A stretch of DNA of 64,000 nt from Thelonectria olida (lineage: Eukaryota > Ascomycota > Sordariomycetes > Hypocreales > Nectriaceae): assembly GCA_020736575.1 (NCBI GenBank), contig JAGPYM010000058.1, positions 78,185-142,184 of the forward strand, in the 5' to 3' direction. The translations under genes and the position numbers were made by a program. Of this stretch, positions 1-64,000 are shown one piece after another. The notes below the pieces were generated by a model. The model saw only the letters and a program-made list of their open reading frames with translations. It did not search any database and was not told the origin of the DNA. Numbering within the stretch: the stretch's first letter is position 1; each line of letters starts with the position of its first letter.

Positions 1-961
1 CACAAGGCGGTGGGCGGGGAGACTTACATGAAGCCAATAACGGCAACCACCTTGACAATCGAGAATAGGAACTCGGCTTCACCATATGCCTTGACTCCCA
101 AGAGGTTAATGATGACAATAACGGCAAGGAAGATAGCAACAAATATGGCTTTGCTTATGTTCTCATTCCAGTAGCTAATGGTATAGGCTGCTGCGATAAT
201 TTCCAAAGGCAATACAAAGAGCCACTGAAGACAATAACTGAGAGCGCACACAGTTAGCAGGCGGGACAGTAGACAAGCTTGAAGGAAACCCCGATTAAGA
301 AACACGTGTCAATTATCATGCAAGGAGACTTACTTCCATCCCATCGCAAAGCCCCACGAAGGGTCGAGGAACCGTGTCGAGAAGGCCGAGAAGGAGCCAG
401 CGATGGGGAATAGAACACACAACTCGCCCAGTGCCTGCATTGTGCAGTATTGCATCGCCCCGATTATCAGATACGAAATAAGGAGAGTGGCAGGGCCTCC
501 ATTAGACAGGGAGGCCCCGGATGCAACGAAGAGGCCGGTTCCTACAAACGTCAGTATTTCCGGGTGGCCTCAACTTGTGGTCATTCCTTGGGGATCGGCT
601 TCCACAGAAGGATCGTACCAATGGCACCTCCGAATGCAATCATTTGCAAATGGCGTCCCTTCAACTCTCTTGCAAGTGCTGTGTGTGCAGTCTTTGCATT
701 TGCTGCATCCAAGTCATAGCGTTGATCCCCGGCCGCGGGCACTTGGATGGGTTCGGTCTGTTGGTATCCGGCTTTGCGTCCTTTGGGTGATGGTTCCTCA
801 GCACGCCGAAAGCCGTCGATCCAGTCCGTAGGCTTCTTTGAGGATGGAGTGTGAGCTGCAGAGATATCCCAGGTGGCTCCCTTGTTCTCGTCTCTCCCCT
901 CCCTCATGCTCGACATCTCGATCACCTCCACATCGCGCGTCAGGACAATGTCTCCTTTCAT
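1..961 (-). CDS. amino-acid permease, 5' part (truncated by window edge)
   Basis: This is a plasma-membrane amino-acid/proton symporter of the fungal AAT (Gap1-like, APC superfamily) type. Exons read on the minus strand are 961-619, 541-334 and 237-28, and a third intron begins at 27 and runs off the window. Splicing joins the family signature LKGRHLQMIAFGGAIGTG to LFVASG, then a segment with QALGELCVLFPIAGSF, then WNYCLQWLFVLPLEIIAA. Each junction keeps the frame and has GT-AG ends; the first intron carries a TACTGAC branch site. About 253 residues are present: a hydrophilic cytosolic N terminus of roughly 110 residues, then the first transmembrane helices. I chose the ATG at 961; in-frame ATGs at 916 and 907 are possible alternatives. 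Substrate specificity cannot be read from this part. The family call is firm and the exact start is not. Confidence 0.9.
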
Positions 962-2067
962 GTTGTCTAATCGCCGTCGAAGAATGATGTCCGGAAGAAT
1001 GGGACAGCCAGAGGCCCTGAGGAACGGAAAAAGGAAAGATTCAATCAAGGTAAAATCCTCTGGGAGTGGGGAAGGCCGGCAATTATTCCTCCTCATGCGA
1101 CTCAAGAGGTTCGCCCATCTATCAAACACATGGCGTGAGCCGTTGACGACGCGCCGAGGATGTACCAGCCAGCATTGGGGAAAGATACATGGAGTAGCTG
1201 ATACAAGTGCGGAGCGGATGCCTCTTTCGGAATCGATAAGAAGCCACCGCAAGGGGCAGACATATTGTTGGTATCGGAGGGACAGGGGTTTGGCGCAACT
1301 TGGTGCGTCTGAATAGGGGCACTTGGCCTTGGCTCCTTCCCAATTGAATGAAGTGTTGTGATTCCTGGAAAAAAGCCTGGTCGAGACGTTCTCGACGGTG
1401 TGCTATGGTGCTTCTCCGGCGACGGTTTAGACTTGAATGATTCAGTTGCCCGCACCAATATGGCCGGTTCTCGGCCAGAGCTTGACAGGCGGTCCAAGCT
1501 CACCTCCGTGATATGGAGGGTACTGGAGGACGTTCTGCGAACATCGGATCTTATCATCTTATCGTGAGACATCAGTAACTCCACTTACGTGAACGATGAT
1601 TTGCGGAGTCTATTCTCCGATATCGTCATTCGGGGCTCGACTTGCAAGCTATGAGAGATCATGCAAGTTGAAATTCTCAAGCAAGGGGCATTTTCGCGGT
1701 TGGCTGTACCGGCTAAGTCGGAATTAAATAACTGCATCCCTTCCTTGCAGGGGTTCGCACATGCATCATTGGTTCTAACCTCAGGGTCAGCACACAGATT
1801 CAGCACCACCCAGTGTCGTCCAGGAGGTCTGATATCATATCAGTAGTTCACAGTGCAGACGGGAACGGAACAGTTCTAAACAGCATATTATTGAAGGGCC
1901 CCAACTAGGTAGCAACGCATTAAGGCGAGAACTGCAAGGTTGCGTGTGGAAATACTAGCCAAGCGACTCCAACTTTCCCCAAGACGCGTCCAGGACCAGG
2001 ACTCTCACCCTAAGTCACATCAGGCAAGCGTCTGAAATTGACCCCTTTTGCCACCCCCTCCTCCTCC
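962..2067. other. intergenic region
   Basis: This stretch lies between the permease start and the 3' end of the MFS gene. It holds the permease promoter and 5' leader. Open frames on both strands have low-complexity or family-less translations, and I see no gene, RNA or repeat here. Confidence 0.5.
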
Positions 2068-3723
2068 TCAAGGGCGCCACCGGAAAGCGGGATGTTTCCA
2101 GTCCAGGTCCTGCACTTCCTCCTGAGACAGACCGGACAGTTCCTCGTCAATATCCCGGTTGTCTTTCTGCTTGTTGTCCCGAACCATCCACAGTAGTGTC
2201 AGAGTGCTAACGATAAGCACAGTTCCAGATGTTGCCAAATTCAGCCCATTACCAATGTGATAATTCGGGGCATCCCAAGGAAGAAACGTCCATCCTGCGA
2301 TCAGTCCGCCAATGTTGCCCATCATAACATTCATACCAATAGCAGCGCTTCTTGCCGTATCGCTCACAACATTCGCCGAGACTTGGGCATTGCTCAAGGG
2401 CCCTATTGCAAAGGTGGATGAAGCAATAAGGAATGTGGCGCCGTACCGAACGTGTTGGTTTTCAGACCCAAGGAACATGCAATAACCGATCATGCACATC
2501 GGCGCAGATAGGATAAAGAAGATTTGGCGTCTATCTAGGCGCCAGCTGAGGAGGGGGAAAAGAATCGTGAAAAAAGCACCGACAACGTACGGAGGGACTG
2601 TGTAGAGTTGCTGTTGAACGACCGATTTGTCCACATAGATAGTTTTGACGATGGTGGGAGCAAAGAACGCGAGGCCCTGGACAGTGACATTGTTAAGAAG
2701 AAATACAAATGCCGTGCTCAGAGTAATGGGCGATAAAATTCCTCGAAGAAGTTTCTTCTTGTCGATTTTATCGAGGATTTCTGTCGTCCCAACTCGTTCC
2801 GACTTGACGCGGGCAACTGCAAGATCCTTCTCCTCCTGCGTAAGCCATTTGGCTGTTGCAGGGCGGTCAGTCAATGTTAGGAAGCCTAGGAGCCCTAGAC
2901 CAATCGTAATAATGCCTTCAATGGCAAATATCATACGCCAAGTACGCAGGCCACCAAAATGGTCGAGATGGAGGATTGCAGAAGCTAACAACCCGCCAAA
3001 CGCGCCCGCAAGAGGTGCCATGACGATATAGAGCGAGAGACGGAATGCCAACTCTGCACGTCGGTACCAGCGAGATAGATAGTATGCTATGCCAGGCATC
3101 ATACCAGCCTCAAAGATGCCAAGGAGAAAGCGCACACCAGCAGCCTGGGGAATGGTGTGGACGAAGGCGGTGCCAAGGGAACTAACGCCGAAGAGAACGG
3201 TAGTGGCAGGGAGAAACCAACCTGGCCCAATCCACTTGCAGAGCAAATTGCCGGGAATCTCGAACAGGATGTATGAGATGTAGAAAATGGAAATGATTTT
3301 GTTGTAGTCATATCCTTCCATCCCAAGGTCCTTCTCCAAGCCGGCGATTTTAGCATTACCTGTGAACAAGTCAGCCATTGTTCGCCAGTGGACGGCGTGT
3401 CGTCTCTCTGGGATGGAAATCAACGCTGCCAGAAACTCACCGATATTTGCGCGATCAATGAAGCAGAAGAGATACATGAGAGAAACGGTAGGCACGATAT
3501 AGAGGTCAATCTTCAAGCGCAAGCGACGCTCAGCATTCACGTCATATTCCACTAATGGCTGTCCGTATCTAGGTGGCGATTAGCTCTCCATCTCGTCAAC
3601 CGTGAGAAAGTGGCCTTACTTGTCCGTAGCAGCCTGTCCCCGTACGGCTGCGTGGCGAAGACTCGACTCATTGAGAGCCTCGATGGTGTCATGGTTGTCT
3701 ACATGTGTTGTCTTGGGTTTCAT
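2068..3723 (-). CDS. MFS transporter, allantoate permease (Dal5-like) family
   Basis: This is a plasma-membrane anion:cation symporter of the major facilitator superfamily, a group that takes up allantoate, ureidosuccinate, nicotinate-type or other small carboxylates. Exons are 3723-3620, 3568-3441 and 3359-2068, giving 507 residues. The first exon is short; it was chosen because it joins in frame to give TDKYGQPLVEYDVNAERRLR, a normal N terminus for this family. Family marks include the FCFIDRANIGNAKIAGLEKDL segment (helix 1 and following loop, shown in two parts by the splice), SRWYRRAELAFRLSLY after helix 4, WRMIFAIEG, a hydrophilic central loop containing RPATAKWLTQEEK, and about 12 hydrophobic segments. 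The second intron (3440-3360) is 81 nt with no in-frame stop, so it can be misread as coding. Transport substrate is not determinable. Confidence 0.93.
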
Positions 3724-5499
3724 TGTTGTTCTTGCTAGACACGGAGTCTGTACTGGGCAGAACTAATACGCGGCGATATTGGGGTGTTGAAAGGTGAATG
3801 AAGAGAATGGAAGTGATTTGAAATAGGCAAAACTTGGGGCGCTCAACAGCCGTCTTATACGTCTGCACTCCGAGGCTCACGCCCACCACCTGAACCAGAA
3901 CGGGTTGACGCGTGTGACCTCGACAATGTTGCAGCGTAAACTTCATCCTACCCAGCAATACCATCATGCCCAGGATGCCCCGTCAAATGATTACGCAATC
4001 TGGAGTTACCCCGGATTTTCTGGGAAGTGGGCGAACCGGATTCGAGTTTGCCGGTGACCGGGAGGGTTCCGCGAATGTGGGGGTGTTCCGATCCATCTCC
4101 GCCACTCAACCTGGCGAATGCGGGGAAATAAGCCTACATATTGAGTTCAAAAGGAGTAGGGTGTGAAAGATGAGATTGGACAGTTGGTGTGATGGGCCGG
4201 CAGAATGGCCGAGGCGAATGGAAAAGGAGTATGGTTTTGCGGTGTTATTGGCTATCTTGGACCCTCACTTGAATGGATGATATGGAAGTCTGCCTGGTAA
4301 ACTGATAAACCTGCAGCGAACGGCCGGAATGCCAACAGTAATCCCGTAAGTAATGATCACGCAAGGAATGCCTCGGGCCCCTGGATGCATTAGGACAGTA
4401 AATATTGATACGGTTTTCTCAAACCTGCTAGATACGAGAAGGTGGCTAGGCATGTAGCTAGGCAGTAATTAGCAGGCTGTCCACAGGGAGCCCCTGTTAA
4501 GAATTGTATTTCACTACACTAGCAGACCAAGGCTGTGAAGCAACATCCAATCCGAATGTCCTAAAGCTCTAGAAGATGAGGCTGAAAGGATCTCGTTGGA
4601 GTCATGTGACATGAACACACCGTAGAAACTCGCGATCGTGTCCAAGCAGAATGGAACCCATTTTGTCTAATACGCGGTAACAGGATGTGGATGGGGTTCG
4701 TTGCCCAAGAATTTGTCACATACGCATTCGCCTTCCTTGGATAGCTCTTCTAAATCAAACCCACGCACGTGTGCGGTATGAGTGCGCGATGGGAGCGTAA
4801 GGAGGGTCACTGGACTGAGAAGTTGCCATATTTGGCAATTACTACATTGACTGAGAAGTCCGAACAATCTATTGTTCCAATTCGCTAAGTGGCCCAGCAG
4901 AAACCCAGGATATGTTGACATACCTCCTTAGTATAGGGTATTAACAGATGGCAAGTAGGCTTGGGGTGGCCTCGTGTCTAGACACCGAACGGGTGTTGTG
5001 CGGTCGACCCGTCTGGCTGGTACAGTTCATTTCTAGTCGTATAGTAAAGCCAAAACGAGCTTGACGTTTTGTGGCATTCTAATAGGAATGCCAACCTCGA
5101 GCACGCTAAACAACATGTACTCATCGGGACCGCGATCCACTGTCTCAAGCCCTCAGTCGTGAGTGAGGTGCCAAGTCTGATTGATGGCTGAACTGCTAGA
5201 GAGGATTTGGGCTAGGCGCACCTCGTGAAGCAGCATTAGCGCGTTTGTCTAGGGACGATCATCGGAGATCAAGTCAATTGCGAGACAGACCGACGGAGTC
5301 TCACGGAGAATTGTAAGACAGGGAATACACGTGGATACAATCATGAGTATTGTCAATTGAGTTCCCGATACTGGCGGGTTTGAATGAATATGGACGATTA
5401 CAAGATGAGCTATGAAGGAGTGTATGTTTGCTGAATTCCCATTCCAATCCTGATATGCAAAAGAAAGGCACTTTGTCATGCATGTGCCACCACACCCGT
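3724..5499. other. intergenic region
   Basis: The part next to 3723 is the promoter and 5' leader of the MFS gene, and the part next to 5499 is the 3' flank of the tyrosinase gene. Short open frames exist (for example at 4667-4921) but show no codon pattern, motif or homology I recognise. Confidence 0.5.
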
Positions 5500-7389
5500 C
5501 TACTTCTCTGGAGGGTTGACCTGCTTCTTCGGTGCCGTGTGTTGCTCGGCCTCCTTATACTCGGGAAGCTGGGTCTCAGTATCAGGAGGGACAACCTCGA
5601 CATTCTCAAGCTCAATCTTCAAGCTTGGCACATCGGCGAGGGGAATGAGAGTACCGTCGTGCTGCAGGTCAAATGGCATTAGTTCATCATCGTTTGAAGC
5701 TTGGAGGGTTTATGTTAGCAACGTACCTTCTTGATCTCAACCCGCAAGCTCGCCAGAAGATCATCAATGACCGAGCTGGTCTTCTCGTCGTTCACCTCCG
5801 TCGGATCGGCAGCCTTGTCGAGGGAGAATTTGCCGTAGAAGAGGCCGGAGGCAGGTTGCTTGAGGACGAAGAAGTTTCCAACGCTCGTCACGTTTGCATA
5901 AAGGGCAATGGCACATGGACGGTCAAGCTCTTCGACATTAACCTTGACCTGGGCGAAGTATCGTGTAGTCTGCTCGCCGTCTCGCTTCTTGAGCTGAGGA
6001 CGAGTGGCTCCTGTAGCGTACAGTCGGTTGATCAATGCCGTGGCATCGGTTTGCATCTGCTTGTCTGACTTCTTCCAGTACTCGAGGGCCTCATAAGTAT
6101 AGCCGAACTTCTTGATGCTCTTGACAGAGTTTGAAGTGTGGAATGTACCAGGAGACGAGAAAAAAGGCTTCAGAGGGCTGCCGGGAGAGATGGTGGTTCC
6201 CTCGGGCGTGGAAAAACGGGCGCTTCCAGAGTAGGACCGGGTGAAGAGTGCCTGGGAGGGCTTCATCGCCTGCCAATAAGCCCACATACGATCAACGTTG
6301 CAGTGGTGCAACATACTACATCAATTAGCATTTGCCATACTGGGCATTAGGAGTACGCACAAGAGAGGATCAAATCCAGAGTAGTCGGCATCAAGGAACT
6401 GGTAACCGCACGAGCCATCCCAGTGGATGGCGTTGTGGATCTGCTCAAGACTGATACCAGAGCTGCCTGTTGAAGCAAACTGATCAAAGGTGGTGGACCT
6501 AGTGAAGGCGTCGTACTGCGAAGATTAGCCCATTGTCTTTGCAGGGTAGAGAGAGCGGCATACCGTCCACGACTTGTAGGAACGCTGCGACATTGCTTGG
6601 TTGGCGGAGTTGGGGTAGCTCTGCGGGCTACGGCACTTGTAGATCTGGGAGTCCCTGTTGAACGAACCGAACTGACCGTTGATGGCGGACTTGGGGAAAC
6701 GGTAGTAGCGCAGAGGGTTCTCGACCTCGATCGTCTTGAGTCCGCTGCCATTGGGGGCCTTGACCTTCACCTTGCCGGGGACGGTCGCGGCGGGAACATT
6801 TGGGCTTGCGGCCCAGTCCCAGAATGGTGCACGAAGAGTCTTGGCGGCATTTTGGTACTGTGCTCGGTATTGGGAAGGATATTGGTTGGCGAGCTTGGTG
6901 GCGGTTTCGACCAGGCGTTGCTACATGACAGTCAGATTGATCCCCAGTATAACAAGATGAGGTATCATACCTCAAAAAGAAGGACATAGGGACGGTGCCA
7001 CGGTAGGAAGAGGTTCTCCTAATAGCGGGCGTCAGTTCATCATCGATACACCACGTGGAGTCGTCCCTGCTTACGCCATGGGGACAGTAGCCCATCCAGC
7101 CGTTAGATGTCGACTTGCCGGCGCCGTTCCACTCGATATAGGGCTTTCCATGAATACCGGCAACCTGGAAGAACGAGAGTTGGTTCTTGGCGTCTTGGCT
7201 GTACAAGTCGACAAGGGAACGGATGTAGAGATCCCATTGAGGTCCTCCGTTGCTTTGTAGGGTGTTGATGTTCAGTCTTAGTGGGACTGGGCTGCCCGAG
7301 GCGACCTTGACGCCGGTGATGGGGTAAGCCGACTGGGCAATCGCCACAGAGGCGAGAGCGCACAGTAAGGCGGAGAATCGAAACAACAT
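5500..7389 (-). CDS. secreted tyrosinase (type-3 copper monophenol oxidase)
   Basis: This enzyme oxidises mono- and diphenols to quinones, feeding melanin or cross-linking reactions. There are six exons: 7389-7075, 7018-6971, 6920-6564, 6515-6361, 6315-5727 and 5661-5500, with five introns of 45-65 nt, giving 541 residues. Residues 1-18 form a signal peptide, so the protein is probably extracellular. The CuA site has H80, H104 (in YCPHG, whose Cys102 could make the Cys-His thioether known in fungal tyrosinases) and H113. Once spliced, residues 104-121 match the tyrosinase CuA pattern (H-x4-F-L-P-W-H-R...E). The CuB site has H267 and H271 in IHNAIHW, and H296 in DPLFMLHHCNVDR, which fits the second tyrosinase pattern. 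The C-terminal ~200 residues resemble the beta-rich lid domain that holds the enzyme latent. The last exon adds a charged tail. No melanin cluster genes are nearby. Confidence 0.95.
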
Positions 7390-10300
7390 GTTTCAAAGTC
7401 AATGCCTCAGAGAAGCCGTTGGTTGAAGAGAATAAAACGAGAGGAGAGGGTTGGGGACATGGGAAATTGGCTAAATCGACGGGCACGAGCAGCTCTTATT
7501 ACTCCCCGGAGCGGTTCAAGACGAACGGCGCTGAAGTGCCGAGTAGCCTGCCCTCCTGGCCTAAACTAACGATGTTCCTTGCTTCTCCGATGCGCCACCA
7601 ATGGTCCCCCTGGCACTCTTTGGAAGGCCAAGAGGAGACTGCATCTGAGCTAGAAGACCTGCCAACCGTCACGGTGGCGCGCATGATTGGAGGGCCTTCG
7701 ATTGGCAATACTACGTAGTAAGCTGTGCGGACATGACCACTTTGGTACGGGACATTAAAAATAGACGGACCTCTGCAGACAGAACATCCCTGACAAGCCC
7801 CGATTAATAACAAAGGGGAGGGAGGGATCAGCGGTGATTGGTGCCGGATGCTCCTTTTCTGGCTGCCAATGCTGCGCTTCCCCGGAACTTGGCGCCGGTG
7901 GCTTGTTGAACTGACCTTAAATAACCGTGACCCGGCTTGCCGAAAAAACACGGCGAGTCGTGCCACCACGCGAGAAGCCCAGCAGACGGGACAGGGCAAT
8001 TTCAACGGCGTCAAGACGACCCCTGGCTGGGCTGAGCGGAAATGAATTGGCGGTTGCGAAAAGACGGTAGAGCCACGCGCAGCCTCCAGAGCGCCACAGG
8101 GCCGCATTGCCAACTCCTGTCTGGTTCACCGTCGATGCACCAATGCATCAATACGAGGTCTTTTCCGTCACACGCGCCGCCATATCTTCCAAAGGAGGCA
8201 CGCAAAAGCTTTTTTTGCAAATATGCATGGCGCATATCCTTATTCTGAATACGACCTCTTGCCCAGCAACAACAAGAAGCTAACGCCTGCGCTAAGGGCA
8301 GCCACCGCCGCGACAGCAACAAGTAAAACGTCCTTGGTCGAAACGGGTTAGAGTGCAGACTATTGGATACGAACTGCAGCCGCCCTGATGCAACAATCTT
8401 GTCAAGATGACACAGCTGACCCGAGTGGGCGTGCTGGGCTGGGACCACGAGCTCGCCGTTGCGAGAACCCCTCATCAGCTGTCTCTGGTCTCGCTCATGC
8501 TGCTGGCTTCGAATGCCTCTTTGATCTCTCGGCCGAACGAACCCCCTTTTGTTCCATCCATGCCAAAATCTCAACATGGCCAGCAACTGCTTGCGTCCAC
8601 CACCTCGTCCAATCGGATGGGCCGGCTTCCTCAGCCAAGCTGAAATGCAACGCCTTCTCGACCTGAAAGCCTCACTGAGTTGTCAACCCTCCATGACCAA
8701 AGCCAAGACCGTCGTCGGCCAATGTTGTTTGCTTTCTGCGTCTATTGAAAGACATTGCCTAAGCGTGCAGTAAAGACGTACGCCGTAAGCATCGGCCCCC
8801 GAGGCCTCTGAGTATTCTCAATTGAAAGGCCGCCTCTTCTCGGTGGTCGTATCCGGCTTGCTGTCTTCAATCGCATGCATCTTGGTCAGGGCAATAACTT
8901 GGAAGCAGTCAACCATTGCCACTCTTCTCCTGTTCTTATATCGAATGCTTGACGCCACAGGACCCTGCCTTCTCTCTCTCGGATCTCCCAGTGCACCTCA
9001 AGTGAGATCTATCTATCTAAGGTAACTATGTATCAACCACGACTCTGAATGTCTCCTTGCCCCCCTCCCTCATCTTCCCCACACGGTGGCGTGTCTAACA
9101 CCTCCAACAGATGCAGCTAGCCGCTGATCAACCTTGCCTGCCGATCCCCAGCTGGCCAGTTGCCCAGGCCAGGTCAGCTCACGAGCAAGACCAACGAGTG
9201 AGCTGCAAGAATTGCACAGCGCCTCGGCATTGGTGCTTCCCCTGCTTCAATTATTGGACCACGTTGTCAGATTCTTGAGGAGGTGGACATCGGGTAAGCA
9301 GCGATTCACCTTGTTTCCGCCTCTGCGGGATGTGAGCCCACCGGATCCCGCCGGATCAGCCAATTGAGACATTTGGTTGCAGCGACGTGCGTCATACCCC
9401 AAGATGTCCGGCGGTAACCCGTCGTATTGCCTGAATTGGCCATGCGAAGTGAGACTAGGCTTGATGAATAAGGTACGCAGACTCAGCCGTCGCTCAGCTG
9501 CAAGGAGTTGCCGAATACGGGCAACGTCATGTCAGACTGGTACTTAATGAAGAGGCGATGCGGTCAGTGTGCGCAACGCATATGGTGTGTCGATTTTTAC
9601 GCGGAGTTGCTGTCTCGGAGCTTTGCAGGAGAGATGAGATTCCCCGTGAGTGTTACTCGATCCATGTCAATTGTCATCGTCATCATCACTATTAGCACTC
9701 GTGGCTATTTCGGCTGGGCCTATAGAGTGAGTTGAGTTGGGCAACTTATTTTTAAAACTTTAACGGATTAAACACAATTTTAGAACTTTATAACAAAGGC
9801 ATCCATCCTATGGGTGTGCAGTCTATCACCGGTAGCCAGTGTTAGTCAAGATCGCGCGATATTGCCAAGATTGAACGCATTGCTTGATTCAATCCCGGAT
9901 TGCTCCGGCTTGAAAGGACAATTTTGTGCCGCTCAATGCAGGGTTTGTTGCAACTTTTTATCTACCCAGCCCTCTTTGAGAACATTGGACAATCTTACGT
10001 AGTAAATAACGTAATTATGCAATGGGTACGTGACATCATTTCCCTGCGTTTGAAAGCGAAGATTAACAAGAAACTTCTTCGGCCGATTTGAAGTCGGATA
10101 GTCATAATGGGGTTCTTTAAGTAATATCCAACTGCAGTAACATGTGTGAGAAGACAAGATCATTGGAAGTGCCTACTTGGTGCCAACACAATCTTGAGCA
10201 GGGCAGGGTAGAGAAGAGGAAGAATAAGGGTCAAGATAAGCTCACGGAGCTGGATTAACTGGGCGGTGGCGCAGTACCTACAGCTATCAAGCTGCTCACA

Positions 10301-10922
10301 CAAAGTAGAATAGTAAACGTGACAACAACCCCGGAGCGTCAGGTGAGGTGGGCAGTGGTGGCTGTGTTAATATGCTACACATTGGCACTATGGCTACCAC
10401 AGGTGTATTTATAGCAGGACTGGTCAGAGCTGATGTTAATCTTTGGCTTGGTTAAATATTTTGCTTGATTATTTCAACTTTGTACCTATGTGAGGTGTGA
10501 TAGCCAGGCAAGAGCTAGGCTCACAACTAATATAATTATGATTTGCTTCTATCAGTTGCAATAAATACGTTTCCACAATCTGGATGTCTAGATTCACTAC
10601 GCAGTATTTCTAAAGTAATAACACAAGCAATTGATATAAGCAGCCTGCCGCTGGCTAATAAACTCAGGGCTTGTATAATAACGCAGGATGTATATAAGAT
10701 GCTAGTTAGCAGCGGTAAAGAAACAGCTTCAGTCAGTTATATGTTTATAAGCATCATGTTTTGCATCTTTAATAATCAACCGTTTTAGTCTAAATCACGC
10801 TCAATTCCATACGATGAGGCGTTATAAATAAGAGCAAAGTTTCAATAAGCGTATGTATATCTTTGATAACTAATGACGCGAAAGAGTGCCATTGAATAAT
10901 AAACACTGTTGTGCTTGTTATA
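7390..10922. other. long gene-poor intergenic region
   Basis: There are 3.5 kb without a supportable gene. The first few hundred bases upstream of 7389 must carry the tyrosinase promoter. Several 60-200-codon open frames at 7.5-8.8 kb overlap each other in different frames and encode no recognisable domain. From about 9.7 kb to 10.9 kb the base composition becomes AT-richer. I see no RNA gene, tandem repeat or transposon end. Confidence 0.45.
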
Positions 10923-12022
10923 TTACCATGGAAACTGTCCATGCTGAATTGCTATTGTTGTATTCTTCAACGGCATGCTTCCAAAATACTTGGGTAAATC
11001 CCGCATACACTTCAGACGCTTTTCGGGATGACCTTCTGCCTGGCTGATGGCTATCTTGGGTTCCTCATTGGACGGCGGCAAAAGACCATTAACCTGCAAT
11101 GGAGGCTGACAGGTAATTGCCGAGACAAGGAAATTCATTGCGATGTCATCGCAGTTGACCAGCGCATCGACGTAGTCCCGAATCTTGGCCATGAGAGGGT
11201 CATCGGACCACCAATATTGGAGAAAGGAAATATGAATGAAAACCAAGCCCGTCATGACCACGGAATAGGCATCATGGGCCATTCCAAGAACCCATTGACT
11301 GTCATCATCAGCCTTCACATGCATACGGGCGAAAGCCCCTACGATCCGGTCTTGACCCTGTTTCCGCCAGGTCTGAAACACGAATTCCATGTCCTCTGGA
11401 TGATAATAGACATCGTCATCATGGAGTAGAACGGCCTTTGTGCGATACTTGGGGTTTGGCCAGAATTTCTCGTTCATGCTGTTTCTTGGCGTCTTCCGAA
11501 AATGCACAGACACATTGTGCGCCGAGATGAAGTCCCGTGGTGGTCTTGTATCCTGGTCGTTCCAGACAACGTGCAACTCGAGGAGGGAGGGGACGTGTTC
11601 ATCGAGGAGGGCGTGCAGAGTTCTGTTGAGGATCTGTTGCCGTTTGTATGTTTGGAGCACGATTCTGTTGGGAGAAACAAGGTTAGCAATTAATCCCGAG
11701 ACATGATTACAACTTTGGAGGGGAGAGGCTTGGCATACGTGAATTTATCGTCAATCAAATGATCAGACTTGGTTTTTGCGGCGTTCCAGATTTCCGGAGA
11801 GATATGACGCCGATGCTCGGGACACTCTGTCACTTTCGCATCTGGCGAAGAATCCAATGTCGCCAAGGTCGAAGAGCGCGGCCTGGGTACTTTGGGGTTC
11901 CATCCCGAAAAGGACGACATGAAGAAGACACAGGATGCAAGCACGAATATCGTAATGGCGATGGAGACAATTTTCCTCGACAGATAGAGTGGCAGCGCGG
12001 AAGGTGTACGAATGATGGTCAT
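10923..12022 (-). CDS. glycosyltransferase family 64 (exostosin-like) type II membrane protein
   Basis: This is a GT-A-fold glycosyltransferase related to the GT64 (EXT/EXTL C-terminal) domain, which transfers a sugar from a UDP-sugar donor. Exons are 12022-11739 and 11664-10923 (intron 74 nt), giving 341 residues. A single hydrophobic segment at about residues 18-36 after a basic N terminus predicts a type II Golgi/ER-lumen anchor. The splice joins DDKFT to IVLQTYKRQQIL, a typical GT64 opening strand. Residues 177-179 are DDD in VLLHDDDVYYHPEDMEF, the metal and nucleotide-sugar binding DxD motif. The later segments GAFARMHVKA, NCDDIAMNFLVS and the final CMRDLPKYFG fit the family. The start at 12022 is the first ATG before the anchor, because the longer upstream frame lacks an ATG. 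Acceptor and product in fungi are unknown. It is divergently paired with the transporter at 12793. Confidence 0.9.
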
Positions 12023-12792
12023 GATTGCAGAGCCTCCGAGGACGACGGCATGCAGTGTCGGCCCAAACCTATTGAGATGGAGAATATGTGGCAGAATGTG
12101 CCATGTGCGATGGCTTCCTCTGTGTCTCAGGGGCAAAGAGCGGGTTTCCACTCGCGTTGGCACGCAATTGAGAAATGGCCGTAGTTGAGTTGACTATTGA
12201 GAAGTCCTACCCTTCTTGGCCAAGCCGCCCCTGACACCAGGGGCAATGGAGACGCCACCCTAGTCTCCTCGACGAGTCTTGGTGGCTTGATGCTCTTTAT
12301 CATCCCGAACGGATGCGCGGAACGAGGAACACTGGAATTCTCCGCCATCAAGAGGGCAGAGCTTCAAGAAAGACGATACGTACAAACGTGATGACTTAGG
12401 GGTGTTGGCTCATGAGACAGCGATAAAGAGGCCAATGTCCGTAGAATGAGACGAATGAAGTCATCTCCACTCTCAATTCCAGTAGTGTTTGATAGTGTCG
12501 ACTGGAAAAGACGGCGTCCTCCCGCCCCACCGTTCAGGAGAACAAAGACCTTTTATTTTCCTGACATGGTGCCCAACTCTTGGTCAATCGTCACCAGCAC
12601 GCCCAAACAGGCACCGGCGGCAACGTGCGACATTCTCTCGTAAACAGATACCGTCCTAATCCAGCTCCAACACAGCGGCTATAGTGAGCACCTCGACTCC
12701 GTCTACGTCCATTGTCCCGAGCCTTGGCACTTGCACATTCATTCAGCCACCAAGGCATCTGAGATCCCTTCGACAACTATTCAGATATCGAC
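12023..12792. promoter_or_regulatory. divergent promoter region of the GT64 and transporter genes
   Basis: This 770-bp stretch separates two outward-facing start codons, so it must hold both promoters. I see no convincing TATA box or repeat. The role is inferred from gene orientation only. Confidence 0.5.
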
Positions 12793-13979
12793 ATGGAAAA
12801 GGACTACTCCAAGCTGCCGGCCCCGGCCTCAGTCAGAACGCCATCTGCCCGCGCTGAATCAATAGTTCACACGACAATTTACATGCTGTGTGTACATATC
12901 GTTCACCTAATTTCATAGCCCTCAATTGATAATCCCTTGCTAGTGCATGGATCCTCTCCTCCAACTCGACTATCCTGGCCAACAAATGGTTGATCAGTTC
13001 GGGTGGTTTTGGTAAGGTCAGCTCCGAGATGTGGCGAGGATAATGCATCTAACATACCTCGCAAGGCTATCGTACGTGCTCTAAGTGACCCATGCTGGCA
13101 CCTGCAACTCGGAAACTCACACGACATCTAACAGCCATCCTCTTGACATGCTGGCATCTCGTATTTTCGGCCTTTATTACGCAGATTCTCGCCCATACCA
13201 CAACTCTACTACACAGTCGCCACTCTCTGCCCATCAGCAGGCGGTTTTATCTACGCACTATCCTGCCTATTGGGTTGGTAGCGTCTGGTTCTCTGGTCTG
13301 TACAAACTTTGTCTACTTTTGGCTTTCTGTGGCCTTTCTCCAGATGATCAAAGCTGCCACCCCGGTTGTGATGCTGTTTGTTTCTTGGATGTTTGGGGTT
13401 GCAGACCCAACACTAGGCAACGTTATCAACATCATCATCATCGCCGGTGGCGTCGGTATGGCTAGTGCCGGAGAGCTTCATTTCTCGTGGATCGGCGTCG
13501 CTTTCCAGTTCACAGGCATCTTGTTTGAGGCTACCAGAGTTGTCCTGATTCAAATTATGTTGCGTGGCGAGGGAATGAAGATGAACCCAATGGTGGGCCT
13601 GTACTACTACGCGCCTGTCTGTGCCGTCATCAACTTTCTAATTGCTTGCGTGGTCGAGATACCATATTTATCAGTAGCAGGGATGACGACATCTGGGTGG
13701 ATAATGCTGCTTTTCAGTGCCCCGATTGCATTCTTCCTAAACTATACCAGTATGGCGTTGGTTCGTGTTGAACACCTTTGGAGACAGGACCAGAGTTGAA
13801 TTGCTAACAGGATATAGATCGGGAAGACGTCAGGCGTTGTCATGTCATTAGCGGCGGTATTCAAGAACATCCTTCTTGTTATGTGTTCTGTTTTCATATG
13901 GCGCACAAAGATCACTGGGATACAACTCGTAGGTTACAGTATAAGTCTAGCGGGTTTGGGATATTACTCTATGAAATAG
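12793..13979 (+). CDS. triose-phosphate/nucleotide-sugar transporter family (TPT, DMT superfamily) protein
   Basis: This is a ten-helix transporter of the TPT/drug-metabolite superfamily, whose members exchange sugar phosphates or nucleotide sugars across Golgi, ER or other internal membranes. Exons are 12793-12887, 12944-13011, 13135-13760 and 13818-13979 (introns 56, 123 and 57 nt), giving 316 residues. The N terminus MEKDYSKLPAPA is typical of fungal members. Splicing restores MLAWILSSNSTILANKWLI (helix 1), then GGFAILLTCWHLVFSAFITQ, and at the end MALIGKTSGVVMSLAAVFKN, a conserved family segment. LQMIKAATPVVML is the conserved helix-4 region. Only exon 3 is long, so an ORF-only reading loses both ends. 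The substrate is unknown. The divergent GT64 neighbour makes a nucleotide-sugar supply role plausible but unproven. Confidence 0.9.
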
Positions 13980-14742
13980 CAGCGCCAACCTGAACAATCC
14001 CATCTCCCTAGATAACTACCTGATAACTCAGATACGAAAGCTCCTGATAGTGCCACGTCTCAATAGGCACACTTAGCTATTGGGATAATGATTGAACTAT
14101 TGGTACACACCTACAGACAGACACATGCTTATCGCACGATAGCTAGTAGCATTCATGCAGTTTCTCGATCGATGGCAACGACCAGATCTATTCCTGACCC
14201 CTCTCTATTGTTGACATCCAGAAACAAGAACAATGCAGTCAAAGCCTTGCAGGCGGTGGTAGATACAGCCTTCTGCCTCCTCGGCTTTGCCCGGGAATGG
14301 CACCATCAACTCAGTCTTATCGCGGGGGGTAACCTAAACACACCGGTCCTTGCACTCGTTAAGACACTGTAAAATCCCTTTGGAGCCTGTCCATGAAATA
14401 AGACACTGACAAATTCCATGGATACCTTCTTGGTCCCATCGCTATTGCAAATGACGGCGAGGAAGGGGGGAGGCTACGACGCAAACCGGCTCCGGTCAAA
14501 GAACTTCTGTTCGGAAACCTCCCCAGCTTCCCCTCGAGGTCCGGTCGTATACGGCCGGATTACACCTTACCTACTTCACTTGGATTCAAATTTAAAAGCG
14601 CAAAACGTAGCCCAAACATGATAAATTAAGTTGCGTACTACCTAGGCAGTCTCCGTCTTCCCAACATTTACTAGCCCAGCGTTACTCTCCTAGGTAACAC
14701 CAACAAGGAAAAGGCAGAACAGTCGTGTTATGCATATCGAGC
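13980..14742. other. intergenic region between convergent genes
   Basis: This is the shared 3' flank of the transporter (plus) and the subtilase (minus). Short open frames such as 14088-14372 look random. No terminator-like or RNA structure stood out. Confidence 0.5.
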
Positions 14743-16045
14743 TTATTTCCCACAAGCGTTGTATGCCACAAGGTTTGCACTGCCTCCGGCATCTCCGACA
14801 ACACCGCTGATACCAGCGCCGATAATGCGATTGGTAACAGCAACAGAGCCGGAGAGGCCCTCCTTTGCAATAAAGTAAGCGGCGAGACCAGCAACGTGGG
14901 GACTAGCCATGCTGGTGCCGGCAAGGTACCTGGTGGCAGAGTCGCTGGAATGGTAGGCGCTGATGATGGCGTCACCAGGTGCGAAGATGTCGACAAAAGA
15001 GCCGTAGTTGGAGAACCAAGTGCGGGTGTTGGTACCCTCAACGGCACCAACGGTGATGGCAGATGGAGAGGAAGCGGGAGAGTAGTATGAGGCGTCGTCG
15101 TTCGAGTTGCCAGCAGCAACAACAACAGTAAGGCCAGCGTCAGTAGCAGCCTTGACTGCCGCATTAACCGAGGCAGTATAGGAGCCACCAAGGGACATGT
15201 TGACGACGGACTTCTTCTGGGCGCCGCGGGCCTTGGCGTTATTGACAGCCCAGTTCAGGCCCAAGATAATACCAGACATCGTTCCGGAACCGTTCTTGTC
15301 AAGGACTTTGACAGCCACCACGGTCGCACCCTTGGCTACGCCAAACGTCTTGCCAGCGACGGTGCCAGCCACGTGAGTGCCGTGACCAAACTCATCAGTG
15401 TTTGGAGAGCCGGAAATGAAGTTGGCACCCCAGAGGGCGCGGCCCCCGAACTCCGTGTGGGTAGTCCGGATGCCTGTGTCGACAACATAGACGCGCACAC
15501 CGGTACCGGCAGTAGTATCGTAGTAGTAGCCAGTACCGAAAGAGCCAGGGTCAGTGCCCTTGTGCGAGATGCGGGCAAGGCCCCAAGCGGCGTTTACCTG
15601 AGTGGTGTAGGCACGCTTTTGCAGCTGCTCGGTGCTGGCGGCCACATGAGTGACTTTGACAATGCTATCCTTCTCGATGTAGTCGACCTTGTCACGGACA
15701 CAGTTAGTACCTATTGCTTAAAAGACCGAGGTTTGGAAGACAACTAACCAGCTTGGAGTTCGCGATCTCCGTGAGCTCCGCAGGTGGAATCTCGGCAACG
15801 TAGCCCTGGTAGGGGCCAAGGTTGATAGCATCGACAACACCCTTCTTGTTCCCCTTCTTGGCCTTCTTGGTGACGTCCTCTTGGTGCTTCTTTCTGCTGT
15901 CGGAGCTGGTGCCGGCCTTGTAGGTAATAATGTACTTGTTTGGCACAGTAAGTTCGGCCGAGAGGTCAGCATTCTTAACAGGGGCAGCGGCGAGGGCCAG
16001 GCTGAGAAGGCCGGCAAAGCCGCAAAGAGTGGCAGTGAACTTCAT
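14743..16045 (-). CDS. secreted subtilisin-like serine protease precursor (S8A, proteinase K type)
   Basis: This is an extracellular alkaline endoprotease of the fungal oryzin/proteinase K group. Exons are 16045-15749 and 15687-14743 (intron 61 nt with a TACTAAC branch site), giving 413 residues. The pre-region is residues 1-20 (signal peptide). An inhibitor-I9 propeptide spans about 35-113 and includes KYIITYKAG and VDYIEKDSIVKV. The mature enzyme probably starts near residue 125. The catalytic triad is Asp169 in YVVDTGI, His201 in GHGTHVAG and Ser358 in GTSMASPHVAG; the oxyanion Asn is in AAGNSNDD (Asn293). Length and order are normal for the family and nothing appears broken. Such enzymes supply peptides for nutrition and in some fungi act on host cuticle or tissue proteins. 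The genus and role here are unknown. Confidence 0.96.
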
Positions 16046-16162
16046 AGTTCTGGTAGCTGATAAACGAAAGAGGGAAGAATGCTAACCGAGCTAAGGAGTG
16101 GTTTGTCGGCGGTGGGTGTGTTGCTACAGGAGAAAGTTTACTCGGGGAGTGCTCGACACTCC

Positions 16163-16169
16163 TTTTATA
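16163..16169 (-). promoter_or_regulatory. TATA box of the subtilase gene
   Basis: TATAAAA lies on the minus strand about 118 bp before the subtilase start codon, a plausible distance for a highly expressed fungal secreted-protein gene. The assignment rests on position and sequence only. Confidence 0.5.
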
Positions 16170-18860
16170 TTCCCATTTCCCATTGCCACAAGTTCCTTCT
16201 CCAGCTAGGCTGACTGCAGCCGCCCGCGCAAGAACTTCCGCCATTGCAATTGCGGTAAACAGCCCGAGTCGGGCGAGATTGGGAGAAGGCGTAGACACCG
16301 CACTTCGCTTCGCGTTTGGGTTCGCGGCCTGGGCCATTTTCAGCCCTAGGAGGCTAGAGTTGGAAGTGCCCCTATTCCAAGGCCCAGACCGGACATGGTT
16401 GGAAGCTATGTTCTGTTAGCATTGGGACTATGAGTGCTCTGGCTTGCTCCGGGTGCCGCTAGCCAGTTACTAAAACCTTTATTGCCATTTACATTCCTGC
16501 GCGGTCCCCTTGTGTCCTCCTGCACCTGTCACTCTATTTGGCGGGAGTGGGCGAATTGTCCCAGAATTCCCGAGAGCTTATAAAGTTCGTCGATCCAAAT
16601 CACATACGGCCGAGTATTCCCCGTCATAAAGCCACCACGAAAACTGGGCACACGCCGAATTCCTGGCTCTGCTTTGTACCTTGTACCAGGGTCCAGGGGC
16701 CACGGGGCGAGTCAGTTCGTTGGTCTCCCGAAGCTGAGGATCGTGGGGGGCTGTATCCGCGGAGTCAGCCTTACCAAGAACCCGCGTCTCTCCGCTGGGG
16801 TCTCGAACGTCCGTCCAAGTGACCAAGTCACAACCCCTGAGCACACCTCTGCTGATCCCGATCTTAAATGAAAGCAGCAAGCCACATCACCAATAGCCAA
16901 ACGCCACTTCACAGTAGATCCCTCTTGCTACCTGACACACAGTGAATTTTTCTTCGCTCCTCGGCTGTCTCAAAGTACCAACTTCTCCCAGTACCAACTT
17001 CTCCCCTTGTCGAAAGGGAATGCTCAACCTTGCCTCTTGCACTATATTCATTATACAGGTAGCAACAGACCGTTCTCCCTCTTCTTTTTGTCCAAGCTTA
17101 TGCATGCTCGACGTGTCCCGTCTAAAAATGCCTAATTCCTCAGCTACTTTATTGTCTCAGTTAACCTTGCGCTGGCGGGATCCACGCGCATACTAGCGTT
17201 GACCGATGGGCGAGAAGGCGATCTCAGCTGACCCAACTAAGAAACAAAGTGGTCACACAGACAGAAACTAAGAAAGGGGCACGACGGATCTAGATTCTTA
17301 AATGCAAGCCTGGCACTTTCTCGCTCCAACCTCGGAACCGACAGAAAGGCACGAATTCGTACAGAGTGGCAAAAAGTGAACCAATATGCAATGCTACCAC
17401 TGTCAGTCGATTCTTACCATTACCTATACAAAAGGGCACAGCATGATTGATTGGGGACTTGAGACAATTCCCTGGGGCCTCCCTTAAAAGAGACCTACTA
17501 CGTAGTCTGGTCGCTGTTACCCGGAAATCCCGCACCTAAAACGCTCAGCTCATCATGCCACGACTGTTCACAAGGAGTTAGCGCCTTGACGGTCCCTCCC
17601 GTGCCTGGTGGTACTTACCCTACAGGCTTTCAGATAATGTGAATGAGTCTGGTGATGCTGAAAAACGCGCTGGGGTGATTTGACGAGACGAGGGACAACA
17701 ACCCAACAGCACGCCCATAACCTCAATAGGAGCAATGGACGAAAAGATCGAAAGAAGTGAAGGTCGGATGCGGTGGAGGATTTATCCGTGATTGATCGCG
17801 TTAACGGACTTCCCTGCGAGGGGACAAGATTGACTAGTCGAATGTCAAAAGTAACTCATTCGATCGAACATGTAAAAATAACACAAAAAGCATCTTCCAC
17901 TTTTACCAATGAAATGTATCTTTATAGCAGCCGTTGCTACCGTTGTTCTATTTGTTGGTACTGCCCTCGTCGGAACCGTTTCTCACGTGGTTGTAGCCGT
18001 TGTTGCTGCCCCTGTTACAGCCCCAACAGCCCGTGTTTGTCACGGGCGTGGCCCGATAGTTGTTCCGGGCCGCTGCCACGGAACGTAACCACCTTGGAGC
18101 TTGACCAGCTGCAGATCGGGCCGAGGGTTAACCCGACCTGTTCGGTAGGTCCGACCCTGATAGCTATGGCCGACCTTGACGGATGCATAATTGAGCGGTA
18201 AAATTCGGAGGTTGGCTTAAGTTTGATATGCGAACTAATCGGCACTTCAAGCTCCCCCAATTGTGCACGGGCCGACTATTGTCCAGAGCGACCGTTTTAT
18301 AGCCTATGCGGATCTGCAAAGAGCACTGGAGGATGTCTCAATGCCACGATTGAGGGACCATGGGTCATTATAAAGTGTACGAAGTAGATGGCGGTTGATA
18401 TCTTTAGATCACCTCGAGTGCTATTAACTGTAAAGTGGCTCTGAGGGTATTCCAAGTTTCTATCATCCTGTTACAAGTTCTTAGGACAGTAGTCCAGACC
18501 AAACGCAGAGTGCATAAACCTTAACAGAGAGAACTATTTCAGGCGAGTGGGTGCATTATCCCGGCAGTGCGCGGATGTCATCCGATGGAGATGTAATAGA
18601 GAACCTCTCTATCTCCAATGCCCCTATAACCACCCAGATTTATAAGAGCAACTCAGCCATAGTCCGCAAGGGGCGAGACATGTTAACAAGTAATGTTAGT
18701 CCGACGTTGCTACTGCATGAGGTCCCTGTCTAAAAAGTTTGGAAAAGAACCTACTATAAATAAAGGCCTCCCTACTGCAGTAAATATGAAATACTGCTTT
18801 AATATTTAGCACTTAAGCATACCCATTTGCCATACCCCATTTCAAGTTCAAACAGATATT
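16170..18860. other. intergenic region
   Basis: There are 2.7 kb between the subtilase promoter and the small cysteine-rich remnant. Open frames are short and overlap in several frames. A short doubled phrase (ACTTCTCCC with AGTACCA) occurs around 16976-17005. Otherwise I see no gene, RNA or mobile element. Confidence 0.45.
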
Positions 18861-19226
18861 ATAAAGTTTACTACTCTTGCCGCTGCCCTCCTTACTTTCG
18901 GCCTCGGATCTAACCTGGTTGCCTGCTCTTCCGTTAAAGAGACACAAGACGGCCTCAAGGCTAGGGCGTGCTGCGACGTTAAAGTCTGTAATGCCTTCAA
19001 CCTGCAGGGCAACTGCAAGAATGGCTACTACCCCTATAAAAAGACCTCCACTCTCAACAAGTCTGGACTTGGTTCCATCGCTTCCCTAAAGACTGATATG
19101 AGTTGCGTCTGTACTTATGGCACTGCATACGTATCTCGTAGTTTGATGACTATGGAATCTTATTACTATGAGCTGACTCGCCGAACAGTAGCGTCTCTTG
19201 CGCCACTGTTAACAGCAAGGGCGTAA
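18861..19226 (+). pseudogene. small secreted cysteine-rich protein, start codon lost
   Basis: A 121-codon frame opens with ATA AAG TTT where ATG AAG TTT would be expected. It encodes KFTTLAAALLTFGLGSNLVA, a good signal peptide, followed by a small domain with cysteines in CSS, ACCDVKVC, GNC and SCVC. No in-frame ATG occurs between the upstream TAG and the signal sequence. From about 19190 another frame gives a more cysteine-compatible tail (SCATVNSKG...NHC), which suggests a frameshift as well. The ATG-to-ATA change is a G-to-A transition of the type RIP makes. The pattern recalls fungal effector-like small secreted proteins, but I do not recognise a named family. An unusual start or an unseen upstream exon is an alternative. 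Confidence 0.45.
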
Positions 19227-20533
19227 AGCAGGTGCCCAATCATTGCCTCACTGGATTAAGGCCGTTTAGTGCTCGCCCCTCTAGGAAGCTTAATGCGGTT
19301 GGAACGCGCACTTCATTTGCAGTGCAGCTTCGGATCAACTTTAGTTTTATGCAGGATGGCTTAAATACTTGGGTATTTAATGCTATGTTGGAAATGGTTT
19401 TATTATTCTTAGAAGGGCAACTTCAGCCAGCAAAGTACATAAATGGAAACAACATAGTGTGCACTCTTGCGCATGAGGGCATGCATACTAGATATGGTTA
19501 ACAATACTACATATCCATCCTAACTGGGTCTTCCTTAATTGTCATATAATTGAAGCCTTCTTACATTTGCATTTCTCTATGCCTTGATATATTCAGTTAA
19601 TGTAGTAAATCAAAGCAACGTTAAATGAGAAAATCACATGAGGTAGATAATAAAGACTGGGACATAGAGGTCAAGTCTTTGTGCGAAATCTCGGGGTCAC
19701 ATCAAACGAACGCAATATTACTGCCAACCCTTTTTAGAAGCAAGATGAGACAGATCCCTTTCAGCTCGTAGGCATGGCAACGAATTTCTCGCCCACAAAT
19801 AGACGGCTTACCGCCCAGCGATTTCAACTTGGGGATATAATAAAGTATCTCGTCATAGATACCTGGGTCGTGAGAGGTTAAAGTCGCAACGCTTGATGGC
19901 GAAGTGTGATCTCGCCACCGGTAACTGCCGATGCCCCGAATCACGCGGAAAAAGTAACGACGATCAGCGGTGTCAGGGCACGATCGTGGCTATGTTGGCT
20001 CGCCCGCTTGCATCTCTAACCCTGGCGGCTACGCTCTGCCTTGAACCTCGAAGAGAACATTCATCTAGACGTAAGTTAGTAGCCACAGATCTTCAAGAAG
20101 CACCTACTTTCCCAATTGAGCGTACTTGCGGTCTTGGACTCGCCGTGGCCAGCGCGTTCCTGAGTCCTGATCATCGCCTGCTCTCGAATTGGTGAACACC
20201 TCGGCCATCGCCAATCACGATTCGGAGAAAAGTAGGCATACAGGTCCGGCCAAAGCGAAACCCTGCTTGAGATGCTGGCTGGAATGGTGTGGTTGTTAGT
20301 GCCTTGAGCCTTGTTCGCAGCATTCCATGTCGGGGCCCAGATCCGGGTTGCGGACTAGAAGCTGCGGCATTCCTGTCAAGCAGGAGCCGAGAGCCTACAA
20401 AGCCTTTGTGATTGACCATGGCCACGCTAAACAACGAGTCGCGTGGCCGGAATTGGCCTAGATGTCCGATTACCTTGGATCCGGTCAACTCAATGCTCGT
20501 GGATACCGATAGCCTGGTCGCGTTCACAACAAC
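19227..20533. other. intergenic region
   Basis: This is mostly AT-leaning sequence with short open frames and no recognisable product. The right end is the GH16 promoter region. Confidence 0.45.
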
Positions 20534-20539
20534 TATATA
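20534..20539 (+). promoter_or_regulatory. possible TATA box of the GH16 gene
   Basis: TATATA sits 75 bp before the GH16 start codon. This is a positional inference only. Confidence 0.35.
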
Positions 20540-20608
20540 GGTAAGCGAAATGTTCTCTGTTCATACCGTGATAACCAAGACACGAATCTTTCCAAACAGT
20601 CACCTATC

Positions 20609-21459
20609 ATGCATCTTATTTCTTATCTCCTTGCCGCCTTGGTCACTATTGGCTTGACTGAGGGAAAGCCCGTGGCCAGGGCCAAGAGCTCGTCTCCCGC
20701 ACCCACATTCCTGAAGGGCAAGTATGTGTGTGATGACGGCGACGACGACGCAAAATTCTCCAAGAAGGCTCTTTATACCTTCACGGGCAACAAGTTACCT
20801 TCTGGACTGTCGGCAAGCACCTATAATGTTGGTGGCAACCGGGTTTTTTCTACGTCAAACGTCGTCGTCCGCAACGGCTACCTTGAGCTTCGTGTCCCCG
20901 GCGGCCAGAAGGCAATGCCCTACTCATGTGGTCAAATCGTCACCGATGTCAACAACATTGTCTCGGCGAGTGTGCGAACTACTGCTATCCTGACCGAGAA
21001 TGCTGGAACCATCAATGGTATGATTGCACTGTTTGCCTTTATGATATACTCGCTAAATTTGTCCTAGGCATGTTCTTTTACGGGGATGATTCTCAGGAAA
21101 CGGATATTGAATGGATTTCTGATGCGAGTTCCGGGTCCAACAATGGCTATCGTTGGCTTTGGTTCACGAACCAAGACTCGAATGGCGACAGGAAACTTAC
21201 ATCCAAGGCAGTGAGGCCCCCGTCGAACCCAACAACTACCGAGCATGAATATCGCATCGACTGGACGCCAAATTTGACTGTCTTCTTTATTGATGGTGTG
21301 GAGATTTGGCGGACGACCCAAGATGCACCAAACATTCCTGGCCCTTGGATGTGGAACAACTGGACCAATGGCAATAAGGGTTGGAGTGTCGGCCCTCCTG
21401 CTAAAGACTCTGTCTTTAAGATCAGAAAGATCGAGATGTACTACAATACTGCCAACTAA
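20609..21459 (+). CDS. secreted glycoside hydrolase family 16 protein (Crh-like beta-glucan/chitin-active)
   Basis: This is a concanavalin-A-like jelly-roll protein of GH16, a family that hydrolyses or transglycosylates beta-1,3(4)-glucans; Crh-type members link chitin to glucan in the wall. Exons are 20609-21017 and 21068-21459 (intron 50 nt), giving 266 residues. Residues 1-19 form a signal peptide. The splice restores TINGMFFYGDDSQETDIEW, in which Glu147, Asp149 and Glu151 form the ExDxE catalytic core. Further marks are RIDWTPNLTVFFIDGV and the C-terminal WMWNNWTNGNKGWSVG carbohydrate-contact region. There is no GPI signal and no Ser/Thr tail, so the protein should be released rather than anchored. 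Exact activity (hydrolase or transglycosylase) cannot be told from the motif. Confidence 0.93.
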
Positions 21460-22797
21460 TGAGATGTGCACTCTCTAGTGGTAAGATGATTCATCTTTGA
21501 CAAACGATGAAACAAATATTCCAATTAGATATCTCAGGAGAAATTTATTCGTTGCCAAGTAGGTATTGAGGTTGGGGAAGGCTGTAGTGAGATATCTTAT
21601 GTCCATCGTTCAAACTAGTTTCTACCATAACAGTATTGACACATTTTGCCAACTTTGCCAACGTAGTAAATCGCCCAACACGTGTTAGTGTGACGGCCCT
21701 TGGGTAATGCAAAGACCTCGTGTTGACTCACCACCCTGCCCCAGTATTAAACAGGCTGGCGTTAAGAAGGTGCATCTACAAGGAGAGCTGGTTTGAACAA
21801 GACATGACGCTGCCAGGAGAAAGATTACTATCTCTAGTTCTTAGGACACGCAAGCCTCCTCATGTTCCTATGGCTCAGTGAGACAATTCACGTCTCTACA
21901 AAACTTCAATAATCCGGGGTTCTGGAGCTTGGTTCGACTTGGTATCCCGCCCAAGAGTGAGAGAACAGGGCACCATGCCCAAAGTTTGGAGGAAATACTA
22001 GATACACAGTTAAAGTATAAAACGAGAAATCAAAACAGCGAGTTGTATAGGCGAGGTTGAGCATTTGTTGAGGTCAATTTCAACGTGAGTGACGGGGTGG
22101 CACGAACGACGGCGTGCCCTTTCGGGCCGCTAACCGCCTATATCTTGGCCCTCTCTCCCAAAGAAAAGATTCCGCCTTGCTTGAAACAATAAAACATGAA
22201 ACCAGAGGAAGTTTATTATTGTGTATATTCAGGCACGTACCTCTATGCAGATGAAAAACATCCAATGGAAGCTGACAAGTCGCTATTCCTAACATGGACA
22301 CATCGCCGTCGACAGGGTTCTCTTAATGAACTAGTTGCTGCGTAGGCGAGTTCCGGAGATGTCTCGACCCCTGCAGCCGCCCACTCGATTTTAAGCTTAA
22401 CCAGATAGAGTCTCAAGTCCATTCTCGCCGACCCGCCTCATGCCTCACACTTGTTTCAGCTCAGATTGAAGTGTACAGCTCTGATTATCCTCGGGACCTT
22501 GGATGGTGTTTCCACAAATGAAAGCATCGAAACGGCGGTTGCATTGGTCAAGTTTGTTTCGTCCCTGGGGCCTGGCCGCAGACGTCGCATTGAATATCCC
22601 AGGGTCCGCGTCGCTTAGATACAGATCCATGGATCTTATCCATCGTCCTTTATCTCTAAGCAAGAACCGCGGGGAGATGGGGATGGTTAAATAGAAGACA
22701 TCGAGTCTTCCAGACGGTTTGTGCCTTGATCACTTTCTTTCCTCGGGTCGATCCTTCAATTTATTTTTCATTCATTTGTTTTCTTATTCATTTCGCT
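21460..22797. other. intergenic region
   Basis: This is the 3' flank of the GH16 gene and the promoter of the DUF1996 gene. The last 60 bases before the ATG are a T-rich leader common upstream of fungal start codons. No other feature is supported. Confidence 0.5.
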
Positions 22798-23788
22798 ATG
22801 CGATCCCTTTCATTCATTCTTGCTGGCGCGGGCGCCGCCTCTGCCTACACCATCACCGTCCTTGACCGCTTCATGTACAAAAACATCGATCCAATTGTCT
22901 TCCCAGGCGAGTATGGCAAAAGTCACATGCATTCGTTCTTCGGATCCGATGCTGTGACGGCCAATACCACGACTTCGGCGGAACTTCAGGCGGGATGCTC
23001 GACCGCCGAGAATCCCAACGACTACTCGATTTACTGTGAGTACCCTAACGAGACTGTGGAGAGGTTTGAGATGTTGACAACTAAACGAATCAGGGGTTCC
23101 GACGTTGTATCTTCGAAACAGTTCTGGCACTCAGCCGATCCTGGTCAACCGGTTCAGTGCCTACTACGTCTCGATAGAAAACGCCGAGATTGCCATCCCG
23201 CAAGACTTCAAAACCGTTGCGGGCAATGTCTCGGCCGTGGACCAATCTGGTGTTGACACTCTGACAGGTGTTCAATGGTTCTGCGAAGGTGATGCGACCG
23301 AGGACAAGGATCTGGCCGCCTTTCCTACGACGACTTGCTCCACGCATTTACAGACTCTGCTCCTGTTCCACGACTGCGTCAACCCGGACACTCTTGACTC
23401 TGCGTACTCAGGCACTCAAAACTGGCGTGATGGTTTCAAGCCTGCAAACCGATGCCCGTCGGGAATGAAGCGTATTCCCCAACTCCGATTCTCCATTCGA
23501 TACGACCTCCGATCAATCCTGCCCGAGGGTTGGTCGGGCCAACCTCCTTTCGAACTGGCATGCGGTTCTTCGTACTGCTCGCATGGCGACTTTATCAATG
23601 GTTGGCTTCCGGAGGCAGCTGAAAACATGCTCCTCGCAAATGACAAGAGAGAGTTCGCAGGTGTGGATGGTCCAGCGGGAGCATACAACGCGGGTTCCGT
23701 GTGTGGTGCTGAGAATGCTCAAGATGCGGACCCAGAACATGGAACCAGCGACTATGAAGAGAGTCGAGCGCTTCTAGGCCTGACTTAG
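22798..23788 (+). CDS. secreted DUF1996 domain protein
   Basis: Exons are 22798-23035 and 23094-23788 (intron 58 nt), giving 310 residues. A short signal peptide (about residues 1-16) is followed by a DUF1996 domain over nearly the full length. The domain opens with DRFMYKNIDPIVFPGEYGKSHMHSFFG (read in two pieces: DRFMYKNIDPIVFPG and KSHMHSFFG) containing the family's paired histidines His43 and His45. The splice creates SIYWVPTLYLRNSSG, also a family hallmark, and the later cysteine segments (WFCEGD, HDCVNPDTLDS, CGSSYCSHGDF) are in order. The domain occurs widely in secreted fungal proteins, alone or with WSC domains; its biochemical role is not established. The ATG at 22798 was chosen because it starts the signal peptide. 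Confidence 0.92.
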
Positions 23789-24414
23789 AGGACAGTATAT
23801 ACTATTTGATAGCTAGTTGGTTAAGCTAGCTCGAAAGATTAATTGATAGCGATTGTCCCAAGCATGGAAAGAAACCTCTTGATTCACTCTGGACATTTGT
23901 GGCCATGTACGTCAACTGGTCAAGTCAAGTCGAGTTCCGCGTCACCATTGCAGGCCAAGGTTGAGGAATTGATTATATTGGGCAACAATGTCCTGGCCAT
24001 CTTTGGACCATTACGTTGCAAATGAGAGACATTCCTCGGAACAAAGGAACTACATACATGACAGATGCGATCTTGGTCGATACAAATAAGAGATGAAGGC
24101 TTCACAATATCCGCCCAACGAATGCGATGAACTCCTCCAAAGGCCCATGGACACGGCAAACTCCGAATATTTCCTGGCCCTCCGATGCCGAGTTCCAAAA
24201 CCTGATAGTTGGTTTGCATAAACAGAGAAAAGGGATAATCAAACAAGGTGACATTTTGGTTTGTGAAGACAGATGAAAGCGTGGTGATGGATTGTCTGGG
24301 ATGACATAAGGAAAGGGGAATAAAAGACTGCGACAATCTACCCATGAGACTTGAAAGAGCAGGGCAGACGTCGCTGGAGCGCACCTATTCGGAGCATTGT
24401 AAATCTCTGCGCTA
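23789..24414. other. intergenic region between convergent genes
   Basis: This is the 3' flank of the DUF1996 gene (plus) and of the giant cysteine-repeat gene (minus). No gene, repeat or RNA was recognised. Confidence 0.5.
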
Positions 24415-27400
24415 TTACACACAAAGACCAAGGACACAAATACAGCCCAAGAAGGTTGCGCAAAGGTCGAGACCTAAGAGCTTGCAGTCGTTGGCACTGG
24501 CACATGCTCTGTTCTTGCAAGTGCCACTATTGCACACCTCGCTGCTCGCGCATTGACTGTTGGCAGTGCAAGATGTACACACTCCGCCGACACAGGCCTG
24601 GCCAGTGTTGCATTGCGAGTTGAGTGTGCATGCGCCGCATGCTCCAGAGATACATACCTGTCCGGTATTGCACTGCGATTTCAGCGTGCAGGCAACGCAT
24701 TTCCCAGAGATACAAACTTGGCCACCGCTGCAACCGGCGTTTGAGGCACATCCAGGACCGCAGACACCGCTGTTGCACACGTAACCAGACGTGACGGCGC
24801 TGCATTCCGTGTCGAGCGCACAGGACCTGCAGGCTCCAAGGCTGCAGACTTGTCCCGTGGTGCACTGAGAGGCGTTGGTGCAGGGAATGCACAGCCCAGA
24901 CTGACATGTGAGGCCGGTAGAACAGCCCGCGTTGGAGGTGCAAGCCGTAATGCATGTGCCCGAACTGCAGGCTTTGCCGGTGCCACACTGAGAGCTTTGA
25001 GTGCACGATCCGCACCTGCTAGACACGCATGCTTGTCCAGTTGTACATTGAGAGTTGTCTGTGCAGGCAATGCAGTGTCCGGAGACGCAGGCAAGACCTC
25101 CGCTGCACCCGGCGTTGGACGTACATCCAGCTGAACAAACGCCGCTGTTGCAAACATTGCCAGGAACCAAACTGCTGCATTGCGTGTCCGATGTGCATGT
25201 ACCGCAGGAGCCGCTCGAGCACACCTGACCGGTTGTGCACTGAGAGCTCGATGTGCAGGCAACGCAGCGGCCCGACGAACATACTTGGCCACCGCTGCAG
25301 GCTGCATTGGTGAGGCACCCGGTAGTACAGATACCGCCATTGCATATCTGTCCGTTGAGAAGACACTGGGCATCCGAGGTACATGCGCTGCAGGCTCCGG
25401 TCAAGCACACTTGCCCGGTATTGCACTGAGAGTTCAATGTGCAGGCCGTACAATGGCCAGACGAGCACACTTGACCAGCGCTGCAGTCATTGTTTGTAGA
25501 GCAAGCCGCAATGCAGACTCCGCCGCTGCATACCTTTCCAGAACCGCACTGGCCATCGAGCAAGCAGGCACCGCACAAGCCGGCCAGACAAACTTGGCCA
25601 GCATTGCACTGAGACGTGTCTGAGCAACTGGTGCAACGGAGACTCTGGCAAACTTGGCCGCTCACGCAGTTCGAATTGGACGTACATCCGGCAACGCAAA
25701 GACCACTGTTGCAGATTTGACCTGTTGCACACTGGGAGTCGGAGGAACAGGCGCCGCAAGCCCCAGAAGAGCAGATTTGCCCAGTGCTGCACTGAGAACT
25801 GGCCGTGCAAGCAATGCAGTGACCCGAAGAGCATATCTGGCCGTTGTTACAGTTCGAGTTGCTCGTGCAAGCTGCGATGCAAAGGCCACTGCTGCAAACC
25901 TGGGAAGCGGAACATTGCGAGTCGGATGCGCAGGCGGTGCAAGAACCGGACTGGCAGATTTGTCCAGCAGTGCACTGGGACGAAGCCGTACACGATGTGC
26001 AAGTTCCCGATTGGCACACCTCGCCAGTTGCGCAGTTCGAATTGGTTGTGCAAGCCTTGACACATGCTCCGCCACGACAGACGTTGCCAGTTGTGCATTG
26101 AGCATCGAGGGTACACGTAGAGCAGAGCCCAGAAAGACAAACCTGACCTGTGCGGCACTGAGAAGTGCTCGTGCAACCGACACAGAGTCCCAGCACGGAG
26201 CAGACTCTGCCGTTGCTGCATGCGTTGCCACTAGTATCGAGGAAGTTGCACGTCGCCGCACAAAGACCAGTAGTACTGTCGCAGCCCTGCGTGGGCAGAC
26301 ATGAGCCGCCCAGCGTGCACAGTCCGCAGAGGCCGGTGGCAGTATTGCAGGTCTGGCCAGCATTGCATTGGCCGTTCGCAGTGCAGGAGACGCAGAGACT
26401 CGTACCGGTGTTGCAGACGAGGCCGCCGAGGCATTGCGCATTAGAAGTGCAGCCCGCGATACAGAGCCCGTTGCTGCAGACTTGACCGGTGGCGCAGTTC
26501 GAGCTGGCCGTACACGAGGTGCAGGCACCACTGATACAAGCCAGGCCAGTGTCACATTGAGAATTCGAAGAGCAAGAGCTGCAACGGCCAGAGGAACAGA
26601 CTTGGCCAGTGCTGCACTGAGAGTTTGACGTGCAAGTCGCCCGGCAGGCTCCGTTCTGGCAATACTGGCCGATGCCAAGGTTGCACTGTAGATCGGTCGA
26701 ACAAGCGCTGCAAGATCCGAGGAGACACGCTTGGCCGTTGCTGCAGTCCGAGTTGCTTCCGCATGCCACGCAAAGTCCAGACTGGCAAACTCGACCACCG
26801 CTGCACTGGGAGTTGGACGTGCAGCCAGGATGGCAGACGCCGCTCTCGCAAACGAGGCTGCTGTCGCCACACTGAGACGTGAGAAGATAGGAAGCGCATA
26901 GCCCAAGGGTGCAGACCTGGCCGTCGCTGCAGTCCGAGTTGCCGGCGCAAGCGACACACAAGCCCGACTTACAGACTTGTCCGAGAGCGCACGAGGAGCT
27001 CGACGTACAAGCAGGAATGCAGAGTCCACTGCTGCAGACGTAGCCGCTCGAGCACTGCGTGCTATCCGTGCAAGAGCCGCATGCTCCAGACACACAAGCT
27101 TGACCCGTTGAGCATTGGGAAGTGGACGTGCATGCCACACAATGGTCCGATTGACAGATTTGACCGGCGCTGCAGCCGAGACTCGAGGTGCATCCAAGCG
27201 TGCAGCGGCGACTGATGCAGACTTGTCCGGCGGTCGTACACTCGCCATCAGAAGAGCACCCTTGGCATTCTCCAGACTTGCAGACTTGACCAGCGGTACA
27301 CTGAGAGTCTTGAGTACAGTCAGTGCAGAGACCGGCTTGACAAACCTGGCCGGTAGCGCAGGCCGAGTTGGACAAGCACGCAGCGTGGCACACGCCGCCA

Positions 27401-30400
27401 TCGCAGACATCGCCGAGGTCGCATTGAAGGCTGTTGGTGCACGCACCGCAAGATCCAGAGACACATGCCTGGCCGGTACCGCAGTCTGAATTGAGCAGAC
27501 AGGCCGTACACCTTCCATTCGAACACACCTGTCCGCCGCTGCACTGAGAGCTGGACGTGCAGGCAGCTTGACAAGTTCCGGAAATACAAACCTGCCCGGT
27601 ACTACACTGAAGGTCCAAGGCGCAGGATGTGCACAGCCCAAGGAGGCAGGCCTGGCCAGTATTGCATTGAGAGTTGGTCGTACAGCTCGCGCAGACGCCG
27701 AGGATGCAAGCAAGGCTGCCGCTGCATTGTCCATTGGATGTGCAGGCAGGGACACATATGCCAAGCGTACACACGTTTCCAGCGCCGCAGTCGGAGTTGA
27801 GACTGCAAGTTCCACACTGTCCAGCCTTGCAGGCCTGGCCGACGGCGCATTGGGAGCTGTCAGTACAATCGCCACAAGCACCGTCGGAGCAGACATCGCC
27901 CCCGCTGCACTGAGAGCTGAGCGAACAAGAACCGCACACTCCAGCAGTGCAAATCTCTCCGTCTGCACACTGGGATCCCGAGGTGCAAGCGCGGCAGAGA
28001 CCGCCAACACACACCAGACCATTGCTGCATGGATTGCTGTCGGAGCAGGATGGAGTGTCGCTGGTGACGCATTGTCCGTTCTGGCACGCCTTTCCAGTTC
28101 CGCATTGGCTGTCGAGAACACAGCCTGTGCAGACTCCAGCCGGGCAAATTTGGCCTTCGCTACACTGCGCCGAAGTGACACAGAGCGGGAGCAGATTGGG
28201 AAGACAGATACCGAGCTGGCAGATCTGAGCCGTGCCGCACTGAGAGCTTGACGTGCAAGTAACGGGCGTCGAGTCTACGCAAAGTCCACTATTACACACC
28301 TGGCCCGTCGGACAACTCGTCGCCGTGCAGCTGTCGACGCAGGAGCCGAACTGGCAGACTTGGCTGTTGGGGCAGTTTGAATTCGTGCGGCAACCGGCAA
28401 TGCAGCTGCCGAACTGGCAGATCTGTTGGGCACCGCAGGCGCTGTCGAGCGTGCACTGAGCGGGCTGCGTGATGCATTTCCCACCGCTACAGGCCTGGTT
28501 GCTGCCACAACCCGCGTTCGATGTGCAAGATGGAGGGCCGTTGTATGTGCAAACGGCGTCGACGCAGGCGCAGAGGCCGAAGAGGCAGATATCGGCTCCC
28601 AATACCTTTCCAACACACCGCGAGTCACTGTCGCAGGAGGTGGACGGCACAAGACAGTTTCCGTTCTGGCAAATCTCTCCTGCGGACGTGTCACAGTTTG
28701 AATTCGAGACACATGTCGGGGTTGAGCTGCCAAGTGCGCAAACGCCGTTGATACAGAGACAGACTCCGGGAAGGATGCACAGGTCGACGCCGACCAGACA
28801 GTCGCTGGCGCTGTTGCAGTCCTTCTTGGTGTTGCAGGCGCCGCTCTGGCAGGTTTGGCCAGTCGGGCATTCCGAATCCGCCGTGCATGAGTCGATACTG
28901 GGTGACAGCTGACACTTGCCGCCCTGGCATGTGCAGAGACCGAGAGTGCAGAGCCCCACGCCTAGAAGACAGTCGGCAGCGGTGTTGCATGATACCGTAG
29001 AAACGTCGGGAGTGCATATTCCAACAGTGCATACTTGGCCCTCGCCGCACTCAGAGTTGGTTGTGCAGGTGAGGGAGCGAGGAGCACAGGCGCCGAGAGT
29101 GCAGAAGTAGTCGCTCTGACAGTCGGAATCAGATGAACATTGGACTGGGGTCGGAGTATGACACAATCCGAGAGTGCAGGTCTGCCCCGATGGGCAAGGG
29201 TTGCTGTCGCTGCATCGAGTCAGAGTTGACACACAAAGACCGGCCACGCAAATTTCGCCATCGGAACCGATGCAAGCGTCGTCGTCGCTGCAGCCGATAA
29301 CAGCTACAGGGAGGCAAAGACCGGCTCGGCAATCTTCCCTCTGACCACAGTCGCCGTTGGTCTGGCACCCAGAAAGGCCGCCAGGAAGGCAGATGCCACT
29401 ACTGCATGTTTGGCCGGTTGAGCATCCAGCAGAGTCAGTGCAGGTGTTGAGAAGACTCGGGAAGCACACGCCGTTGGTGCAAGTCGACCCCGAGGCACAG
29501 TCGGAATCTCCGGAGCACCCGGGGAATGACTCGGGCAGGCAGAGCCCGGCTCGGCAAACATTGTTGGCACCACAATCGGAGTCGGCGGTACAGAGGATAG
29601 AAGAAGGGACGCAAAGGCCAGACTCGCAAGCCTGGCCGTCGCGACATTCTTGGCTGTTAGAACAGCCAGTCAGCAGTCCAGGGAGACAGGTTCCCAGGCG
29701 GCAAGTTAACCCTTCGGCACACTGGTCGTTCTCGCCACAAGCCGGGAGAACTTGGGGAATACAGACTCCGCCGGTGCAGGTCTCACGCTGAGCGCATTCA
29801 ACCGAGGACTGACACGTCGTGAGTGAGGAGGGAAAACAAACGCCGGACCGGCAAGTTTCATCGGCACTGCAGTCAGTATTTGACTGGCAGCCGGGTAGGA
29901 GCTCAGGAATACAGATGCCGCCAGAGCAGGATTGACCGGTTGCGCAGGCAGCATTGGATGTGCAGGAAGTGATAGTGCGAGGCACACAGAATCCAAGCCT
30001 GCAAACTTCGGTAACTTGGCAGTCTGAATCCGTGGTGCAGCTCGGGAGGAGGCTGGGAAGGCAGACCGCGGCCACGCAGGTTTGACCGACGTCACAGTCA
30101 CTGGTGGCCGAGCATCCGTTGAGAGTTTCCGGAAGACATAGACCGGACACGCAGTCTTGGTTGGAGCCGCAGTCAGCCGCCCTGGTGCAAGTTGGGAAGA
30201 CGGTCGGGAGGCAGAGGCCGGCTGTGCAGGTCTGGCCCGTTTGACACTGGTCGTCGGCTGAGCATGTCACCGAAGCCCGAGGAATACAGACGCCAAGTCT
30301 ACACACCTCGGCGTTGTCGCATTCAGAGTCAGCCTCGCACGATGGGAGAACGCTCGGCAGGCACACGCCTCCAGTACAGGCCTGACCCGTCTCACAGTCG

Positions 30401-33400
30401 CTGGCGGACTGGCATCCGGTGAATGTATTCGGGAGGCAGAGTCCGGAGAGGCACGTCTCGTTGTCGCCGCAAGCCTGCCCCGACCCGCAGTTCGGGATCG
30501 AAGTCGCAAGGCAGACGCCAAACGTGCAGGTTTCAGTCGCTCCGCAATCAGTGTTGGCGACACATATGCTCAGGTTTTCGGGAATACAGAGACCGAGCCT
30601 GCAGGCCGAGCCGGAGCCGCATTCCGCATCAGATTGGCACGAAGGCAACACCTCCGGGAGGCAAACCCCAGACACACAGCTTTGGCCATCTTCACAGCTG
30701 GTTTCGTCCGTTGCGCAATCGCCAAGAGAGCTCGGAAGGCACACGCCAGCGACACAGTTGTCGGCGGCTGCACAATCTGCCTTGGTGCTGCAAGCTGAGA
30801 AGACTGGAGTGAGGCACAATCCGTTGTTGCAAACCAGGCCGCCCGTGCAAGCAGAATCACTGCCGCAGAGAGAAAGCGACTCGGGAAGACACACTCCAAG
30901 TCGGCAAACTTGGCGAGAACCGCATTCAGAGTTGGTCGTGCACGAAGGGAGGCCGCTAGGAAGGCAGACGCCCGAGCTGCACGTTTCTCCCGTGTTGCAC
31001 GCGGTGCTATCGACGCACGTGGGGAGAAGAACTGGGAGGCACACGCCGCCAGTGCAGGCGTTGCCAGAGCCGCAGTCGCTATCTTCTTGACAAGGAGGGA
31101 AGACCTCGGGGATGCATATGCCAGCAGAGCAAATCTCTCCCTGGCCGCATGACGACTCCGTCTGGCATGTATCCAGTGTCCGCGGCAAGCACACTCCGAG
31201 CCTGCATACGCTGCTGCTTCCGCAATCTGAGTCGTCGCTGCAAGTTGGAAGCTGAGCAGGAATGCAAAGTCCTCCAACGCATGAACTACCCGTAGGACAT
31301 TGATCGCCAGTTCCACACGCGGCAAAGACGTTGGGGAGACACCGGCCAGCCTCGCAAACCTGGCTGGTGCTGCAGTCGGAGCTCGTCGTGCAAGGAGGGA
31401 ACACTTCAGGGACACACACGCCGGCTGCGCATGTCTGGCCATCTTGACACGACCCGCCGCCTTCACCGCCGCAGAGAGCGGACGTCGAAGGAAGACACAC
31501 GCCCAGTCGGCATACTTGACCAGTACCGCAGTTCGCGTTGCTTGTACAGGCGGGCAGGTACTCGGGTAGGCAAACTCCTTCGTTGCATTTGAGGCCATCG
31601 TCGCATGCATCGTCGCTCTCGCAGGTGGGCAAGATGCTCGGCAGGCAAAGTCCGGCCTTGCAGGATAGGCCGTTGGCGCAATCGCCGTCTTCTTCGCATG
31701 GCGGGTAGACTTGAGGGAGACATATACCTCCAGCACAGGTCTGACTCTGGCCGCACTGGTTGTCGCTTGTGCACTGAGTCAGCGTTTCGGGGATGCAGAG
31801 ATTCAGCCGACAAACTTGTCCAGAACCGCAATCCGAATTAGCCTGGCAAGCCGAGAGGCCTTCAGGGAGGCACACGTCGGAAACGCAGGTCTGGCCTTCG
31901 CCGCACGTGTCGTCGGTGCAAGCGCCCAACACGCTGGGGAGACACACGCCCGCTGTGCAGGTGTTTCCTCGTCCGCAATCCGAGGCGTCTGAGCAGGGCG
32001 GGAAGACTTCAGGGAGGCAGATGCCGCCTGTGCAGGTTTGGCTGGTGCCGCACTGCGCGTTCGTTGTGCACTGGTTGAGTGTTTCTGGAATACAGAGATT
32101 GAGGCGACAAACTTGGCCACTCGCGCAGTCAGAGCTGGATCCGCATGAAGACAGGGCGTCGGGCAAGCATATTCCAGAAACACACTGCTGGCCCGTCGCA
32201 CAGTCGCCTTGGTTCTGGCAATCGTCGAATACGCCAGGGATGCAAATGCCACCGGTGCACTCTTGTCCACTGATGCAATCGCTATCGGCGGAACATTGAG
32301 CGAAGGCTTCGGGAACACAGAGCCCAGCTGTGCAAGTCTGACCATCGTTGCATTGGCCGTCGCTTTCGCAAGTCGCGATCACATCGGGGATGCAAAGTCC
32401 GAGCCGGCAGACTTGGCTAGAGCCGCACTCGCCATCCGTGGTGCACGTCGGGAGATTAGCCGGGAGGCACACACCGGAGACGCATGTCTGGCCATCGCTA
32501 CAAGCTGAATCGCCCGTGCAAGCAGGCAAGGTTCTGGGTAGGCAAACGCCGTTGTAGCATTCCGCGCTGCTGCCGCAATCCTGGGCAGTCTCGCAAGCTG
32601 GGAAGACTTCCGGGACGCACAAGCCGGCTGTGCATATCTGGCCCGCGTTGCAGTTACTTGCGCTGGTGCAAGAGATGAGAGAATCCGGAATGCAGAAACC
32701 AAGGCGACAAACCTGGTTGGAGCCGCAATCATTGTCGGTGCCGCAGTCGCCCAGAGTACTCGGAACACACACCCCAGACGCGCAGGTTTGCCCGTCGAGA
32801 CATGCATTCTCATCCTCGCAGCTGGGGAGGATACCGGGCAAACACACGCCGCTGCGACAGGTGTTGCCAGTGTCGCAGTCCCCGTCGGCTTCGCAGGTAG
32901 GGAATACTGGAGAAAGGCATATTCCCGCTGTGCACACCAGGCCACCAGTGCAGCCTGCATCAGACGAGCAAGTGCTGAGAGTCTGGGGCAGACAATAGCC
33001 GAGTCTACACACCTTTCCTGTGGCGCATTCCGAATCGCTCTGGCATGTAGGAAGGGAGGCCGGAAGGCAAACTCCAGACACACAAGTTTGGCCATCGTCG
33101 CAAGACTCCTCGCCAGAGTCCGAGCAGGTAGGGAAGACTCCAGGAAGACAAATGCCGCCGGTGCAGGCCTCGCCTTCGCCGCAAGAAGAACTCGACGCGC
33201 AAGGGGGGTAGACTGGCGAAAGGCAAATGCCCGCGAGACAGGCGAGCCCGTTGTCACATTCGCTGTCGGTCGTGCACGTCGCAAGCTGTTGAGGGATGCA
33301 GTATCCCAGCCTGCAAACCTGCGCAGTATCGCATTCCGAGTCGCTTGCACATGAGGGTAACAGAGTAGGAAGACAAACACCGCTTCTACACACGCGACCC

Positions 33401-36400
33401 GTTCCGCATGTAGTGTCGCTGGTGCACGTCTCTAGGGTTGTTGGGAGACAGGTGTTGGAAACGCAAGACTGTCCTTGGGCACATTCGGAATCCACACTGC
33501 ACGATGAGAAGAGAGGGGGAATGCAGAGACCTGAAGTGCAAATGAAGGTGTTGGAGCAATCGCCGTTGCTCTCGCACGTCGAGAGGGACCGCGGAAGACA
33601 CACGCCAAGCCTACAGACTTGACTGAAGGCACATTGAGAATCGGTGCTGCACAGGGGCAAAGAATCCGGTAAACATACTTCCCCAGTGCAGACCTGATTG
33701 GCACCGCAAGGGCTGCTATCGTCGCAGCCGGTTAGGGTGGTAGGTAAACAGGCGCCGCCTCTGCACACTTCACCGTTGTTACAGTCTTGGCTGTCCGTAC
33801 AGCTCGAGAAGACTTCCGGCAGGCAAAGGCCGCCGAGGCAAGTCGCTCCTCCAGTGCACTCGGAGTCAGATGTGCACACAGTGAGGGCATCAGGTATGCA
33901 GTAGCCGAGCCGGCACACATCGTCACCCGAGCATGTCGCGTCCGTGGTGCACGTCTGGAGAATGTCGGGAAGGCAAAGTCCCGAAACACAAGCCTGGTTG
34001 GCACCGCACGACTGATCCGAATCGCAGGTAGGGAGGGCGCTCGGTAAGCATACTCCGGCCGTACAAACTTGGCCACTATTGCAGTTCGAGTCGCTTTGGC
34101 AGGGAGGGAAGACGGCGGGCACGCAGAGCCCACCGAGGCAGCTCTGGCCAGCTTCACATTGACTGTCGGTTTGACAAGCGTCAAGCTCGGATGGGAGACA
34201 GTGGCCGAGTCGGCAAACTTGGGCTCCGCTGCAGTCGTCCTCACTTGTGCAAGCGGGTAAGAAATCAGGGAGGCAAACACCGTTGGAGCACGACTGGCTA
34301 GTGCCGCAGTCTGACTGGCTTTGACAAGTGTCCAAGCCTGAGGGCAAGCAAATACCGGCAGTGCAAGACTGGCCGGATGTGCAATCCGTTGCTGACTGGC
34401 AAGGTGGGAAAAGCTCCGGGACGCAGAAACCAGCAACGCAGTTTTGACCGTCGTCACATCCGCCATCATCAGTGCAGTCCACGATAGTTCGCGGCAGGCA
34501 CACTCCCAAGCGACAAACCTGGGTGCTCGTACACTCAGAGTCCTCGGAGCAGGATGGAAGGACACTCGGGACACAGACGCCACTTGCGCACGTCTGATCC
34601 GATGGACAGGTGTTTCCTTCGCCGCACGAAGAGAGGACGTCAGGAAGACACAAACCGGCGGTGCATGTTTGCCCACTCCCACAGGAAGCACTGGACTCGC
34701 AACCGGGGAAGGCGGTGGGCAAACAAATACCGGCTGTGCAGGTCTGGCCTGAACCGCATGGCGTTTCCGAGTTGCAGCCGGAAATCGTTCTGGGAATGCA
34801 GACACCGAGTCTACACACCTCGTTGTCTTCGCATGCAGAATTGGACGAGCAGCTGGAGAGGGTGCTCGGTAAGCATATTCCGTTTGTACACGTTTGTCCG
34901 GTGGTACATGCGCTGTCGTCTTGACACGAATTGAGGAAATCCGGTAGGCACAGTCCCGCGTTGCAGACTTGTCCTTGGGAGCAATCTGTAGAGGTTGTGC
35001 AAGTCGAATACGTGTCCGGAACGCACAGTCCGGCAGCACACGTTTGACCAGAGCCACAATCCTGGCTAGTAGTACAGCTGGTGAGATCGCGAGGAAGGCA
35101 AACGCCCAGCCTGCACACCTGAGTGCTGATGCACTGGGAGTCGGACGAGCAGGTCGGTAAGAAGTCAGGGACGCAAAGGCCGCTCGCGCATCTCGCTCCG
35201 GTTCCACAGCTTAGATCATCAGTGCATTGGTTGACCAAGTCTGGGAAGCATGAGCCTGAGATGCACACGTTTCCACTGCCGCAGTCCTGGGACGTAGAGC
35301 AGTCGGGGAATGCAGTCGGTAAACAAAGACCACCTGTACAGCTCTGTCCATCCAGACATCCGCTGTCCGCCTCGCAACTAGTAAGTGACGTGGGTAAGCA
35401 AAGCCCAAGTCGGCAAACTTCTCTATCGTCGCATTGAGCGTTCGAAGAGCATGTTGATAGCACGTTCGGAAGACAAAGACCGGCAGTACAGGTTTGGTCG
35501 GATGGACAAGGGCTCTCGGAGGAGCACGGAGTAAGTGTGTTCGGGAGACAAACGTTGTTTGTGCAAGTTTGGCCCTCTCCGCAGTCGGACGTTCCAGTAC
35601 ACGAAGGGAAGAGAGCGGGAACGCAGAGTCCAGCCGCGCACGTTTCCTGAGAACCGCAATCGGAGTCGCCAGTGCACAGATTGAGATCAGCCGAGACGCA
35701 GACTCCAAGACGACAGAGTAGCAGGAGAGAAACGTCGCAGTCTTCGTCCAAGGTACATCGGTCCAAGCCACTGGGGAGACACACGCCGCTGGTGCATGTC
35801 TGGCCCGTACTGCAAGTTGAACTATCGGAGCATCCAACGATTGCGGAGGGGAGGCAGATACCGCCAGTGCAGGATTGTCCACTGCTGCATTCCTGAGAGC
35901 TCTGGCAAGGGGAAAGGGCCTCGGGCAAGCATAAACCGCCTGTGCACACCTGGTTGGCGGCACATCCGCTGTCTTGCTGGCAGAGAGTGAGGTCCCGCGG
36001 AATGCAGAGACCGAGCCGGCAGGCCTGATCGCTTCTGCACCCAGAGTCCGCGGTGCAAGAATCCAACCCAGACGGGAGACAAATTCCCGCCGTACAGGTT
36101 TGACCGGCCGCGCAAGTGTCCCCGGATCCGCATGAAGGAAGGACATTCGGAAGGCAAATGTTGTTTCTGCACACGTTGCCGTTTCCACAGTTTGAATCCG
36201 TCTGACACGGGGGGAAAGCTGCCGGAAGGCAAATGCCAGAAGTGCAAACTTGGTCGATCCCGCATTGCTCGTCGACAGCGCATAATGAGATGTCGGTGGG
36301 AATGCAAACACCCAGGCGGCAAACGTGATCACTGGCGCATGCCTCGTCGCCTGAGCAGAGAGGCAACGTATCCGGAAGGCATACGCCGCCAGTGCATTTC

Positions 36401-39400
36401 TGGTCCGTACTGCAGTCCTCGTCGCCAGTGCACGTGTCGAGACCTTGCGGAAGGCAAAGGCCTCCGGCACAGGATTCCGTGTTTCTGCAGTCCTCGTCGC
36501 CTTCGCAGCTTGGGAAGACCTTCGGTATGCATATAGAACCCGCACACGTCTCGTTGTCGGTACAGTCGCTATCGGCGGTGCAGGTGTTGATAATTTGAGG
36601 AAGGCACACGCCCAGACGGCAGACTTCGCTACTGTCGCACTCGGTATTCGTGGCGCAAGTAGGTAATGTGGGAAGGCAAGCGCCTGATGTGCAGGACTGC
36701 TCGTCACCGCAGTCAGAGTCGCTTGTACACGAGCCGACGCCTTGCGGCAAGCAGATACCGCCCGTGCAAGCCTCGTCCGAGTCACAGTCTCCAGCTCCGG
36801 TACAGTCAGGGAACGGGGACGGGAGGCAAATTCCGCCAATACAAGATTGTCCTTGGGTGCAAGAACTATCTGTTTGGCAAGTGTTGAGAGCTTGAGGAAG
36901 GCATACGCCCAGTCTGCACACTTGCGAGGCCTGGCAGTCGCTCGTAGCCGTACAAGTGGGCAACACACTAGGGAGACAGGCTCCCGATGTGCATACCTGG
37001 CCGGAGCTGCATTCAGAGTTGTCGGAGCAAGCGTCGAGACCTTGCGGAAGGCAGACGCCGGCGGTGCAGCTCGAGCCTTGAGTGCAGTTGGCACTGGCAG
37101 TGCAGCCGTTGAACAGTGGAGGAACGCATATTCCGGCCTTGCATTCGTTGTCGCCAACGCATTGGCCGTCCGAGGTACAGCTGGTCAACTGCTGCGGAAT
37201 GCAAAGACCGAGTCGGCACAGCTGATTGCTGCCACAGTCGGAATCGCCAGTGCAGCTGGGCAGTGTGACGGGCAGGCACACCCCCGAGACGCAGCTTTCA
37301 GCACCGCCGCAGTCAGACGAAGACGAGCATTGTTCAAGTATGTTCGGCAAGCAGGTGCCGTCTCTACACGAGGAGGAGCTTGCACAGTCCGTATCAGAGC
37401 GGCAGGGCGGATATAGAGCCGGAGTGCACACACCGGCAGTACACGTCTGGCCGGATCCGCAGGCACTATCGTCCTCGCACGTAGTGAGCGTCGGTGGTAG
37501 GCACACCCCGAGTCGGCAAACATTAGAGCCGCTACACTCCGTGTCGACAGTGCAAGCCGGCAAAATCGCTGGAAGGCAGGCTCCGGATCTGCACGCTTCG
37601 TCTTGACCGCAATCGTCATCGGTCGTACAGCTTTCGAACCCTCCAGGGAGACATGTACCGGCTATGCAAGCCTCGCTCTGACCGCAGTCAGTGCTCGACT
37701 GGCAGGGAGGGAATGCTGAAGCCAGGCAAATGCCCGCAACGCATCCTTGACCTTGAGTGCAGTCGGAATCCACTGTGCAGGCTGTGAGGGACCTAGGAAC
37801 GCAAACACCGAGCCTGCACACCTGTTCTGCGGTGCAGGCAGAGTCGCCCGAGCAGGTGGGTAAGAGAGAAGGAAGGCACACGCCGGATCTGCAAGTTTGG
37901 TCGATATCACACTGGTCGTCAGTTGCGCACCCTTCGAGTCCGGTGGGGAGGCAAAGTCCCGATGTGCAGGTTTGTCCGTCAGCACATGTGCTGCCGCCAG
38001 ATTCGCACGAGGGGAACACCTCTGGTAGACAAAAACCGAGCGTGCAGACTTGGCCTGCACTGCAAGCTTCGTTGCCAGTGCACGCTGTAAGGTCTCGAGG
38101 CACACAAACGCCGAGCCTGCATAGTAGATCGATGGCGCATCCACTATCATCAGAGCATGGCGGCAGGATTGACGGGAGACACACGCCGTTGGTGCAAGAC
38201 TGCCCAGTTGCGCATTCCGAGTTGGCGGTACAAGTGACGAGCCCTTGGGGCAAGCAAGTGCCAGAAGTGCACGTCTCATCCTCGTCGCAGTTCGAATCGG
38301 TGGTGCACCCAGGGAACACCGTCGGAAGGCATATTCCGGCAGTACACGTCTCGCCTTGGCTGCAACCACTGCTTGACTCGCACGAGGTCAGGTCTCTCGG
38401 AATGCAGAAGCCCAGTCTGCACACTTGTTCAACAATGCACCCACTGTCGTCGGAACAGGGAGACAAGGCTGACGGCAGGCACACTCCTTCAGTACAAATC
38501 TGACTGCTGGTACAATCGGAGTTGACAGAGCAGGTGTCCACGCCAGGGGGCAAGCAGAGTCCCGAAGTGCAAATCTGGCCGCCAGTGCAATCGGTCGTCT
38601 CGTCGCAAGTTGGGTAGACCTCCGGGAGGCAAATACCGGCCGTGCAAACTTGGCCGTTGCTGCAGTCGCTTTCAGACGTGCAGACGGTGACGACGCGAGG
38701 AACGCACACACTAAGCCTGCAGACTCCGTTGTCACTGCAATCGCTATCGACTGTGCACGCGGGCAGGATAGACGGGAGACACACGCCGCTAGTGCAGATC
38801 TGGTTCGAAGGACACTCGGAAGACGAAGTGCAAGTATCGATGTCGAGGGGCAGGCAAAGGCCAGCCTTGCAAGCCTCTCCCGTCCCACAGTCCTCGTCAG
38901 CTGAACAGCCAGGGATGGCTGTAGGTAGGCAAATACCGGCGGTGCAAGCTTGCCCTTCGGAGCAGTCGGCGTCGAAGGAACAGACGGTAAGGGCTCTCGG
39001 GAGGCAAACGCCAAGGCGGCACACGTCCGTACTGTCACACTCGGAGTCGGTGCTGCACTGCGACAATGCTGCGGGAAGGCACACTCCTCCAATGCAAGTC
39101 TGACCAGTCCGACACTCATTGCTAGACGAACAGCCTTCGAGGACAGAGGGTAGACACAAGCCCTCTCGACAGACTTGGCTTGTGCTACAGTCCGTATCGG
39201 CTTCGCAGTTTGGATACACCTTCGGCAAGCAGATACCCGCTGTGCAGATTTGGCCGCTTTGGCACGCGTTGTCGCCTTGGCAGGTCGTCAGGGTTTCCGG
39301 TATGCACACGCCAAGTCGACAGACTTGATCGCTATCGCAAGCCGAGTTTGATGAACAAGTCGGGAGGATCGCAGGGAGGCACACTCCGCCAGTGCACGAT

Positions 39401-42400
39401 TGACCTGAGCCACAGTCTGACGGGTTCGTGCAGCCGTTCAGCGTGGAAGGAAGGCATATGCCTCCGAGACAGGCTTCGTTGTCGCCACAGTTCTGATCGA
39501 CACTGCACTGAGGGAAGACACCGTCAATGCACACTCCCAGTGTGCAAACTTGTCCGTCTTGGCAATCGCCCACATCCGCACAAATAGTCAGCGAAGTGGG
39601 AAGGCACGTTCCGAGACGGCAGACTTGATCCGAAGGGCAGTCATTGTCGCCAGCGCACGTCGAGAAGGAGTCCGGAAGGCACACGCCGGAGGAACAGGTC
39701 TGGCCTGGTCCACATGGATTGCCATCTCCGCATTGTGTCAAGCCTTGAGGCAGGCATATTCCGGCAAGACAAGATTGGCCTTGGTCGCAGGTTTCGTCAG
39801 TGGTGCAGGCGGGGAAGATTTCCGGCACACAAAGTCCCGCCACGCAGATATTGCCGCTCTGGCACGAACTGTCGCTGTCGCAGGTCGTGAGTGTTTTGGG
39901 AATGCAGACACCGAGACGGCAAACCTGATTGCTATTGCAACTCGTGTCAGATGTACATGGTGAGAGGGTGCTCGGGAGGCACACTCCGTTGGTACAAATC
40001 AGGCCTTCGGCGCAAGAGTCATCAGTTCCGCAGGAGCTGAGGCCGGCAGGGAGACAAGCACCTCCCAGGCATGATTCTCCTTGGCCGCAGCTGTCGTCCG
40101 AAGTACAGGCAGGGAAGATTTCAGGGACACAAATTCCACCAGTGCAAATCTCGCCACTGCCGCATCCCGTGTTCGTCTGGCACGCGGTAAGGGTTTTCGG
40201 AAGACACACACCGAGTTGACACACCTGGTCTCTTTCGCAGTCCGTATTGGCGCCGCACTGGCTGAGGCCGGTGGGGAGGCAGGCGCCGGATGTGCAAGTC
40301 TGACTCTCGGCACAATCTTGATCGCCTTGACATGTGTTGAGCCCCTGCGGAAGGCAAACTCCTCCAATGCAAATCAGTTCTCGACCGCAGTTCTGATCCG
40401 ATGTGCACGTCGAGTAAACCTGGGGTAAACAGATACCGCCAGTGCAGGCCTGATTGGCGTTGCATTGGTCGTCCGAGGTACAGGTGTTGAGAGTCTGGGG
40501 GATGCAAAGTCCAAGACGGCAGACCTGATCGGTAGCACAATCGGTCGATACAGTACATGCATCAAGCCCCTCGGGGAGGCACACGCCGGATGTGCACGTT
40601 TGTCCGGATGTGCAAGGTTGGTCGTCTCCGCACGTCGAGAGACCAGCAGGTAAGCACACGCCGCCAACACATTGCTGTGCCTGGGCGCAATTCTGGTCGG
40701 ATGCACACGTAGGGAAGACCTTAGGCAAGCATATGCCGCCGGTACAGGCCTCGTCTTCGTCGCATTGAGAATTCGATGTGCACGTTGACAGCGTTTTCGG
40801 AACACATACTCCAAGGCGGCATACATCACTGCTACCGCAGTCTGCATCCGCTGAGCAGGTTGAGAGAGTCGACGGAAGACACACGCCAGAAGTGCAAGTT
40901 TGTCCCTGGCTGCATGGAGTGTCCGTACCACAGCTGGCGAGGCCACCGGGAAGGCATATACCGGCCAAGCAAGCCTGACCCTGTCCGCAGGTTGCATCGC
41001 TAACACAGGTGGGGAGAACTGGAGGCACGCAAAGCCCGCCGGTACAAACGTTGTTGCCTTGGCAGTCGCTTGTCGAGGTGCAGGTAGAGAGTGCTTTGGG
41101 AATACACACGCCGAGGCGACATGCGGCGTTGCCACCACAGTCCGTATCCGTAGAGCACGTAGGCAGGTCGGGAGGGAGGCACACTCCACCAACGCACGTC
41201 TGGCCGTCTGTGCAAAGAGTATTGGAGTCGCAGCTGGCGAGGCCTTGGGGAAGGCATATGCCGGCAGTGCAAGATTGAGCCTGGCCACACTCTTGGTCCG
41301 TTTCGCAGGTTGGGAAAGCCGTGTTCAGGCATACGCCAAGGGTGCAGGTCTGAACCAAAGTGCAATCACTGTTGGTTACACATAGCGTCAGGTCTTCGGG
41401 AATGCACAATCCCAAGCGGCAGGCTTCGTTGCTGCCGCACTCGTTGTTTTGGCTGCAGGCAGAGAGGGCGTCCGGAAGGCACACGCCGGACCTGCAGGTC
41501 TGACCCTGGCCACAAGGTGTATCGGTGCCGCACGAAGCGAGCCCCTGGGGAAGACAGATACCGGCGAGACAGGCCTCATTCTCGGCACAGTTGGCATCGG
41601 TTGAGCAAGAAGGGAAGACTCCGGGCAGGCAAATTCCGCCGGTGCACAGTTGAGCTTCGGGGCAGCCACTATCGGATGTGCACGGAGTGAGAGTGCCGGG
41701 GACGCAGACGCCCAATGTGCACACGGTTTCACTGCCGCAATCGCTGTTTTGGCTGCACAATGGCAGGTTTTCGGGAAGGCACACGCCGGACGTGCAAGTT
41801 TGTCCAGAGGCACATGGCGTTTCGTTGTCGCAACTGGCGAGCCCGGCCGGAAGACACACGCCAGCTGTGCACTCTTGGTTGTTCGCGCAGTCACTTGGCT
41901 GTTGGCAAGTCGGGAACAGCTCGGGAACACAAATTCCAGCTGTGCAAGCTTCGCCGGTTGAGCACTCGCCATCGCTGTTGCAAGCTGTAAGGGTTTCCGG
42001 GAGGCACAGCCCAAGACGACACACCTCGTTGGACTCGCAGCCAGCGTTGTCGGAGCAGGAGGCCAGCCCGATCGGCAGGCATATACCGGAAACGCAAGCT
42101 TGGTCTTGGCCGCACCCGGAATTGCCAGAACAAGTTGGCAGCGAACTAGGTAGGCACACGTTTACCGTGCAAGTCTGGCCAGGAGCGCAGTCCTGTGAGG
42201 TCTGGCAGGGAGGGAAGACGTTCGGAACACAAGCTCCACCGGCGCAAGACTCGTCGTCGCCGCAGTCGCCGCTTTCCGAGCAGGCTGGGAGCCTGGGGAC
42301 ACAAAGACCGGCTGTGCAAGTGTTGGTGTTTGAACACTGCGCATCATTCTGACAGCCCGTAAGCGTCCGCGGCAGGCACACGCCAAGCCTGCATGCTTCA

Positions 42401-45400
42401 TTGTTGGTGCACTCTGAGTCGAGGGTGCAGGATGTCAGGCCCGCGGGGAGGCAAAGACCGGATACGCAGCTTTGGGCGTCGCCGCATTCTGATGCAGCGG
42501 AGCATGGGGTCAGCGTGCTCGGGAGACATGTATTCGCCGTACAAGTCTGACCAGAGCTGCAATCCTGGGATGTTCGGCACGGAGGTAGGAAGGTAGGGAC
42601 GCAGTGGCCCAGGGTGCAAGACTCGTCGGAATTGCAATCGGTGTCCTGCGAGCAGCTGGAAAATAAGGGCACGCAAATGCCAACGGTGCAGGTCTCGGTG
42701 GTGGAGCATTCCGAATCGCTCACACATATGCTAAGGTCCTGGGGAACACACACGCCGAGTCTGCACGCTTCTGTAGCATCACAGTCCGAATCGACAAGGC
42801 AGGTAGGCAAATCTGCTGGTAAGCACACGCCGTTTGTGCAAGACTGGCCTTCTTGACAGCTTGAGCTATCCGAACAAGCACTGATACCCGTGGGCAGACA
42901 GTAGCCGGCGATACAGCTCTCGCCAGTTTCGCAAGTGTCGGCAGTCTCGCAAGTCGGGATGATGGTGGTCGGGATACAAAGACCGGCCGCGCAGACCGCA
43001 CCGGAGCCGCAGTCGGCGTCGGCGGAGCAGAGAGAAAAGGTCGGGGGGAGACAGGCGCCGAGTCTACACACTGCGTCACCTTCACAATCGGAGCTGGTGG
43101 TGCAGGGAGGTAGGCCCGACGGAAGACAGACGCCACTGGTACAAGACTGGCCTTGCTCGCAAGACGAGCTGTCGGCACAGGTCGTGACGCCCGTGGGAAG
43201 GCACAGTCCGGCGATGCAACTCTCGCCAGCACCGCAAGTGTTGTCGCCAGAACTGCAGGATGGAATGATGGTATTAGGAAGGCAAAAGCCTGCCGTGCAC
43301 GTTTGGCTGCTGGTGCAGTCTGTGTCGGAGGCACAAGTAGTGAGGCCTTGCGGAATGCAGGCTCCGAGCCTGCAAACTTGAGTGTTGGGACACTCGGAGT
43401 CGCCTGCACAGGTGGCGAGTCCCTCAGGAAGGCACACTCCCTCTGTGCACACCTGACCCGGGGCGCAATCGACGTCAACAGCGCAGGTTGCGATGCTTGT
43501 GGGCAGGCAAACGCTCGCAGTGCAAGCCTGCGACTCGTCACAGTCGGAGTCTTGGGTGCAGGAGGGGAAGATGGTGGAGGGAACGCAGAAGCCGGCCGCA
43601 CACGTGTTGCCAGTCGAGCAATCGTTGTTCGATTGACACAGAGACAGGGTTTGCGGAATGCACACGCCCAATCGACACAGCTGGTTGACGGCACAGCCAG
43701 AGTCAGAGGTGCAGTCGGTGAGGAGATCAGGAAGGCAGATTCCGTTCGTACAAGACAAGCCGCTCGCGCAGGGCGTGTCGGAGCAGCTTTGAAGACCGGA
43801 GGGCAAGCACACGCCAACCGTGCAAGACTGATCATCGCCGCAATCAGAGTCCTCGGTGCAGGTAGGATACACGGCAGGGGAAACGCAAAAGCCGGTGCTG
43901 CAGATGTCTCCGTTGGAACAGTCGCCGTTCGAGTCGCACAGAGACAGGCCTTGCGGAAGGCACACGCCTAGTCGACAAATCTGGCCACTTGCACATGGCG
44001 AGCTGCTGCTGCATTGAGGGAGAGTTTCCGGGAGACAGATTCCGCTAGTGCATGATAGACCGGTGCTGCAGGGGGAGTCTTGTGAACATTCCGCAAGTCC
44101 GGTAGGTAAACAGGTGCCAGCGGTGCAGCTTTGACCTTGAGCACATTGAGAAGTCTCGGTGCAAGAAGGGAAGATTGTCGAAGGCACACAGAAGCCAGCG
44201 GTGCAAGTTTGGCCATCGCCGCACTCAGAGCTCTCGGAACAGAGCGAGAGATCCGTGGGAATACAGATTCCGAGCCTGCACACTTGCCCGTTGCCGCAGT
44301 CAGAGGTGTCTTGGCACGTCGGAAGATCAGGCAAGCAGACCCCAGAGACGCAAGACAAGTCCTGGCTGCATGGAGATGTCTCAGAACAGCTTTGGAGACC
44401 CGTCGGCAAGCAAACTCCGCCAGTGCACGTCTGGTCTTGGGCACACTGAGACGAGGCTGTGCAGGTCGGGAATATCGTAGTCGGGACGCAGAAACCCGCG
44501 ACACAGCCCTCGTCTTGACTGCATTCAGAGCTGTCAGAGCAGAGCGAGAGGTCCGTCGGGACGCACACTCCCAGTCTGCACACCTGGTTGTTACCGCAAC
44601 CCGCTTGGTTTTGGCAGGTTGGGAGAACATCAGGTAGGCATACGCCATTCGTGCAAGCGAGACCCGGGCCACAGCTCGAGGCATCGGAACAGCCTTGGAG
44701 ACCGGTCGGCAAACAGAAACCCGCCGTGCAGGTTTGGCCTTGGCTGCATTGAGACGATGCTGTGCAAGAGGGATAGATTGTGTTCGGGATGCAAAAGCCG
44801 GCCGCGCAGGTCTGGCCCTCGGCGCAGGATGTATTATCGGTGCACAAGGAGAGATCTGAAGGAACACAGACTCCGAGGCGACAAAGCTGGTCGCTACTGC
44901 ACCCGCTGTCGTCTTGACAGGTGGGTAGCAAGTCGGGGAGGCACACGCCGCTGGTGCAAGTGAGGCCCTGGTCGCATTCAGAGTCATCGGTGCAGGTTTG
45001 CAGCCCTGTTGGGAGACACACGCTCGCAGTGCAAGTCTGATCCTGGCCACAATCGGAAGAATCGGAACAAGGAGGGAAAACCTGGTTGGAAACGCAGAAT
45101 CCAGCGGTACAAATTTCGTCTTCGGCGCATGACGAACCATCTGTGCAGAGAGACAAGTCTCGGGGAATGCACACTCCAAGCCGACAAACCTGGCCAGTAG
45201 CGCAGCTCGAGTCTCCTGAGCAAGTCGGCAGGAGATCCGGAAGGCAAACACCGCCGGTGCAGACGAGACCCTGACCGCAGGAGGAGCTGCCGGCACAAGT
45301 GTCTAGCCCTGTGGGTAAGCACACGCCGCCGGTGCATGATTGTCCGTCGGCGCAGGTGTTGCTGCCGCCATCGCACGTAGGGAAGACAATCGTAGGGATG

Positions 45401-46608
45401 CAGAAGCCCGCCGTGCACGTCTCGTCCTGCTCGCAGGTGGAATCGTCGGTGCAGAGACTCAGGTCTGAGGGAATACACACACCAAGCCGGCAGACCGTGA
45501 CGGCATCACAGTTGGACTGATCTCCGCATCCCGACAGGACATCAGGAAGACACACTCCGGATGTGCACGTGAGGCCTTGTCCGCAAGGCGAGTCATCTGA
45601 GCAGGTCGCCAATCCCGTGGGCAAGCACACGTTGGCGATGCAGGCTTGTCCCTCGTCGCAGTTGTCGTTTTCGTCACTGCAAGTCGGGAATATTGGAGAC
45701 GAAACGCACAATCCTAGTGAGCAAATCTGGCCCTGAGCGCAATCGGACAGCTCGGCGCAGATGGACAGGTCCGGAGGAAGGCAAACTCCAAGTCTGCAAA
45801 CCTCCTCACCCTCGCAGCCAGAGTCTCCTGTACACGTGGGAAGCGTACTAGGGAGGCACACGCCGCCGGTGCAGGTAAGGCCTTCGGCGCAGCTTGAACT
45901 GTCTGAGCAAGTCTCGATTCCTGTCGGTAGACATATACCGGCCGTGCAACTCTGTCCGGCTGGGCAGTCATCGCCGCCGTCGCAGGTGGGAAATATTGGA
46001 TTGGGAATACACAAACCAGCGGTGCAGATTTCTCCCTCGCCGCAAGACGAGCTGTCGGTGCATGCGGAGAGATCAGTCGGAAGACACACACCGAGCCGAC
46101 ACACTTCGTCATTAGTGCAGTCAGTCTGGCCGGAACACGTCGGTAAAGATCCAGGTAAACATGCACCGCCAGTGCAAGTGAGACCATCGGCGCAGTCAGA
46201 GTCTCCTGTGCAGGCAGCAATCCCATCAGGGAGGCAGGTCCCGGAAACACATTGCTGGCCGTCTGCACAGTCGCCCTGGCCCTGGCAATCGTCGAAAATG
46301 GTAACGCAGATGCGTGCAATGCACTGTTGGCCATTGATACAGTCGCCATCGACCGAGCATCGGGTAGGTTCTCCTGTGTTTGAAGTTGTTGTGGTTGGGT
46401 TGGCAGTGATTGTCGTCGAAATGCGTTCTGAGGCTGCATAAGAAGTCGTCGAGTTGACCAGGCCAGGAGTTATTGTTGGCATAATAACAAACGTTGTCTG
46501 AGACGACGGGAATGGAGGCAATAAGGTAACAGCGCGACATCGACCAGCATCAACGTCGGTAAAATAAAACGCTGCGAGAGCGAGGGCGACAATCCTGAAG
46601 TTAGCCAT
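24415..46608 (-). CDS. giant secreted cysteine-repeat protein, about 7,397 residues, single exon
   Basis: One open frame runs 22.2 kb without a stop. I start it at the ATG at 46608 because it begins a clear signal peptide (MANFRIVALALAAFYF...). An upstream in-frame ATG at 46683 would bury that signal. After a Ser/Thr-rich linker of about 60 residues, nearly the whole protein consists of 4-cysteine units C-x5-C-x5-C-x4-C joined by 2-8-residue linkers. By length I estimate about 290 units and well over 1,000 cysteines. Residues up to about 5,800 carry 25-26-residue units in a four-part higher-order repeat. A short region then has 6-cysteine modules, and the last ~1,300 residues use 20-21-residue units. 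There is no transmembrane segment or GPI signal at the end. Disulfide-rich rod, wall matrix component, adhesin or sponge-like binder are all possible. I do not recognise a named family. The conserved frame and cysteines show it is under selection. No intron is needed. Confidence 0.93.
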   Translation of the reverse strand: MANFRIVALALAAFYFTDVDAGRCRAVTLLPPFPSSQTTFVIMPTITPGLVNSTTSYAASERISTTITANPTTTTSNTGEPTRCSVDGDCINGQQCIARICVTIFDDCQGQGDCADGQQCVSGTCLPDGIAACTGDSDCADGLTCTGGACLPGSLPTCSGQTDCTNDEVCRLGVCLPTDLSACTDSSSCGEGEICTAGLCIPNPIFPTCDGGDDCPAGQSCTAGICLPTGIETCSDSSSCAEGLTCTGGVCLPSTLPTCTGDSGCEGEEVCRLGVCLPPDLSICAELSDCAQGQICSLGLCVSSPIFPTCSDENDNCDEGQACIANVCLPTGLATCSDDSPCGQGLTCTSGVCLPDVLSGCGDQSNCDAVTVCRLGVCIPSDLSLCTDDSTCEQDETCTAGFCIPTIVFPTCDGGSNTCADGQSCTGGVCLPTGLDTCAGSSSCGQGLVCTGGVCLPDLLPTCSGDSSCATGQVCRLGVCIPRDLSLCTDGSSCAEDEICTAGFCVSNQVFPPCSDSSDCGQDQTCTASVCLPTGLQTCTDDSECDQGLTCTSGVCLPDLLPTCQDDSGCSSDQLCRLGVCVPSDLSLCTDNTSCAEGQTCAAGFCIPNTIYPSCTASSQCSQGQTCTAGFCLPTGLQGCSDASSCGPGLACTNGVCLPDVLPTCQNQAGCGNNQVCRLGVCVPTDLSLCSDSSECSQDEGCVAGFCVPTTIFPTCTASSQCAQDQTCTGGVCLPTGLQSCSETSPCSQDLSCVSGVCLPDLPTCQDTSDCGNGQVCRLGICIPTDLSLCSESSECGDGQTCTAGFCVPSTIFPSCTETSQCAQGQSCTAGTCLPTGLAECSQDSPCSTGLSCTSGICLPETLPQCSSSSPCASGQICRLGVCLPQGLSLCDSNGDCSNGDICSTGFCVSPAVYPTCTEDSDCGDDQSCTVGVCLPSGLQSCSDTPCASGLSCTNGICLPDLLTDCTSDSGCAVNQLCRLGVCIPQTLSLCQSNNDCSTGNTCAAGFCVPSTIFPSCTQDSDCDESQACTASVCLPTSIATCAVDVDCAPGQVCTEGVCLPEGLATCAGDSECPNTQVCRLGACIPQGLTTCASDTDCTSSQTCTAGFCLPNTIIPSCSSGDNTCGAGESCIAGLCLPTGVTTCADSSSCEQGQSCTSGVCLPSGLPPCTTSSDCEGDAVCRLGACLPPTFSLCSADADCGSGAVCAAGLCIPTTIIPTCETADTCETGESCIAGYCLPTGISACSDSSSCQEGQSCTNGVCLPADLPTCLVDSDCDATEACRLGVCVPQDLSICVSDSECSTTETCTVGICVPLFSSCSQDTDCNSDESCTLGHCVPTFLPPCRTSQDCSSGQTCTANTCLPSTLTPCSAASECGDAQSCVSGLCLPAGLTSCTLDSECTNNEACRLGVCLPRTLTGCQNDAQCSNTNTCTAGLCVPRLPACSESGDCGDDESCAGGACVPNVFPPCQTSQDCAPGQTCTVNVCLPSSLPTCSGNSGCGQDQACVSGICLPIGLASCSDNAGCESNEVCRLGLCLPETLTACNSDGECSTGEACTAGICVPELFPTCQQPSDCANNQECTAGVCLPAGLASCDNETPCASGQTCTSGVCLPENLPLCSQNSDCGSETVCTLGVCVPGTLTPCTSDSGCPEAQLCTGGICLPGVFPSCSTDANCAENEACLAGICLPQGLASCGTDTPCGQGQTCRSGVCLPDALSACSQNNECGSNEACRLGLCIPEDLTLCVTNSDCTLVQTCTLGVCLNTAFPTCETDQECGQAQSCTAGICLPQGLASCDSNTLCTDGQTCVGGVCLPPDLPTCSTDTDCGGNAACRLGVCIPKALSTCTSTSDCQGNNVCTGGLCVPPVLPTCVSDATCGQGQACLAGICLPGGLASCGTDTPCSQGQTCTSGVCLPSTLSTCSADADCGSSDVCRLGVCVPKTLSTCTSNSQCDEDEACTGGICLPKVFPTCASDQNCAQAQQCVGGVCLPAGLSTCGDDQPCTSGQTCTSGVCLPEGLDACTVSTDCATDQVCRLGLCIPQTLNTCTSDDQCNANQACTGGICLPQVYSTCTSDQNCGRELICIGGVCLPQGLNTCQGDQDCAESQTCTSGACLPTGLSQCGANTDCERDQVCQLGVCLPKTLTACQTNTGCGSGEICTGGICVPEIFPACTSDDSCGQGESCLGGACLPAGLSSCGTDDSCAEGLICTNGVCLPSTLSPCTSDTSCNSNQVCRLGVCIPKTLTTCDSDSSCQSGNICVAGLCVPEIFPACTTDETCDQGQSCLAGICLPQGLTQCGDGNPCGPGQTCSSGVCLPDSFSTCAGDNDCPSDQVCRLGTCLPTSLTICADVGDCQDGQVCTLGVCIDGVFPQCSVDQNCGDNEACLGGICLPSTLNGCTNPSDCGSGQSCTGGVCLPAILPTCSSNSACDSDQVCRLGVCIPETLTTCQGDNACQSGQICTAGICLPKVYPNCEADTDCSTSQVCREGLCLPSVLEGCSSSNECRTGQTCIGGVCLPAALSQCSTDSECDSTDVCRLGVCLPRALTVCSFDADCSEGQACTAGICLPTAIPGCSADEDCGTGEACKAGLCLPLDIDTCTSSSECPSNQICTSGVCLPSILPACTVDSDCSDNGVCRLSVCVPRVVTVCTSESDCSNGQVCTAGICLPEVYPTCDETTDCTGGQICTSGLCLPPGVDTCSVNSDCTSSQICTEGVCLPSALSPCSDDSGCIVEQVCRLGFCIPRDLTSCESSSGCSQGETCTAGICLPTVFPGCTTDSNCDEDETCTSGTCLPQGLVTCTANSECATGQSCTNGVCLPSILPPCSDDSGCAIDLLCRLGVCVPRDLTACTGNEACSAGQVCTLGFCLPEVFPSCESGGSTCADGQTCTSGLCLPTGLEGCATDDQCDIDQTCRSGVCLPSLLPTCSGDSACTAEQVCRLGVCVPRSLTACTVDSDCTQGQGCVAGICLASAFPPCQSSTDCGQSEACIAGTCLPGGFESCTTDDDCGQDEACRSGACLPAILPACTVDTECSGSNVCRLGVCLPPTLTTCEDDSACGSGQTCTAGVCTPALYPPCRSDTDCASSSSCRDGTCLPNILEQCSSSSDCGGAESCVSGVCLPVTLPSCTGDSDCGSNQLCRLGLCIPQQLTSCTSDGQCVGDNECKAGICVPPLFNGCTASANCTQGSSCTAGVCLPQGLDACSDNSECSSGQVCTSGACLPSVLPTCTATSDCQASQVCRLGVCLPQALNTCQTDSSCTQGQSCIGGICLPSPFPDCTGAGDCDSDEACTGGICLPQGVGSCTSDSDCGDEQSCTSGACLPTLPTCATNTECDSSEVCRLGVCLPQIINTCTADSDCTDNETCAGSICIPKVFPSCEGDEDCRNTESCAGGLCLPQGLDTCTGDEDCSTDQKCTGGVCLPDTLPLCSGDEACASDHVCRLGVCIPTDISLCAVDEQCGIDQVCTSGICLPAAFPPCQTDSNCGNGNVCRNNICLPNVLPSCGSGDTCAAGQTCTAGICLPSGLDSCTADSGCRSDQACRLGLCIPRDLTLCQQDSGCAANQVCTGGLCLPEALSPCQSSQECSSGQSCTGGICLPSAIVGCSDSSTCSTGQTCTSGVCLPSGLDRCTLDEDCDVSLLLLCRLGVCVSADLNLCTGDSDCGSQETCAAGLCVPALFPSCTGTSDCGEGQTCTNNVCLPNTLTPCSSESPCPSDQTCTAGLCLPNVLSTCSSNAQCDDREVCRLGLCLPTSLTSCEADSGCLDGQSCTGGLCLPTAFPDCSTSQDCGSGNVCISGSCFPDLVNQCTDDLSCGTGARCASGLCVPDFLPTCSSDSQCISTQVCRLGVCLPRDLTSCTTSQDCGSGQTCAAGLCVPDTYSTCTTSTDCSQGQVCNAGLCLPDFLNSCQDDSACTTGQTCTNGICLPSTLSSCSSNSACEDNEVCRLGVCIPRTISGCNSETPCGSGQTCTAGICLPTAFPGCESSASCGSGQTCTAGLCLPDVLSSCGEGNTCPSDQTCASGVCVPSVLPSCSEDSECTSTQVCRLGVCLPRTIVDCTDDGGCDDGQNCVAGFCVPELFPPCQSATDCTSGQSCTAGICLPSGLDTCQSQSDCGTSQSCSNGVCLPDFLPACTSEDDCSGAQVCRLGHCLPSELDACQTDSQCEAGQSCLGGLCVPAVFPPCQSDSNCNSGQVCTAGVCLPSALPTCDSDQSCGANQACVSGLCLPDILQTCTTDATCSGDDVCRLGYCIPDALTVCTSDSECTGGATCLGGLCLPEVFSSCTDSQDCNNGEVCRGGACLPTTLTGCDDSSPCGANQVCTGEVCLPDSLPLCSTDSQCAFSQVCRLGVCLPRSLSTCESNGDCSNTFICTSGLCIPPLFSSCSVDSECAQGQSCVSNTCLPTTLETCTSDTTCGTGRVCRSGVCLPTLLPSCASDSECDTAQVCRLGYCIPQQLATCTTDSECDNGLACLAGICLSPVYPPCASSSSCGEGEACTGGICLPGVFPTCSDSGEESCDDGQTCVSGVCLPASLPTCQSDSECATGKVCRLGYCLPQTLSTCSSDAGCTGGLVCTAGICLSPVFPTCEADGDCDTGNTCRSGVCLPGILPSCEDENACLDGQTCASGVCVPSTLGDCGTDNDCGSNQVCRLGFCIPDSLISCTSASNCNAGQICTAGLCVPEVFPACETAQDCGSSAECYNGVCLPRTLPACTGDSACSDGQTCVSGVCLPANLPTCTTDGECGSSQVCRLGLCIPDVIATCESDGQCNDGQTCTAGLCVPEAFAQCSADSDCISGQECTGGICIPGVFDDCQNQGDCATGQQCVSGICLPDALSSCGSSSDCASGQVCRLNLCIPETLNQCTTNAQCGTSQTCTGGICLPEVFPPCSDASDCGRGNTCTAGVCLPSVLGACTDDTCGEGQTCVSDVCLPEGLSACQANSDCGSGQVCRLNLCIPETLTQCTSDNQCGQSQTCAGGICLPQVYPPCEEDGDCANGLSCKAGLCLPSILPTCESDDACDDGLKCNEGVCLPEYLPACTSNANCGTGQVCRLGVCLPSTSALCGGEGGGSCQDGQTCAAGVCVPEVFPPCTTSSDCSTSQVCEAGRCLPNVFAACGTGDQCPTGSSCVGGLCIPAQLPTCSDDSDCGSSSVCRLGVCLPRTLDTCQTESSCGQGEICSAGICIPEVFPPCQEDSDCGSGNACTGGVCLPVLLPTCVDSTACNTGETCSSGVCLPSGLPSCTTNSECGSRQVCRLGVCLPESLSLCGSDSACTGGLVCNNGLCLTPVFSACSTKADCAAADNCVAGVCLPSSLGDCATDETSCEDGQSCVSGVCLPEVLPSCQSDAECGSGSACRLGLCIPENLSICVANTDCGATETCTFGVCLATSIPNCGSGQACGDNETCLSGLCLPNTFTGCQSASDCETGQACTGGVCLPSVLPSCEADSECDNAEVCRLGVCIPRASVTCSADDQCQTGQTCTAGLCLPTVFPTCTRAADCGSNQDCVSGLCLPETLNGCSATSDCDVGQTCVAAVCLPSLLPSCTTDSDCQVTEVCRLGFCVPRTITSCTSNAACATGQSCSGGICIPELLPGCQSNTDCSADETCRSGVCFPSSLTTCQSSVECAQRETCTGGVCIPQVLPACGENDQCAEGLTCRLGTCLPGLLTGCSNSQECRDGQACESGLCVPSSILCTADSDCGANNVCRAGLCLPESFPGCSGDSDCASGSTCTNGVCFPSLLNTCTDSAGCSTGQTCSSGICLPGGLSGCQTNGDCGQREDCRAGLCLPVAVIGCSDDDACIGSDGEICVAGLCVSTLTRCSDSNPCPSGQTCTLGLCHTPTPVQCSSDSDCQSDYFCTLGACAPRSLTCTTNSECGEGQVCTVGICTPDVSTVSCNTAADCLLGVGLCTLGLCTCQGGKCQLSPSIDSCTADSECPTGQTCQSGACNTKKDCNSASDCLVGVDLCILPGVCLCINGVCALGSSTPTCVSNSNCDTSAGEICQNGNCLVPSTSCDSDSRCVGKVLGADICLFGLCACVDAVCTYNGPPSCTSNAGCGSNQACSGGKCITQPAQCTLDSACGAQQICQFGSCIAGCRTNSNCPNSQVCQFGSCVDSCTATSCPTGQVCNSGLCVDSTPVTCTSSSQCGTAQICQLGICLPNLLPLCVTSAQCSEGQICPAGVCTGCVLDSQCGTGKACQNGQCVTSDTPSCSDSNPCSNGLVCVGGLCRACTSGSQCADGEICTAGVCGSCSLSSQCSGGDVCSDGACGDCTDSSQCAVGQACKAGQCGTCSLNSDCGAGNVCTLGICVPACTSNGQCSGSLACILGVCASCTTNSQCNTGQACLLGLCTSCALDLQCSTGQVCISGTCQAACTSSSQCSGGQVCSNGRCTACLLNSDCGTGQACVSGSCGACTNSLQCDLGDVCDGGVCHAACLSNSACATGQVCQAGLCTDCTQDSQCTAGQVCKSGECQGCSSDGECTTAGQVCISRRCTLGCTSSLGCSAGQICQSDHCVACTSTSQCSTGQACVSGACGSCTDSTQCSSGYVCSSGLCIPACTSSSSCALGQVCKSGLCVACAGNSDCSDGQVCTLGLCASYLLTSQCGDSSLVCESGVCHPGCTSNSQCSGGRVCQSGLCVACGSNSDCSNGQACLLGSCSACSTDLQCNLGIGQYCQNGACRATCTSNSQCSTGQVCSSGRCSSCSSNSQCDTGLACISGACTSCTASSNCATGQVCSNGLCIAGCTSNAQCLGGLVCNTGTSLCVSCTANGQCNAGQTCNTATGLCGLCTLGGSCLPTQGCDSTTGLCAATCNFLDTSGNACSNGRVCSVLGLCVGCTSTSQCRTGQVCLSGLCSTCTLDAQCTTGNVCRGGACVKACTTNSNCATGEVCQSGTCTSCTASSQCTAGQICQSGSCTACASDSQCSASQVCSSGLCIAACTSNSNCNNGQICSSGHCIACTASSQCSTGQICSSGACGACSSDSQCATGQICNSGLCVAGCTSNSNCVSGQVCQSLRCTSCSDTSQCNAGQVCLAGLCGACLLDGQCGSGKVCSGGVCIAACSTNNDCSAGQVCSSGHCTACTLNSQCNTGQVCLTGACSACTSDAQCLLNGQICNGGICTTGCLTNAACSGGQVCSSGRCVACTSSSQCTTGQVCSSGSCGTCTSDTQCSSLVPGNVCNSGVCSAGCTSNAGCSGGLACVSGHCIACTDNSQCTTGQACVSSRCGSCTQSSQCGTGKACSSGTCITACTSNAGCSTGLTCQSGLCIPCTNASQCTTGQVCSLGACRSCALDTECSAVTSGYVCNSGVCGPGCASNAGCSGGQVCISGKCVACTLKSQCNTGQVCISGACGACTLNSQCNTGQACVGGVCTSCTANSQCASSEVCNSGTCKNRACASANDCKLLGLDLCATFLGCICVLGLCV
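24514..28539 (-). repeat. coding short-period cysteine repeats (20-21 residues)
   Basis: The C-terminal ~1,300 residues of the giant gene are about 60 units of C-x5-C-x5-C-x4-C followed by only 2-3 residues before the next cysteine, for example CTSNSQCSTGQVCSSGRC. The higher-order A-B-C-D order is absent here; instead units ending in ACTS/GCTS and CTAC/CGSC alternate loosely. Confidence 0.8.
28540..29230 (-). repeat. transition region with 6-cysteine modules
   Basis: Three modules of the form C-x5-C-x6/9-C-x4/5-C-x-C-x4-C (centred near 28955, 28780 and 28595) interrupt the 4-cysteine series. They contain DCLLGVGLC and DCLVGVDLC-like phrases. The same module type closes the protein at 24415-24513. 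Confidence 0.75.
29231..46359 (-). repeat. coding higher-order repeat array (four-subunit, ~100 residues)
   Basis: Within the giant gene, units alternate in a fixed order. A: ...VCRLGVC(L/I/V)P; B: ...LSxC-x5-C...CTAGxC; C: ...(I/V)FPxC-x5-C...CTxGxCLP; D: ...GLxxC-x5-C...CTSGVCLP. I counted about 53 subunits with CRL plus variants with CTLG or CQLG, so roughly 55 copies of about 300 bp. Some copies have five subunits. Cysteine positions are kept while nucleotide sequences have diverged. Confidence 0.85.
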
Positions 46609-47060
46609 GATAGTGTCGGGTCGCAAAGGGCTGTTCGGGGTTGGTGCTGCCGTTGCCTTGTTGAAAGCCCGATGGGGGGCCATCTCATGTAAAGATGACA
46701 AAAGACAATATGAAAAGGAGAAGTAGAGGCAGAAGGCATATAACAGCAGGAAGAGAATCGACGCTGGAATGTTGGGAAAACGTTATGAGGGTGTTTTCCA
46801 TTTCCGGTTGCTCTTCCGCTTCGGAACTTTTTCACAACCTTTGGAATCCTCGACAGGAATGCTGTGCGACGTCATGTTCCTTATGCGCGCAGAGCGGTAA
46901 TGCATTCAGTGAGCAGAAGGCGGCTATTGACGCGTTAGCCAAGGCTGCTATAATGGTCAATTGAGCATCTTACCCTGCTTTTGAAAGCGTATGCACTCGT
47001 GTGTTGTGTAGCAAAACGTGGCGTTTGCTGCGACAAATAGCCGTATGCATGGCATTCCAA
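46609..47060. promoter_or_regulatory. upstream region of the giant gene
   Basis: This is single-copy sequence between the giant gene's start and the minisatellite block, presumed to contain its promoter and leader. I see no clear TATA box. Confidence 0.4.
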
Positions 47061-48600
47061 GGGACCTTGTGTCAACAGCGGCACCGTTGTGTGAAGGTCT
47101 AGGAGGAAGTTGATGTATGGGACCGTTGTGTAGAGTCTTAGAGAAGTACTGTTGTACGAATAATCTTGGAGAGGCACCGTCGTGCAAAGGTCGGGGGGAA
47201 GTCGGTATAGAGCATCGGGGGGGAGGGGCACTATTATGCGAAGGTTAGGAGGAGGTCGGTGATAGCATCGGGGGGAGGAGGGGCACCGTTAGTAGAGTAT
47301 TCAGAGAGCCACTTCACGCAAAGGTTAGGAGAATTCAGTGTGCAGCATTGGGGGGAGAAGGCATACTGTTATTTAAAGTCTTGGGTTGTATAGAGTCTTG
47401 CAGAGGCACCGTTGTGTGAAGGTCGGGGGGAAGTCGGTATATAGCATCAGGGGGGAGGGGCACCGTCAGTAGAGTATTCAGAAAGCCACTGCCGCGCAAA
47501 GGTTAAGAGGATTCAGTGCGTAATATTAGGGGGAGAAGGCATACTGTTATTCAAAGTCTTGGGTGTGTAGTCTTGGAGAGGCACCGTTGTGCGAAGGTTC
47601 TTGGAGGCACTGCTGTGCGAAGGTTAGGAGGAAGTTGGTGATAGCATCGGGGGGAGGAGGGGCACCGTCAGTAGAGTATTCAGAGAGCCACTGCCGCGCA
47701 AAGGTTAGGAGGAAGTCAGTGTGTAGCATTAGGGGGAGAAGGCATACTGTTATTCAAAGTCTTAGTTGTGTAGAATCTTGGAGAGGCACCGTTTGCGAAG
47801 GTTGGAGAGGCACTGCTATGCCAAGGTTCTTGGAGGCACCGTTGTGCGAGGGTTCTTGGAGGCACCGTTGTGCGAAGGTTCTTGGAGAGGCACCGTTGTG
47901 CGAAGGTTCTTGGAGGCACCGTTGTGCGAGGGTTCTTGGAGAGGCACCGTTGTGCGAAGGTTCTTGGAGATACTGTTGTGCGAAGGTTAGGAGGAAGTCG
48001 GTGATAATATGGGGAGGAGGGGCACCATTAGTAGAGTATTCAAAGAGCCACTGTCACGCGAAGGTTAGGAGAAGGCAGTATGTAGCATTAGGGGAAACCG
48101 GCATACTGTTATTCAAAGTCTTGGGTTGTGTAGAGTCTTGGAGAGGTACAGAGGCACCGTTGTGCGAAGGTTCTTAGAGGCACTGCTGTGCGAAGGTTAG
48201 GAGGAAGTTGGTATAGTATGGGGAGGAGGGGCACCATTAGTAGAGTATTCAGAGAGCCACTGTCGCGTAAAAGTTAGGAGAATTTAGAGCGTAATATGGG
48301 GGGAGAAGGCATACTGTTATTCAAAGTCTTGGGTTGTGTAGTCTTGGAGAGGCACCGTTGTGAGTCTTGGAGAAGCACCGTTGTGCGAAGGTTCTTGGAG
48401 ACACTACTGTGCGAAGGTTAGGAGGAAGTTGGTATAGTATGGGGAGGAGGGGCACCATTAGTAGAGTATTCAGAGAGCCACTGTCACGCGAAGGTTAGGA
48501 GGAAGTCAGTGTGTAGGATTGGGGAGGAAGAGGCGCACCGTTTTGAGTCTTGGAGAGGCACCGTTGTGCGGATTCTTAGAGAGGCACTGCTGTGCAATCA
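47061..48600. repeat. tandem minisatellite-like array, ~180-220 bp units
   Basis: The marker AGTAGAGTATTCA recurs at about 47291, 47468, 47670, 48030, 48239 and 48460. Each copy is followed by GCCACTG, AAGGTTAGGAGGAA, GGCATACTGTTATTCAAAGTC and GGCACCGTTGTGCGAAGG blocks. Spacings of 177, 202, 360, 209 and 221 bp show unit-length variation and no consistent multiple of three, so the array is non-coding. Confidence 0.85.
47805..47985. repeat. nested 26/29-bp short tandem repeat
   Basis: Inside the longest (360-bp) unit, the segment TTCTTGGAGGCACCGTTGTG-CGAAGG repeats about seven times with 26-bp or 29-bp periods (the longer form has an extra GAG). This accounts for the enlarged unit. Confidence 0.85.
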
Positions 48601-49060
48601 ATCGTGGAGGAAGTTCTTAGTATATAGCACCCGATGTGCAATCGACCGTGGGAGGAGTTGTCGGAAGAGGAAGTTGTCGGTATATAGGACCCGGCGTGCA
48701 GTCGATCGTGGAGGGAGTTGTCGGTAGAGTGAGTTCTTGGAGGAGGAAGCTGTCAGATGAGAGCTCTTAGAGGAGGGAGTTGTCGGAGGATGGATTTCTT
48801 CGAGAAGGGACTTCTTGGAGGAGGGACTTCTTGGAGAATGAGTTGTCAGTGTAAGTTCTTAGAGGAGGAGGGAGTTGTCGGTATATCGCACTGGTATACA
48901 AACGATTGTGGAGGTACCAGAGTTTGTATAGAGCACGCGTTGTGCAATCGGCGAGGTAAATGGCCAGTTAGTATATGGAAATGGCATACAATCGATCGTG
49001 GGGAGCTGGTACAGACCACCCGTTGTGCAATCGGCCGTGGAGGGGCGCCGTTGTGTCAAA
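48600..49060. repeat. degenerate tandem repeats with GTGCAATCG and GGAGTTGTCGG motifs
   Basis: Phrases such as GTGCAATCGACCGTGGGAGG, GGAGGGAGTTGTCGG and TTCTTGGAGGAGG recur with irregular spacing. They appear to be a diverged continuation of the array to the left, built of short G-rich blocks. No gene is supported. Confidence 0.6.
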
Positions 49061-49500
49061 GTCTTGGAGGGGAACTGGTGTCAAACGGTCTGAGACAAAA
49101 TGATGTCAAACGGTTTGGAAGACAACGGTGTCAAAAGGTATTGGAGATGCACTCGCTTCAGACGGTTTTGGAGGACCACTGGTGTCAAACTGAATTGGAG
49201 TGGCACTGGTGTGCGACGGTCTGGGATATGCAATGGTATCAAAGGTGTTGGAGGGACTTGGAGGGTCCCCATAAAAAGTCTTGGAGACCTACTAGCATCC
49301 AAGGGTTTTGGAGGGCTGGTGTCCAACGATCTTGAGGGCTGGTGTCCAACGATCTTAAGGGCATCCAGGTAGACAGCCTTGAAGACGCACTGGCGTCCAA
49401 GGGTCTTGGAGGGCTGGTGCCTAACGATCTTGAGGGCATCCAGGTAGACAGCCTTGAAGACGCACTGGCGTCCAAGGGTCTTGGAGGGGATGAGGGGCGC
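49060..49500. repeat. tandem repeats including a 75-bp duplication
   Basis: GTGTCAAACGGT-type blocks of about 35-40 bp recur at 49,078-49,230. A 24-bp doublet (GGCTGGTGTCCAACGATCTT) lies at about 49,313-49,358. A nearly perfect 75-bp direct duplication starts at 49,360 and again at 49,435 (GGCATCCAGGTAGACAGCCT...). The common phrase GTCTTGGAGG links this block to the arrays on its left. Confidence 0.8.
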
Positions 49501-49823
49501 GGAGAGGCACCATTCTGCAAAGGGCGTTAGACGTGTTAATTGATGGTAGATGATCAAGCTACGGAAAACTAAAACACGGCTGGTTCCCGCAAATGAGCGA
49601 CCGACATTGCGGGATCCGGCCGTGTTTTCGTCCCCGCGTATTGATAAGTATCTTCGCGACATACCTGAGTTCTTGCCTCACCTAGGAAGAGAGTAACTTT
49701 GGAGTAAATTGCAAAACAAAGACAAATGGCGATACAGCGTGGGACGATCCATGAACTGTCGGGACGAGCAAGGTGTGGGTGGACGAGGGAGGGTGGACGA
49801 GGGTGGGTGGACAAGGAATGTGT
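49501..49823. other. intergenic region
   Basis: This is single-copy sequence after the arrays. It has short GGGTGGACGAGG repetitions near 49,780-49,812. No gene is seen. Confidence 0.4.
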
Positions 49824-50010
49824 GTGGGCCGCGGGGAAATCCTTTGTAGGTGTGGGTATTTTGCATTTTGTGGGTTCGAGGGCGCATGGCGTGGGCATCA
49901 CGTGACTAGGTTTCACATCGTGGGCCGCGGGAAAATCCTTTGCGGGTGTGGGTATTTTGCATTTTGTGGGTTCTCGAGTGGTGCATGTCGTGGGCCGCGG
50001 ATGCCTTGGC
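49824..50010. repeat. 96-bp direct repeat (GTGGGCCGCGG...)
   Basis: Two copies begin at 49,824 and 49,920 and share GTGGGCCGCGG, AAATCCTTTG and GTGTGGGTATTTTGCATTTT; a third partial copy of the head motif starts at 49,990. Differences between the copies are mostly transitions. Confidence 0.8.
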
Positions 50011-50121
50011 ACATCCGCGCCGTTCCTTCCCGTGAGTTGGTTCGCAGATCATCGAGCGCTCTAGCCGCCATAGGCTTAGTTGCTTGACGCTGTGAGTCCA
50101 CGCACCCCAACCTTGCAACCT

Positions 50122-50240
50122 CGAAAGCGAAAGATTGGGAATGCAGGTAGGTAGGTAGACATTGATGCACACCTAAGTTATGGGCGCAAGCTTGAAAGTG
50201 TAAGACTGGGAACGTCGGTAGGTAGACATCGACGCACCCA
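50122..50240. repeat. ~70-bp direct repeat
   Basis: Two similar segments at about 50,122-50,172 and 50,191-50,240 share GAAAG-GTAAGA/AAGATTGGGAA, GGTAGGTAGACAT and GACGCACCC-like ends, with mainly transition differences. Their nature is unknown. Confidence 0.6.
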
Positions 50241-51715
50241 AATCAGGCGAGGAATCGAAGACCACGGGGAGACAATCGCCATACATAAAGAAAACACGGC
50301 GTTCCCATGAGGCTCCTCTACGTCCCATTTCCCAAAGGTTTCGGCTTAGCAATCCCCGATTCCTCCCCGAACGCGCGGGCTCTTCTGTCTCTGGGGACTA
50401 ATGCCAAACATCACGATGTTCCTCATCCAAACGACAACCCAGAAGCCCTGGCCAGCACAATACTCTAGTTAACCATTGTACCCCGACTTCATGACTAACT
50501 CGATTGACGGCCCTGTTTCGGAGTACCTCGTAGATTTGGGACAAAAGCTTGTCACCGCGGACGCAAGTATGCCAATAATATGAACTTGCTTTACGATGTC
50601 GCAGAGAAAACGACCGAAGCTGTCGTAAATAGCTGTGTTTGAGGGTAACCACCCTTGTAAGGGCAGTTGAAGGCAATAAGTCCGAGTGCCGGCGAAAAGA
50701 CCAGTTGCCGCTGCGTTTCTCACATAATGTGTTTCCGGGTGAAAGCAGTGCCCATAACAGCCTGATACATGGACAATTGACAATTCAATCGATACCCCTC
50801 TAACCAGCCTCAATTCAAGCCAACGCGTGTCTCTTGTACGCATTCAGGGACAGTAGCGGCGTCTTGGTCGCGTCTTGTTATGTAGTTTTCGTTCCCTAAA
50901 ACATGGCTACTGAATGATAACTCCAACATTAGCAACTTCTCTTTGCACCTCCTTAGTACTCTTTGTCTACCCTGAAAGTTGGTTGTCAATTATGGCGCCA
51001 TTTGCATGACATGGAATCCTGGTCAGCAGCACGGGGTAGGCGGTCGTTGACAGGGGATGCCGGCTGATTGCGCGACCACACCCTAGCCAATCAAAATTCG
51101 GGCACACCATGCGAACGATTTTCCCCCTTTTGGGACACGCGACGAACCGCCCCATCGATCTTTGGCGGTGATCTGGATCGGCGCTAATGTACGACAGTGC
51201 GATCTCACACAGTGTGCCAACCCGTCGCACCAACCCACCTCCCAGCGCAATCTCACATCACCCCTGTCCGCCCATGCGTTAGTAACGTTAGCTCCAAAAC
51301 CCAATCACCCGTCAAGCCCTGAAAAAGAATTTACCTCTGGGGACATTGGGACGTCGTCCTAGGACGGGGAAAATTAACGCCGACTCTCGAGCATGTGGTC
51401 CTTGGAGTTGCGTAGCTCACTGAGCCACAGTAGGGGCCGCGCAGTCGAGTGACCTTTTGCTCTGCCCAATTTCCATTATTTCTATTACACCCCATTTTTA
51501 GTTGACTACTATAACAGTCAATTGTAAAATACGAATCTCGACATTCAAAGTTTCCTTTGTCGTGCGTGAGCTGGAGCTGTTGCCGCTTTAACCTGAGTCG
51601 TGCCTGAGCAGTGCCTGAGTAACTGAGTCGCAACTGAGTAGCGCCTGAGCAGGGTGAGCAGTTGCCCCCACCTTCTTAGATAGAGATGAGGACGCAAAGA
51701 ACCCAGATAGGCATT
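50241..51715. other. gene-poor stretch bordering the AT-rich block
   Basis: The GC content here is ordinary, but no reading frame encodes a recognisable product. At about 51,592-51,660 a short degenerate tandem of CCTGAGCAGTG/ACTGAGTCG-like 10-12-mers sits just before the composition drops. Confidence 0.45.
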
Positions 51716-52103
51716 AAAGAGGGAAATTATTTTCTTTATCTTTAAAATCTCTTTTTTATACTTAACCTAGTTTTACTATATTATAAGCTTTATAAAATAG
51801 TTTAAAGGGCTTAAAATATTATATTACTACTACTATTATAAAGCTATAAACTATTTATTATTTTCTTTTTATCTTTTTTAAAAAAAGTTTAATTATATTA
51901 GCTGCGAAGTGAGTTAGCGTTTTTGCGTGTTATTACTATATTAAGTAATTGCCGATTTAGCTATTAGTATGGAAAAGAAACTAAGGTAAAATAGGAGCAG
52001 TTTAAATATAAGGCTAATTAGAGCCTATACTAATAAACTTAAAATTATAAAAATGGAATATATAAAAAATAGCTAACTAATTGTATTAGAAATACAGTCC
52101 TAG

Positions 52104-52170
52104 GGCTATTAGTTTAATAGTAAGAGTAATAATATAATTTAACTTCTAATAGAAGTAATTATAAAAGGTA
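52104..52170 (+). repeat. possible RIP-mutated tRNA-derived (SINE-like) sequence
   Basis: GGGCTATTAGTTTAATAGTAAGAG resembles (in two parts, GGGCTATTAGTTTAATAG and AGTAAGAG) a tRNA 5' end and A box after C-to-T and G-to-A changes. A similar phrase lies at about 53,125-53,195. No B box is legible, so this is tentative. Confidence 0.2.
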
Positions 52171-52759
52171 AATGTAAAAAAGATAGGGCAATAGAAGTTT
52201 AAAAGAAAATTAGCTCTTATTTACAATTAATTGCAATTATAAATAAGAAATAAAATAAAAAATAAATAAACTAAATAATTAAAAAGAAATAAATTAAAAA
52301 TATTAAAATAAATTATAAAAACTTAAGTTAAAATTTAATAAAAATTATAAAAAAAGTATAATATTTTTAAAAGTTTTAAGCTCCCTTTTTAAGTTTAAAT
52401 AATTAGATTTAATAAAAAGTTTAAACTATTTAATTTTTATTAATTTTAAATAAAAATCCTTTATTTTTATTATTATACTTTTTATTAATAATATACTATT
52501 ATTATTATAAATCTTTTTATATAAACTAACTCTTACTTTTAAAATTTTAAAAGCTATATAAAATACTATTATAATATAAACTTAATAATAAAAACTAATA
52601 ATAATAAAAAGTAAAAAGCTAATATATAAAAAAGAAATGAAAAAAAACTTATATAATAAAATATAAACTTAGTTAATTTATTTAAATATTAATAATTCTA
52701 TTTATTAAAATATAAATATTACTATTTATAATTAAATATTATAAAGCTAGTTATTATTA

Positions 52760-53075
52760 TTATTATTATTATTAAAAAAGCTAATAATTTAAATATATAA
52801 TAGAAGTTAATATAAGCTAAACCCTAGTTTTATATTTATTATAATAAGCTTTTTAATAGGGCTTATAATTAGTTTTAAACTGAAAGTTCCTACTAAGTAA
52901 ACCTTATTTAAGAAATTGTATTTTAAGCCTCTAATATAATTAAATAAAAAGGAAAGTTTAAAAAAGATTAAAATGGATTTAAAAGCATTTAAATTAATAA
53001 AAATAAAGTAAGGTAATTAAGTAGTAAAATATATTAAAAATTTATATAATAATAAAAATTACTAATTATAAAGTT
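52760..53075 (+). repeat. dispersed repeat, copy 1
   Basis: This matches 54,540-54,775 in the same orientation: AAAAAAGCTAATAAT, TATAATAGAAGTTAATATA, AAGCTTTTTAATAGGGCTTA and AGTAGTAAAATATA. This copy has about 95 bp extra. Nearly all differences are transitions. Confidence 0.75.
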
Positions 53076-53394
53076 TCTTATTTTTATTACTTTTATTTAT
53101 TTTTTTATTTTTAAAATTAATTATAAGGGCATTTAGTTTAATAGTTATAAGTATAAAAAACTTAAATTATTTAAAAGTAATTAATTTTATAATTAAGCTT
53201 TAATAATAAATATTTATATTTTAAATAACTAGTAAAATAGTTATAATAAGTATAATATAAAGTTAAAATAATAAATTTAAAAGTTATAAAAGTTATAACT
53301 ATTATAATAATAATTTATTAGTTTAAAAAAGAGTAAGTAAATAAAATTAAAAATTAAAAAGTATATTTTAAAAAGAACTTTAATAAGCTAAAAG

Positions 53395-53735
53395 TTTATT
53401 TTATATAATAAATATAAAAGCTAATTTTTATATAAGTTTAAATATATAAAATAGAATAATTTAAATATATTTTACCTATTAAAAAAATAAAATTTATTAT
53501 TAAATCTATAAAAATATAAAGATTATAATAATATATTTTTTACTTTATATATTTTATTAATTATATTTTTATTTAAAATATTTTACTTATTTCCAAATTA
53601 AAAAGGCAGACCTATTAGTATATACTATCCTTACCCTAATAGGTAATATCCGCTCTAATAAGGCATATAATCCTAAATAGAAAGGCATATTAAAATATAT
53701 AATAATTTAATATATCTTTTAAATCTTCCACTTTT
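53395..53735 (+). repeat. dispersed repeat, same as the palindrome's inner left arm
   Basis: It is colinear with 55,360-55,745 (for example AATTTATTATTAA, ATATTTTACTTATTT and CCTAATA-GTAATAT), but lacks the ~105-bp insertion found there. It therefore represents the unoccupied form. Confidence 0.75.
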
Positions 53736-54539
53736 AATTAACTATTAAAATAAAAAGGAATATACTTATATAAGCATTTTAAATACTATTAAATAGAGAA
53801 ATAATAGAGTTTTTATCTAATATATATATTTTTTACTTAAAACTAATAGGACCTAATTTATTATATATAAAAGATAAGGGTTTTCCTCCCCTTATTTAAC
53901 CTAATTTAATTATTAATATTTATAATAAATATTTTAACTAATTAGAACCTTCTTTATATTTTTATAACTGCTTTAATTTACTAATTTTAAATATTTAATT
54001 AGAATTTAAATACTTTTACTTTCTATTTTTCTATTTACTTTTAAAACTTTTAACTTTTATTTTCTATTATAGCTCTAGCTTTTATAATAGGTAAAAAATC
54101 TATTTAATATTTTATAAATATAAAAAGGAACCTTTTTATTAAAAGTTAAAATTAAAAGAAATAAATAAGTTATTAAATTAAATAGGTAATAAGTATTTAT
54201 TAAAAGGTTAAAAAGAAAATAAGCTTTAAAAAATAAAATTAAATATAAAAAATAATTTATTTTAAAAAGAAATAAATATTAAAACTATTATATAAATATT
54301 ATATTTAATAGCTTTAATTTATTATTAATTTTATTTAATATAATATTTAATTTAAAATAGTATTTAAATTAAAAAGTAAAAATATTAGTTAAAAATAATA
54401 GTAATTTTTAACTATTAAATATTAAAAATAAGCCTTTTAAAAATAAAAATAATATATATTTTAATATAATTAATTACTTATATAAATTAGTTAGGTATTT
54501 TTATTAAATTTAATATTTAAAATAGTTTTATAATTATTT

Positions 54540-54775
54540 TATTATTATTAAAAAAGCTAATAATCTAAGTATATAATAGAGGTTAATATAGGCTAAACCC
54601 TAGCCTTATATCTATTATAATAAGCTTCTTAATAGGGCTTATAGTTAGTTTTAAAATAAAAGTCCCTATTAAATAAATCTTACTTAAGGAACCTTATTTA
54701 AATAGAGTAAGGCAACCAGGTAGTAAAATATACTAAGAGTTTATATAATAATAAAAATTACCAATTGTAAAATAT
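54540..54775 (+). repeat. dispersed repeat, copy 2
   Basis: This is the better-preserved partner of 52,760-53,075, retaining several C and G bases where copy 1 has T and A. Its right end overlaps the outer left arm of the large palindrome. Confidence 0.75.
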
Positions 54776-56510
54776 AATTATTTTATATTATAAGCATAGT
54801 CTAATAGTTATTTCAGGCTATTATTATAAAATATTATAACCTGAAAGGCTACAGCTGTCCTTAAAAGTATAAGCCACTTAAATAGCTATAAGGCAGCTAT
54901 AACTTTACTAGACTATTTCAGCTAACCTTAAGAGACTGCAACCTTAAGGGACTATAACCTTAAGGGGCTGCTACTTTAAGGGGCTGCTATTTTAAAAGGC
55001 AAGTAGCTACTAGATATTTAAGCCTTTGCTAGGACCTAGCTAGAATGCCTTTCCTTTTTATTTTTTTAATATTAAATATTTAATATTAAGGCTATTTTTA
55101 ATTATATGGGACTTAGGTCCAGCCCCTTATAATTTTAAACTATTTTAATTTTTAAAAAATATTTATAAATATTACTTATTAATAAATATATATTATAAAT
55201 ACTTATATTTAAAAACTAATATTTATTTACTTTTTATAAATACTTTTAAATAATTAAAAAATAATATATAATTTTATATATTAATAACTTTTTAATAAGT
55301 ATATTTTCCTTTTAAGTTAAAAACTTATAAAAATTAATATTTCTTTTTATAAAAACTAGTTTTTATATAAGCTTAAATATATAAAAAAAATAATAATTAT
55401 AAGCCCTATTAAAAAGCTTATTATAATAAATAAAAGGCTAGGATTTAGCTTATATTAACTTCTATTATATGTTTAAATTATTAGCTTTTTTAATAATAAT
55501 AAAAAAATAACTTAAATATATTTTATTTATTAAAAAATAAAATTTATTATTAAGTTTATAAAAATATAAAAATTATAATAATATATTTTTTACCTTATAT
55601 ATTTTATTAATTATATTATTATTTAAAATATTTTACTTATTTTTAAATTAAAAAAGTAAACTTATTAATATATATTACTCTTATTCTAATAAGTAATATT
55701 TGCCCTAATAAAGTATATAATTTTAAATAAAAAGGTATATTAAATTATTATATATTTTAATATACTTTTCTATTTAAAATTATATGCTTTATTAGGGCAG
55801 ATATTACTTATTAAAATAAGAGTAGTATATACTAATAAGTTTGCTTTTTTAATTTAAAAATAAGTAAAATATTTTAATTAAAAATATAATTAATAAAATA
55901 TATAAAGTAAAAAATATATTATTATAATTCTTATATTTTTATAAACTTAATAATAAATTTTATTTTTTTAATAAGTAAAATATATTTAAATTATTTTACT
56001 TTATATATTTTAAACTTATATAAAAATAGGCTTTTATACCTTTTTACTTTTTAACTTTTTAAAAACTTTTTAAAATAAAAAAGAAATATTAAATAAAATT
56101 TTTTATAATTATAAAGGGCTGGACCTAAGTTCTATATAATTAAAAATAGCCTTAATATTAAATATTTAATACTAAGGAAAAGAGAGGGAAAGGCATCCTA
56201 GCTAGGTCCTAGCAAAGGCTTAAATACCTAGCAGCTGCTTGCCTCTTAAAGTAGCAGGCCCTTAAGGTAGCAGCCCCTTAAGGTAGCAGTCCCTTAAGGT
56301 TAGCTGGAATAACCTAATAAAGTTATTGCTACCTTGCAGCTATCCAGGTGGCCTATGCCTTTGGGAACAGCCGCAGCCTTCCAGGTTATAACGTTCTATA
56401 ATAGCAGCCCGGAATAACTATCAGGCCACGCCCGTAATAATAATTAGTAATTTTTATTATTATTTTAACTCTTTTATATATTTTTCTATTTAATTACTAA
56501 TACGGGGAGT
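54715..56510. repeat. large imperfect palindrome (~1.8 kb)
   Basis: The left arm (54,715-55,744) and right arm (about 55,752-56,510) are inverted copies. The outer part pairs AAGAGTTTATATAATAATAA with its complement near 56,470. The middle part pairs AAGCCTTTGCTAGGACCTAG (about 55,020) with its complement near 56,200. The inner part pairs AAAGGTATATTAAA directly with the sequence after a roughly 10-bp spacer. The left arm has lost more C and G and has two insertions. Origin as a foldback or long-TIR element, or as head-to-head copies, is possible. Confidence 0.8.
55393..55500 (-). mobile_element. MITE-like ~105-bp insertion in the palindrome's left arm
   Basis: A segment running from ATTATAAGCCCTATTAAAAAG to AGCTTTTTTAATAATAAT is present here. 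It is absent from both the mirror position in the right arm and the direct copy at 53,395-53,735. The same unit occurs in opposite orientation at about 52,765 and 54,545. Its ends are imperfect inverted repeats (TATTAAAAAAGCT against TATTAAGAAGCTT), and a short AAAAAATAA-like duplication flanks it. It is non-coding, so it would need a transposase in trans. Confidence 0.6.
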
Positions 56511-59500
56511 GAGGAAGGCTAAGAAACCAACTAACAACCCTAAATAAGGTAAGAAAGGGTTAAAATAAATAGTATCTCGGAGGGTCGCTTTATATTATCT
56601 TAAGCTAAAGGATACTAATAAACCTCAGTTTAAAAGATATATTATTAGAAAGAGTATTAAATAATTAACTATATAATAAAACATTTAAAAAAATAACTTT
56701 TAATTTTTATTATAAAAAGCTTGCTTAAATCTTTAATCTTGCTAATATTTTAAATAGCTTGGATTCTTTAAAAAGGCCTTTATTTCCTTATGCAGCCAGG
56801 CAGCCAATTAAATTTATTATACTAGCCGGCTTATTCTAAAATAGTAATTTCCTCTAGTTCTATTCTAAATAGAGGTGGCCTAAAGTCCCTATTATATACC
56901 TCCTTATAAAAGACTATCTTGCCCCTAAGACTTATATCTTTTATATTAGTATTAAGGCATCTTTTATAAATTGCTTTTATAAATATATCCGATTATATTA
57001 GTCTTTTAGTTTTAATTTCTATTTATATCTTTCTAATATATTATTTGCAATCTATAAATTAGTCTTATTAACCTTATTATTTTTATATTTAAATATTCCT
57101 TATAGACTTTTACTCTTTTACTAATAAAGTTATAGCCTATTATAAACTAATTATATTATAAATATTCGCCTAGGTGTTAAAATTAATTATACTAGTAGGT
57201 ATATATAAAATATATATATTAAATTGTTTAATATATTAAATAGACCTATTTATAATAATAGGTAATTTAATATAGTTAGTAAGTTTTTTAATTATTTTCT
57301 TTATAAGATACTTAGGACTTATTTAATTAATTTAATCTTTATATTAGAGGATAATATCGTTTATTATATTAATATATCTAGCTCTATTAATAGCTATAAT
57401 TCCCTTAAATAATAGTGCGATCTTATTAGTAGGGGAAGTTAGTAGGTTAGGAAGAGGTATATTCTTTATGGTAATATTAGACTATATAGTATTAATATTA
57501 ATAACCTTAGTTTGCTTTTTTATAATTGCTAAAAGCGTCTTTTAAGTTATCTAATAAAATACTTTATATTTAAAATCTAATAAGCTATTAAGGCATATAA
57601 TTCCTCTTGTAAGCTAATACTATTAAATAGTAAAAAGTAGCTTATAAGTGAAAACTTAAATACTATTATTTATTAAAATAATATTTAGATTAGTAGTATA
57701 TTTAGGTTAATTTAAATATTTCTATTATATTACTAATATATATAAATTAATTGATTAGGAAACTTGATTTATTGCTAGCTACTAAAGCTAATTTTATATT
57801 ATTAAGGTCTTATTTAATTAGGCCTTTATTATTATACCTTAATATTAAAACCTAGTTTTAAAATTATAAAATAAACTTATCTTTTACTAGCTACTACTAG
57901 CTATTAATTTTAATAATATAAGGCATATATATATTAGTAACTTAATTATAACTAATTCTAATTAGATTATATAAATATTAGTAAAAGGAGAAAAGATAAA
58001 TATATTTATATTTATAGTTATTAGCTTATAATATAATAGGCATTTTGAAATAATTAAAGCTATAAGGAAGACTAATTTTTATAAGGGCCTCCTTAAATAC
58101 TAGGCATATTATTATAGTATATTTAACTCTATTATAGGTCTAGCTATTAAAATATATAAGGGTTGCTCGCTTTCTATTAAAAATAAAGCTAGTCTAGTAG
58201 TTAGAATTATAATTAATAAAGCTAGTAAAGAAGCGCTTATCCTTAAGGTAATAATTAAATATAATAAAGTCTGGAAATTTAAAGAGTATTTTTTAATAGG
58301 TAATAACTTCCTTTTTAATTTAAAAGATTTTATTTAATTGGGTATTATAAACTAAAGTTTTAATAGTTTAGGTAATAAAGTTTAAATTAATTTATAAAGT
58401 GTTTTATATAATAGTAATAATATTAGAAATACTATATATAATAATAATTAATATAGATATAAGCTAAAAGTTAGTAACTTATATATTATTATATAAGGAC
58501 CTTATAAAGCCCTAGATTTAATTAGTATAATCCTCCTAATCTAACTAGTTAGTAATACTACTAATTATAAAAGAAACTCTAGGTATAATATTATAATAGT
58601 AATTATTAGGGAGCTTATTATAAATATTAAGCCTAATTATATAAAAGGGGTTCTAGTAGTTCTAATTATCTTTTAGGTAATATTATAAAGGCTAGAGACT
58701 ATATATTTTAGAAATAGTCTTATATATAAAAGATTTAATTATATTATAAGGGAGGAAGATATTATTTTCACTTTAAACTTATATTTTAAGAAACAAACTG
58801 CTATTTCTCCTAGCTAGATATTAGTCTGCTGGATCTTAGAATGTTATAATAAATATAGCTTCTAATTAGCTTTATTAATTAGTTTAAAAGCATTATAAAT
58901 ATATATAAGTTAGCTATATATAAGTCCGGTAAGTTAATAAAGATTAATTAATAAGAGAGGTAAAATATAATAATAAAATAGTTTAACTGCTAATAAGAGC
59001 TTTATAAAGGAAAAGGAAAAGTGAAATTAATAAAAGGGAAAGGAAAGGAATAAAAAAGAAGAAAATATATAAATAAATAATAGTTAGATATAATAGCTAT
59101 TTATAGGTGCAAATATTTACTACTATACTATTTGGGTGTTTTTTATACCTTAGGCCTACCTATTAGAGTCTTTAGGCCTAAGTATTTTTCTTTTATTATA
59201 TTTCCTTATTTTTCCTCTTTTAAACTTTATTAACCTTTATTAATAATATCTTTCTAAAAGAAAGTTAAAAATATTAATATTATAAAGAACTTTAAGATCT
59301 TCTAATTAGCTATATTATTTATAAAATAAAGGATCTTTTTAATATTTAACTAATTATAACTATTCCCCCTTATATTAGTAACTTTACTAGAAAGAAATTG
59401 CTAGCTTAAAATAGGTATAATAAGGTGTTTTTTATATTAGTTAATAAGAGAGGGGCTTAATTAAAATTAGTAAGTAATACTTACTATTAATAAATAATAA

Positions 59501-62500
59501 GAAACTAATTAGTTAGTATTATAAGTTTTAAATTTTAACTATTTAGATTTATAGCTTTTTTGCTTTTAATTATATTAGCTATCTTTATATATTAAGTTAG
59601 TATTTAATTATCTAGTTTAATTATTAAAAAGGTAATTAGTATAAACTTCTTTTAATAAATTATAATTTTATAAAATAAGGTTCTATTTAATAGTATTTAT
59701 TATTTTAGTCTAGTAACTCTCTATTTATATATATTGCAGCTAAATACACCTATCTAGCTAGCTATTTCTTTTCTTATATTATAAGCTGGCCTAAATATTT
59801 AAAAGTATTAATTATTATATTTATTAGCTAATCTAACCCTATTATCTATTCTAGATATTTGCAATTATATATACAAATATTACTTTAGCTTATAAATATG
59901 TCCTATCTCTATTTATAACTTGCTATTTACTCCCTAGGTATATGGATAGAAAGTGTGCAAACTATATTTAGTATGGGACTGCTTAATATAACTGGGTTAT
60001 TTTCTAAGGGTATTAGATAACTGGCCCTAGAGAATAAGGCCTATAAGAAAGACTAATAGCTAGGGTTAGCTCTATTAGTAATATTATTTTAAAGGAATTG
60101 CCTCCTTATAATATACTAAATCTTTAATTTGCACCTTATATTATAAATAACCTTCCTTTATTTAATAGTAATTAATACTTAAAATAGGCTAATATAAAGA
60201 GGGCTATTAAGGTTAGGGAGAAAGTTAGTAATAATAGTTAGAGTTAAAAGTAAATAGTACGCTTAAAATAAAATAAGAGACTATTTAAGCTAAATTGGAT
60301 AGTAGATTAGTTTAGTATAGATAATAATTTAATTTTTATATAATTTTTAATAAGGCTAATTAATTATATTTAATAGAAACTTATTAAATATTTTTAATAT
60401 TAATATATTATTTAATTATTATTATTTTTATATTATATATTATATTTTATAATAAATCCTCCTTTTTTATTACTTCTTTTTAATTAAGCTATAACTTATA
60501 TACTAAATAAATTACTACTTTTATATCTTTCTAATTATTTTTATTAATACTTTTATATATTACTCTTACTTAGGGCTAATATAAAGTAAATGCATTTAAG
60601 CTTACTACTATTAATTACTTTTCCTTTAAATTGGATTATTATTTTATAATTAATAGGCTTAACTTCTACTTTAATTAAGTTTCTCCTGCCTCTTAGTATT
60701 TTTATTAATAGTATAACTTAATTATATTATTAAAATACTATAAATGCTTACTATTAATTAATTTAGGTTCTATTTACTATTTTTATTATTTTAATAAACT
60801 TTTTTAAATGTTTTATAAACTTAATAAGGGTATTTAATTCTATTAGGGGTTTATAATTTATACTTTAGCTAGTTGTTATTATTAGTTTGTAGTTTCTTAA
60901 CTAATATTTTCCTATTATAGTTACTAATTTATAGGCTGGCTTTATTTAAGGATTCTAGCAATTTTAAAAGGGCCAGTCTACTATAGGGTGACTTTAGCCT
61001 TAGTTAATAAGTCTATTAACCTTTTAGTATTATATTTAAAAATAAGGTTACTAACTTATAGGGGTATTATTTATATTTTATATATATTGGATTTATTAGT
61101 CCGTTCTTTAAGTCTCTTTTAAATCTCTTTTACCTTATATTTAGTAATATTAATATTAGTATTTTAGCATTTTAAGATTCAATTCTTACTTTAAGAAGTT
61201 AATTATATATAAATATATTATTCTAATTAATTAACCTCTAGGTTGGAATATTAATTTTAAGTAGAAGATAGGCTCTATTTATATATAAGGAAAAACGGGC
61301 TATAGCTATAAGAGGCTTATACTAAAGCTCGATCAGCTAAAAGAGCTTTTTTTAGCTTAATAACCCACTTATTACCTAACCTATTTAAGTATTTATAGAA
61401 AAACCCTATTAGGGTCTTATAGCCAGTTTAATAAGTCTATTACTAATAGATAATATGTTAAGATAAATATAATAGTAATTTTATAATTTTAAATATCTAA
61501 ATAATTTTAATTATATTTTCCTTTCTATTATTAAAAATTACTAAAAGAATAATACTATACTAATAAATAATAAATAGGATAAAACTCTTTATATTAGCTA
61601 TTATAAGAGTTATTATAGCTCTAGCTTTAATATAGCTAGTTAAATTGTTTTATATTTTAAGTAGATATCTCTTATTTTAATTAAGTAGTAAGTATTAAGC
61701 ATTTAGGTAAATTCTTATTATAAATATATAAGTGGAGTATAAAGTGCTAATTTAAACGATTTTTAAAAGGTAAAATTTATAGATTTATAATAATATACTT
61801 TCTAAATATTAAACTATATACCTACCTAATAATAATACTAAGTAAGTAATTATAAGTAATCTCTCTTCCCTTATCTCTATTATTAATATAAACTTAATAA
61901 ACTAATATCTTTTTAATCTTAAGGGTGTTAATAACTAACTATAGTTCTATAAATAAGCCTATAGGCTTTTTTCAAAGTTTCCAATTATATATAAAGAACT
62001 TAAATGCCTTTTTTTTAAATTAGGGTATTTTTTCTATTTATATTAGTTAGTTTTTAAAAGTAATAAGATATTAAGCAATTTAATAGGAATATTTAGAAAA
62101 TTCTAGTAAAAGGTAGTCTTCCTTAAAAGGAGGATCTCTAATAATAGTTAGATTTAATTAAAGGTTAATAAAGTTATTAATATTACTTTAGTATTTTAAT
62201 TGAATTAATTAGATTAACTAGTAACCTCTTTTTTAAAAGGGCGTCTATTATAATATTCTTCTTCCCTAAAATATAATAAACTTTAAAGTTAAATAGTATA
62301 ATATAATTAAGCTAATAAATAATTAAAGCGCTAGGAATATTATTTACTTTCCCTTTTAATTAATAAATAAGCACTTTCAAGTCTATTTTAAAAATAAACT
62401 GGTATTATAAATAATTCCATATAACTATTAAAAATTAAGTAAAACTGCTTAGCATTCTCACTTTATAGGGTTATAATTTTATTTAATATTATTTTAAAGA

Positions 62501-64000
62501 CTAGATTTATATCTAATTGGATAATAATTCTATTAATATACTATATAAAAAGCATCCCTATTTAATATTACTAGTATCTATTATAATAATAATAGGTCTT
62601 ATAGTATTAGATATATTAAATAAAGTAAGTACTAGTAGAATAGTAAGTTATAACTTTAAAGTATCTATTATAAGTTACTAAGGTTCCTCTTATAACTATT
62701 AGGCATTCTTTTTTAAAAGATTAAATAGAGGCTTTACTATTATAGTAAAGTCTTTAATTATTATTAGTAATAGGTAACTATATTAAGAAAGGCTTTAAGT
62801 TTTTTAAATAAGTATGCTAAAACCTATTTTATAATCTTAATAATCTTTTCTTACTTTAGTTTTCTCTTAAAATTCTATAAATATAGCTAATAATAATAGT
62901 TATTACTTAATAAAATTTAAATTTATTTTTAAAATAGTATATTTAATAATTTAATATTAAAAAGCACTTTATTAATATTAATTAAATACTTAAGAATAAA
63001 TTAATAAACCTAGGTATAACCTTATTCCCTTTATATTTAATTATAAGTCTTTTAATTGTAATATTATTAAAAAGGGTTAATAAATATATAAATAAATTAA
63101 ATAGAATCTAGGTAATAATTTAAATAAATTATACTATTAAATTAGTAGCTCTTAAGGTAATATATATATATATAAAAGGCCAATTAGTATATTAAATATG
63201 GTTAAGTTTTAGCTTTTCTTATCTAATAGAATTTAATTATATTTAGAAAAGAAGTTAAATAAGGAGAGGATTTTATATATTTTAAAGTCTTTAAAGAACT
63301 CTTTAGCTCCTATAGGGCTTAAGGTATTATAAAGGGTATACCTATTATAGCATATAGCCAAATTAATTAATTTATAGCTTCTATCCTTCTTTTAAATAAG
63401 GAACTAAGGATTCTATATACTATATATCTTTCTTTAAAATCCTTCTTTTTATATATATTTTAAGTAGGTTAATAGCTAGTCTTTTAGCTCCCTTTAGAAT
63501 AGGAATACTACCTACTTACTAAGCTTTATATTTAATAACCTTAATAACTTGGGGGTGTAATAATAGGGTTAACTATTTATAATACTTAAATTCCTATACT
63601 AAAGCGGCTTCTTAGTTAATAATATTTAATAAAAAATATTAATTTCTTCTGGTTAATATATTAGAGATTTAATTAGTTAAAGCTTAAAGTCTTTTAGTAT
63701 TAAAATGAGATTCTAGTTCTAATTTGGAGAATTTTAATATAATATAGTTAGTATAGTTTGAGTTTTTATCTAATAGGTATATAATTTTATTTTATTTCTT
63801 CTCTTTCTAATAAAGATCTCCCTTTAGGAATAGTTCTATTAATAGAATATATTAAATAGGTAAACTTTTAGTTTTTCTTTTATATATAATATTAATTTAA
63901 TAACCTTCTAGCCTAGCTAAGGGCTATATAAAGAAATTGCAGTTTATCCTTAGCCTTAAAGTGTATTAAAATTTTTTAATAATATAATTAGTAATAGCTA

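Follow-up and report, generated by a model that had tools for sequence, protein, structure and literature searches.

An uninterrupted frame in the window (the whole stretch of 64,000 nucleotides of Thelonectria olida DNA that was analyzed) encodes a giant protein of which only about 83 residues fall outside small cysteine-rich units. We consider the chances about even that this protein is a secreted extracellular fiber, a 735-kDa chain of ~300 minimal knottin modules with two disulfides each. The frame, the number of units, the selection on their cysteines, the super-repeats, the split in charge and the family matches are shown by the sequence; the fold of the unit and, by analogy, its bonds are predicted; the location, fiber form, stiffness and role of the protein are what we infer.

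An intronless frame of cysteine units

On the minus strand, the frame is open from 46782 down to its stop codon at 24415-24417 (7,455 codons), and a Met codon at 46608 precedes a hydrophobic leader, which yields a product of 7,397 aa. This protein has a mass of 735 kDa, a pI of 4.05, a net charge of about -552 at pH 7, no Trp and 1,212 Cys (16.4%). The chance of observing 7,397 stop-free codons is about 10^-101 at the base composition of the gene. The coding sequence needs no intron: units follow one another from residue 84 up to the C terminus, and strings resembling introns are no more common than in shuffled sequences (27, relative to a mean of 34.7 and a range of 21-45 in 50 codon-shuffled versions). 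Hidden introns were rejected on this ground, and a second copy of the gene was rejected as well: 483 bases at the 5' end of the gene match once in the genome. The chain ends in a Cys module and, judged from the sequence, has no long hydrophobic tail such as a GPI or membrane anchor signal.

These results confirm the uninterrupted, intronless frame of ~22 kb of the preliminary description, whose coordinates were correct and came without a strand, and support its view of a secreted, disulfide-rich string; the likely signal peptide, and with it secretion, was judged by eye from the leader that follows the Met at 46608. The same description had counted ~290 units with the spacing C-x5-C-x5-C-x4-C. 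Assigning all Cys in order after residue 83 to units, along the whole chain, gave the close figure of 301 units (Table 1). Four Cys are present in 296 units, of which 274 show the exact spacing C-x5-C-x5-C-x4-C, and six Cys in four units (residues 5874, 5931, 5992 and 7369); the three left-over Cys from residue 6580 we read as one three-Cys unit. A single core Cys has been lost out of 1,204. The commonest residues of the unit are C-T-S-D-S-D-C-x-x-G-Q-V-C-x-x-G-V-C. Among 270 strict units, 93% have Gly two positions before the last Cys. In the loop that separates the first two Cys, Asp occurs more often than any other residue at the third position (42%) and at the fifth (33%); most loop positions differ widely from unit to unit.

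Table 1. Features of the giant gene, in positions of the window
Feature	Position	Strand	Basis
Complete coding sequence (7,397 aa and stop codon), intronless	24415..46608	-	Frame and intron-string test
Likely signal peptide, residues 1-21	46546..46608	-	Judged by eye; same plan in C80 paralogue
Lone Cys24, just past likely cleavage site	46537..46539	-	Also in C80 paralogue
Ser/Thr-rich linker, residues 25-83	46360..46536	-	Read from sequence
N-terminal array of 231 units, linkers mostly of 7 residues, 4-unit super-repeat	28990..46359	-	DUF7107/Dickkopf_N
Hinge, three of the four six-Cys units (residues 5874, 5931, 5992)	28258..28989	-	Assignment of Cys to units
C-terminal array, linkers mostly of 2, 2 and 3 residues, nearly uncharged overall; holds three-Cys unit (residue 6580)	24505..28257	-	TIGR04201
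Six-Cys C-terminal cap	24418..24504	-	Assignment of Cys to units; like module in C100 sibling

The units of the N-terminal array (numbered 0-230) mostly follow the motif C-x5-C-x5-C-x4-C-[LIV]-P-x-x-[LF]-x-x, in which the linker opens with [LIV]-P. Units four apart are more similar than expected when the unit order is shuffled (identity of 0.374 at lag 4, relative to 0.277 +/- 0.007 in 1,000 unit-order shuffles, maximum 0.301). The string CRLG, found 50 times in the protein, marks one unit per four-unit super-repeat, and the 51 steps between CRL-bearing units are exactly four units in 46 cases, eight in three and five in two. The three-unit cycle of the C-terminal array is weaker (lag-3 identity of 0.44, reached by 2 of 1,000 shuffles). 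The acidic excess amounts to 510 in the N-terminal array vs 21 in the C-terminal array. The two arrays differ in both linkers and charge, and the protein is thus a block copolymer.

The gene is richer in GC (59%) than the sequence to its left (50%) and the 5 kb to its right (52%). Its left neighbors are an MFS transporter, a gene resembling tyrosinase (at 22.0 bits slightly short of the 22.6-bit cut-off), a GT64 glycosyltransferase, a subtilase and a DUF1996 gene. That neighboring genes contain introns, as stated earlier, was checked in part: the DUF1996 gene is split over two frames (profile positions 1-48 and 50-237), and the apparent leader of the subtilase lies in a different frame from the catalytic part. 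Two short plus-strand frames (18810-19223 and 20513-21064) carry signal-like leaders without a Pfam match and could encode small secreted proteins. A minisatellite-like cluster of repeats (periods 16-221) lies just upstream of the start of the giant gene, at 47183-49488 of the window. The right end of the window is also the end of the contig, and an AT-rich block (52000-64000) runs up to it.

Family matches and predicted fold of the unit

We searched Pfam with four pieces of the protein (~1,900 of the 7,397 residues) and NCBIfam with three pieces. PF23416 (DUF7107) was found in all four pieces above its cut-off of 24.6 bits (95, 129.8, 167.4 and 76.3 bits; E-values from 2.2e-21 to 7.7e-50). 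PF04706 (Dickkopf_N) exceeded its cut-off of 25 bits in three pieces (65.7, 50.9 and 39.1) and reached 23.1 bits in the fourth. The NCBIfam model TIGR04201 (Myxo_Cys_RPT) matched the C-terminal piece with 113 bits (E = 2.4e-33; cut-off 25) and stayed below its cut-off in both N-terminal-array pieces (15.6 and 16.0 bits). The TraA model NF033759 scored 28.1 bits against a cut-off of 750 in the C-terminal piece and gave no match in the other two. Neither the Dictyostelium CTDC repeat (PF00526) nor a colipase-type family was among the matches at E <= 1 of the four Pfam pieces (~1,900 of 7,397 residues). The literature searched yielded no mention of DUF7107.

The units therefore do match described families (PF23416, PF04706 and TIGR04201), contrary to what had first been noted. 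A match to a well-characterized family, which would have counted against the first view, did not come out of these searches: DUF7107, Dickkopf_N and TIGR04201 name repeats and by themselves assign no role to this protein.

Two AlphaFold2 models were built, with repeats of the protein itself as the input alignment (26 and 10 rows). The model of eight N-terminal-array units (pLDDT 66.7, pTM 0.37) places a short helix and two strands in every unit, and the model of six C-terminal-array units reached a pLDDT of 91.2 and a pTM of 0.63. Structure prediction of consecutive units, proposed earlier as a check, thus gave a short turn plus a hairpin for each unit. When single units of the C-terminal-array model were superposed with Foldseek on squash-type knottins, 10 of 14 rows, which span 20-24 columns and are 32-48% identical, gave an rmsd of 0.7-1.0 A, and the remaining four gave 1.3-5.9 A; which engineered entries count as squash type is our assumption. 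MCTI-A superposed at 0.7 A over 20 residues (45% identity) and chains of EETI-II at 0.8-1.3 A over 21-24 residues.

The E-values of these knottins exceed 3 because the matches are short, and larger proteins rank higher at an rmsd of 7 A or more. The assignment accordingly rests on rmsd and Cys spacing rather than on E, and such weak E-values make the likeness to squash knottins an analogy of fold and not a demonstration of kinship. VIA-align Z scores are also weak (2.1-2.7 for the N-terminal-array model and below 2 for the C-terminal-array model). The predicted elements and the superposition, read with these weak E-values and Z scores, fit a cystine-stabilized beta-sheet core, and the fold of the unit is likely a minimal knottin. 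An inhibitor cystine knot proper, with three interlocked disulfides, was rejected: 296 of the 301 units have only four Cys.

The bonds of the leech peptide HSTX-I are given as Cys2-Cys14 and Cys8-Cys19 in PMC5845541, that is C1-C3 and C2-C4, and its spacing is identical to that of our unit. By analogy, bonds C1-C3 and C2-C4 are predicted within each unit. Min-23, a two-disulfide cut-down of EETI-II, is described as folding alone in PMC6259850.

Among predicted viral structures (BFVD), 13 proteins match at E <= 0.001, the first being a Pithovirus sibericum protein (E = 7.2e-10, 42% identity, rmsd of 8.4 A across the whole stretch). A similar repeat is predicted there for giant-virus proteins, among them those of Pithovirus, Cedratvirus and Marseillevirus.

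Age and relatives of the repeats

Selection was analyzed by comparing units four apart inside this one gene (184 pairs), and not between species. Synonymous sites are saturated (pS = 0.778) relative to nonsynonymous sites (pN = 0.346). Third positions are identical at a rate of 0.364 (0.306 by chance), and the choice between TGC and TGT at matched Cys is independent (same codon in 424 of 736, or 0.576; 0.589 expected). Since a single core Cys has been lost despite this saturation, the repeats are old and under strong purifying selection. A comparison of the gene with itself gave 536 plus-strand matches at E <= 1e-3, none of them both at least 100 bp long and 80% identical, and 300-bp blocks compared in unit register without gaps reached 66% identity at best. 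A tandem-repeat artifact or a recent amplification was rejected on these two values; Tandem Repeats Finder reported two short arrays within the gene.

To the right of the gene, the region at 52-64 kb of the window has 18% GC, a TpA/ApT ratio of 1.39 and a (CpA+TpG)/(ApC+GpT) ratio of 0.30, which we take, by the usual cut-offs, to be the signature of repeat-induced point mutation. The giant gene itself has ratios of 0.54 and 1.30, respectively. In Neurospora, repeat-induced point mutation acts at ~80% identity, a level that no repeat pair of at least 100 bp in the giant gene attains.

Two profile searches place the family at three loci of the genome: the giant gene, a gene on C80 and a second giant on C100. 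The first search scored 150 of 325 candidates, and its result is a lower bound; the second scored 86 of 86 and returned three further short-frame matches (E of 0.7-5.2) that were treated as noise. At least 121 DUF7107 stretches exceed the cut-off in the genome, mostly in the giant gene. The C80 paralogue (305 residues, eight units) has a leader followed by AG-x-C-x-A and the Ser/Thr plan of the giant. The C100 sibling (C100:2955032-2974562; L032-L034) comprises, in three frames, 71 units with four Cys, two with six and a further 20 Cys that were assigned to no unit; its units alternate with long mucin-like Ser/Thr-rich tracts repeating GG-x-ISDAGST, and a six-Cys module lies 40 residues before the end of the last frame. 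The first of its two frame changes carries a 55-bp intron-like string (GTATGC...CTAAC...TTAG), and the gene likely has at least one intron. A further sequence, C59:8001-15606 (L035), is 99.87% identical to C100 over 7.6 kb, with no mismatch, nine gap openings and broken frames; this contig is probably redundant and carries indel errors.

Counted by spacing, strict units number 274 in the giant, 67 in L037, 7 in L038 and 1 in L039, and 50, 50 and 44 in the proteins P0017, P0002 and P0003, with at most 22 in the other 15 of the 18 proteins counted. The frame in L037 (JALTMC010000611.1, a Myxococcales MAG; ORF from 5829, 1,756 aa, 67 strict units) is 44% identical in its best segment to a piece of the C-terminal array. 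P0017 (4,120 aa; 50 strict units by spacing alone) matches the C-terminal part at E = 9.6e-26 and contains EGF-type domains; the database gave no name, and presumably it resembles insect Dumpy, a giant extracellular EGF-containing protein. Both P0001 and P0012 combine DUF7107 with the thrombospondin type 3 family PF02412.

Proposed role and comparison with known systems

Of the roles first suggested, a wall or matrix protein or an adhesin remains our best guess, with binder roles only partly set apart from it. The fiber would be part of the cell wall or extracellular matrix or be attached to their surface, and would work through its length, stability and multivalency, as a matrix scaffold, adhesive or spacer. 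Its acidic many-unit arm would form a long, probably bendable polyanionic tether that repels itself and may hold cations, and the C-terminal arm, with linkers of 2-3 residues, would be stiffer and nearly neutral; six-Cys variants would be placed at the hinge and end. Disulfides within the units would provide resistance to proteases and heat, and the linkers would set the stiffness of the cable. If each unit extends 1.5-2 nm, as guessed from how large knottins are, the length would be about half a micrometer, and the lone Cys24 might, equally as a guess, serve in retention. The mucin-like tracts of the C100 sibling, a plan of surface proteins, suggest a location at the cell surface, as do the bacterial repeats, for which PMC3325183 and PMC6372800 propose a role as stalk.

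A secreted multivalent binder of a host molecule, competing microbe, protease or sugar, with the unit or the four-unit block as binding face, strikes us as unlikely. The knottin core tolerates change in a loop, and Min-23 serves as a scaffold for binders in PMC6259850; type-specific residues are kept (e.g., CRLG in one unit per four), and a subtilase and a DUF1996 protein are encoded nearby. However, most loop positions vary widely across units, RGD (the sole binding motif sought) and Trp are absent from the protein, and 300 copies exceed the apparent need of a soluble inhibitor. We give still less credit to a cation-binding or buffering matrix, in which the acidic arm holds calcium or other metals: the strong negative charge, the low pI, the Asp preference between the first two Cys and the pairing of DUF7107 with thrombospondin type 3 in P0001 and P0012 speak for it, but the C-terminal array is near neutral although the same fold is predicted, and Pfam recognized no calcium-site motif in the four pieces.

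Peptides of one unit with this spacing are known from a leech and, with an extra Cys, from a spider, and the predicted unit fold is self-contained, which would suit a polyprotein precursor cut into many small knottin peptides. Dibasic sites are nearly absent from the chain (KR 0, RR 1, KK 1 and RK 0 in 7,397 residues), so a Kex2-cut polyprotein was set aside; linkers of 2-3 residues in the C-terminal array leave a protease little room, and the kept order of the super-repeat suggests that the whole chain is the working form. We regard a precursor as very improbable. Hardly credible at all is a decaying or silent repeat frame, open by chance or through assembly. It could draw on the lack of expression data, the AT-rich contig end within 18 kb of the gene and the apparent indel errors of contig C59 (nine gap openings in 7.6 kb relative to C100), but it faces 22 kb without frameshift or stop and one core Cys lost in 1,204 while synonymous sites are saturated.

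Taken further, the extracellular fiber may be a fungal cable of ~300 minimal knottin modules joining a polyanionic tether to a stiff neutral rod, an array that, in a genome marked by repeat-induced mutation, may survive only because all pairs of repeats have drifted below the similarity at which that mutation acts; we put this forward tentatively, as a possibility with the balance somewhat against it. That such a cable would be the fungal answer to the giant matrix fibers of animals is similarly speculative. Fungal wall and matrix fibers are generally regarded as consisting mainly of sugars and glycoproteins. If real, the giant would be among the longest disulfide repeat proteins of a single fold known to us, and a natural material made from a module already employed as a binding scaffold. 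DUF7107, a repeat of unknown function, would gain an extreme testable case. About 600 disulfides in one secreted chain would represent an oxidative-folding load that must serve some use, and the gene would offer a case for how long coding repeats persist where duplicated DNA is mutated.

Several known systems share features with the giant. Dickkopf proteins are secreted Wnt inhibitors with two distinct Cys-rich domains, the second colipase-like; this animal architecture was not seen in the four pieces searched against Pfam (~1,900 of 7,397 residues), and the DUF7107 and Dickkopf_N models span 48 and 51 positions, whereas the giant has ~300 units in one chain. Matrix proteins of the Dictyostelium EcmA/EcmB type (CTDC, PF00526) carry tandem four-Cys repeats of ~24 residues; the giant is like them in this plan, but PF00526 gave no match at E <= 1 in the four pieces searched. 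The L037 frame from Myxococcales has four times fewer units, and its leader looks by eye like a lipoprotein signal. The strict units of P0017 form runs of at most 4, unlike the arrays of the giant. The Cys repeats of myxobacterial TraA are proposed to form a rigid stalk (PMC3325183, PMC6372800); TraA is reported to have nine repeats, besides a PA14 domain and a C-terminal tag, and the TraA paper notes that PF00526 repeats somewhat resemble TIGR04201. Unlike TraA, with its PA14 domain and tag, the giant has only the ~83 residues outside its units. Finally, squash inhibitors, Min-23 and HSTX-I are single peptides of ~23-34 residues, whereas the giant strings ~300 such units into one chain.
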